DNA from: Branchiostoma floridae
Lineage: Eukaryota > Chordata > Leptocardii > Amphioxiformes > Branchiostomatidae
Direction of reading: 5' to 3'
Assembly (NCBI RefSeq): GCF_000003815.2
Contig: NC_049981.1
Span: 26,653,392-26,717,391, forward strand
DNA length: 64,000 bases
Position numbers and translations under genes: made by a program
Notes under the pieces: model-generated
What the model was told of the DNA's origin: nothing
Database searches by the model: none
What the model saw: the letters and a program-made list of their open reading frames with translations, nothing else
Part shown: positions 1 to 64,000 of the stretch, piece after piece
How positions within the stretch are numbered: the first letter of the stretch is position 1
Layout of the letters: every line of letters starts with the position of its first letter

Positions 1-2346
1 TTCTCTCCGGTAGCGAACACACTCGTAGGCCAGCTTCACTCCTCTGATTTCTTTTGATACTATCTTAATCTACCGTAGGATCTGCTTGTAATTACCCGTT
101 TCTGTGACAGACCGGTTTGTGACAGAAACGTACAGACAAGAAAACGTGACAGTTTTGACTACAAACTTTTACAACATTCTTACACACTATACAAGGATAA
201 AATACAGTTAGATGTCAATGCAATACATAAGAGTACAGGGGAGACGACGATTAAAGGGGCTGTCAAAAGTGTTTTACCATTTTTCACTACCTGTAGATTA
301 ACAACCAGCCTTTCAGTGGGGTGCTTAATCTACAGAGACAGGTTTAACGATATGCAGAGGGCCATTGTTACCAGTAAATTCAAACCGAACAATAGGCCTT
401 GCCTCTAAAAGTTACAGCCAACATAGGAAACCTTGTGCATGGAAACTAGATACGGTTGGACGTGTTTGAAATTAATCAAGCAATTCTAACTTACTTCTGC
501 AGTACATAGGTGATTGCCTTAGAGATTATCCGGAGGCACACGCAGCGGACGTACAAATGTCGCAGGCAGACTTTTGTCTGTGAGAACAAAAGTTCTGATC
601 GATAGCCCATAATGCGGTACAGAATACAATGTAAAATCCAGTATGAATGCACGGACCATAGTGCCCACCCACACGAGCTGCAGGCCCTGACGGTAGGTAA
701 ATCAATAGAGAAGAGACCTTGGGAAAGGAGCGAGTCGCCTTACTGGTGCTTACACGACTGATAGAGCCGTGTGCGGCTGAGATTAGCCTGACTACCCTTA
801 CGCTTCTAGCCACCATGGACGGCAGGGGCTGAAGAGGAATAGTCATCAAGTTGGACACTATTTGACTCAACACTACGCCGCTGCAAAAATACCTTCAAAG
901 ACGCTCCATATTGAAACTTAAATACCGATTCGACGGCTTCACGCCCCCAGAGATATGTTTAGAGTTTCGCGTATGTCTTGTTGAATCATAGTTCAATAAT
1001 CATACAAATAATGTTTTGATTATCATTACATTTCTATCTATCAGTTTCTGTTTCTCTTATATTGAGAATATCAGACTGAGAAAGCATGGGCCAACTTGTC
1101 CCCTGTCATGCATCTTAGATAGCTATTATAATTTTTCCCGTAAAGAAATCATATTGTTTTTATTGGTGTATTATTCTTCTCCTTCTGTCATCAGGCTTCA
1201 CTGGAAACAACCATGGGAAGCTATTTCATGTTCGAATACTTGTTAATCTGGTTGTAACTTTCCTTAAACTTGCTTTATTTATAGCCAATCACAAAATGCA
1301 CAAGACGAAAGAGATCTTGCGCATATTTGATAGTATGCCAAAATTTTCACAAAATGTTTTTATCGTAGCAGTATTTTAACGAATGAATCCTATCGCATAC
1401 ATGTTGCTACTGTTTTGCGACACCTCATGGGCTAGCCTAACGGTAAAGTATCGCGTGGGAGTAGCTTGACAAAATGCAAATTACTGGGAGGGGAGGAAAA
1501 CACCCTGCCATTTTCCAAAAATGTTCCCTTTCTAGTTTAAATATTGAGTTTTCCGACTTCACACCACACATCCCAAAACGATGTAGCAAAATGGCTACGC
1601 ATAGTTAAAGGACAAACGTTTTATTTCATGCGTTCAAATAGGAATAACGTTTTGAAGAAAAAAAACGTCACATTTACACTTAAACAGAATACATAAACCC
1701 CTCAGGAGCTGCATGGACTGATTCTAACAGACGCGGGATTAAAGAACATGTGCCAACATTGTCAACAGCTAAGCTATACATGTACAATGACAGAACACTC
1801 GGCTTATTGAACACCATTCACTAAATCCCCGGCTACAAGTATACTTAGTAGTTACAGTCACGTCCGCGCCATAACACACCATCAAGGTGAGCACGGCTAT
1901 AACAGTAACGCAGCAATCAGCTGCCTCAGTCGAGTGCTCGCTAATGAGAGCGGCAGTCAAAGGTGCACGTCTGGAAAAGAGTTGACTTTATCCGGCAGTA
2001 AACTTTATATGGGGAGTAAAACGTGGTAGAGGGCATCAGCGTGGGTGGGGAGGAGTCGTGCGTGAGAACCCCAATTGTTTCTACCTGTGGTGGGCTCGAC
2101 AAGGGTCCTCATTGAAGTTGTTGCAAACAGCAGAAATTGGCCATTTAAGGTATAACAATTTTACCAAGAGGATTTGGCAGCCCAAGAAAATAGACATAAG
2201 CAATCCTTGCTTGTGACTGTGTAACTGTATAGCTAACTCCTTGGACAAATTATGACTATGAAATAAATGTTTCTTAATTCATCGGGTTATTAGGAAGTAC
2301 GTTTCTTCTACTATCATTATTTTAAAGCAAAATTGAGTTATGTTTT

Positions 2347-2414
2347 GGGTCTGTCTGTCTGTCTATCTTCCCGCCTGTATGTCTGTCTGCCTGTCTGTCT
2401 GTCTGTCTGTCTGT
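2347..2414. repeat. (GTCT)n microsatellite
   Basis: Imperfect runs of GTCT with CCTG and TATC interruptions. Simple tandem repeat with no coding content. Confidence 0.85.
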
Positions 2415-4639
2415 GTTTCTTTGTTTCCGTAAATTTGTGATCAACAATAACTCTATATTTGTTATGCGAGTGGGTGTTGGCAAGACGAAAGTTCAAGGTC
2501 GATCTGGGCCCCCTGTCGGTTTTCTTTATTGTAAACCGATTCTATCAATCATCATATAGAGTATCGATCCTTCCTGCTTGTGACCATACTTCCTTCAGCC
2601 CGGTGTAATGGACTAGAATTTCCCCCTGTCCATAGTTTACTCGTGTATAACCTAGCCTGTTACACCGGCACATAGAATATGGAGCACTATCTATAGGATG
2701 CTATTGCAATCACTGGGCGGACAGCCATGTCACCGTTCCATACAGAAGGTCAGTGAAGCGCCTCTCCAGTCGGCCCTGCTAAATGTCAAACCGTCGCCAA
2801 ACTTGTCCTGGGGCACTTCTGTAACACTCCGGGTCAGGCAGGGCGGCTAAGGATGGCCGCTAGTGGACGTCTTCGTCCTGCTAATGAATCCAGTTCCTCT
2901 CCCCAGACAGACGTAATGAACGTCAGAGCAGAGAGGGGACGTTTTGAACCGGGACATGCCCTCCCACAAGCACCAGTGGGCTCGCTGAAAGGATAGTTAG
3001 ACATGATCCTGGGCATGATACTATCACACACTACCGACACTGCCGTAAATGGTTAGGCCCAGACGGTATCACTGGGTATGCCCAGAGCTTTCCTCTTAGG
3101 AATATTGCAATCGGCACCGTAGTCCCGGCAGTGGCACATGTGCGATGCTTATCAGTACTGGCTAATGAGCTTGAGAAAGTTCAAAATTGCACCGGCAAAC
3201 TTTTTGGGACATCAGCCAACACAATTCTTTTTGTTAGTCTGCCATCCGTTCCGTTAGCTTGTCTAGTTTTCCAGTATCGGAGTATTGTTTAGCCAGATGT
3301 TTATAGATTAGATGCCATCGCTCCTTTCTATCAGATACTCTGACCCCGAAGCACTTGTTGGATGGAAATTTTAACCAAACAACGTCAAAAACAGATGAAG
3401 GAAATGAAAAGCTGCCAGGCCCTGACATTACTTTGATCTTTGTGTCACTACCACTTTTACAAACAATCGGCCAAATCTAACCATCGATGTCTGAGAGAGG
3501 CTCTTCAAAGCACTTGTCGCCAGCCAACTTCGACAATCAGGTGTAGATATTTGTATCCATATTTTGTAGTTATTTGTCTCACTTCTTTACTCCCCACCCA
3601 CCTTGATTTGATTTGATCTTTAAGGCTAGCTATACAATTAAAAACATACATCTCGGGCTGTCAAATTAGCCTAAAGCTATTACAAAGGGCTACCCCTGGT
3701 AAGTTAACAATGCACATCATATAGTGATATAGGCTCACATAAACACGAGACACATAGAAAGGCCTTCACAAAGACCAAAACTTGGGTATTATACATGTAG
3801 TTTCTGCATAGGTTATACAGATTGTGCAAAGTGGAGACGGCCTAGGTTACTGCTTATTAACTGTTATGAAAAGCAACCTTACAAGCCTATCTAAAAGCAA
3901 TCTGACAGTGGTATTCCCTTACTTTCCCTTTCTGGAGATGCTAACAAAAGGATCAATACGACTTTGACAGTACAGCAAATCAAGACGACCCAGACCACTT
4001 AAAAGTTGTACATGCTACCGTGAAGTTTTTATATGGACCATTCTGTGACTGGAAATACGAGCCTGATTTGATTACGATGTGCTTTAGTTCAAAATGACCT
4101 ACAGGTCATCTAATGCCTGCCCATTGAAGAATACTAAAATCGGGAAACGTGCCTAACACGATTTAGTAGACTCTTCCGGTAAGGCGACAGGACCACAATT
4201 TGATGGATGGCATTTCCTGAAGACTTGAATCTTTTATGAAATATGCATGGAACTAATAAGGTAACATTTGCAAGCATATGCATGGTATTTATCTTACATG
4301 GCGTATCTACTCGATTTCAGTGTTTATTTTTACACAATGAATACTTTCGTATGTTTTGTGCTCAGCTCCCATTCCGTCCTGTCACTTGCTGCATAATGTA
4401 ATCGAACAACACAGGATGTATGCTACTTTTCCAGTAATATAGCGGACCGAACCTAGTGGAGCCAACGGTATGCTTTATGTCACAACTGGCTATTATAGGA
4501 CTGACTGTCGTAAGAGTTTCCTAAATTGAAAGCTGCTGTGCTACAGTAGTTCGAGAGGATACAAAAGTTCGTGAAGTTGCATATCCTGTGTCAGAGAAGG
4601 ACATCTTGGAATTATTCGGCCAAGATTATACCTAAAGCA

Positions 4640-4815
4640 ATGTCACCCATAACAAGAAAAATTAGCAGGAGGTATAAAATCGAGCTTCACTTCCGTCTTG
4701 TCAACAACTACCCACATACCAAATATCATCACGATCCATCTAGAGTGGCCTGAATTGTGGCGACACAGAGAGGCAGACACACCCGAATAATACTCGCATT
4801 TTTCATGGTAGTAAC
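4640..4815. repeat. Possible interspersed repeat fragment
   Basis: The stretch reads as a sentence-like motif (contact with CCAAATATCATCACGATCC followed by a GACACAGAGAGGCAGACAC run) resembling degraded interspersed repeats common in marine invertebrate genomes. No second copy was found in this window, so the call rests on resemblance only. Confidence 0.25.
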
Positions 4816-5879
4816 AAGCTTTACTCGGCTTAAGTATTGCAAAATAGTCAACTCTGAGTGGATGTCAGAAGGACTAAGTCTTCAAAAACTCGGACAGAAA
4901 GCTTTGACGTATTTGAAAGATTTGACCAGAGGTCACTTCATCGGGCGATTCTGATATCCAACCTGACAGAGATATGGAGTAACGAACTAGTCACTGTCAA
5001 ACCTGCGGACCCGGGGTTATTAATGGCCGACCCTGTCTGAGGTCCTGAATCTGGAATCGCCCAATCTGACCTCAGATGTCAGAACCTGGACAGGAAAAAC
5101 ACAATATTGTATGGGTTTTATTTTCAGCCGCCTTTCTTATTCTGCTGGTATATATGGGATAAAGGGTTAAAGGATACACGGCTCAAGCGAGGATGGATTG
5201 GATTACATTGAAAACCTACATGTTGCCTGAGACTGGCTAGCAAATGCATGTGGGGTAAAAAATAAGGGCTAACGTCTTACCATTTGACAAGTAGAGTAAT
5301 GTGATATTATTTTTATCTTTAAACGCAAATTATACAACAGTTGATCTACTACATGCAGTGTTGTCAGAGGTTGGGTCAGTGAGTGCATCGTTACTGTAAT
5401 TTGTTAGAGCACGAATTCACTTTGCGTACTTTCAGCAACTGATGATAATAATTGAGAGACTTGTTAAACTTTTGAGTGCTCAACGCAACTTGCTACGTGT
5501 CTGGATGAATGCACACCCACATACACATGGGGAGGGTTGCCCTCAACTCGTCGTCTTCAGTACCTGTGTGTTACTTTATAACACATTCATATGATTTAAG
5601 TGATAGCTCAGGTAATTACAATTCAGCAACTTTGAACTGTCTTTCATTTGAATGACCATCAATTTGCTTTTAGCAATTACTGTCAGCAGTATTTCATATG
5701 TAAGGCACGGTTTGCAAATTAACCTCTGGGATATCTATCATACGTAATGGTTTTCTTGGCAGTCGTGTAACAGACCTATGTCAGGTGGGGAACTCAAAAC
5801 AGTTCTAGAGTGGAAGACAAATTGTCTACTAACTTTCTCATGAGTTCACTGAACCGGTGTGGGTCTCACTGTAGCAATG

Positions 5880-5948
5880 TTGGTGCGTGCGTGCGTGTGT
5901 GAGTGCGCGCGCGCGCGTGCGTGCGTAGGTGAGTGCGTGCGTGTGCGT
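5880..5948. repeat. Alternating GC/GT tract
   Basis: About 70 bp of almost strictly alternating purine and pyrimidine, including (GC)n and (GTGC)n units. Such tracts can adopt left-handed Z-DNA under supercoiling. The repetitive reading frame on the minus strand (Thr/His/Arg/Ala-rich) is an artefact of the repeat. Confidence 0.8.
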
Positions 5949-7427
5949 CTATAAGCGACAAAAGCAACCGTCCAGCTGTCCAATCCACGACTTCATGTGA
6001 CCCTTTCTCCAAACCACCCGTGCGGAACGGGACCGCTGCGCGCGCACTATTGCCCCAAACTGGGCCGTATTCTAGATACAAGACAATGTGTGGTCAGTTA
6101 AAACCGCAGTCACTGTACACTGTATTTATGGCAGCGAACTAGCTAAAGACTAGGCCACCATTCGCCGTACGTGTAACTTGCGTGCTGTCTTCGTGAAAAA
6201 AAGTGGACAAATTTTGGGATCCGTAAGTGGAAAGTACCGCCTCCGTTCGAAATCCTACGTATTCGGGAGCACGCAGACACGCCGTAGCACTTTTTAAGTG
6301 CATGCAAAACTTTCTCTGCGTTAGGGCTGCGGATTCACCCCCCGTGCGAGCCAGCACGGGCGAAGCATGTGCTCTGTACAGCGCACTTACAACATGCGAG
6401 TAAGGAAATCGTACGTAAGCAGCACGTTTAAGTACGGTAAGGTGGCAGTCGCACAGAGATCGTACGTTGTAAGCACGTACAACGTTAACTCACCACTTGC
6501 GCAACAATGCACGCAACCGCTCACGGCATGCACACCGCATAGTTATTACATTCAAAAGCATTCGTGGGAGTGACGTGCGTTGACGCACTACCTCCCCGCT
6601 CTTGCCAGTCCTTCCCACGTTTTTCCAGAAAAACGGACGGACGTAGCCCCGTTGTGACCTTAGTTTAACGTGACAGTATGGCGTGGGCGTTTCTTTTTTT
6701 GTTTTCCCGTATTGCTTATGATATGCAAATGACATTTCATTTCAAAGTTTTCATCATAATTGCGTCCTTGTTAGTCATAACCAAAGAACCTATTCTTTAA
6801 GCTCCTTGTCATCATTTGACGTCATTTCATTTGAATTCATTTCAGTTTCAATTCAAAAGCGCCCCCAAGCATTTTCGTCTTCAACTACTTTCCCCTTTTA
6901 AAGTACATGTACAGACGACTGTGCATGAAATAAGAACGGATATCCCACACAAGTTAACCAAAACAGAGATTGTGGCCATCTATAGTCCCAGAGAGTCAAG
7001 ACTGCCCCTTACATTTACTCTTTAATTTCTTTGCTTGTTCTTACAGCAGTATCAGTCACTTAACAAACTCGTCACAAAAGTGGACCACAAAATAAAACAT
7101 GGAATGGCGTAATATAACAAGCACTGCTGTCATGATTTTGGACAGGTAGACAGCCCCCGGAGGTTGGTTGGATCCGCTATTGGTTTTACTTGGAAGTGCA
7201 GTGGATCTTTTGTACAGAACTTTGCAACAGATTAATGGCTAAGGTGATATTCAACATAATGTAGTTGTTGCAATGAGAAAAAGTAATGGCCTACTTTGCA
7301 TAACTGGCGAGAAAATGATGTAATTTAATAGTTGTAAATGACAGGAGTTTCATAGCTTTGAAGTGATAAGGTGGTCAACTTTGCTCAGTTATGCAAGAGC
7401 CAAGTTAATGTGGAAATGCAATGAGAT

Positions 7428-8165
7428 ACTTGTTCTTGTTCTTGTGTGGATACTGGGTAACACCCCTTAGTGTTGGGTCAATCCACCCAGGGCGCAGTAC
7501 TACTGTTTTATTGGCCGTTTCTCAGATGTTGTTACACCTCTTCCTTGAACTTAACGGGATTAGCTTGAAGGATGGTTGCATATGGTAGATTATTCCAATC
7601 GATAGTGTTTCTTGGGAAATATGAGTATTTGAGACAATCTTTGTTGGTCTTGATGAGTTTGGGTGATTATGTCGAGATTGCCTTGGATTCAGCTGCAAAT
7701 AGGGATCAACCGGCAGGGCTCGGAGAACTTGTCTAGATTTCTGGAGAATTGTAAGTCTGTTGGCTGCTCTTTTATTTTTTAGTGTATCCCATCCCAAGTC
7801 CTAGACTAGTTTAGTTGCGCTTGACTGAGAATTTGGTCTGTTAGGTACATTTAGGACAAATCTGGCAGCTCTTTTTTGGACCACTTCTATTTTGGAAATG
7901 TGGTCTTAATGGTGAGGATCCAACGCTGCACTAGCATATTTAAGATGGGGTCCAACCAAGCTAAAGTGGGCTTTTTGTTTGACCTTTTGGGGACAGTCGT
8001 ATAAGTTGCAATTAACAAATCCAAGGGTCTTGTTTGCTTTACTTGTAATGTTATTTATATGGTTGGACCATGATAGTTGGTTATCTAAGGTAACACCCAA
8101 GTATTTGTGATTACTGGTTTCCTTTAAAATGTGGTTTCCTAGTCTATAATCATGTAATTTGGGTT
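7428..8165 (-). pseudogene. Non-LTR retrotransposon (CR1/Jockey-group-like) 3' end, degenerate
   Basis: The minus strand encodes the C-terminal part of a LINE reverse-transcriptase polyprotein. It contains a 'KYLGVTLDNQLSW' segment, then a region ending at 'YASAALDPHH', a 'VVQKRAARFV' segment, and a 'GWDTLKNKRAANRLTILQK' segment. These are typical of the region after the catalytic RT core in CR1/L2/Jockey-type elements. Two in-frame stops interrupt it (after DPHH and before DLGWD). The 5' part, including the catalytic YADD region, is absent, so it is 5'-truncated at about 8165. The 3' side ends near a short AAGAAC-type tandem tail at 7428-7445, as expected for a target-primed insertion. It is inactive. 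Clade assignment is by eye only. Confidence 0.85.
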
Positions 8166-9539
8166 AACCAATAAGACCCCATGCAACATTCAAGTCGCCT
8201 GGTACCAGTGGCAGCTGTTTGGCAGTGGGCAATTGAAAAACAGCTTCCTGGTTTCACTACTGCAGTTTTTTTTTTATCTCTGTTCATTTGCATCATAATG
8301 GGAAAATTATCTGGCAAAAGTGTGAAGTCATCAAACTCTAGCTTTTCATACCATTTGTTAAATGACAAATACTGCATTGCACATGGATTTCATTCCACAT
8401 GCATTGAATCCTTAACATACGTCTCAAGTCTTAAGAAAACAAAAATCACCATATGCAACCCTCACCGTTAACACTTTATCATGTTTCCATCACAATAGAT
8501 ACTGCATAAAAATTCCATTTCCTCACAACAGATCCTTTCAACTTTACATCTGGTTTATAATATGTTACAACAAATTCTATCCTTCTCAAATATGCCACAA
8601 TAATGTTTTTGTGCTGAAGGAAGTCACTGGAAAAAGTTCAAAACATACAGCTTTTTACAGAAATGGAACTGTCACTCCTCCATACTGTAAAACATTATCA
8701 TACTCAATTGCACTGTAAGCAAAGTTGCCTTGGCCTTGTTAGTGATGCGAGACTGAAATACAATTAAGTTCCATACAGTTCATACACATCTAGGATACAC
8801 AGAGAAAGGTATTTTGTACAGAAATGCATTTCGTTTACTCTATTTCTTAATTTTTTTAGCAAAATTGTCAGAACTTAGCGGGACACGCAGGGGGAATTCA
8901 TCAAGTCAATGATTCTGATATACATTATAGTCAATCTTCATCTTTGTGCAACTCTTACTATGTGCCAAACAAAATCTCCCTCCTCCTAATGGGAATGACA
9001 TTGATAAGTGCAGAACAGCAACCTACATGTATAACAATGATAAATTCACATGAACATAGACTAACTATAGGCTTAAACAACTTGCATAATGTCTGAAGAG
9101 TGGTCTTAATAAATAAGGTTTGCAATCATGCAAAACTATCTTAAAGGTACAAGTACATTCAAGATCTTTTCAGCTGTGTTAGTCCATCTTTCTTTGTCAA
9201 AACAACATAATTGTAAACAATATTGGTTATGACAAAACAACACAAATACTTCAATTTAAAGCCAAAGACCACAACACTTTGATTTCATAGATTGTTATTG
9301 TCTTGCTTTCTAGTACTTTTAGTAAATTTATTTCTTTTGAGATGACAAGAATTTTATTCTTTCTCTTATTTATTTCATCTGAAGAGGATGACACATAAAG
9401 TCAAGTCTACTGGAGTCCCAATATGTAAGATATTCCAATCAATTATATTCTGCAGGTAATGTCAATAAATACCAATGTGCATTAGGTAGTTAGTGTATTG
9501 TGCTATATCTGATTCACATCCCCACTGTTGCTATGTGGA
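8166..9539. other. VTI1A 3' flank and probable 3' UTR
   Basis: AT-rich sequence between the LINE remnant and the VTI1A stop codon. No coding exon is seen. Minus-strand polyadenylation hexamers (TTTATT on the plus strand) occur around 9327-9370, about 170-210 bases past the stop, so the proximal part is probably VTI1A 3' UTR. Confidence 0.5.
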
Positions 9540-12500
9540 CTAACTCCTAGTGCTGAAGTATATGGTGAGCGCAATGACTAGGATAATAACTGCAATGACC
9601 ACGAACAGCACTATTCGATTCTGGATTATTCTGGAAAAACAAAAGAAAAAGACTTCAATGTAAATATACTATGGATCAAAATTGTACAAATGTTCTTCTA
9701 CACTCTAGATCTATAATACAGTCTAGGCTAGAGAGAAGGAAGCTAGAGGAGTTTCATTGTAGAATTAAGGCTATTGACATCAGGATTTGAGCTACTTTTT
9801 CTGCTATTCAAAGATACTACATGTACTGGTACTGCAAAGAACACAAGGTATTTTTCTGCCACTACTGGCTGTACCTAATCCTGGTTTTAGCATGAACCAG
9901 TGAAAGTAGACATCAGAAATGCCTGCACAATTGCAATTTACCTGCATGTGCAGGTGGCATTTTGTTCCTTTGCAAACCTGTTCAGAGATACTTTTCCCAA
10001 AGATGACTTCAGGACATAGTAACTTTTCAGGTAACATGTTTCCATACAATCTGCAGATATACTATATTCAAACCTTGTTGGGTTGGTGTCTTCTAAAACA
10101 AAAGATTCTTGGCGTCTGTGGATCAATTAGGACCGAGTCCATAGTGTGTCAATACTTCCATATTCATCAAGGATGTGTGTGAAAGTCAAAGAGACACGAG
10201 GTTTGCTTACCTACCTTCTCATCATGGCTGACAGGATACGTGAACTCTTGCCCAGGTCGCTGTCAGTCTCGCGCAACTACAAACGAACATTGCAAAAGGA
10301 AAAAAAAAAACTTAACTACATACTAGTCCAAAACACAACAGCAATGAAAGTAGTGTACTAGAATCACCATGGAAGCACATATTTGCAGTGTCATGATTTT
10401 ACAGCAGACAGGTAACTATGGCAAAATGAAAAAAACTGTTCTGAACATTTCCAGATTTACAGTATAAACTAACATTCAATGTCAACACAATGGTCACATA
10501 GTTTTTCAGAGTGTCAAATATGTGTGAATCTGTGCTCTTAAGAAATGGCTACAAACCAACATTGTACTGTTTGTTACATTTGACAGTAAAAGGCTACAAC
10601 TCACCCGGTCTCTTGACCTCTGTATTTTCTCCCTGTCCTGATGAAGGTTTTCTAATATATCGGCTCCAACTTGTTCTGTACAGAACAATTTTCACAGGAA
10701 AAGCAGTTAGTATTTTTTACATCTGTCAGTTTTACCAACAAAAAGGAAAACACTACACACACACACAAACACACACTGCTCTACATGTATGAACAAGCTC
10801 CAAAGTTAGGAACAACTTGTGCTTTGACCACTGAAAACTGGGATTACTCTTTTTTTAAAGAAAATTAAAGTGTGGCTTTTATTCTTTTACAATCAGTGTG
10901 AACACACCAGCCAGTTTGGAAACTTGCAAAAAAACATTGTGACTACATGTCATTGCAAAACATTTACTACCCATGTGCCAATAAAACTTTTATGGCTTTT
11001 CAAAATACAAGTAAGTTTCTTCTTCATGATCAGACTTGGTGTTGGGTTCACTGTGACATCATAATTGGATAACCTCAAGTCTGAAGAATGATTGTTTTGA
11101 TGGCATGATGTTCCTGTGCTGTTCAACCACATAACGTTACAATCACTGTTTCCCACAAACCCTACCAGAACCAGAACCTTCCTCGTGAAGGTTCTAATGC
11201 TGAGAAATGTGAGCTGTACATCCGTACCTGTCTCTACTGCCATCCTGTATCCAGCCTCCAGCTTTCTACCAGACCTCTCCAACCTCTCTGTGTTGTCTAA
11301 CAGTCGTGTTCTCTGCACAAACATGGGCGAAACATTCTTATGTACAAGTTTTAGAGTAGTAAAGACCACAGCAATCAATGATGGCTACTCATAAGAATAC
11401 AAAGTATTAAGATCCAATAATTGTGATAGGAAGAACAGAAACAAGGTTTTCAGTGTTTTAAGTTTGCAGTTCGGTAGTACAGCGGAAATACAATGGAAAA
11501 CATGTCATAATTATGCAGTTGAGTGATCATCGCTAAAATGAAATAAAAAATTCCAGTACATATATTACCTGGTCCTCAGAGTGAGAAGGGTCGTCTGGCC
11601 CCAGCAGTTCTTCTCTACTGCCTGCTCCTCCGTGTAGTTTGGCCTTCTTCTGAGCAAAACATACACCAACACATGTTCAGGCACTAAGAAATCTCCACAA
11701 CAGGATGGCCTACACTACACTCACAGGACTTTATGTTTACAGCACATGTAATAATTACTAATATACAAAATGTACTTGTTGCTAATGTTAGTGTAATTAC
11801 CTTAGGGGAGAGGGTGCCATAGTACCAGAGCTCTAGCCAGCGTCCGTTTTTCCGTCAATTGACAGAAATTTGCTGCGTGTGACGGAAAATTTTTTAAACC
11901 AATCCGTCAACCTTGACGGAAAAAATCTGATAAAAGCTCCTTGGTGGAAGCTACGGGCGGCTTGGAGACGCTGTCCACGGCCGTAAAAGCCACACACTGT
12001 TTGTTTTGCTATTGTTATGATTGTTGACAATGTGTGTCGGTGCCCTTTCGCATACAATAATCTCATTAAAACCGTTTTTTCAAGGTCTCAGTTCACTCCT
12101 GGAATAGTGTTTTTGCGACAATGGGAATTGGCTGAAGGAAAAAAAATTTGAGCTGGCTAGAGCCCTGCATAGTACTAAGTATATTTTGTGCATTGGTCAC
12201 ATCCCCACATCTCACAACCAAAAAAAAGAATAACAGAATTCTACGGCATAGAAATCTTGTACAGAAAGAAAAGGTTGGATAATACAATGTATCATCAAAC
12301 TCCAGAAGGTAGATGCATCTCAAAAGAAAAAGTGTCAGCATACTTACTGGGTTTGTATAAATAGGACAAGCAGCAAAGGAGGCAATAAACAAGTTGTGAA
12401 CATTATTGAAAGTAAAGGAAAGTATTTTGACTTATGATATTTTATATTAAAACAGGGGCTCTATGACTAAAAAAAACTTCTTGTTTCTTTTACTACTTAA

Positions 12501-14364
12501 GCCTGACACAACTACACACACACAATATAGCAAAATCAGTCAGCCTCGTTTGATACCTGTTTTCAACATACAAATAACCAAAACAATGGAGATTCAACTT
12601 AGAATTCAAACATATAAGTCCTTTCAAGACCTGCAAAAGTGAGTGTTCATCCAAACTGCCCAAAGATATGGTTAAATTAAAACATGATGAAAAGTACACA
12701 TACGCTTCATGTGGTACTTGTCACACTCTGACACAAACAGGCTAACATACATGCACATTCTAGCAAACCAATCACCTAACGTCCTAACTAAATGCCTGTA
12801 TTACAATAAAGTTATTTTCTTTTCTTTCTGTAAATAGAAGACAACAGAGAAAGCGTCTTCTCGAATATGTCTGATAGATAAAAAAACAAAAGGATGCATG
12901 GTGGAACAAAGCAGTCCCAGCAAAGCAGATTCTTACAAAGTCCTTCTCCAGTTTGCCCAGCTCTGTCTTGTAGCTCTTGAGTCTTGTGGCATACTTCTGC
13001 CTCTCCTTAGACGGGATGTCTCGAACTTCCAGATCCATCTGTTCTAACTATGTGTCACAAGACAACAAGAAGAAGAAAATTAAACACTGTTTTTTAGTTT
13101 GGGTGGCTGGATAATCATAAAAGTCTCCAGAAATGTAATGGAAATAAGTTCAACTTACCAGTTCTTTTGCCTCTTCCATCTGCTTTTCCACATTGGTGAC
13201 CATGTGTCTCTTTTCACCTATCACATGTAACAGGACACACACAAAAATTATCAACTAGATAATTCACAGAATTTCAACTTGTTCCTCTTTGCACTGTACC
13301 TTTAGTTACAATTGAATATACCTCCAACTGATTGGAACAGGGCTACTGGGGAAGTAGTCAGCAGCAGATGAATGAATCATTCAAGAGTCAACTAAAACAA
13401 CATTTAGGCCACCTGATGTATAGTAGTAAGCACACAGGAAGCAAGTAGACTAGTCCACATCAGGTACTACCTTACATGACTGAAGATGGTATGCATGTAT
13501 GTTTTGATTTGGTTTCAAAACACTGATTTCTGACATGAAAAGTTAACATGAAAGTAAAGGCTTATTTCAATCAGCCTTTGAAAGCTAAGCTGGGAGAAGA
13601 CCTGTAGCGCAACTGATGGTTAATACTTCTTTTCATAAACGTGACTGAGTTCAGAAATTCCTTAGGACTAACGTCCTAAAACTGGAGATGCAAGATATCA
13701 AATAATAATGAATTTTAAAGACAACAATTCACTAACAATAAAAGTCGTGACAACAAATCATCAATACTAAATGAGTCCCCAATGCATCACTCCCTCACTG
13801 TTGCATATCTAAGTCAACATCTTCAGTTGCCTAATTTTGCACCAAGCAACCACTATTTACGAAATGGGCCAGGGTTACAAAAAGACACAACGCGGTACGT
13901 TCGTAAAAAAAAGACACACCCCTTTATAATTTATTGGGGTCTTACCAACGAATTGAATGTAATGCTAATACACATTCAACCGTCAGTGTACTAAAAAAGT
14001 AACGCATAAAAGGAATATGAAAGGCTAATGAATGGCTTACAAAATCTGCCTCCTATGACAACGCACAAGTATATCCATGACTAACGTTAACAAATTTGTA
14101 TCAGGCACGGGCGCCCTGGATCAATATTTTGACAGCTCATCTCACTCTTAGTCTTACAAACGTGGTGGTCAGCTTTGGCAATTTGAAACCTGTGACAAAC
14201 CAAGAAACTACAGCTACAGAAGACCGTAAATACCATTTTAGCACAGCCTAACTATTCCTCTTACACTTACCACCAGATAATTTGACAATTTTGGCGATTT
14301 TGTTGGTAATTTCGGCGGTGACATTGCTGTACTGCTGCTCGTAAGAATCGAGAAGAGAAGCCAT
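9540..14364 (-). CDS. VTI1A: VTI1A, Qb-SNARE for Golgi/endosome vesicle fusion
   Basis: Eight coding exons in phase give 217 residues, the same length as human VTI1A: 14271-14364, 13159-13217, 12937-13047, 11569-11649, 11228-11312, 10605-10675, 10215-10276, 9540-9630. All introns are GT-AG. The N-terminal Habc region (about residues 1-90) starts MASLLDSYEQQ and includes 'EQMDLEVRDIPS'. The middle is the variable linker ending SEDQ. The SNARE motif runs from about 120 ('LLDNTERLER', 'LEAGYRMAVETE') through 'ENLHQDREKIQR' to 'LGKSSRILSAM'. The C-terminal anchor is a hydrophobic helix (about 188-212) ending YFSTRS. By known family function it is a tail-anchored Qb-SNARE of TGN and early-endosome complexes with syntaxin partners. 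The residue aligned to the ionic zero layer appears to be Asp (HQDRE), as in vertebrate VTI1A, rather than Gln. It lies head-to-head with RPL34. An intron carries a hAT-type MITE. Confidence 0.96.
11826..12167. mobile_element. hAT-type MITE in VTI1A intron, 342 bp
   Basis: The ends are inverted repeats CAGAGCTCTAGCCAGC (left) and the complement of CAGGGCTCTAGCCAGC (right), 15 of 16 matching. They are flanked by a perfect 8-bp target-site duplication CATAGTAC (11818-11825 and 12168-12175). An 8-bp duplication with CAGGG termini is the hAT superfamily signature. The interior has repeated CCGTCAA/TTGACGGA inverted motifs and no transposase, so it is non-autonomous. It sits between the VTI1A exons at 11569-11649 and 12937-13047. 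Confidence 0.9.
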
Positions 14365-14630
14365 CTTGTTTTCTTCCAGCACTAATGAAGGTGGCCGTGG
14401 CAAGTGCCTGGTAAGTGGTACGTGGAGCTTTATATCAAAGTGTAAATACTGACAAAAATGACGGCTGTAAATTAAATAAACATCATTTTTGATAATTCGA
14501 TTGCATGTGGGCCACTCCAGATCCGCATCACGTCAATATTAATATGATAGAAATAGCTGTCTTATTAGGCATTCAAATACTTACATTGAACAGCTTCAAG
14601 TAGTTGGGAAATTACCCAATAGGCTTTGCG
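14365..14630. promoter_or_regulatory. Shared VTI1A/RPL34 bidirectional promoter region
   Basis: Only about 266 bp separate the VTI1A start codon (minus) from the inferred RPL34 transcription start (plus). The gap has no recognisable gene and no TATA box at the expected distance. It contains a CCAAT-like ACCCAAT at about 14613 just before the RPL34 start. Bidirectional promoter use is inferred from geometry. Confidence 0.6.
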
Positions 14631-14656
14631 CTTCCTTTCGCCATTTTGCACCAAAG
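14631..14656 (+). promoter_or_regulatory. RPL34: RPL34 5' UTR exon with TOP motif
   Basis: A pyrimidine-rich CTTCCTTTCG at 14631-14640 fits a ribosomal-protein 5' terminal oligopyrimidine start. It is followed by CAAAG|GTACAG, a good splice donor at 14656/14657. The matching acceptor is TATGACTAG before GTTTCCACCATGG at the start codon (14829). TOP mRNAs are translationally controlled through mTOR/LARP1. The exact start (14631 or 14635) needs 5'-end data. Confidence 0.65.
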
Positions 14657-14828
14657 GTACAGTATCCACATTTGTACCAACGTATAAAATCCACTATAAT
14701 CCGACAGTTTGCCAGATTTTTGTTCCATGAAAATAACAGGATACGTGCAAAAACTGTTGAAGTGTCTTTTAGCCTAAAATTTAGGTGTCTATATGATACT
14801 GATGTTATTTTATGACTAGGTTTCCACC

Positions 14829-18814
<3,986 letters not shown>

Positions 18815-18835
18815 ACAGGACAACAACATGTAGAC

Positions 18836-18841
18836 AATAAA
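18836..18841 (+). terminator. RPL34: RPL34 polyadenylation signal
   Basis: AATAAA lies 21 bases past the stop codon, followed by a GT/T-rich stretch (CTCTGTCTCCTCTGTTTTATT). The very short 3' UTR is typical of ribosomal-protein genes. Confidence 0.85.
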
Positions 18842-20089
18842 CACCACAAACAAAGCTCTGTCTCCTCTGTTTTATTGAAGTGTAAACTTGCAGTCACAGC
18901 CTTCCAGTTTATTGCTGTATATAACCAAGATGAGATATGATCCTACTGGTATAGTTGATGCCTTGTTCTTTGTGAACATTTATGACAAGTGAAGCATATC
19001 TACATGCAGAGTTAACAATGACCCTTGTATGTATGAATTAAGTATTTGACCCTTGCTTCCCCATCAATAAATTGAAAAGCAGACTATGGGGCATAGTATG
19101 GGCCCAATTGATTCCTCCTTGGATGAATAGCGTTACAAACAATTGCACACACAGGCATACATTAGAGAGCTGCAGTATAAGACTTATCCCAGAGGATTTT
19201 TGACAAACTGAAAATTTCGATGCACAGGGAAGATTCGGTGCAACTTCAAGGGGCATTCCACTCCAGAAGCGAGTGTTATTTTCTGATAGATGATATTTTG
19301 GGGGATACAAATGCACAAACCGACTTAATCACAAAGTTATGTCATTTCAACAATAATCCTTTTCTAAATACAAGTATCCTTATACTGACCTGCATCTAAT
19401 GTACTGCACTGTATATGATTTTGCCAGCATAACCAACAACCGTCACACTTTCTCGCTAACGGTAGTCGGGATAAGCTTGATAAAGCAATCAAGTGACTAT
19501 CACACATTCAGGGAGGTACACAAAAAAAGTGTTTATAAAATCAGACAATTGTTCGTGATGCCTATGGGTCGATGTTTGACACGATATTTGATTGGTCTAA
19601 ACATGCTCATTTTGACCGTGAAATCGTCCCTTCTGTCGTTCGATATGACAGTTTAAAGAATCGATTAACGTTATATACCCCCTGGCTGTTGTCTGAAGAA
19701 GCGTTGGTAAATGTGTTGGCTAGTAAGGTCATTAGTAATGACGGTTTAGAAGGTACCTTACTAGCCGACACAAGTCATACTTTTGGACTGAAATTGATCT
19801 GATTGTCAGTGTAGACTGTAGAGATTTGATTACATTGAAGACATCCTCTGGGAACCCCTTAAGTGATGCCAGCGTGCGAATAAGAAAAAAAAGGTTTCGC
19901 ATAAACGTTGCATTCAGTATGAAATCTCGGTGGTCAGGAAGGCTGGTACTTTTAAAATATCTAGTGTAATACATCTTTCATTTTTGCTTTTTTTTTCACA
20001 TCTTTGGTCTTGGAATCGACTTTGGCATTCTCTGAAATTAATATCCGTTTTCCGATATGTTTTTTATTTACCGTTAACGGGATATATAA
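18842..20089. other. Intergenic stretch between RPL34 and split transposon
   Basis: No gene is recognised. A 76-codon frame at 19572-19802 (starting MFDTIFDWSKH) has fair amino-acid composition but no splice or family support. A strong hairpin lies at 19712-19772. A diverged minus-oriented fragment of the Harbinger-type MITE (GTTCCCAGAGGATGTC and neighbours on the minus strand) lies at 19826-19950. Confidence 0.5.
19712..19772. repeat. 18-bp-stem hairpin
   Basis: TGTGTTGGCTAGTAAGGT at 19712-19729 pairs with ACCTTACTAGCCGACACA at 19755-19772, 17 of 18 positions. The 25-nt loop contains a second small palindrome, CATTAGTAATG. Confidence 0.8.
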
Positions 20090-20689
20090 CATCTATTATC
20101 ATAATACCGGCACGTTTACGACGATTTCTCTAGCTATACTGATTTGACAAATTGTCAACGCATCATTTTCTCCAGTTACATGTTGCTGTTATAGCTTACC
20201 CTTGCCACTTCTTCTGTGTAACTTTTCTGCCACTCTTGTCCTGCTAACACGCCGCGGAATTACACGGCGAACGGGCGCGTGGTTGGGAGGCAAAAAATAC
20301 CGGCAGGAAGAAACACGGCACAATTAACTGTCGCTATGTACCTTTATACATCCTCTGATGTTCCTTCCTTTTCTGTTAATAAATACATAAAACATAAACG
20401 TTTAAACCTGCATGAGCATACAAAATGTCATGAGAAAAGGGACGTATGCTGTCAAGAATTTTCATTATATTTCAGCCATACATAGTATGGTGAAATATAT
20501 TGTATTCGTAATGTTTCTTTCTTTCTTTCTCCTGTCAAATCTTCAAAGTGATTCATCTCCGCCGTTCCTGGACCGAATGACCTGAAATTTGGCACAGGGG
20601 TAGAATGGGCCAATACCTTGATGCTTTTTTCTCAGTTTTTTCATATCTGCCTCTAAAATGATTTTATAGAGATTTTTTGGTCAATTTTA

Positions 20690-21290
20690 GACCAAAACTG
20701 TATATTTTGGCCCCTGTACCCTGGTATTACAACCAAATGAGCTGAAATTTGACAGAGATGTGCCTTGATAATGCTCCCATATAAATTCGATAACACTTTT
20801 GGTGTACAGTACAACAAAATGCTTATTTTTGCGATTTTTTGACCAATTTTTGACCAAAAAAGGACACTTTTGGCCCCTGTACCCTGGTATTACAACCAAA
20901 TGAGCTGAAATTTGACAGAGATGTGCCTTGATAATGCCCCCATATAAATTCAATAACACTTTTGGTGTACAGTACAACAAAATGCTTATTTTTGCGATTT
21001 TTTGGCCAATTTTTGACCAAAAAAGGACACTTTTGGCTCCTGTACCTTGGTATTGCAACCGAATGAGCTGAAATTTGACAGAGATGTGCCTTGATAATCC
21101 CTTCATATAAATTCAATAACACTTTTGGTGTACAGTTCAACAAAATGCTTATTTTTGCGATTTTTGGCCAATTTTTTACCAAAAAAAGGACACTTTTGGC
21201 TCCTGTACCCTGGTATTACAATTAAATGACCTGAAATTTGGTATAGATAGGCATTATATACTTGGTAACAAGATTCAAGTAAAATTTTTG
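20690..21290. repeat. 163-bp minisatellite, about four units
   Basis: Units recur at about 20709, 20871, 21035 and 21198, each starting near GGCYCCTGTACCCTGGTATT. They contain GAGCTGAAATTTGACAGAGA and then TTTTTGACCAAAAAAGGACA. The 162-164 bp spacing is not a multiple of three, so the repetitive peptides read on the minus strand change frame between units. A further partial unit start is near 21822. Confidence 0.9.
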
Positions 21291-22561
21291 ACATAAACAA
21301 CTTTAAAATGATTAATTTTGGCACTTTTCTGAGGGGAAATTTGTTTTCTTTTGGCCTCCTGACGTGACCTTCCGTGATCCCGCACAGAGCCACACCTGTG
21401 CGCGTCAGCCGGAGAGTTAATTGAATCAAAGACCTAGCCAATCAGCGAAGAGGAGGCCAAAGGCTAATTAATATTCATAAGCGGGGCCTCATGATCCCGT
21501 ATATAGCAGTGTTCCCGCCAGGGGGAGCGAAGCCCGCCTAAGGCTCTCGCATTTTAGACTATTCAGAAGGCTTTATATTGTATCAGTTCTTAGGGGCATA
21601 TCTATGATAATCGCAGCAGTCACTTAACTTCTCTTCAGGACTTTAGCGTAACACTATTTCAGGTCAAACCGTCAAAGGCAACTAAAAACAAACTTTAACG
21701 TTACTGAGTTCAACAGTACTTATAACTTGTTATCCGAAGTTGAAACGCTAGCGATGGTATTTTCGCTGCGCTGTTAGCTCCGTGCGACTGTTGTTGACGG
21801 TCTTATAACGGTATATTTTGCACCCCTGTACCCTGGTATGAGTAACATTTGGTATAGATAGGCATAAGATAGTTGGTAAAATGATCCAAGTAAAATTTTT
21901 GGCATAAAGTACTGTAAAAGGCTTAATTACAGCACTTTTTTTAGGGGAAATTGGTTTTCTTTCGTTCTCCATGCCATGACCTTTCGGACGTTCACCCCAC
22001 AGAGCCAACATCTCTGCACCTGCGTCTAGCCGGCAGGAAGAGTTAATTCAATTAATGGTTCAGCCAACCAGCGAAGAGGAAAGCGAAGGCTAATTAATAT
22101 TCATAAGCGGGACCACACGATACGTAACTTGAAGACTCAGGCCGTACAGACTTCTTGCCAGGATTTTTTCAAAGCGTCGGACAGGGGTCCGGGGGCCCCC
22201 GAATGTCCCTGGCGGGGTCCAGGGGCAGAGTCACTGTGGGGGGGACCCAGGTGGGCGAAGCCCCCCCCCCCCCCCGGAAGCTCTTGCATTTTAGACTATT
22301 GAGAAGGCTTCTTTTATCAGTTTTTTTAGGGCCATATCTACGATAATCGTAGCAGTCACTTACTTCTCTTCAGCAGTTTGACTTCAAAATATTTCGGGTC
22401 AAAGCTTCAAAGACAACTAAAACCTCATAAACAACAAACTTTAGTTAGCTCAACAGTATACAAAAATATTGTACGGGTTGCCATCCTTAGTTGAAGCGCT
22501 TATTTATAGCGCTAGTATTTTCGCTGCGCCGTTAGCCGCCGTGCGACTTTTGTTGACGGTC
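21203..22561 (+). repeat. Direct duplication of a 0.6-0.7-kb block
   Basis: Block 1 (about 21203-21804) and block 2 (about 21823-22561) share, in the same order, CCTGTACCCTGGTAT, ATTTGGTATAGATAGGCAT, GGCTAATTAATATTCATAAG, GCATTTTAGACTATT and GTGCGACT..GTTGACGGTCT. Block 2 carries an extra G/C-rich stretch (about 22180-22275) with a run of 15 C. The copies are diverged, so the duplication is not recent. Confidence 0.8.
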
Positions 22562-24363
22562 TGATATCCCTACGTCGCCGCCTCGCTGATATTCCCACGG
22601 ACATGTTTCAAGAAAAATACCCAGCAAAAAACGCTGTTCTGCGTCAAATTCTATTCTATAAAACATGTGGGACTCAGTGTTACAGTCTAAATATTTTGTA
22701 GAAGCACCGCTGTAGGAAAGAAGGTCCAAGCAATGTAAAACATCACGTAGCATGAAGTTCGCTGTCAACTGGCACACAGCACATGACTGTTTGAAACTCT
22801 AAGTCTAATCAACAGCCGTGTTTGATTGATAGCCGGCGGTCCTTTGATGACGTCGGCGAAAGGTGCGTTAGTTAGAAAATCTGCGTTTAGTTTTGATACG
22901 TAATTATAAGTTAGACAGTGGCGAGAATGATTATTTTCTCATCAATATTTCTCTTCAGAATTATTTGAACTTAATTGTACATCTAAACAATTGGCTTACC
23001 TGTGCAATGTTTATATGATTAATGATCAGTGTACTGAAATCATGTGTAACGTATGGCTCCTAGTCAATAGATCAGCATTTTTCTCTATAGTGACCACCTG
23101 TCTATAGTGGCCACATTTCTATCACTGGACTGGAACTTGCGAAAACTGCTGTATTTTCTCCAGAGCAAATGTATGTGTTCCTAGTGCTGTTGTTGTTTGA
23201 CATAAACTTCGAACATTTAAATTGTAAGTAACTTTAAACTGCCAGAGTTTCAGCCCAATAAAACACTCTCAGCGCCAGGGTATGAACAGACTGACCAGAC
23301 AGACGAAAATAAATCCTCGAACAAGGTTCAATCGTATCTTCCGGGTCTGGCAGGACTGAGTTGTTAAACTAAACTAAGAATAGGCTCGATGGCTGATTGC
23401 ATACAAAGTAAAACAGTTTAACAGTTTTACAGCTTGAAGAAAACAAACGCTCCTACAGTACCTGCACCTGCTTGATAATTATTAAATCGTATGCCCTACT
23501 TGAATAAAAAAGTTCACTGCAATAATAAATGTACCCACATCACAAGGAGCTTATACTTTTTAAAACTTACACCTAGTTATCGTACTGAAAATTGTTAATG
23601 ACATTACATGAAGTCATTCAACAATTTTCAGTCATGATGAAAATTTTCTGAAGGGAAGGTGTGATTATTGTCATTTTCAGAAAAATAGAAGCAAGCTCTG
23701 TCTTTACCTGGAATCAATTCACAATACCAGTCCACTTTGGGGGATAATGTACTGTTAAGAGGATGTTCCATTTTTGCTCAGGGGTGATTTGGAACAGTCC
23801 AATGTTGCGTGGGAAGGAGTATGGCTGAAATATGCTGTATTTGCTCTTAAGCAAATGTCGGCCTTTCTAGTTTAACTTTTGTCCGTCACAACCGCTATGA
23901 CGTAACACTTTACTGCTAGCGTAGATATAAAAATGGCGAGAAAATGTCGGCGTACGTTCAATTTTGCCCATTCAGCCGTAGATCCGGGCGATAATGCAAC
24001 GGTTCTTCACACTTTTACACGAGTGGTAGGTCACCAACAGAAATTCAAGATTGCTGTTGAATCATGTTCGTCTTGTGCCGTGAGCATGTGTAACTATGAT
24101 CTACAAATCTGGCAATGAATGTGACAGTGTGTTCGTCCCACGACGAGCTGCCTATCCCGAAAAAGATACTGAAAACTTTTGGCCTTGTTGTCTTCGAATG
24201 CATTGTTATCGATGCTTTGTAAATGATGTATTGGACACCTAGATGTCTGAAGTGTGCATACTTCAGAAACAACTATTGTTGCATGTGTAGATCTCTTTAA
24301 ATTCCATTATTTTTTATCTGCCGGTATAAGTCTTACTGCCGGTATTATGCCAATGCATGTTAT

Positions 24364-24944
24364 AGCTGCTCTGTACGATTCTACGACATTATTATCTGTT
24401 TTCTGATATTTTGTGCAACCTACGGCATATATTTTGCCATCCAGGACATGTTCTTTGAGATACAGTATGGGCGGAAACTTTTTTCTTCGGAAACGATTGA
24501 AAATTGATGCACGGGTAGATATCATCCATGGAATGAAATCAACATAGCCCTGTATGAAGAAACTATCTAGCTATCAATATCTAAAACTTGATCAAAAACC
24601 AGCTTGCCCAATGCTTTGATCGTTTCGTTCACACCAGCTGTTTTCTACATATGTTACACGTATATGCCACGATGCCCTGCGGCTAGCTTTAATATGTATA
24701 AAAAGAAAACGCGCATCCACAGTTTCATTTTTGTCTTAGTCATAACAACTCTTTTTTTTGTTTATAATCTTAGATCCTAAATTTGTTTGACAAGTCGGAA
24801 GTATTTTTTTTCTGTCGTTAAAAGGCCCTCAAATTCCCAAGCTCAGTATCATCGATATTGCCGGCGGAACTTCTGACAAGCTTGGCTTTTGTATGTACGC
24901 TCTTACTCCAGTTTGAGCGTTCGAACGATACACGCACGCAAAGT
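24364..24944 (+). promoter_or_regulatory. Sialyltransferase gene promoter and 5' leader
   Basis: TATAAAAA lies at 24697-24704, followed about 30 bases later by a T-rich leader. The downstream frame is open without an ATG until 24945. This suggests a TATA-driven start near 24727 and a 5' UTR of roughly 220 bases. The promoter lies directly beside the right end of the split transposon. Confidence 0.5.
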
Positions 24945-27900
24945 ATGTGGCGGGCTTTATACCAGTCTTCTCGTAGATGGATCCAACTTTGTGTTGCTCT
25001 TGTGTTGTTGGTCTATCTGTTCATAACGATACGAGTCGGGAAGAGTATTATCATGAAGGTTTTACCCAGGGGCATACGGTAAGTACCAATTCATAAGGCA
25101 TTTTGCAACGTGCATAAACGTAAGAAAATAATGTACAGTGCAGAATAGCACAGAAAACCTAATACATGAATTCGAAATTCCGAGGTTTCAAATTCTGATG
25201 TATAAACCATGACGTCAGTTACAGAGTTAACCAAACATATTCCTTAACCTTCAATGATGTTAAGTTCACTGCAACTCCAATGTAGGTATTGACTTTTTTG
25301 CATGTCTTGGATGTTCATGTCGCATAGTCTAGTTTAATATGATTTCATAATTCACATAAACACGCACGCACACACACACACACAGTGCTGATGCCATGAG
25401 GTCCACGACCATACTGAGACCAGAGTACCAGAACCAGTCTCAGACCGCCGAGAACCAGCTTTGGGGAGACCTTGCCCTTGGTGGCGACGCGCTCCAGATG
25501 ATGATTCCAGTATTGGCTGATCAGTCGCCATACGTTGATCTGCCGTTAACTAAGGACCCACGACACAGAATTTCAGTAAGAGATTGCAGAATTACCATGC
25601 GTCAAGATTTCAGACAAACATTCTATTTATGTCTTATTCAAATTTAATTTACTGATACTAAATGCACTTTACTCACAGAGTAACTAACGACAAAATGATA
25701 TTAACCACTGTATGTTTTTTTTTAATTTTCACTAAACCACCTTTACGCAGTGAAGATTCTGCATTAGAGGTGTTTTGTAACATTGCTCTAGTTATCAGAA
25801 ATAAATTGGCATCAAATCAACTCTTGTGAGATAACTAAATTTGTGGAGATCTTTTTTTTTAATATTTGAATAAAAAAAGCATGTACAAGTAAGTAGTCAA
25901 CCTTAATCTATATATCGAATTGTGCAGTACAAAACTGTGTCATACAGCTGTTGTCAAGACTACTTTACATCTACCATCACCTCCTGCATATGGTGTGCAG
26001 TCTCGGAGCGGAGGTTATGACACATATAAGTGACAAGAAGAACTATATAACCTCCTTGAGAAGATGATTTGAAGGTTAACGTTGACAGGTACATCTCGAC
26101 CCCCTTCACCCACCCTCCCTCCAGGAATGCCCCTCCAGTCTCCGTCAGAAGGTGAACACATCAGCCTGGTTCAGGGGCCGGTTTGTAGAGGGCGTCAAGC
26201 TGTTCATGGACCTGGACGATGTTGATCCTGCGTATTGGATGGCACACATGCCCTACAATAAACTTCCGTTCGGCTACCAAGATGAAAACAAAACAGGTAA
26301 TAACACGAAACATAGGTTTGCAATGTATTTTTTCTGCATACGTGCACTGGTGCAGGTAACATTCAACATAACCCGCACCAAGTGGTAACTGTAATACATT
26401 TTGTATATTAAGGCATATTGTAGATTGTTTTCTGTATTTCAGAGGTGGTAACAGCCAGTTCAGTAAACGAAAATCCTCATAAATTGCCCAGTACATACAC
26501 GTAGACCTTCTAAATACCTGTACAATTCCAATTTGAACTGCACTTAACAGCATATTTGGTGGTATTTAGAACCCTGACATACGTGACAGAATCATGACAC
26601 AGGAAAGATACTTGACCCTTGATTCTAGTCCCCCAATCTCAACGATACTCGTATCTATCGTGTTTATCCAAATCCAAAAGTTCTTTGGTTTATCATAGTC
26701 TAACTGTGGTGGAATGCCCTCGGGGCATGTTGCCCCAAGAGACGGACGAGTTGGCCTGTGTAGGCCCTTGAGACCGTCTCGCGGCCAGGCTACTAAGATA
26801 CTGGTATCATTGTGTTTTCATCCTGACAACAACAAAGATACTCTCCACATAGTATTCGTTCAGAAAAAAAATGGATAAACACGCCCATTTCATGCATGTA
26901 TGTATGTAGAAACATTGAATTGCAGTCATTTGTAGCACTCATCTTTTTTTATTAATTCCACGAACACTGCATTCATGATGTACATATGTGTTTTCTCCCA
27001 ACGTAGCTGTTGAGCGTATGGTGAGAGCACTGAAGAATCCAGACATCTTCGGCCCGAGTGTGACCGAGGATACCCGAAGGCGGTGTATCCGATGTGCAGT
27101 GGTCGGCTCGGGTGGGGTACTGAAGGGTTCGAAGAGGGGGGCAGAGATAGATGCTCACGACTATGTCTTCAGGTAGGAGTGGTATATTCACAAACAAAAA
27201 GTGTTGACTTTCTGGTACCGCTTCTTTATTTACGCATAGGTTAACCGTACTGTATTAACAATGCTCTATTTGATTAGGGTAAACCATGCGCATATGCAGG
27301 AGTTTGCAGAAGATGTTGGGCGGGAAACCTCCTTCTACGCCTTCTACCCCGAGTCTTACCATCGAGGGGACCCAATACTAGCCGTGTCTGTAAGTTATCC
27401 GAGAAGCCGACTGTACGGTTGTAGTTTGTATAGAAGAGGTTCAAATTACCGCCTGAAACTATACATGTAAATACAGTTGTCTGTTTTTTTTTTTAGAAAT
27501 ACAGTTCACATTTGTGATAATACATCTTTACATTGCAGTCTTGCCATTCAAATCGTTTCAATTCTATCCTACTCCACTCTACCCATCCCTCCTATGCAGA
27601 GGTATGTATCCATCATTCTGATTGGTCAATGTCTTGCGCTCCTCTCCTAAGCTTCTGATTGGTACGGGTCATTTATTGTAATAAATATGACATCACCTGG
27701 CTGTATGATGATTAACAAAATGAATATCTGCCTTTACCCCATGTTATCTCACTTCCTCCCACCAATATTCTATAGGACGCACTGCAACTCTTCATCCCAT
27801 ATAAGGGTTTTGATATAGACTACATGGTGGGCTGGCTGACCGAACGGCGGATCCTACTGCTAATACAGGAATGTGGTGAGAAAGTGTGCAAGTGAGCATC

Positions 27901-28779
27901 AAACACTGTATGTACTGGGACAAACATGTCAAAAGGAAACTGTTCCGATAAACTATGAAACATTAAATATTTGAACTGAAATTGCATCTATCGTGCACAA
28001 AATGGTTGTTAACTTGAATCAGAAAGTATGTCATTGATTTTGATGGGAATTTGGCTTTAAAATCGCAATATCAACCTCTTACTGTCTTTTTTTACTTTTT
28101 ATATGTTCAAGGTATAGATTTCCCCTGAATCCGAATGTGAACGAAACCACTGTTAAGGTGCTCCATCCCGATTTCATCCGGTATGCGTTTTCCCACCACC
28201 TCAATTCGTCACGAGCGAATCGGCCAACCACAGGTTTCCTCACAGTTCTTCTTGCCCTGCAACTTTGCGACCATGTTAGTGTGTATGGCTTTGGATATGA
28301 CGCAAGGTGAGTCTATACGGCTACCTTTAACGTTAATCTACGGAGCTTTTTATTATATTTGAAATGAGTTATGGATTACATGTCATAGAAATCTTTCGAC
28401 TATCTAATTTGGCAAATCCGTCCTGTCTATCAAGGACCTGGTGTCTATTTTCTCAGATAGTTAGTTATCTCTTATATGAGTCTTCATATTAAGTTCAATG
28501 TGAATGTACTGAGAAACATGCGATGTGACTAAGCTGTGTCTGTTTGAAAACTAACTTAAGCCGAACCTTCGCTGATTGATGCAATATTATGATTTGTTTA
28601 TCCACGACAGGTTCCCACTCTACTACTACTACGACGCTCGACGTAGTTTTGATGAAATGAAGTCCTCCAATCATTACACTACGGATGAGCTGAACACGTG
28701 GAACACCTTACACGAGGAGGGAATCATATACTGGTACAACGGGCAGAATGAGACACTGGACACCTTCACCGGGCACTAG
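24945..28779 (+). CDS. Alpha-2,6-sialyltransferase, ST6GALNAC1/2-like (GT29)
   Basis: Eight coding exons in phase: 24945-25078, 25386-25575, 26125-26296, 27007-27172, 27278-27389, 27776-27891, 28118-28306, 28611-28779. They give 415 residues. The start is the first ATG in the frame (MWRALYQSS). A type II signal anchor follows at about residues 14-31 ([15 protein letters not shown]). Sialylmotif L is '[18 protein letters not shown]' then '[10 protein letters not shown]'. Sialylmotif S is '[20 protein letters not shown]' with 'YGFGYD'. Motif III is NHYTT and motif VS is HEEGI. The L and S cysteines of the conserved disulfide are present. Family knowledge makes it a Golgi enzyme moving sialic acid from CMP-sialic acid to GalNAc in O-glycans. 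The 'WFRGRF..LPFGY' stem-to-domain segment resembles ST6GALNAC1/2. The exact acceptor is not deducible. A CA repeat abuts the exon 2 acceptor. Confidence 0.93.
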
Positions 28780-28888
28780 TGACAGGGCGAGAAAGAAATA
28801 CGCACCCATCAGTAAAGCAATGCAGCTAATTTAGACTGTGGGTGCACCTAGCTGGATATATGTGAAGGGCTATCTACGGAAATTGTCT

Positions 28889-28894
28889 ATTAAA
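28889..28894 (+). terminator. Sialyltransferase polyadenylation signal (ATTAAA)
   Basis: ATTAAA lies 110 bases past the stop codon. It is the nearest hexamer variant and would put the 3' end before the fold-back element at 29105. Confidence 0.45.
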
Positions 28895-29104
28895 CACAAG
28901 CTAGTAGTACAACGAATTATTGATATTTAATTGTCAGAAAAATACCAAACCCCTTTGTTGTAAATCGTATTACTTGTTGTTAGTAATTTTACATATAGAA
29001 TTTCATATTCAAGATCTGAAAGGAGGCAGCCAGGTGTGGAATTTAGGAATTTTCTTATTTATTGGAAGATCACTGGAGGTGGGCACTACAAAAGCGCTGC
29101 TGGT

Positions 29105-29261
29105 AGTACAATGCTAAACTTTCTTCCAACACAAAGGTATACACGAATCAAATATCCACTATAGCCTTCTTCAGGATCAATACTGATGATAAAGCGACAG
29201 TGGTCGTTGAAAATTTAATCCGGGTATACCTTTGTGTTGGAAGAAAGTTTAGCATTGTACT
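29105..29261. mobile_element. Fold-back MITE with perfect 38-bp inverted repeats
   Basis: 29105-29142 (starting AGTACAATGCTAAACTTTCT) is the exact reverse complement of 29224-29261, 38 of 38 bases, with an 81-bp centre. No convincing target duplication is visible. Perfect arms point to a young insertion or to gene conversion between the arms. Because it lies about 330 bp past the sialyltransferase stop, read-through transcripts would form a long hairpin. Confidence 0.85.
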
Positions 29262-29391
29262 TTGATTACTACGAGGAGCTTCCATGATTAAAAGCGTTAG
29301 GCTTGGGTCACATTTCAACAAAGGGGCCCGGCCTTGATTTTTCGTTTCTTAAAACATCTCGACCGGGCTCCGGTTTGGAAATGTGACTTAA

Positions 29392-30368
29392 CATGCATTG
29401 GCATAATACCGGTCATAAGCCTTATACCGGTCGATTAAAAATAGTGGAACTTAAAGAGATCTGCACGTGCAACAATAGTTATTTCTGAGGTATGCACACT
29501 TCAGACATCTAGGTGTCCAATACATAATTTACAAAGCATCGATAACAATGCATTCGAAGACAACAAGGCCAAAAGTTTTCAGGTCATTTTCGGGGCAGGC
29601 GAGCTCGTCGTGGGACAAACACACTGTCACGTTCATCGCCAGATTTGTAGATAATAATCACATGTGCTCACGGCACAAGACGAGCATGATTCAACAGCAA
29701 TCTTGAATTTCTTTTGGTGACCTACAACTCGTGTAAAAGTGTGAGGAACCGTTGCATTATCGCCCGCATCTACGGCTGAATGGGTCAAATTGAACGTACG
29801 CCGCCATTTTCCCGCCATTTTTAATGCTACGGCCAGCAGTAAAGTTTTACGTCATAGCGGTTGTGACGGACCAAAATTAAAGGAAAATTCTTGTCAGTAT
29901 ACGCCCATTTTCTCATGAATTTTTGTATGCTCATGCAGTTTTACGTCATAGCGGTTGTGACGGACCAAAATTAAAGGAAAATTCTTGTCAGTATACGCCC
30001 ATTTTCTCATGAATTTTTGTATGCTCATGCAGATTTTTGTTTTGTGCAACTACTAACAGGAAAAAAAGGAACAACAGAGGATGTATAAAGGTACATAGCG
30101 GCAGTTAATTGTGCCGTGTTTCGTTCGACCGGTATAGTGCACCCCCTTCCAACCACGCGCCCGTTCTCCGTGCAGTTCCGCGGTGTGTTCCAATTACGAT
30201 ATTATGTTTTTAGCAGGACCAGAGAGACAAAATAATTTACACAGAAGAAGTGGCAAAGGTAAGCTGTAACAGCAACATGTAACTGGAGAAAATGATGCGT
30301 TGATCATTTGCCAAATTAGCATTGCTTGAGAAATTGCAGTAAACTGACCGGTATTATGCCAATGGATG
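29392..30368 (-). mobile_element. TTAA-type (piggyBac-like) non-autonomous element, intact copy
   Basis: The left end CATGCATTGGCATAATACCG and the right end (complement CATCCATTGGCATAATACCG) form inverted repeats that extend to about 22 bp with one mismatch. Both ends are flanked by TTAA (29388-29391 and 30369-30372), the piggyBac-type target duplication. A subterminal TTATACCGGTCG repeats the CCGG motif. Length is 977 bp including a 94-bp internal duplication. A 61-codon frame at 29633-29818 matches the one at 23933-24118 in the other copy. There is no transposase. Confidence 0.85.
29843..30032. repeat. Perfect 94-bp tandem duplication
   Basis: The block starting GTTTTACGTCATAGCGGTTG at 29844 is repeated without any difference from 29938. 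The second copy ends in TCATGCAG at 30032. The other copy of the transposon shows only one unit at the matching place. So this is a recent duplication, or an assembly artefact. Confidence 0.92.
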
Positions 30369-30372
30369 TTAA

Positions 30373-31957
30373 GCCTAACTGGTTCTTTTGTGAATGACTC
30401 GATGATGATGTTATTACACAGTTTTATGATGTACAATCAGCCGCGGCCCTGTGGGCTATGAAGTTTGTGTTATCTACCGTACATAGCCCTATCCGAACAA
30501 GAAATAAAAGCTCTGAGCTTCTGCTAATTTCTTTCTCTATTCATTATTGAAATTTGTCACTATTAAACGCTGTCCAAGTTGTTCTGTCAGCCTGTGGGGC
30601 CAACCTTCCAATCCTGCTAGTATCTGGTTACGCCTTCCGACTCTTATTCTGTCACTACAATACAGACACACACCAACACAAACAGACACACACAAAGAAA
30701 GACACACAGAAACCTAAAACAATACCTCCCTTTTCGCGGAGGTAGTACCCCCGCCGTCCGAGAGATTTCAACTGTATTGCTTTTCTTCTTTCAATCGGTA
30801 GAGGTCGCTGTAGAGTAAAGTAAGTAGATATTCCCATGATGGCAGAAAAATGGTGAAAAGGACATATAAGTTGAGAAGCAGCCCATCGATGCCAAATTCG
30901 TAACTTATATGGTCATATCATGATACCACATATTTATGACAATTTACGATGATAGTAGTTGATAAATCTGCAGAGAAAATAAATGTAAACGCCACTTCCA
31001 GCTTGTCGTTGCGTTTGTTTTAACCTTTGACCTCCAGACGGACAGAGGGATCGACAGAGCAGAGGAGACAGCTCAGGCCGGTTGTCGTGATTTTAATCCT
31101 TCCAAACACGGTAAGACTTTGGTTTTTATATAGCCTCGTGACAAATGTTATCGTGCCAAGGATTAGAAAAAATCTTCTGCAAGCATTTCATCTGGGGATG
31201 CATTATATTGTAGGTATTTGTGAAAAATTAACATGTGATCAATCATGGGGGGGGGGCTATTATGATCATTTGCACACGTGAAAAATTCGTTGGATTCGGA
31301 GGTACTGCTTTTCCTTGATTATCCAGAATTTGGAATATTCAGCAGCATGGAACCCACAAACTGTAAACGGCAAGATTATTGTCCTGACCTGATGAACTGG
31401 ATTCATTTTATACAAAGCAAAGGACATGACTTCGGTGTTCATACCAATTTAAGAATTGGTTTACACTGCTTGGAAATACAACACTGTAGAAAAAGGTCGG
31501 TATCGTAGTAACAAGTTACATGTATACCAGCCAACCAGAGACTATGTCCTGAATCATGCCAAGATGGCGTTGAAGACGCATATCATTTTCTAATGACCTG
31601 CCCTGCATATAACATAAGTTAATGAATATGATCACATTTAAATCTGGTACACCCTTGCCATAGACAAACACATGTACATGTATTTTAAATCTAATAATGA
31701 CATGTCAAAACTACATATCTATGTATACATATGCAATGCACTAAAAAATAGAGAATGTATTGTACAATAACAGACCTATTAAATCGGAAGTCGAACTAAA
31801 TGAAGTTTGTGTACGTGTGATGAGGAATTCAATGTAGCCGTGATCAAGTGTAGCTAGTCATACTATAACTTGTGTTTATGATGGTGTGCAGTGTAAATAA
31901 CACTGATGAACTGTGATGCTTTCATAGATTGTAAGCATTTCACTCTTTCCCCTTCAG
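30373..31957. other. Intergenic stretch and putative zinc-finger gene 5' UTR exon
   Basis: A possible noncoding exon lies at about 31041-31110 (acceptor TTTGACCTCCAG, donor AAACACG|GTAAGAC) and could be 5' UTR of the zinc-finger gene. A CA-rich run is at 30660-30710. At about 31510-31620 the plus strand reads, with frame breaks, a 'LCPESCQDGVEDAYHFLMTC' segment. This resembles the Cys-rich C-terminal end of a LINE polyprotein, so a decayed LINE fragment is likely at 31300-31660. Confidence 0.4.
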
Positions 31958-31967
31958 GATTTTCCCA

Positions 31968-34868
31968 ATGAACATGGAAGGTAAGAAAGAAGAACTGGCT
32001 ACTCAGGAGGTCTCCTTGGAGTCTGAAGGTGTTGAGAGAGAGACACGCCCGGTGACACACCAGGAGACACACCCGGAGACAGAGGAAACTGACATGTACC
32101 TGTACACAGTCATTCACTTTCAAGAGGATGCAGGTATGTGCTCTTCACCTTGAAAAAGCTTGATCAACTACAGGAGAGTTATGTCGAGAGAGGGTTCTTG
32201 AAGATATCCAAAAAAATTTTGACTTCTTAACACTCTGAAATGCTGTTTTCCACATTTTAAGGTACAAATTTCACATCAGGGCTCGAAATACCACATGCAT
32301 ATGCAAGTTTGTGCAGGTAAAATTGGTGTGGTGCAAGTAAGTTTAGACCAAACTTGCACCAGTGCAAGTTACTTTTGTCCTCTAATACCTGACATTAGAA
32401 AAAGCTTACACACACCGAGAATATTGTCTGTCATTGTATTGAGTTGTTCTACCACTTCATTCTGGAGATGATTAAGACTAGTTACTGTGATGGATGTCAC
32501 TGGATGAGTCCAGAAGAAATCTATGGATCTTATCGAGTTGTAGACATTGAATTGTCTAAATTGCCTAAATTCTCAGTTTTTATGAAACAGTTTGTACAAT
32601 TTCAAACCAAAAATAAAATACGTTACGGAAAAACAAATATCCAAACATGTGGTCTTTACCGGTATGTATCCCCATTTACTCACGTACATTTGCAAATTTT
32701 CAGAAGAGGAGATAAGGGGTTAACAGTTCACTATTTTGGGTTGTGCAAGTAAGTTTCCTTTGGTGCAAGTTACCTTTGGCTTAACTTGCACAGGTGCAAG
32801 TTGACTGAAAAGTGTATTTCGAGCCCTGCACATGGTTTTACTTTTAAAGTGCAGGTTCAATGTTGTTCATCATAAAAACAAGTTGGAACAACAACTGTCA
32901 GTAGACCTAAGTGTCATGTTGAGTAGTGAACTTGACACTCTGAAATCTATTTTTGACATATTTGTGGCAGCAAAATTTACACAGCTTTAGAGTGCATTTC
33001 CAATTTATGTGTTTTCTATAGATGGTGAAGAAATGGATACCACAGAAGAGCCGGAATCTGTGGATGATGCTGAATGTGGAACTACTGATCTCCAGAGTGA
33101 GCCTGTGTCCCAGAGTGAGGCTGAGGTGACCCCCGACCCAGACACGCCCACAGATGTGGAGGTCCCCCCACCAGTCCAGTTTCACTGTGCAGACTGTGAT
33201 TTCAAGTATGTCCCATATTTCTACCTTTCCATATTACCTCTGTGGTGAAGTGTTCTTTTGACACATAATTGTTTTGGTGACAAGTTTAGGCAGAAGGAGA
33301 ATGTTAGCTACACACTGAAAAGTTTTTTCACTCCATTTAACAAGCAAAAAATGAACCATCAAATTTTTGCAACTGTAACCTTGCAACTGGCAGCACAGCA
33401 AGTCTAATTCCAAGAACCAAAAGATTAGACTCTACTTTGCTATCTTGTCAATTATTAAAGTGACAACACTAATATGTGTATATTGTCCTTGATTCTTTCT
33501 TACAGAACTACTATTCGATCCAAAATGGAATGTCATATCAAAGATCAAGACCACAGCTACGGGTGCGGTGGATGCGCCTTCAAGTCCAAGTGGAATCGCA
33601 GCTGGCGCAAGCACATGCAGCGCAAACACGGGATGGTCAAGCGGAGCGTCTACCACCAGCTGATGTACCAGTGTGGGGAATGCGGGTACACCACCAAGGC
33701 CCGCAAGGCCATCAACATGCACATTCGCAAGCATTCCGGTGAACGGCCGTACAAATGTACCTATTGTAACTATGCGGCAAAAGACAAGAGCACGCTTCGG
33801 AGGCACAGCAAGTGTCACAATGGCAGCGGGCAGTTCACGTGTGAGATCTGTAACTTTTCTACCTCTCAGAAGACGACACTAGGAAAACACATGAAAAGCC
33901 ACAATGTGGGAGACAGATACCCGTGTATGTTCTGTCACTATGTGGCACGGGTAGAGAGTGACCTTGCCATCCATATAAGGGAAAGCCATCCGCCGAGTAT
34001 CTATCAGTGCCCGCATTGTGCGTACTCCACAGCTCTCCTTGCCAACTTCAGCAGGCACATGAGAAAGCACACGGGGGTCAAACCCTTCAAATGTGACATC
34101 TGCAACTATGCCACAGCCGTCCAGAGCAATCTGGTCAGGCACAAGCGGACTCACACCAACGAGAAGCCGTTCATGTGCAAAGAGTGCAGCTACGCGACTT
34201 CTGTGCAGAGCAACCTGGTTCGGCACGTGAATACTCAGCACATGGACGTCATGCTGTACCACTGTAACCACTGTGGGTACTCCTCCAACTTCAGGGGCAA
34301 CATGATCCGACACCTGTCGGCACAGCATTCCAAGAAAGTGTGTAAAGAGGCCGACTCTAGCACAGAAACTGTCTCCTCTAGTGTGGATGGTGGCAGCACA
34401 ACAGAGCAGGCGACGGGACCCAGCACCAGTGAACAGCAGTACACCTACATTCAGGTGGAAGCTTCGGGTACCGTTGGTCACCATGGCAACAGCACGGCCA
34501 CGTCACGTTTCATGGGAGAGGAGGAGGGGGAACGAGTTCACGTGGTTCATCTTCAAGACGGACAAGACACGGGTCATATCGAAAGTGTGGAGACAGAGAC
34601 CTCAGATCCCGGTGCAGAGGAGTCACAGGGCGACTTACAGGTCATCCAAACCGAAGATGGGCACCTCCTGGCAGTGGACCCATCCTTCATGCGGAATATC
34701 ACAGAGGGGAAACAGGTTCACATCCTGATGAGCAGCCATGCATCCCACAATGACGAGGGCTTGGAACAGGAAGTGGAAGATACCATTTCTAGAGATGATG
34801 GAAAGACTAACACACTGCCAGACCCTCTTAATTCAGAAGCAGATGTCACACAAGAAAATAAAGATTAA
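31968..34868 (+). CDS. C2H2 zinc-finger protein with ten fingers
   Basis: Three coding exons in phase (31968-32133, 33022-33205, 33506-34868) give about 570 residues. The N-terminal 108 residues are acidic and Ser/Thr/Glu-rich. Ten C2H2 fingers lie at about 109-391. Finger 1 (FHCADCDFK | TTIRS..) is split by intron 2; the rest are in one exon. Most have the Cys-x2-Cys-x-Tyr/Phe-x-Thr/Ser spacing (CGYTT, CNYAA, CAYST, CNYAT, CSYAT). Fingers 8 and 9 share the helix 'QSNLVRH', hinting at internal duplication. TGEKP-type linkers join only some (SGERPYKC, TGVKPFKC, TNEKPFMC). The tail (392-570) is acidic and Gln/Ser/Thr-rich, like an activation region. It is probably a nuclear DNA-binding regulator. 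Finger style recalls the REST/ZFP64 group, but I do not assign an ortholog. A hAT-type element sits in intron 1. Confidence 0.9.
32277..32828. mobile_element. hAT-like non-autonomous element, 552 bp
   Basis: Perfect 15-bp terminal inverted repeats CAGGGCTCGAAATAC, with a 5-bp duplication CACAT on both sides (32272-32276 and 32829-32833). Subterminal regions repeat TGCAAGT/ACTTGCA motifs several times in both orientations. A 102-codon frame at 32444-32752 inside it has no recognisable domain. It lies in intron 1 of the zinc-finger gene and shares ends with the element at 16614. Confidence 0.85.
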
Positions 34869-36138
34869 GCTGAAGGGAACACTCAAGTATGGATGTTCTG
34901 GCAATGTATGTGCTGATAAATCATGGAAAAACATTTGTCTGTGATATGACAGAAATGTAAATTTACCATATTTTAACAATTACATGATGGTACATGTAAG
35001 CAGAAGACAAGCTCACTCACTGTAGTCTTGTGGGTCAGTGTACAAATCTCTGAAATTGTTGACAAATGACTTATTCGCTATGAATCATTCCAGAGTACAC
35101 ATGACAAATACAAGCTGCCGATCGATGGGTAACAATAAGGAAGTTCTTACTTATGTTGTTAGGAAGAACTGTCTTGATTTTCTTGTTGTTCTAATGAAAA
35201 ACTGTGTAATGTGAGATTGTTTGCACTCGTAGATTATGAACAAATTTTGGCCAGTGTAATGTATTAGAAGATTTTGCAATATATAAAAACATGAAATGAA
35301 CAATGTGGACATTTTTGTGGTCTTGTCTTTCATACATCATACAACTACTAGTATGTCTTTTGATACAATATTTATTCGTTTTTGTCGTTTCAGTGGAATG
35401 TTGAATTTTACATATTAAGGAATGAAACTGAATGAAACAATTACTGGGTGATAACTTTTCACTTTTGGTACTTGGAAGAAGTAGAGTTTTCTTGCAAGAA
35501 AATTATGGGGATTTCAGCAAATGTCACAAAATTCTGCAAACATCCTCTAATAACTTCATAATTAATCAGCAAAACATGATTAATAGTATTTTCCCTATAA
35601 ACAGTTGTCCGTGCTTGCACGATTGTGTTTTATTTGACTGCAATAAAGCCATTCGAAAGCGGATGCGTATGTTTGTGACCTGCCTTTTGTCAATTGGCCG
35701 CTAGGTGACGCTATGAGACTGCGTTGCTAGCCTAGACTTGCACGTCTGTCGACTGACATCGGTATGGGGTGCAAGCGCGTAGAATGATATGACAGTCCTT
35801 TACACATGGACCATCGTAGTCACTATGGCAAGCTTCTGAACCGTTATTGTAAACAAATGGTACCCCACCACGGATAAGCGACGCAGTGCCAAGAACTAGT
35901 CTTTGTTTTCAATACGCCATGTATTTTCCTCATCGAATGACTTTTTCACCTTATTCAGTGGTCCATTCACTGTATAGCTAACTAACTGATTTCGAATGGA
36001 CTATTTATGTGATAAGCTTTTACGAAATAATACGTATTTTGCGATTGTTAAATATTTGTGAACGAAATCTCATATAGTTTGCGCCGCCGCGTGCCTTGTC
36101 ATAATTAATCCTTGGAGAATTAACGACTTGCGTGCGAT
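34869..36138. other. Zinc-finger gene 3' UTR and intergenic stretch
   Basis: AT-rich sequence without coding exons. AATAAA at 35642-35647 could end a 3' UTR of about 0.8 kb. From 35.7 kb the sequence becomes more CpG-containing and may be the promoter flank of the candidate exon at 36139. Confidence 0.45.
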
Positions 36139-36375
36139 ATGCCAGTGAGAATGACATTCGATGAAACTACGACACGACAAGATGTCACCCTAGACGGCTT
36201 AATGACGACACCTGACCCAGGGTTGGCAGGGGGTACAGCTGCGGGAAGTAGGGCGGCGATACTGTCACGTTTTCCCGCCTGGCCTATCCCAACAGACAGC
36301 GCCGGTCATAGCGCGCAGTATTTGGTTGCCAAGATTCTTTCAAGAGTTGATCAGCTTGTTTCAGTCGTCGGATCT
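36139..36375 (+). CDS. Putative first coding exon of an unknown gene
   Basis: An open frame of 79 codons begins with ATG (MPVRMTFDETTTRQD) and ends at a good donor, GGATCT|GTAAGC, in phase 0. The residues look protein-like (SRFPAWPIPTDSAGHSAQYL, then VAKILSRVDQLVSVVGS, a possible amphipathic helix), with CpG-containing sequence upstream. I do not recognise the family. Possible phase-0 continuations are 39140-39166 and 39362-39523 (acceptor TTTTTCTAATGCAG, ending in a stop), which would make about 141 residues, or 40701-40789. None is proven, and this may be a lineage-specific or noncoding transcript. Confidence 0.35.
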
Positions 36376-38045
36376 GTAAGCTAATTTCCCCATGAGTCCA
36401 GCACTGTTGGTTACAACACAATTAAGTTAACGTACAAACTGCGAAAACATAATTTACTCATTCTGCCAACTCTGTACTCTACTTCATGTCATTATGCAAC
36501 TCTGACCTTTACTCTTCGCTTTCTGTCATTCTCGTGAGATGCACCTAGCATATGGAAAACAGACAAACACTGAAGACACTACCGGTACTTACGTTCATGC
36601 AGGTGACAAATTTAGCGCAAAATGTTACAGGTGGTTCCTGACAACATGACGTACAGACAAAACAACTAACGTTATATTCAGTCTGATCTGTAGAATCCCC
36701 GCTTGTTCGTGTGAAATGTGGTTATGGACGTCCTGTTAGATGGGACGTAACGTCAGAGTTTGCTAGAGTTTAGTTTTTTTGTGAAGTCACACGATGGACA
36801 CCCTAGGACTTATTTGATAAGGGAAGGACTAGCAGCCCTCTGGGTATGCCTCCAAAATCTTACTACAAAAACATCAGGGATAATTTACAGTCCTACATGT
36901 ACCACTAGGCAAGAACAACAACGCGGACCCAATCATATTGTACACGTTGTAGTACCTTGTTTATTACGACCTCACGTGGATAACTAACGTACTGCACCGT
37001 GAAACAGGTATGCCAACCAGTCCGTGGTGCCACCAAACGTGTATGATTCCCCATGATTCCCGAGGTAGAGAGCGGAATACTATACACTTCTTGAAGCCTA
37101 GTGTCTTCCCACCGATACTCACTGGTTTCTGAAAACCTATATTTTCATATGATAACTGGAGGAAAGAAAATGTTATAATACCTCCATAACCGCGCAAGCT
37201 CATTGGGTAAATATCATTCTGTACATATCCGTTATTGTGCAGTGCCTCTTGACACCATTTTGAGTCAATCATTACGTATCTACATGTAACAAAAGATACG
37301 TTTAAAGACACAAGAAAACTTGCATGGAAACATTCCCGAACATTTATGAACATGTTTCCAGAGGCCATCCTACCAGTGTTGCTTCAGTAGATTTTGCTTG
37401 TGTGTTTGTTTGTCTGTTTGCTTGTTGTTGTTTTGTTGCATAAACGCGTGTCGGTGCATTTGTTGCAACTTGCGGTGCTTGAGTTTTACCATTGCTGCGC
37501 AGCGGTTGATTCACACACACACACACGCACACACACGCACGGTTCAACCATTGTGGCCGTGAGGGGTTCTGCAAACCTGACCAGTCGGACATTGACCCCG
37601 GTACAGTGAACAGTTCCATCTCCGAGTCTTCAGACACGGCATCTTGACTCTCTCCATGCTTTACGGTAATTTCTACCTTTGCTATCACTACTTTGTGTCT
37701 TGACTATTGTTTTGTTCGGTGTGCTTTGCTGGCATATGTCGTGATGACTTGCGACTTGCGTCAGACATATCTATACATGACGCTGGACGGCCGTGCCGTG
37801 CTCTTGATTGTAGTTGAATCTGACCATAATAGTCCCATTTTCTTTACAGTGAAACCTGTACTAGTGCCCGCCAATGAATTAGTTTAATAAACAACCTGGC
37901 CATCGAAAACACGTTTGCAGTTTCCTTTGGTTATTTCTCCCACTCACATGAATTAGCAGCTAAAAATCATCGGCTTACAGTGGTCATCTATCTATTCTGA
38001 CCATATTTCTCAATTCATTCTTGTAGTACAGTCACCATAGACAGG
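36376..38045. other. Noncoding stretch downstream of candidate exon
   Basis: No further supported exon. An ACAC/GCAC microsatellite lies at about 37512-37541. A minus-strand frame of 114 codons covering it is mostly repeat-derived and lacks splice support. Confidence 0.4.
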
Positions 38046-38282
38046 TTTGGTTGCTCTTAGTTGAGTTGAAACTCTCGTGTGGTCAGTATGTTCAGTGGCT
38101 GTCCTCGCTTCTAGACCAGGGAGTCACAAGTTTGGATCTCAGGGCCCGGGCTGTTACTAGCCTACTCGACTTGCATGCTACTCGCCAGGGCTGCAGTTCT
38201 GCAGACTGGGCGTCAAGCCACGGCCCGCTGTTCACTCATTTGTTGTGACCAAAAGAGCGATAAAATGCCCCCAGTTTACCTA
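38046..38282 (+). mobile_element. Probable tRNA-related SINE
   Basis: GTTTGGTTGCTCTTAGTTGA (possible A-box region) is followed by CCAGGGAGTCACAAGTTTGG ATCTC, which resembles a degraded B box (GGTTCGANTCC). A GC-rich body and then a short AT-rich tail (CTGAACTGTAATG..CTGAACTGAATTG) follow. Layout and length suit a SINE. No second copy is in the window. Confidence 0.45.
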
Positions 38283-38604
38283 AGTGCGCACAGAATTGTC
38301 CTTCGTCTTACGAACAACGTAAAAACTGAACTGTAATGTAGTAAACTGAACTGAATTGAAACACAGTTGGTGCCAAGTTCAATCAGAGAGATGTAATTTT
38401 CATATCACTTGAAGCTTATTCAATATCATACTACTACGTCATGGCACCTTCTTTGCGTTCATGAACAGTTTGCATTAGGAATAAAACTCCTTCGGCACGT
38501 TATGAACCCAGTTAACTAGTTAACTATATAATATATCTCTATCTTTATCATCATTGTAGGAAAGGTGATTCTTGTATGAGCTAGGAATGTAAGTAAAAAC
38601 CACT

Positions 38605-38673
38605 CTGTGTGTGTGTGTGTGTGTCTGTGTCTGTGTGTCTGTGTCTTTGTGTCTGTGTCTGTGTGCGCGCGCA
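38605..38673. repeat. (GT)n/(GTCT)n microsatellite
   Basis: TGTG runs interspersed with CTGTGT and ending in GCGCGCGC. The Thr/His-rich frames on the minus strand are artefacts. Confidence 0.9.
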
Positions 38674-39529
38674 CGAGCTTTCCAATAGAGAAAAGTAGAC
38701 TGTTGTCCACTTCGGCAGTACATAATCTAATTTACATAGAGACAATACCGCAGCGGAAATGGGTATGATAGTATTTTATGCCATAACATTTCTTACCCAA
38801 TACCGGTGTCGCACATTTTGTTGTTGGTCTTCGAATTTCTACTTGCAGATGGTCCTTAACTTTTATTTTCAGAGTCATCTTGCCACAATTGCAGACACAT
38901 CCCAATAACGTCACATAACTTAAAATGCATCGCCTGAAACACTCCTCTCCAGGTATGTGGTAGATGAGCATGATATGTATCGCTTGAGAACGACTCCGCT
39001 TGCTCATTTTTTGGTGTTTGATGATCTTTATCTTATCATTAGACCTATCATAAACCCAATCAACGTCAAATGTAACGGAACTGTAATGATTATGACGGGT
39101 ATTTTGGTACTAAACGGGCGAGCAAACTCAACATTCCAGTCTTCTCCTTCTCCGAGTCAGACGCAGGTCAGTGCCGCACCGCAGGCATGGGCGGGTGGAT
39201 GTCGGCCACACCGCGCCGGTTTTACAAACTTGCTTCCCTGTATTTCCCAATCAGCTATTTATCTGCTTCTCTGTAACAGTCTGTAGGTCTAGAACCGTAC
39301 AAACAGGCTCTGATTTACCGGTTAGTGCAGTTCTTGAAAGGATACACTTTTTCTAATGCAGTTTCCACCAGGAATCTTCTCCCCGCCGTTTGGATGGCGC
39401 GCTGCACTTACCCCTGGTTCAGCACCAAGGACGGGGCATGCCGTGTGTTCCCTCCACTTCTGCCGTGTAGCCCCTTTGATAGAAAAATACGTAAAACACA
39501 CTAGAACGGACTACGTTTTCTAACGGGTT

Positions 39530-39712
39530 ACACACAAACACACACTCACACACACACACATATATATACGCACACGCATATGCACACACACACACACACA
39601 CACATACATATACATACATACATACACATAGATACACTCATAAACACGCGCACACACACATACACACACACATACATACATACAAACGTACATACACACG
39701 CGCACACCGCGC
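39530..39712. repeat. (CA)n/(CATA)n microsatellite
   Basis: About 180 bp of CA, TA and CATA units with short interruptions. Several apparent Cys/Val/Tyr-rich minus-strand frames come from this repeat alone. Confidence 0.92.
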
Positions 39713-42700
39713 GTTTATGGGCACTAGTTGGTAACAAGACGACTAGTGACCAGAAAGTATCATTCCTTTTTATGTAACTTTCAACATCAGCCCTCTGACT
39801 ATATCTTGACACAAATTTGGTTGTTAATGAAAACCTACAACTAGTTGGGCACATAGGAACATGCTACTGACGACAGACACACCGATACCTTTGTAGAACT
39901 CCTTGTAGAGTCCTCTGTGATATAAAATCGTTTTACTTTAACTTTCTTTGTTTGATCCTTATCACACAACAAACCTTTGTCATTAACGTCAGTCCGTAAG
40001 GACATCGCACATGGTGTTCTTCATTCAGTTCAGTTCAATTTTATTGAGAATCAACTAGGGGTGTACAATGTTTAGGGCGTGCCACTGAATTGTGTTGATT
40101 TTGCAGAAACATCAACAATGCATATCAAAATCAACTTAGTTAACAGGTGTAACGTTATACATGCGGACAGACCCCGAGTAAATATACACATACCGGCACC
40201 AATTAAGTCACGGTAACGTCACAAGAACAATACTGATATGTCTTTAGCCATTTGACTCATTGTACAGACGAATAGCTTGATGAAGCAATGGATTACTGAG
40301 TCTTTTTGTACGCGCTGTTAGTATTTGTGAGTTCGGACCTTTATTTCTGAGACTCCGCCCAGTGGCCATGGTCCTGGTTGGTGGGACCAGTTGGTTCTTG
40401 GCAATTATGGATGCGTGTCATGTTTGTGTTTCTTTGTACCACATCTTCACTAGAAGTAAACCATAATGTAGGATATACTATCAAGGATGAATAATCAAGT
40501 TAGCGACGTTTTTTACGGGAAAAAGTTTTTGCGTCGACATTCAATTATGGATAGAGGCGTGTTTCTGCCATATATTCCGACTCTAGATCTTCGGATGTAC
40601 AGAGCCTGAGTGCTGTTGTTCCCGGTTCTCTATAGCAAGTTATTACTTAGCTTAGTATTGCCTCCATCATTCCATTCTATATATGTCTTCTTTTGTTCAG
40701 CACGGTGCCGTCATCAGTTGCAAAATCTATGTCGGGCCTCTGTGGCAGCCTGGATCCATGGAAGATTCACCCTGCATATTTTGTGACTGGTATGATAGAC
40801 CAGTGCAGAGCCCGTCTGGTCGTGAAAACGTGTAACTTGCATGAAATATCATATCTATCTTTATATCTAGCTAACAGTATACTTTGCCTTTGGATGTTGA
40901 AAACAGTCCAAAACAGAGAAAGAATGAGACCCTTTTATTGTAAAGTAGTTTGGGTATATCGAAGATAAGATCAGTCGCTATAAGAACATCGTTAAAATCA
41001 GGTTACGAAGAAAGTTAGGGGTAATGTAAAAATGTGGATATATCTTTCAACAGTAGATTAATGAGAAAATTGGTAAATGGCATTTATTCATGGCAAAAAG
41101 ATTTTCCATCGCTGGTAGACTAGTTTTACAGACCACCATATGACCAACCGTCATCATGATATGAACGTCGCGTTGGTTTTAAGCCATCACGTTCGACGTG
41201 AAATACAATCTAAGCGACGTATTTTTGCCGTTGTCGAATAGAGAGGAAATGATTTTGGGTCTGATATTGAAGAACATCAAAAGCAATGATAAAAAGGAAA
41301 ACCAAGTCACAAAGGACCAACATCAATGGCTTGGGAATCCCATTTAATCCTGCATGCTGGATTCATTCTTTGTATAGAACTCATCTGGTCCAACGGTTTC
41401 GTTAGCCATGTCAAGGACCAGAAGTCATTACGGTTGGACTTTGTTGTTGTTGTTCCTTGTCTTACCGAGCTTTAATTTGCTGGATTTCTCAGGTTCCTTT
41501 TTAAACACACGGGGTTCTGCTTTGCATTGAGCTAACATTAAGTTAAGTTTGGTTATCAAAGTGTTTAAAGCAGTTGGGAAAATATCGGAGTCGTACAGAC
41601 GCATTAGACTCTTCTCAGGATTAAAGTGCCGGTTGTGAACCCGACTGTGGGTTTAGACCTAATCTCCTTAAGCCCAGGTTATATCAAGTCTTCTGACAGA
41701 CTTTCATTTTTCCTCAAAATTCCATAGATTTGCGTTCTTCTTTGCTATGTGGGTGTGCGCCGTACTTAAACCCTTTTTTCCGCCTGGGTTGGCGAACTAA
41801 GCGAGGGAGCTAGCGGTGCGCGGACGGGAAAAGGGCCACGAATATCACTTTCCACCGAGTTTCACTTTACCCATGAGGGACCGATAATCGCAGGCACTTT
41901 GCTGTTTTGATCAAAGTGTTTTCCGTTTTATCTGTCGGTCCCATGGTAGAAAGGTTAGCAAAGTACAGGACTACCAATCTCTATGGTCTCGTTTTTGTAC
42001 CTTGTCTGTCGGCTTTGCCGACGATCTGACGATTTCGGGTACAAAGTTGTGCATTTAACGGCACGTTGCCTTCAAAGATAACTTTCATGTGTAAGTGGGG
42101 ATTATGTGTCGACTTTTCAAACCTGGATAGGACAGTGACTGAGATATGGAGCGACAGAAAGAGAGAGGAAGAAACAGAAGGGCAAACTTACATCCACACG
42201 CCCTAGGTACAGGTGGGATTTACACCTGTAAGTGTAGGATATATAGCGGATGTTGAACAGGACGTCGAATTGTAGCTTATCTGTGACGTTCTCACACCAG
42301 TTCATAACGTATTGACTATGATGGACCCTCATTTTAAGCTGTATCACTTAAGCTCGAATCTGAATTGGTGAGCCGGCGTAACCGTGCTGCAGCGTAACAC
42401 TGCACCACCGTCACAGGCACGGGGCGGCGGCTGGCTATACCACACCGAATGCGCCTACCACACCTGCACTATTCAAATCTAACTCTTACTGCTGTTTGAC
42501 GCTATCTAATGAAGAGGCCCTTGCCGTATTTGATAACATGAGGTTCAAATCTGTGATATTTTGTGGGAAAACCGAATTTTAAACACGTCGACTGATACAT
42601 GTAGTCATGATTCTTTCTCGTTATTTCGGGGCCGTGCTGTAATCTTGTTTGTCCGTTTGCACATCATGCACGGACATGGTGCGGCCTGGACACTTTTCTT

Positions 42701-44124
42701 ATTACTGTTTCGCATGCCTAAATGCTCGACAACTTCTCTTTAGTATCAACAGAAACGAGGAAATGCAAATAAAGGCAGAAACTTCGACCATTAATATTAT
42801 CTTCATACCGAGCGGTGTGCGTAGAGGGCGGACAGTGGATTCTGTCGCTGTGCCGTCTGCTCACCCTAGGGTTTCTCATCCCCACTAACTATCCTGTCCC
42901 AGTTCTGACGGTCTACAGCCATTTCTTTCAGCCCTTTGAGAGTGATTTTATCAGTCTTCCGAGAACTGATTTGTCATCGTACAGTACACAGTTCAGACAG
43001 GTTTCTCTATGCCTGCCTAGGGTTCGGTTTCCATTCTTTAAGTAGTCGTTCCTTGGGCATTCGCCATAAAGTCGGTTTGCCGAGGCGATGTTTACCATGT
43101 TTGCCGGAACATCTCTGTTTCTTGCCTGCTGTTGTGTCTAGTTCACCCTTACAAATACCACGTTTTATTGCAGTCCCATGCCTCATTTTTTTTTCTATCC
43201 AGGGATACTGTTGAATTATGGCGTATGTCAATGAGAGGGATATTGAAATGAATTAATGAATGATTTTGTTTTTTAAAACGCCGTAGCTGGTGGAATGAAT
43301 TGCGTTATACTTACAACGAGTCAAACTTCAAACACATCTCCCTTGGCATAAATTAGTAAAGTCATCGGGACTAAAAATAACTTTGCTAATGAATTTTGAG
43401 GGATTAAACGTTGCGTCAAAGATTGGAACAGCTTCCGTCATAAAGTTTGTCAGCCATACGCTGATTGATAACATGCCAACAAATACTTACATAATTGTGT
43501 GACACACATAATTGTGGACAACTTAATGGATGACAAAGACTAAGAAGTAATGAGGACAATGAAGAATCTATGTTCTGAGACTCCCTACATTCTACACCAA
43601 TGAAATCTCACATATTTCATCTTACAAATGAATTGAAGCTCATGAAGAAGTTTTGTCTAGAGTATTAAATTTTTAAACCTCAAAATGCGATCAAAAAGTT
43701 ACAAAACGTGCTGAGCTTTTGTGTGCTATCCCAGTGCAACATTCTGAAATGCCACATTCATGGCTAAATGCTGTTGTAGAAAGTCTCGCTTTTTATTGGC
43801 GACGTATTCTATTCATTTTGAATTTCTGTTATGTGGTCCATATTGTTAACAAGTCTTGATGTACGCTGTATTTGAGATTTTTGCCATCAGAAGAGACAAT
43901 CTGAAGATCAACTTTTTGGCCTGACATCCTCAGTTTGCATAACACAATGTTTGACGTCTTTTTGTTCCAGGGGTCAAAGATTGTGCACTATGTGTACAGC
44001 GTAGGTCTAAACGTGAACCAGTATCCGACCGCACAGCTAGGTGACACTAGTAAATTTTATTAGGGCAACATTGTGATCAATTTACCCCAAGGTAGCGAAG
44101 TTGCTTTTGTTGCTTGTGCGCCGA
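39713..44124. other. Noncoding stretch with decayed repeats
   Basis: No supported gene. Around 40024-40440 the sequence starts with a CAGTTCAGTTCAATTTTATT motif and resembles the 3' end of an old interspersed repeat on the minus strand. A candidate exon at 40701-40789 has acceptor TTTTGTTCAG and donor GACTG|GTATGA, open in two frames. An imperfect hairpin (GGGACCGA..TCGGTCCC) lies at 41877-41942 around an inner CACTTTG/CAAAGTG pair. The remainder shows nothing recognisable. Confidence 0.4.
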
Positions 44125-44490
44125 AATACTGTAAATGCAGAAATGTTCGCGGTGGTCTCACATTCGCGGTTTTCGCCTTGGCCACTTCACCGCGAACTTA
44201 AAACCCACCGCGAACATTTATCCTTTATAGTTTTTGACAAGTCTTTGGCGCTACCGCGAACTTAAAACCACAGCAAAAACCCCATTTTCCCGCTAATGCG
44301 ATATTCAATCTCCGGTCTGATTTATTTTCGCGGAGACCATATTTCGCGTTGTAAGAGGAAAGAGGGCCGTTTTCACGGTATCCCAAATTCGCTATTTAAA
44401 CTAACTCTGTAGTGCATTATTGATAAAATGCATTTTCGTGATACCCGGAATTCGCGGTAAGCGTAAGAGGCTATCGCGAAAATAAAACCT
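44125..44490. repeat. CGCGAA-type interspersed repeat, copy 1
   Basis: Begins ACTGTAAATGCAGAAATGTT, then TTCGCGGTGG, then ACCGCGAACTTAAAACC twice, then further TTCGCGG and TCGCGAA motifs. The inverted CGCGAA motifs make it self-complementary. The same core recurs at 45560-45720. I recall this type as widespread in marine invertebrate genomes. Confidence 0.75.
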
Positions 44491-45510
44491 CCACCATTAT
44501 CATTTCAAGGTGCATTGCGATGTCACGAAACAAGGGAAATTTTAATGAGACTAAACCGGGAATATGTTGAATAATCTTAAGAACGATTAGATGACCCATT
44601 TCACCCATACCTTCCCTATTTTGGGGGAGGCCAATGGGAGTGAATGAATAATACAAAAGTCAGATGAAAATTCATTTTACATGTAAATGACCAATTGATT
44701 TTAGTTACAAAGTGAGTAAAGAATGATAATAGTAAATCATAAAACAGCCAACCAATGTTTTACCATTGACAATGTTTTACCATTTGACAAACATAATACA
44801 TGGTAAAAGTCACTGCCACAATCGGTTTTTTTTGGGGGGGGGATCACTTAATAAAAGAACAAACAAAAAGCCGCAAAAACTCGTAAATATAAACCGGTGT
44901 GACCAAGGAGCTTTTATATAAGTATGCATACATTAGCCCCACAGCGAGCGTTACGTTACATTGTCATTCCCGATGATATTACACCCGTTACGTTTCGACA
45001 GCCATGTGTATAACATGCCCACTGTTTAACATGCACCGATCATTGGAATGGGGGGGGGGGGGGATGGGTGTCGTACCAATATCGATTTACACCGATTTCT
45101 TTGACATGTGCCCATGCATGAGCAAAGGGACGACAAATTTGCTAATGATAGGCTATCCTCTACCAGACTCCTTGGTGGGAAAAAATAGTAGGTCAAATGG
45201 ACTGTACACTTTGTTTTGCCAAATGAGTAAGACAGACATAGATTTGAACATACTGTAGTAAAGTCCAGAAGAAAAATGTATTGGGCCAATGGCCATCATA
45301 TTCCTGCAAGGTAGTCTGGTAGTAGTTTTCTGGTAGCAGAAAACTGGCGGCAACTAAATGTAAGAATCGTCACAGAGTCTTTTAAACTTTAGATCGCTTG
45401 CCACGCAACTTGTAGCTGGAAGCCAGACTGCTCCCCGGGCTAACACAGGCTCTGGAGGATCTCACCAGTAAATTTCCCGACTACTATTACTATACATGCA
45501 GAAAATTTCG
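44491..45510. other. Noncoding stretch between CGCGAA-type repeats
   Basis: No gene seen. A run of 14 G lies at 45050-45063 and a shorter G run near 44829-44841. Confidence 0.45.
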
Positions 45511-45559
45511 CTTGGTTTGGTTTATTTGGTAAACCAAACCAAACCAAACCAAACCAAAC
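45511..45559. repeat. AAACC tandem-repeat hairpin
   Basis: GGTTTGGTTTATTTGG pairs with the following tandem AAACC units. The hairpin lies between two TTTCGC copies at the start of the CGCGAA-type repeat, as if it expanded or inserted there. Confidence 0.7.
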
Positions 45560-45720
45560 TTTCGCGGTGGTTTAATGTTCGCGGATTTCGCGGTGGCTGC
45601 TCAATTAATGCGAACTTAACGAGCATTTTTTTCATGGCAGTAAGAGACTACAGTGCATGGAGCTACCGCGAACTTAAAACCACCGCGAAAAGTCCTTTTC
45701 CTGCTACCGCAATCACTGCT
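45560..45720. repeat. CGCGAA-type interspersed repeat, copy 2
   Basis: TTTCGCGGTGGTTTAATGTT, a central section, then ACCGCGAACTTAAAACCACC and GCGAA followed by TTTTCCTGCTACCGC. The order is the same as in copy 1. Confidence 0.8.
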
Positions 45721-46039
45721 TGGAGAGTAGGCCTAGGGTCTAACTCATGTAGCCTGGCTACCATCCTATTAAGTTTACTTAGGCTCCCGTACTCGCCCTC
45801 TATCTTGTGATGTCGAGTGAATGTGAGAGGCCCTGTGAACTACATGCATTATTCCATTGCCACACTCACAGGGACATTGTATTAAATTGGGCATCATGTC
45901 CTTGGTTTTAGAAAGTGTTACACTAAATTTAGAAAGTATGAAAACAACGTTAACAGATCGAGATGACACCACACCACCGCCGGCCCCGAGCCTGTTGGGG
46001 ACAAGAAGAAGATTATTCGGTCACCGTCGGCCGTACACG

Positions 46040-46053
46040 GTTACCATGGCAAC
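46040..46053 (+). promoter_or_regulatory. RFX X-box-like motif
   Basis: GTTACCATGGCAAC fits the RFX consensus GTNRCC-N(0-3)-RGYAAC and is nearly palindromic. Related motifs occur at 47967-47980 and 48808-48821. Confidence 0.5.
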
Positions 46054-46743
46054 TTCACCAACGGGGCCGGAGGCAGGGATGGAAAATGTGGTTCTCGTTA
46101 TTTATATATATATATAATGTTATATATATAATGTTATCTTTTATAAGATGACTGCATGTAGACAGCATATTATTTCGTGGCCGCGGTAGTGTAGTGTGAA
46201 TACATGTATGGCTACAGCAAGTAAGTTTTGTGGATGACATCAGCGCGCCCATTAATTTTTTGCCCGATTTCAGAAAGAAAAAAACGAATTTTTTTCGTCT
46301 CCGGGGACGGTCAGATAGACCAAAATAGGCAAACGTTGTGTTGTGACCTAATAATCATACTTGCAGAACTTACACTAGGGAGGTAGCCATGACTGTAGTT
46401 GCAGAAGTGAAACTTGTTGGGTAGTTGTAAAAGTGCCACCAATATGGAAGCCATGACTGTAGTTACCAGCTTGGCAATTATACAAGTGTACCACACTATT
46501 ATCACTGCGTTGTTAGTTGTGATGCCACATTTTGTCACTTCAAATCTTGTTACGACGTTTACGGCGTCTATTTTGAAAATTTAGCCATCTTGTTTTTTTT
46601 CTACCCATCTTGTTTTTGTTGTTGTTCCTATATCTTATTATTTTTGCACTCATTCTGGATAGGTTGTCATCCATAGAATTTATTTGCTGTGGCCTATTTG
46701 AGAAAAGAAAGTAGCCTCCTACCAGACTTACCGACTGTAGACT

Positions 46744-46877
46744 CTACCAGGCTTCGTGGATCGGTGGTCTAATTGTAGAAATTGGACAAATAGAATCTAT
46801 AGTACGATAGGGGAGTTAGCCGGCCAGAAGGGTACGTGGTGAGGATAGTGATTCTATCGATCCACGGAGCCTGGTAG
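46744..46877. mobile_element. Small inverted-repeat (MITE-like) element
   Basis: CTACCAGGCTTCGTGGATCG at 46744-46763 is the inverted complement of 46858-46877, 19 of 20 bases, with a 94-bp centre. CTACCAGACTTACCGACTG just to the left echoes the right-hand ..GTAGAGGCTAACCGACTGG, so the true ends may lie slightly further out. Confidence 0.6.
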
Positions 46878-47495
46878 AGGCTAACCGACTGGCAAAGCGT
46901 AGGGTTTTTTTTTTCAGATTATTTCATTATTTGTCAGTTCTGGATTGTACAAAAGGTTTTCTTGTTGTTACGACCGAGAGTTGGACAATGCAGAACATAC
47001 AATCAGAAAACAGCATATGTAATGAGCGATAAAAAAGAAGCCAAGTTGTGCGCCTGCTCGTGAGGCTACAGGGGTGGCGATGTGTGCGTAAAGTCGCCGG
47101 TGGGTGACCACGCCTCTGGTGGCGCCACTACTCTGTCTCCGTGTCCGAGCTAATCTGTCATGTCGCGCTCGCCTCCCGACCCCCGGGGCCTGTTCCCCGC
47201 CAACACGCTCTCTCCAGCTCCAGTAATATATAATCAACTGTCGAAAAGCGCGCCCTTCCACTACACAGCTACTAACAGCGATACATACATGTCAACGGTT
47301 ATTCCAGCTAAATTTTCATCAGTTTCATTTGCTGTGAGGTTAGACGGCTTTAGAATCCTGTTCGAGCTGACCTCTGCGGATCACCGACCCGGAAGCAAAT
47401 TGGAACCCCGTATTATTTAATATATGGCACGTGGCGTCCCTAAATTGATTTCCAAATATGGGCACACAAAGGAGCCGGCCTGTTTCTGCGGCGCG

Positions 47496-47505
47496 AGATC
47501 AAAGG
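47496..47505 (+). promoter_or_regulatory. TCF/LEF binding motif
   Basis: AGATCAAAGG, the optimal TCF/LEF HMG-box site used in Wnt reporters. One of two identical copies 297 bp apart. Confidence 0.55.
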
Positions 47506-47784
47506 GACCGACAACCACACCCCCGGCCGGGGCAAACCACACCTCCTCTGAGGGTTACATTCAGCCTGAATTTTTCTACGTTTCCTAAAAGCCAAATAGG
47601 CGTAAATCCGCGCAGATTTCTCGGAGAGACCGTGTCTGTTCCGCGGTTGGAAATCGACATAGACGATCGGGACTCCGCGTCAGTTTCCGAGTGCCTTCTC
47701 CGATCGATTTCACCGCCGGCGTTAATACTTCGGGGAGGATTTGTGGCGAATTGGCGGACACAGCAAGCACGGCGCACCATCTCC

Positions 47785-47802
47785 CGGCGGCAAGATCAAA
47801 GG
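47785..47802 (+). promoter_or_regulatory. TCF motif with adjacent helper-type site
   Basis: CGGCGGC at 47785-47791 matches the complement of the GCCGCCR helper site bound by the C-clamp of invertebrate TCFs. It is followed immediately by AGATCAAAGG at 47793-47802. The pair is the bipartite arrangement known for C-clamp TCF targets. Confidence 0.5.
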
Positions 47803-48350
47803 AATGCAAGCAAACAAAGCCGCTATCATCTGGTAATGGCCATTGAGTTTTCTATCACTACCCCCTTTCGTGAATATTTGCACACTGAATCCAATACGAT
47901 GTTATTGTGGTTAAAAAATGGCTTCTAATTCGGCATGTCAGCCGCTTTTTATCTGTGAAAGGGTTAGTTACTATGGCAACGTAGATGTCGGCGCCTTTTA
48001 CGCTCAACTAACAAACGCAATTGTTTGTGGCGAATCGTAAAAACTATCTGACCCGACAAACAGCTCGGGTTTGGTGGTGGTGGGGCCAGTTGTTAACATT
48101 TTGAACAGACTAATTTTGGTGGTAAGTGTTGAAAATGTATTCGGTAGTGTTGAGTGCTGTGGGCATGAAGCCGCGCGTTTCCTCGGTCCCCTCGCTGCCC
48201 AGGTGAAGGCAGATGCTGCCCAGATTGCGCGTATCCGGGACACAGATATAATGTCCCCACAAGGGGCAGTGGGGGCTCAGGACTCATCATGTGTCCGTGG
48301 TAGCAATCGTAATTCCTTCTATTCATCCTCAGATAAGAAAAACGTAGTGT

Positions 48351-51300
48351 AATATTGTAGACTTACTAGAACACCAAGAAGACGTTTAGGCGACATTGTT
48401 TTCTTGCTATCTAAAATGTATTTTATTAAGAAAGTCTAAGACCAGGTTTCTATGACAGCAGCTGTAGATATGTGATTCTTTTCAGTAACATTGTATATAC
48501 AACAAAGAATGGGCCACAGAGTAGTTTTGCTTTCAGTATCGTGGTTTTCTTTTTTATCTTAAGATCAAGGTAAAGACAAGTTAAGTATAAAATGAGAGGT
48601 AAATAAAGAAAGGAGTCCTGGAGGATAGTATGAGCCATACCACATTACCAGCCAAATTAAATCTCAAGTGGTAACAGCCAGTCGTGTTTTTTAAGATCTT
48701 CTCCATATTTTGAATGTAGTCCTCTCATCATTTTCAGCCTATAGCTATAGCGCCAGTCCCTCGCAGTGCTTGTTGTGTTCTGATGCGACTAACAATATTG
48801 TTATGCCGTTCCCATGGCAATAGTTGATGATTTGCATATATTTCTTTGATGTTACCGATATTGCGCTTTTACCGGCATGCGTCTCCACCTTCTCGTCCGC
48901 AGAATTTCTCCAAAACTCCAAAAGCTATATGCGAATTTCTGAAAACCTACACATATCAACGTGATCCTATTTAACTATGGGGGGGGGGGGGGGGGGTAAT
49001 TTTAATACAATGTATAGAGTTTTGGGCACACATGTCTTTTCTAAGTCGTCAAGGGTTATATTTGCGGGGTTACGTTTTCGCAACTTTTTCTTTTGCTACA
49101 GCTTCTCGCCTTAAATTTTCACGTTACCTCTGCGGCAGGATTTACTTCTCTTGATTTGACCCCATTTCCAGGGGCACTCAGTAGTGTGCAACATATTTTT
49201 CACACAAAAACAACTCACACAACTTTGTACACGACATCTCGGAAAATCTGTTGAACTGGTTTAATCTCTGCTGCATCCCCCACTATTCTGAAACAGACGT
49301 CATTTCTACCAACTTTCTTTGATATGGCTTCACCCTGGTTAGACCCAGGGCTACTGTTACAAAGGCGCGCACTTTTAAGGATTCAGTAAAATATCGCCAA
49401 CCTTATGAAATTTCAGTTTGCCAGATTCTGTTTCGGGTAGGAATATTAAAGGTGACTCCTGCTTCAGAATGTAGAATGCAGTTCGTTTTGAACAGATCTA
49501 ACGATGCGACTCTACACAAATCTGTCCATGCTTTTGCGATTACAATATCTTCATGATGAATAAATGAATAACCTAATATCATTTTGTCTTAAAGTTGATA
49601 ATACTCTCTTGATTATTGTACAATTTTCTTGTATGTAAATCAGATGCGAGAGCAAGTGGGTTTGTATCCTCAGTGAGCAGTGAGGCGGGTGTAATTCGCG
49701 CTAAGCTGTTGTTTGCGAAATCACCATGTCTGACAAATTTGAGCCAGGTTTCCCGGCCGGTAATGTGGAACCTATCAGTCCTGGCGGCAGACTAGCGGCG
49801 ACGTCCTACCACGGGCGCCTGTACCAAGGCTGCCGCACACCTCTAACACATACCCTGCACTAAAATTCTAAACCATCATTAACCATGCTCGGGGAGTTGC
49901 TGGCGTTAGTTTTTTCGTGGCTCCTCCGGTACCCAGGGGAGTGATAGCTAGAGAGAGGCACGGTGCAGTGCATCTCCCTTTGGTCCGGATACCGTATGCA
50001 GAACCCAGTGGCGAATCTTTTAATAATTGATGTTTTAGGAAATATATATTTTTTGTTTCAAACTCATTTCTGTTGTTTTTGTCCCCTAAAAATAAAACCA
50101 CATTATTGGCACCCATTGTACATGGGAGCTGTGCGTCCAGAAAGCGCGTCCGCCAAGGTTTACGACAATCGCTTATACTTTTGATATAGCTTCAATATTA
50201 ATTTTAATCGCTTTATATATATTACGTTGAGTAGGTTAGTCAAGGATTGAAACTTGGCCGTCTGTAACAAGGGTTGAAGCCCACAGAAATGATTGTAACA
50301 GATTGAAATTGCGGCAGATACTTTGTATTAAGACAGTTCTATTGTGAATATTGAGAAAAACGCGTTGCATGCAGGCCTATTTCTCAGACCACCACCAATG
50401 TGAAGGAGACCTGATCTACATTTAAGGATTTTTATTGGGGTGTACTTGAGGGATGTGTATGTCATGAGTGTGTGGATTGTGTGGGCAAATATTAAATGAA
50501 GCGGGGGTATTTTTTTTACGGGCGCGTTTTTGCAGAGCAAGCTCCGTGGTATCGAAGGCGAGGGTTGTTTCTCTGTCAACCACCTGTAAAACAACAAGAA
50601 AACTTTGGTCAGAAGGGGAGGGGAAGAGGATCTATGACCACAGGAGCGCAATCCTCGGCAAGGGTCCCTTCTTGAATTATTAAATACATGTTCTGGCCAA
50701 CATCGCTATTTAAAACACCCATTCAACTACCAAGGCCGACCTTTGTTCATCCAAGTTCAATCAGGTTCAGTCTCTTTACATTCGTCTCGTCGTGGCGATA
50801 CCGTAAAGTGGTTTACAAAGTATTAAAGATGGCTTGTCTTGGAGTCCGTAAAGGTTGACCAACACGTTATAGACTCTACTCGACCTTCAATCCTTGATGT
50901 AAGTCGCTGTATGTCTGAACAGTGCGATCACGTTCCTAGTTCATTCACGGACTAACCATATAAAGGTGTCTTCCTGAACCCAACGATCGACACAAAACGT
51001 AATAAGACATGAAAAGTCTTAAGAAAACTGCACGTGCATATGAAACAACAAATCATAAAATATGTTATTGCTGAAGTTTTCGGAAAGGTGGCACTGTATT
51101 ATTATATTGACCTGAACTAAAATCATTGAAGCATGCATGCCTCAAACACGCCGCCTCGGTGCCCTTCTGTTCACTTGTAGTAATGCAGTAATACTCTAAG
51201 ATGATCCGCGGTTTGATCAAATTAATGCTTGAAAAGATCTGTGCAATCATACTCCTATTGTACCAGAGGAAGAGTTCTGTAGAACGCTGTCTCAAATCTG

Positions 51301-54300
51301 ACGTGGCCCATATGACACCTGAACACGATTTGCTCGGCGATTGTTCCCGATGATTACGGATTACCAGAGAAGCCTTCTTGTCTTTTGTTCGGTGATAATA
51401 GCCTTTAGTGTTTTGTCCGCTTGTGAATGCCGATGTTACAAGTGGTGTATAAATACACGATGGGCACAGATGTGGATTATTGTGGAGGTAGTGAGAAAGC
51501 TTTCACGGAAGAAGAGCGGTGCGGGTAATGCCGCTAAGTCATTGCTACAATACATTGCCACAAACTTTGAACGCTCTACACTGTACCCAAGCAAATCACC
51601 ACACTTTTCAGACTTTTCAGAGAACCCTTTTCTATTTTCGGAGCAACCTTTTCGTATGTCCGAACCCACGTGCGCTCTTTTCTCATCAAGTCTATACACT
51701 CTATACACTGAGTACTAGTATTGTACACACGTAGCTGTAGCTGTGATATGATGACGTCTTGCCGTGTTGATAGCAAGACGCGGACAGCCATCCCCAAAAC
51801 CGCGGGAGCCACATGAATACCGCGACAAAAGGATCATTGTTTTGCGACCACAATCTTTTCCTTGGTATCGGTGCCCACGCATATCATGGCGCGCTGGCCA
51901 ACTATGATTTCATACCCAGGCGAAAACCAATTTTCCCCAGCCTGGTCCCAGATGATGGTTTGGGTCTCCTTTCCGAGAGACATCATTAACACGGAGATGC
52001 GACCTTAATGCAGGGTTTGGTCCCTTAAGATCAGCGCAGTTGCAGCTTGTGCCTGTGCAAACTCCTGACCTCTAGATGTCCCCGTCGACTTAAGTTCATT
52101 TTGGCATGCTGAAGTTCATTGCTGGCCGCCATATTTGGTAATCCCTAGGCACTGTTTTTAGTCCAACTGAAAAGCTTCTCTGCGTGTGGCAGGAGAGACG
52201 TGAACAGGTGACCGACATTTGCGCTTGACCTACCACCAAACAAGCAATGCAGTTTATCAGACACTGTGTTTTAGCGATTTTCCACAAGTTTGAAATTTGA
52301 TAAGCTTTAGTGACTAAAATTGCGTCCGTGGTCTTCTTCACCATCAGGTTTGAAATACGTTAGTAACATTTCTGGACAATTGAAAAGATGACGGCTTCTA
52401 TACAGTTAGTGTCGATATCAACGGACTTTTTTTCTGAATCTCTTGTCTTTTTTGCACAAATCGGCTTTGAAGCGTTTACAACCTATGGTAAAACGGAAAA
52501 CAATGGTCATTCGTAACCCCTTCTGCTTATCATATAAGACAAAAAGTAAGATGTCAGATGTTTCATCGGTAGTGCATGTACATCAAATTTGAAGATATGA
52601 AAAGTCTTTCAAATTCAATTGAATTTTGTCTATTCTTTTTTAGCTGAAAGCTTCAGAGTTTTTCTTGTTGCATTTTACGATATAGCTCATTTCTGAGCTC
52701 GCCTGGTAATATGACGCTGAAATAATTCGAACGGCTATAAGATAATTTTATACCGGTTGATGATTAAATTTAGATAGACTTGTTTATTTTTTATCATGTC
52801 ATGAGTAAAAAAAGCGGGAGACTACTAGAACCATATGCTAGTACACCACCAGTGAACTAAAATAAACATTCTAACCCTGGGTACGAACTTCACAATTTTC
52901 AAACGGTGTTCAAACGCAGAAAGAAATTTCATCCGAACAAACTTGTCTTGGTTGTACCCCAGACCCAGACCTCCCCACCCCGCAAAAATGCACGTCCATT
53001 GAGTTTCTTATCATTCTTGTTGCTCGCAAGGTATTTTGAACGCAGTTTTCAATTTAGATCGTATTGTCGTTATGCACATGCAGAAATGTCTTGTGCTTTG
53101 TTTTCGGTATTATTTTACACATTTACAACGATATGCTAAATGTAGTTCAGACGTCAGACAGGCGATAGAATGTGTGTAAACATTTTGAACGCAAACTGAT
53201 AAATTTGGCTTTTTTGACAACTTTTCCCTCTGACTCTGAGGGATCACTCTGCTTTCTATCATTGAACTTCTTTCACAGACACATTGCCAGTACCATCTTT
53301 GGATTAAGACATCGTCTCATACATTTATCGTTGGAAACCCCAAAAAATAACCCTTTAGATGGTTTTCGTCACGCCTACACGTAATGGTGCTAACGCCCAC
53401 GTGTCAATTGGATTTCATCTCATCATGTTTCCATATTTGTGAAGGTGCAGATCTTCATTCTTTTGAAGTTCTCCGATTAAATGTACATGTAATCCACAAT
53501 GTTTATTTGATGAGAATTCGACTATTTGTGGACATTCCGTTTGATATTAACCACCGTTCACGGTTCAGTGATTCCCATATGCCTGCCAAAAGACAAGTTA
53601 GTGAGCATCGGGAAATACACGGAGAAACCATGGTTTGTCTAGAAAAACATTGGAAAAACCACTGCTGGTAATAGTTGTCATATTTCTTACTTTTAGTGAA
53701 AAAGATTATTTATATGTTCACATGTATCATCGTGACATGTGCATATGGTAACCACAGACAGTGATGAATATCACCTCTCTAATCATAACTTATGACATTT
53801 TGTCTAAGATATGACAAACTGTTAATCAGCTGAGATCAATGCATTGACATTTTACATTACTTGAACAATCGTAAATTGCTGAAAAACCGTAAATCAGAAC
53901 AAGATTGTGAATGATCACATTTAAATTTAATGATGTCGATGACTATTTCAAGTTCTCTCTTATGTGGACTTGAGGACAAAGTCTTTCCTCGGTTACCTAT
54001 ATGTTTTGTTTGTGCGTTCATTCTTTTGTCGTATATGTATATCTAATCAAAGATGTGGTTGTTATGATTATATCATTTTACGCGCGTATTTCGCTTATTG
54101 CAAAAGTCATATTCATTTGTGAGCGGACCAAACCATACATGATACCAGCAAATCCTCAGCCCAGCCGTCCAATTAGAAAACATGTAATTTTCAGCGAAAT
54201 GACCAAGGGACATTAATAGACTGGTCTGAATTTGATGGCGTTGAAAACTAGTATTGATCGCTGTCCGCCCAAATCACAATTATTAGCCTCCCTCATTTTT

Positions 54301-55408
54301 CAACACCGTGCATTTTCGACGGTCGATAGTTAGGGCTTATCATCAAGCAAGGCGGCAATAAAAAAGATGTAGACATAATTCCCTAGATTTATAGTAGTCA
54401 TGTAGTTTGGGCACAAGCTGTAATTATATCAGGAGGGTGGCTAATGATTTATACATCTTTATCATGTGTGTGGTTTTACTGTATATTACTGTATCTACAA
54501 GCTTTAGTTTTTTTTTACATAACACTATGTTTATCCTTTTTTCGGGCACGATGCGAAGTTACCTTTCCATGATGATCCATGGCCTGGTAAGGATGTTAGT
54601 TGCGCATGTGTCTTAGAGTGAATTTTATATTGTTATGTCTCTTAATTCAAAAGCAATAACAACTTCTACATGTATAATTTAAAGATGCTTAGCCGCTTCT
54701 TACGGTTTTATGACAAACTACATAAATAGTAAAGAAATGACTAAATGATTATATTTTATGTTGAGGATTCATGTTACATCTGTTGTGAGACAATAACATA
54801 AAAACGTGGTGTAGCCTGTACCCTGTGACATTTCATCGAGTCCAGCTAAGATTATGACGCAAATACAATAAAATCATCAAAGTTTATGGCAGTAAAGTAA
54901 TACAGACATTGAGGTTAGTCAACGTTGATTTTATTGGAGATGGGTTCAAGAAAACACATTACATAACTTTCAAGCTTTTAAACTTTATTGCTTAATCAAC
55001 ATTGCAGTCCCTTTACATCACTCAAATTCTGCTCTGTAAAACACTGCGATGTATTGAAAATTCAAACATCATAAAACAATATGCCTATGGTAGCTTGAAC
55101 CGGCGTAGTCATGACAATGTCTTCGTCAATATTTATGATGCATTCGCCCTCATTGCACCTCAGTTCGCAGTACACGGAGTCACAAAGCTAACAAAACTTC
55201 TGTTTCGCTTGGTAGATACCTGAATGAAAGTGAATCGAGTGAAAGACATTCATTGTACGTTACAAGCTGAGTGTAGGTCGTGGTAATAAAGCAGTACAAT
55301 TGGAATACTACACATTCAATGACTAATGTTTATCAGTATCTGTATGTTTAGGTTATACTAGATATAAATTCACTATTTTAGTCATCTCCGTAGTACGAGT
55401 ACACGTAC
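48351..55408. other. Long noncoding stretch
   Basis: No supported gene. Noted items are an RFX-like GTTCCCATGGCAAT at 48808-48821, a run of 18 G at 48979-48996, and a 45-codon ATG frame at 49726-49863 (MSDKFEPGFPAGN, Kozak TCACCATGT). The other open frames lack coding character, splice support or ATG starts. It could hold regulatory DNA of Tcf/Lef or introns of the minus-strand gene that starts at 55636. Confidence 0.4.
49726..49863 (+). CDS. Possible 45-residue small open reading frame
   Basis: ATG in a usable context (TCACCATGT) opens MSDKFEPGFPAGN and continues through 'VEPISPGGRLAATSYHGRLY' to a TAA. Composition is protein-like and the region is more CpG-rich than its flanks. No family match is recognised. 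It could be a small peptide, an exon fragment or chance. Confidence 0.2.
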   Translation: MSDKFEPGFPAGNVEPISPGGRLAATSYHGRLYQGCRTPLTHTLH

Positions 55409-55636
55409 CTCACCACAGTCAGTGCCCTGTATGATCAACTTCTTCAGTTGTTGAATTGAACCCGCTACTGTCGACTTGACGAAACATGCTGGATTTTCTA
55501 GCCCAGTTTTAAGTGTCAGCAGATCTCCCCAAGTGCCCTCCAAATCCTTCGCCCATCCTGGTAGCATGAATAACTTTTCAAGCGGCAACTCTAGGCAACG
55601 GTGCACGCCATTCATTGTTTTAGCTTTTCCATCCAT
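55409..55636 (-). CDS. Putative first coding exon of an unknown minus-strand gene
   Basis: 76 codons from ATG (MDGKAKTMNGVHRCLELPLE) run to the donor GGTGAG|GTACGT at 55409/55408 in phase 0. An alternative donor GTGAGG lies 5 bases earlier. The peptide looks like a folded domain start ('KLFMLPGWAKDLEG', 'VAGSIQQLKKLIIQG'), Leu-rich with few low-complexity residues. A CCAAT box overlapping an E2F-like site lies 32-43 bases upstream. I do not recognise the family and found no convincing second exon down to 48 kb, so the model is partial. Confidence 0.45.
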
Positions 55637-55667
55637 CGCTAGCTATCTCTGTGGTGTTTTGTTACAG

Positions 55668-55680
55668 TTTGCGCGCCAAT
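55668..55680 (-). promoter_or_regulatory. Overlapping CCAAT box and E2F-like site
   Basis: Plus-strand TTTGCGCGCCAAT holds an E2F-type TTTGCGCGCCAA and a CCAAT box. On the minus strand it lies 32 bases upstream of the start codon at 55636. The combination is typical of cell-cycle-regulated promoters. Binding is inferred. Confidence 0.5.
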
Positions 55681-55683
55681 GGT

Positions 55684-58569
55684 CACTTCCTATGCTGGCT
55701 ATCATTGTCTGCTTTCTTACGTAAAGAATCCACGCATAGAAAGTTACGAGAACGACTATCAATTCAAAGCATCCCAAAGAAATAATTTTCACTAAAAGCT
55801 ACAAGTTAAATTCATACAAAGATTTTTCACTAGTAGTAGTACTGCATTTGTAATTTGTATTTGTAAGTGATGGTTTGACAGTGGTGTGTAACTAGTTAGT
55901 GTAACCTGTAAATGGAGTATGCACGTAAGTTGCAACAGCAAGAAAAACAACATGACTAATCTGTTTGCCACCAATTAACAGCAAATTGTCCAGACTAAAA
56001 CAACTATCATTACCCAAGAAATAATTGCAGGCTACTTTCGTGGGGAAAATGGCAGAATCTGCATAAATCGTAATCATGACATCAACATTATTTCGCGTTT
56101 CTTAGCAAATGCCTTATGGGTAGACGCAATCTTCCACATATCATAAGGACAAAATAAAATTAAATAGATGAATGTAGTTATTGTTATTTTAGCTTTGAAC
56201 TGCTGGACATGTAACAGTAGTTAGCTGACGACATCATTAGTTCTGGAGGACACGCAATGGTATTTATTTCTCGTTACTGCATGATTGCTTCAACAAGTGG
56301 AATGTGCGTGTAGGCGTTGATTTACATTTATCTGTACAGCGGGCCGATTTCGTCTGCATGCCACTACGTTCTTTGTTGTTCTTTTCATGATAGGATTAAT
56401 AAAAACACGTCTCGTATGTAGTAAAATGTTAGCAAATTTGTCAAAGCGTCAGTCGACGAGAGGAGTTATGAACCACTGATTTTTTTCGAGTGAATCGGAG
56501 ATAGAAGATAGAAGATTTGAACAGTTCTCTGATTATTGTGTTGAAGATCATTTTTTCTTCGGCTGAATCAATAAAGAATTTAGACTCTCTCTATACTTTG
56601 TAGATATACTAGATTACAAGGTCCCCCTAACCCGACCAGAAAATATAGACAAGAACCGATAATTGTTTATGTTAGTTCTCGACAGCAAAAAAATTCAACA
56701 ACTTATTTTGAGTGTCGTTCTCTAATGGTCACGTTTCTTTTGGTCATTTTTTCAGCATAGTTAGAGATACAAGTGTGTCGCCCGAAGTATGTGGTTGTCT
56801 GTCTGCACTGGCCAGGTGGTCTGTAATCTGTACCGAAACTGAAACTAGACTTCTGAAATTTGTAGAAAACGGTAAAATACTTTGCTTAACTCCTTGGTAA
56901 TTCATTCTAACTTTTTGGGCAGATTTTAAAACCTGTTTTCCCAGTACTAGTAGAAAGGAGACAAGGCTGTAGCCGTAGAGACGACTTGTTAACCAGGGGG
57001 TCGGGATAAACCGGTCTGGAGGTGTCAAGGAAAAACTCCCGCCGACTCACACATATGTGCGGATTTACACCACTGAAGCTAGAAAAACAAATACCTACAA
57101 TGATAATTGTCTGGCTCCAGTCTGGGCAACCTTCATTTCTCCTAATTACCGTAGCAGTGGAAATGATTTGCATAGGAAGAAGTACAAGTCTCGTCTGAAC
57201 GTCGTGACCGGTACTCAATTTTCGCAGGCAATACTGTATAATTATACTTTTAGACATCGTATGACTTTTGCACTGATTGTTCCTTGCAGTAAATTCTATA
57301 AAACTTTAAAAGTACAAACATGTATAAACAGTGTGTGAAGTGATAATGACCTTAAACTCTTTATTCCTGTGATAAGCGCCTTCAAAAAAAAATGCTGCAC
57401 AGGAAACTTTCATTTTGGTCTCCTACCACATAGGTTTCGAATTGATGACTTCCCACACAAGCTCGCAGCATAGATTGCTGGTCAGTTATACACTGAAATT
57501 GCGCACGTGCGCATATGCCAAACCTAACTTGCGTCAAATATTGAGATAAGCAAACTTTGAAAGTAACACTGGCAAGGAAAAGATCTTGGTGTGTAGTATT
57601 AGTAGGCCATGAAAAGTCTTGCTGTACATGTGTGCCTGTAGAAAATTGGTTCTGGTGCGGGGCATGCACTAGATCGTGTGGTGAAAATATACATAACATC
57701 AAACCTTAATGGCAAATTTTTCCTCTTGAAAAGACGTTGTAGTCGCTTCTATTGAAATTTTACATAACTTCTGAAATGAATCTTTCGCCATCCTGTCGAC
57801 ATGTTTACATAATAATTCAATAAAGAGGACAGTAAATAAAATCCTTGCAACCCAGTCATCAAACAATGTGGTAAAATGAAATTTATGGAGTAAGATGTGA
57901 TTTATCATCACGGTTGAGTGGAATTCTATGGGACCCGTCTGTACAACTACATTACTGTAAAGCTTCCGCGGTCCATATAAATATCATTACTGTCCATGGT
58001 GCTCAATAGAAATATAAATTGGCACCATCATGTGTCAATTCCAACGATGATGTGTTTTTATCATGGCGAATCTAACAATGCGAACGTCCGCTGTTTCATG
58101 ATTTTTGGAATGAAATGAAATGTAAAGACTATATTTCCTATATAGCTGTTTTTAGCTGAAAGAAAATTATATCAAAAGATTCAAAAATATGTCATTGAAT
58201 GACAATGGTTACGTAGATGTTCCTTCGTTACAACAGAGAATGAAATGACAGCCTTTTTTTACTTGAGTCGTAGAGCTATGGCTTTAAACATGTTTGGCAA
58301 GTTATCTTAAACTTAGGAACGATTTTTCAGACTTAACGACAACCAGTATTGCTTTTTGAGCCAACAGTAATATAACATGTACCAAAATCTATGGCCACAT
58401 TGTATTTTTTACTGTCCAGCATTTCAACAAAGTCCATTGAAATATGATGAAGACGATTTCCTATATCTTCTTATTGCTTCGTTACTGTTTATAAATAGAA
58501 TATCGATTTTTCGTGTTTTTTTTATGAGAAAGGGTGTGCGCGTTTGTGCCACTGGTTTGGCTACGCCGC
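55684..58569. other. Intergenic stretch upstream of Tcf/Lef
   Basis: AT-rich sequence with no supported exon, RNA gene or mobile element. It separates the divergent minus-strand exon at 55636 from the Tcf/Lef promoter. Confidence 0.5.
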
Positions 58570-59418
58570 GTCGGTCTTTTTAGCCGACCTGTTTTGTAAA
58601 CTGTAGGCGGCAAAACACGAACCGCCCACCGGGAAAAGGGCGGGAAGAGGCCGTGGTGCGCGGTTACTCACTGGTCAGAAACCCTGGGCACGCTGATTAG
58701 TAGTCTGACGTCACCGTAGTAATTAATTAACAAATTCGGCCCAGCCCTCGTCATTCGCATTTCATTATAGCAAGATTGACAGCTGGGCGAAGGGACCTGT
58801 CAATCACCCAAGCGATCAAGGGTGCGGCGCGGGCTTTGATGTTTTAGGGACTGAGCGTTCATACCGTACGAGGTTTTCTCTGAAACGGTTTTTGCTGTGT
58901 ACAATTATATATAAGATAGTAGCATACTATTACACATAGATTACTGTATCTTGCATTTTTATTTTACTGTTAAAAAGTATCAAATTTGGAGGATTTATCG
59001 GTGGACAAAGTTTGTGCATCACCCCCGCTATAGTTAACGGTTGCCCCCGTGTTCCCTTTGCAAAACGCCGCCGCAGAGACTACAACCAAGTTGTGTTCAT
59101 TTCTGTGTCAATTTCTAACGTGCTGGCTAAAACTACAGCCCCGATCAAGACTCTATTTTGGGACAGGGTAAGTCGTGAACAATTATAGAAACTATATTCC
59201 TAACCTAGACAGAGTTTGTGGTAGAAATCCGTGTTGTAAGATCGATAGTTTGGCGCCCATCGCGAAGTTGTGTTCGTTTGTGTCGGTTGGGATGAACACA
59301 ACTTGGGTGCCGCGTGGTCGGTGGCGATGATAGCCGCAGCTCTCTGATCAACTGTCTTTTCCCAGGGCACTTCGTCAAACCAGGGGCGGCCAGGCCAGCA
59401 GGTCACCACCGAGCGACA
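58570..59418 (+). promoter_or_regulatory. TCF7L2: Tcf/Lef promoter and 5' leader
   Basis: A CpG-rich region directly upstream of the Tcf/Lef start codon. It holds GGGAAAAGGGCGGGAAG (GC-box/E2F-like), a CRE TGACGTCA at 58706-58713, TAATTAATTAAC (homeodomain-type), a 9-bp inverted repeat GATTGACAG/CTGTCAATC at 58774-58782 and 58797-58805 (TGACAG, Meis/TGIF-like), and a TCF-type site GCTTTGAT at 58833-58840 that could allow autoregulation. The transcription start is not resolved. Confidence 0.55.
59088..59304. repeat. 11-mer AAGTTGTGTTC, three copies
   Basis: AAGTTGTGTTC occurs at 59088-59098 and 59265-59275, and inverted (GAACACAACTT) at 59294-59304. The last two can form an 11-bp stem with an 18-nt loop in what is probably the Tcf/Lef 5' UTR. 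Confidence 0.75.
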
Positions 59419-60356
59419 ATGCCGCAGCTCAACGGTAGTGGCGGCGACGATCTAGGGGCGAGCGACGAGACAATCTCCTTCAAAGACGAGGGGGAGCAAG
59501 AAGAAAAATCGGCTGAAAACGTCTCTAACGACCTCAGCGATATCAAGTCCAGTTTAGTCAACGAGTCGGAAAGTTCTCAGAGCGGCGCGGTACCTTCAGA
59601 GGTGAGTTTGTTGTGATACAGTATATACCTGACCTTCTGAGGATGTCAGGAAAGTCTTTGCTGTGGTTTCTTTTTGACTAAAGCGTGCACGAGGAAGGGA
59701 TCTGACGGAATGTTTCTCTCCCCCCTCCCCGACTACAGGGTTCCAAGCCACCGTTGCAAAGTTATCCCAGGGAGGACTCCAGAAGAGGGGACGAAGGTTT
59801 GTTACGGTTTAAGTCTATCCTACAGGCAAATAGAGTTACGATATTTCACGATCTGTAACGCACGGTATCCCAAGATTCAAGGGAAATTACATAGATGTCT
59901 TGTTTTAAGGGTTAAGACGCGCTCTGAGACTTGTTTGGAGTTTTGGTAGGATTTGTTGCGATAGTTGAGTTGGCCGAGCACCCCCCACCCGGGCCCTTCT
60001 CAGAAGACTGGCGAGGACTCCGACTCACATTTAACACTCTAGATACAAACAACTGCTAAGGATTAAGCCAGGAAACCAAATATATGTTGTACTGTTCAGA
60101 AACGGTTAACTTTGTCTCCCTAACTTGGATTTCCTGTATAGTTTGTTGACTAAAGGATGTCATAGTTCGCCGGTTCGGCGCCCCCCTCCCCACTCAAGTC
60201 AGACCAAGTTTCTCGTACCGCCAACTTGCAGGAAGCAAAGCAGAGAGTGTACCAGTCGTCAGCCGGGGACCAGCATATCTTACTCCTGGTGGAGTTATAG
60301 TTTCCAATATGGGCGTCTACCCACATCCAAATGGCTCTTTAGCGGCCAGTGCAACG
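59419..60356 (+). CDS. TCF7L2: Tcf/Lef transcription factor, N-terminal exons (partial)
   Basis: Three exons in phase: 59419-59601, 59739-59796, 60232-60356. They encode the first 122 residues; the gene continues past the window. The start [17 protein letters not shown] is the hallmark of the TCF/LEF beta-catenin-binding domain. '[13 protein letters not shown]' and '[12 protein letters not shown]' contain the acidic contacts to beta-catenin armadillo repeats, including the conserved DEGEQEE. Exons 2-3 ([19 protein letters not shown], then '[14 protein letters not shown]' and '[12 protein letters not shown]') match the TCF7L2 segment ending PNGSLSPTAR. The HMG box and C-clamp are not in view. 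It is the nuclear effector of Wnt/beta-catenin signalling, partnering Groucho when Wnt is off. Exon 2 uses a weak donor (GAAG|GTTTGT). Probably the single ancestral Tcf/Lef rather than a strict TCF7L2 ortholog. Confidence 0.95.
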
Positions 60357-63300
60357 GTAAGTGGTCAGTTTTTAATTGGCGATCTTTTTTGGAGGGAGCA
60401 GCGCGCCAGCTTGGCTGCAGTGTTTGTGTGTTTGTACACCAGACTGGGCCCCGCATTTGGTATAGCTCTGAGCGCACTGCACTGCGATTTATTCCTCATC
60501 ACACACCATGCCTTTACCTCGGAGAAAATTAGGAATGAAATGAGACCTGTCGCCCAAGGTGTACTGTTGTATTTTACACGCCTAGGAAAACACAGCTTAT
60601 GTGTCACCCTTCTTTTCTGCACGTATTAGGAACTGGCGCCTTAGGGAGTCTGTGTGTTTGTAGTGGCACATTTTCCCAACCCTACCAAAGTCAGCAACCC
60701 TGCATATTTTCCTTCCTAAACCACTGAAACTTGTCCAGACTTTTTCCTCTGGTCCAAGGACAACAAAAATACCTACAAACTTACGTTCAGGATGACACAC
60801 TGGTCATAACCATGCATGCGTGTCCCCCAGAAGTTTTTCTGTTGTCACCTGATAGTTGGTTTTACAACTTAAGTTCTCTGATTATATTGTTACCACACTA
60901 TGAGTAATTGTTTGTGTCCAGATTTTTCTGGCACTGAATCACGCATGTCTGCCATTAAAAACCATAGAGCTACATCTCAGTGGCTTCCCGGCCTTGGTTG
61001 AGGAAAGTGAAGTTGTGACTGAATTTGAGCTTGTGAAAAAGCCTGAATCAATTCTGACTACCACATGTGTGCCTGTCCACCAGGGTGTTTGTTTCTGTGT
61101 CTGTTGAAAGCAGGCAACCCTGCATGCCAAATGCCCAAACATATGTCCACATATGGAGCTGTCTTTCTCCCCAACAATACCACCATGACTAATAGACTAA
61201 ATGCCCAGTTTTTGTGTGGTTGACTGAGATATGATCTGATGAAACTCACTGGTCCATTCTAACATCTGTGAGTTGTCATCATTGGCCCATTACAACATAA
61301 TTTTCCTTTGTCGTGGAGAAAACTACGCTCGACATGGGGCAGAAAAACTTTGTTGTGAGTTGTCTGGAAATGTTAACCTTATCAAGTGGAAATTACTCAC
61401 TGAGGAAAGAGGAAGACAATTGGTCACCTATGATGACAAACGGACATAGAGTGGGACACAGTGTACACAGACCTTGGCACCTATTGGCTAACAGAACAAT
61501 GACAGCTTTTGCCCTGACGTCTTTGTCAAGCGTTGTTTAGTTAGCATTTGTTCTCTATACACTCTATCTCAACCATGGTGGGGAAGGAGGGGTTCGTTTC
61601 CCCATTCCCTGTAGCTGGCGAGCTAGAGTTACCAGAAGAGGTCGGGGGTCATTTCTGCCGCTTTGGTCATTTGACTTGAACTTGTACGCCCAACAGTGCA
61701 GACTTTGTGCCCGCCGCCATGCGCTTGTTTCATAAACAGTGCGGACTGTTGGAAGACGTCACTCAGCGGACATTGTGATGCTATGGAGACATCTGGGGGA
61801 AGAGCCCGTGTGTTGTGTTTATGTGACAGGAGGCATCTGTCCCTGTCACCCTTGCAATGTTGGTCTAACAATCTGTGCCCTCTGGCAATCCAAATTGGAT
61901 TGTTCTATAATATTTGTGGGAATTTGGAGAACTCTGCTTATGTATTTTGTAGAATATCTGTTTGAAAGGAAAAAACAACAACAAGGAAGCTCATCTTAAT
62001 ATCAGTTTCTATGCCTTGTTTTCTAAACTTCCAAGATGAGAACCAGGAAAAGAAGCCACTTGAATTGTGAGATAAACAACTTTCTAAACTGTTTTGACTG
62101 CTAAAGTTAATTAATTGTGGACTATCTGTAGTATAGCCCAATTCTGTGTGCCCTATATCCCCTTCCTCTAAAAGTGGTATGGATTGTATCAAGCTGACAT
62201 TTGTGCAGTTATTGTCCTCTTTTGGGGTCAGAGGTCAACAGTCTAGCGCCTCCTTCCTAAGAATATTGTACTATGTGGAAGCAAGTTGTTTATAGTTCTC
62301 GTTGTTGCCATGGTACTGTAGTATTTACAGTACGTTGTTACATTGCAGGTAAAAGTCATCATTATAATACTTAGATAGCATGTATCCAAAATACTAGGAC
62401 AAAACACACAACACAAAGTTACTATATAGGAGAGAAGGCTGCGATAACAATTACTTCAATACTCTTACAGGTTTTGGATATCATTTATTCATTTCAGCTG
62501 AGAAATCTTGGAGATCCATTCAACATGGATGCCCTGATTGCCAATGGGTCCCTGCAAATTGACTGTTTTACTGCGTCGATTGTATAGGAAATTGCATGAC
62601 TGTCGTATATTACTTGTCATTCCTACATGGACAATATAGTTTTTACAACTTCCTGTTGGGGCCATTTCTCTCTCGAGCTGTAGGAAGGTCTGTCTAGACA
62701 CGAGGCTGTTGCTGTGTAATACAGCGGTGACACGTTTCAATTTTGGGTAGAAACAGAATAGAAGGCATTACCTAGTTTTATAGGGTTTATGAAATCTTTT
62801 TCTTTCTTATCTCCTCATATAAAAACTCGTGTTTTTAGGTAAAAAAACGCATGTTTTTTTAGGTTCAGGTGCATGTATATTTTGAGAGCATGCAGGTTTT
62901 AAAATAGTTTCTGTTTTAATGTGCATTTTAGCATACATATGATACACAATATGAAGATTTTGCCCTTATATTTTATTTGTGCTGGTATATTTTGAGTTAT
63001 TGTTCCGCAGTTGTTTTCTTTGAAAGGTTATGGAAAAGATAAGGAAATGATGCTGTCCTCAATAATGTCTCAGCCAGTGTACTGTTTTATTTTTTTGGGC
63101 AGTATGGATCTCCAAGAATAGAGTTTTTGATTTTCTACATAACTGTCTAAAAAGTTAAAAACATCTGTAGATAGTGTTATCACTGATGCTTGATGTCAGT
63201 TTGAAATGGAGTGACTTAACTAAAGGTTTATTTCATTTGCAACAGTTTGGATAGTTGAATAAAACCAGACCAACATATGACACGGAGTTCATAGGTTCCA

Positions 63301-64000
63301 CTAATGTAAAACTGATAGACCATGGTTCTTGTTGCCAGAAAGCGCTGCTTGGTTGTTGATAGGAAGCAAACATGCTTTAATCTGGTCTGGTCAGTTGGTG
63401 CCCCCCTCCCCCTTTGTCCTGTGTGTCAGCTCCAGATGATGACTTCTATTGGATCTCTTTGTCGTCCGTATTCATCTGTAACAAAAAACAGAGCCATATG
63501 TTTCATGACCTTCTGTGGAAAGACTGAATGTCCATGACTCGTGAGACGTGTGACACGGCTATCTTTCACGTTCTGTTTTTTTCCACCAGCTGTACATTTT
63601 GTCCTCCATTTTGACCAACTCTCAACCTTCGACCTCTTCACGTGAGTCCCTTAGGAACTGAGAAAAATGCATGGCTTGGAGAATCTTAAAAACTGATCGA
63701 AATTATTATTTCAGAGCTTTGAAACATCTACTACTTGTATTAGTTATGACAGAGGATCCTAGCATTTTTTGCCAAATGTTCTAGCCGCAAGTTAAAACCT
63801 CTGCTGTAACATGTATGCCACAGAAAGATGTCACACTACTCCAGTTGGCCTTCCAACATTGGATGAAGTGTTTGGTACCAGGGATGACATGCCAGCTCTC
63901 AGGCTGGCAATCATCCAACCAGACATCAGTGTTGTCTACAGTCCTGTTTATCTGGCCTCCAAAACATGACCATCTTCTGCCTGCTGTCTGGCGGAGATTG
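60357..64000 (+). other. TCF7L2: Tcf/Lef intron 3 (start of a long intron)
   Basis: No next Tcf/Lef coding exon was recognised up to the window end, so this intron is at least 3.6 kb. It contains a 17-bp palindrome CAATCCAAATTGGATTG at 61886-61902, a GACGTCAC CRE-like site at about 61756, and an RFX-like GTTGCCATGGTACT at 62304-62317. TCF/LEF introns often hold enhancers, but no element here is proven. Confidence 0.6.

Follow-up and report, generated by a model that had tools for sequence, protein, structure and literature searches.

A VTI1A-RPL34-Tcf/Lef neighbourhood in amphioxus that probably predates the vertebrate genome duplications

The four vertebrate TCF/LEF genes have been traced to one linkage group, CLGQ, through 2R, and in the published scenario TCF7L2 and LEF1 fall on different post-1R branches, the ancestral vertebrate gene being viewed as TCF7L2-like (Torres-Aguila et al. 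2022, PMC9303524). Comparisons of amphioxus with other lineages are reported to show largely scrambled gene order within linkage groups (Simakov et al.). The mammalian surroundings of two of the four genes are given in published gene lists, which we took as map order. The human 10q list runs ACSL5, ZDHHC6, VTI1A, two noncoding entries, TCF7L2, HABP2, NRAP and CASP7 (PMC4880969), while a list for cattle chromosome 6 runs COL25A1, ETNPPL, OSTC, RPL34, LEF1 and HADH (PMC8299338); human RPL34 is placed at 4q25. According to a review, TCF7L2 lies ~131 kb downstream of VTI1A. Human VTI1A is described as upstream of TCF7L2 and directed towards it, and diabetes- and tumour-risk-linked variants have been reported within TCF7L2 as well as in the VTI1A-TCF7L2 region (PMC3349716, a review).

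Here we analysed an amphioxus window, that is, a whole stretch of DNA of 64,000 nucleotides (C3:26653392-26717391, inside a 34.2-Mb contig). The original prediction had placed VTI1A, RPL34 and the 5′ exons of Tcf/Lef within 51 kb of this window, and the reconstructed exons, Pfam domains and structure matches confirmed it. VTI1A, RPL34 and Tcf/Lef are thus found together in a non-duplicated relative of the vertebrates.

Gene content of the amphioxus window

Five genes were recognisable in the window, in the order VTI1A (-), RPL34 (+), a GT29 sialyltransferase gene (+), a C2H2 zinc-finger gene (+) and the start of Tcf/Lef (+). VTI1A is therefore directed away from Tcf/Lef and RPL34 towards it. 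The features were as follows.

9540..14364, minus strand: VTI1A (v-SNARE), complete coding region, 8 coding exons, 217 aa, open frame
14364-14271, 13217-13159, 13047-12937, 11649-11569, 11312-11228, 10675-10605, 10276-10215, 9630-9540, minus strand: VTI1A coding exons
14365..14828, no strand: VTI1A-RPL34 intergenic stretch, 464 bp, candidate shared bidirectional promoter
14829..18814, plus strand: RPL34 (eL34), complete coding region, 5 coding exons, 118 aa, open frame
14829-14893, 15090-15103, 15636-15715, 17879-17982, 18721-18814, plus strand: RPL34 coding exons
15090-15103, plus strand: RPL34 microexon of 14 bases, codes ..SKTP.., required for frame
26089..28779 (about), plus strand: GT29 sialyltransferase gene, six coding exons recognised, 5′ end and exon 4/5 junction provisional
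33022-33205, 33506-34868, plus strand: last two coding exons of the C2H2 zinc-finger gene, bounds from splice signals, 5′ end not located
34869..59418, no strand: 24.5-kb stretch directly 5′ of Tcf/Lef
59419-59601, plus strand: Tcf/Lef exon with start codon and beta-catenin binding domain (Pfam CTNNB1_binding)
59739-59796, plus strand: second coding exon of Tcf/Lef
60232-60356, plus strand: third coding exon of Tcf/Lef, PNGSL motif

The VTI1A reading had GT-AG borders in seven out of seven introns, and its protein matched Pfam V-SNARE (2.8e-27) and V-SNARE_C (3.3e-20). Among six solved-structure matches the top two were both VTI1A (3.9e-31 and 5.9e-30), followed by the weaker 'VTI1-like 1' (2.2e-9) and then by yeast VTI1 and two VTI1B structures (4.5e-4 to 9.7e-4, with VTI1B at 7.5e-4 and 9.7e-4).

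RPL34 likewise presented GT-AG borders in all four introns and a Ribosomal_L34e domain (1.4e-38). Its 14-base microexon sits between introns of 196 and 532 bases, and skipping it would break the frame. A reading of RPL34 as a broken gene, with the frame lost between exons 1 and 2, was rejected, since the microexon restores the frame and this is the sole L34e found. A microexon was also sought in three VTI1A introns and none of that form was present. Searched in six frames, the whole genome (513.4 Mb, 431 contigs) returned three L34e matches, two of them exceeding the cut-off; all three were exons of this RPL34, and no other L34e gene was found. Most zinc-ribbon cysteines are lost across 15636-17982, where CGDS and SGKA stand in place of two CxxC motifs when the protein is compared with four solved L34e proteins that had alignments, of 63 matched. 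A single-copy eukaryotic eL34 without the zinc site looks unusual.

VTI1A and RPL34 lie head to head on opposite strands with start codons 464 bp apart, and because of this divergent spacing a shared promoter for both genes is plausible. Inspection by eye of the 464-bp stretch revealed a 5′TOP-like CTTCCTTTC near 14631 and a possible 5′UTR intron of RPL34.

Tcf/Lef begins 40.6 kb past RPL34. Its N terminus matched CTNNB1_binding at 4.3e-22, with TCF7L2 as the best structure chain (4.3e-19), then a TCF3 domain (9.7e-16) and LEF1 (1.2e-8). This N terminus thus appears nearer to TCF7L2 than to LEF1, in line with the TCF7L2-like ancestor proposed in PMC9303524. The later exons lie outside the window, at 90-109 kb on the window scale, and complete the domain set of beta-catenin binding domain, HMG box and C-clamp.

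100593 and 103343, window scale, outside window: two Tcf/Lef HMG-box exons, HMG match at C3:26754032
106174-106296, window scale, outside window: Tcf/Lef exon holding both NLS and CRARF
108686, window scale, outside window: remainder of the Tcf/Lef C-clamp

The fusion of NLS and CRARF in one exon has been described as a cephalochordate feature (Torres-Aguila et al. 2022, PMC9303524), and the gene found here carries both in a single exon, which marks it as a cephalochordate Tcf/Lef and supports the assignment to amphioxus.

The sialyltransferase and the C2H2 zinc-finger gene, which the original prediction did not include, separate RPL34 from Tcf/Lef. The former matched Pfam Glyco_transf_29 at 1.4e-36 on the raw frame and at 4.1e-56 on the spliced reading, and its best structure chains were ST6GalNAc2 (7.8e-35) and then ST3Gal1 (3.5e-31). 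We take ST3GAL5 to lie near human TCF7L1, and kinship of the sialyltransferase with ST3GAL5, if true, would bring a third ohnolog into the block. This relationship was unsupported, as ST6GalNAc2 and then ST3Gal1 matched best among eight chains, a set in which ST3GAL5 itself did not appear. We know of no TCF/LEF link for either intervening gene.

Tandem repeats were also present in this part of the window: an array of a 163-bp unit at 20671-21240, between RPL34 and the sialyltransferase (3.5 copies, 93% matches), and a near-perfect duplication of a 94-bp unit at 29843-30037 (2.1 copies, 99% matches). A six-frame Pfam scan with E up to 1, covering about 1-9503 and 19000-59000, yielded beyond the sialyltransferase and the zinc fingers a single sub-threshold match, retroviral SH3-like (E 0.27), and no Pfam domain in any of the six frames at 34869-58998, 5′ of Tcf/Lef. 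An 85-residue open stretch at 7909-8163 (-) resembled by eye the terminal part of a non-LTR reverse transcriptase and had no Pfam match with E up to 1. Scanning the window for Rfam families at gathering scores and for tRNAs gave no matches. Beyond the window, at -76053 to -70910 on its scale and ~80 kb past the VTI1A 3′ end, lie two exons of a gene for a rhodopsin-like GPCR that by eye resembles neuropeptide receptors.

Comparison with the TCF7L2 and LEF1 neighbourhoods

It had been proposed that human VTI1A adjoins TCF7L2, that RPL34 lies near LEF1, and that TCF7L2 and LEF1 are paralogs from the vertebrate genome duplications. The literature agrees with this: two noncoding entries stand between VTI1A and TCF7L2 in the human list, RPL34 adjoins LEF1 in the cattle list, and both TCF/LEF genes derive from one linkage group via 2R (PMC9303524). 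Since these lists place VTI1A beside TCF7L2 and RPL34 beside LEF1, the two amphioxus neighbours are listed as coding neighbours of separate TCF/LEF ohnologs.

The orientations are not identical to those of the mammalian loci, a correspondence that would be supporting rather than defining. The orientation of VTI1A relative to Tcf/Lef is opposite to the human one. Human RPL34 and LEF1 are presumably divergent, with RPL34, as we understand it, on the 5′ side of LEF1, and on that understanding the orientation of RPL34 relative to Tcf/Lef is also opposite to human. One inversion of the VTI1A-RPL34 unit would reconcile both human orientations, and this reading predicts the pre-duplication order RPL34 (-), VTI1A (+), Tcf/Lef (+). 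The genes of the pair lie on the 5′ side of the TCF/LEF gene in amphioxus and at TCF7L2, and presumably also at LEF1.

Origin of the neighbourhood

Our preferred reading, which we consider probable, is that VTI1A, RPL34 and Tcf/Lef formed a pre-duplication block, followed by reciprocal loss in vertebrates and one inversion of the pair. The chordate ancestor would have carried a divergent VTI1A-RPL34 pair 5′ of a single Tcf/Lef gene, the vertebrate whole-genome duplications would have copied this neighbourhood, and reciprocal gene loss may have left VTI1A at TCF7L2 and RPL34 at LEF1. The pair would have been inverted as a unit in amphioxus or in the pre-duplication vertebrate stem, and the shared candidate promoter would account for both genes staying paired before duplication. 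The genes, their structures and orientations and the single RPL34 were obtained from this genome, and the mammalian neighbours and the 2R origin from papers; the split between 10q25 and 4q25 rests on one invertebrate genome and published mammalian gene lists.

Against the block stand the two intervening genes, the inversion that it needs and the outcome of a search with human queries (E<0.05), in which none of ZDHHC6, OSTC and HADH was found within 100 kb on either side, in flanks that contain gaps and where short exons may have been missed. The two intervening genes and the apparent orientation change show that rearrangement was tolerated. Overall, the interpretation of the original prediction is likely and partly supported. 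The gene identities, the single L34e found, the published mammalian neighbourhoods and the 2R origin are in its favour, but the block is not contiguous, having two genes inside, and its orientations match neither the human TCF7L2 locus directly nor, presumably, the LEF1 one.

A more specific version of this history, in which the duplications halved a bidirectional RPL34-VTI1A promoter 5′ of the ancestral Tcf/Lef, with marks of the lost halves, and Tcf/Lef regulation tethered the pair through a unit inversion, is put forward tentatively. At TCF7L2, VTI1A would have stayed and ZDHHC6 would have taken the place of RPL34; at LEF1, RPL34 would have stayed and RPL34-DT would mark the place of the lost VTI1A. 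We take RPL34-DT to be the divergent noncoding transcript of the human RPL34 promoter, and no paper on it was found among the matches listed in the open-licence literature. The pair would have inverted once as a unit, never leaving Tcf/Lef, as expected under a regulatory tether.

Rather doubtful is an addition to the block explanation whereby the locus is a genomic regulatory block, with candidate Tcf/Lef enhancers in and among VTI1A and RPL34 and breaks selected against. A general model of this kind exists in the literature, and in the human TCF7L2 interval enhancers made up 9 of 13 tested elements, although the study left room for them to act on VTI1A, the gene upstream (PMC3349716). In amphioxus, ~24 kb directly 5′ of Tcf/Lef are without detected coding domains. 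However, the VTI1A-RPL34 pair has apparently changed orientation relative to Tcf/Lef, two genes lie between RPL34 and Tcf/Lef, and a shared bidirectional promoter could alone tie VTI1A to RPL34. The long linkage of these genes may be due to Tcf/Lef regulation acting over long range, or simply to a scarcity of breaks.

We consider it unlikely that the genes shared a linkage group only and were brought close by inversions separately in amphioxus and in vertebrates, with no inherited microsynteny. Such a history agrees with the assignment of Tcf/Lef to the published group CLGQ (PMC9303524), with the scrambled order reported within linkage groups, with the interruption of the block by two other genes and with VTI1A and RPL34 orientations that differ from human. 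However, both genes are immediate coding neighbours in mammals and lie within 51 kb here. Assuming random order in the linkage group, the chance that at least two of four nearby genes directly adjoin any of the four TCF/LEF genes was 0.016 with 150 linked genes, 0.006 with 250 and 0.004 with 300, a rough estimate whose criterion was set after the match was seen; among 20,000 genes it was about 1e-6. When five genes on either side were counted as neighbours, the chance given linkage rose to 0.09-0.29, which favours shared linkage only, and the weight of the argument therefore rests on immediate adjacency. Because order inside linkage groups is reportedly scrambled for the most part, the two kept neighbours exceed what linkage alone would give, at a rough chance of 0.004-0.016, in keeping with the preferred reading of an inherited block. 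Finally, an assembly error that falsely joined separate loci somewhere between 19 and 59 kb is very improbable: the contig is scaffolded, with gaps on both sides of the window (2,296 N directly left of position 1 and 100 N at 64306 on the window scale, to its right), but the window itself holds zero N, its G+C content is nearly even (37-44% across 4-kb bins), and it would be odd for a false join to agree with the mammalian neighbourhoods by chance.

Significance and relation to known systems

If outgroups agree, the inherited block would anchor the vertebrate duplications locally, at a major Wnt effector. It would then also serve as a test case for how promoter-sharing genes are sorted among ohnologs, and would justify a search for Tcf/Lef enhancers within VTI1A and next to RPL34. 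Synteny of TCF/LEF at the level of linkage has already been published (PMC9303524), and the local VTI1A-RPL34-Tcf/Lef order is a new case. No paper on this linkage was found among the matches listed in the open-licence literature.

The TCF/LEF ohnolog neighbourhoods of linkage group Q concern the same gene and the same duplication history, and compare, at the linkage level, the ancestral chordate group with the vertebrate TCF/LEF loci. They differ from the present case in dealing with whole-chromosome gene sets: VTI1 and RPL34 have 0 occurrences in the main text of that paper, and local order near amphioxus Tcf/Lef is not a subject of its sections 3.3, 3.5 and 4.3 (PMC9303524). Genomic regulatory blocks with bystander genes resemble the amphioxus locus in that housekeeping genes are kept beside a developmental regulator, whereas the analysis of the amphioxus locus covered gene content and position. 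Human 10q25 shares with it VTI1A as the upstream neighbour, TCF7L2 being the TCF/LEF gene there; in contrast, human VTI1A points towards TCF7L2 and has ZDHHC6 as its other neighbour, while amphioxus VTI1A points away and is partnered by RPL34. Similarly, at the mammalian RPL34-LEF1 loci (human 4q25, cattle chromosome 6), RPL34 is listed beside LEF1 in cattle. The human genes are presumably divergent there, whereas in amphioxus RPL34 and Tcf/Lef stand in tandem with two genes between them.
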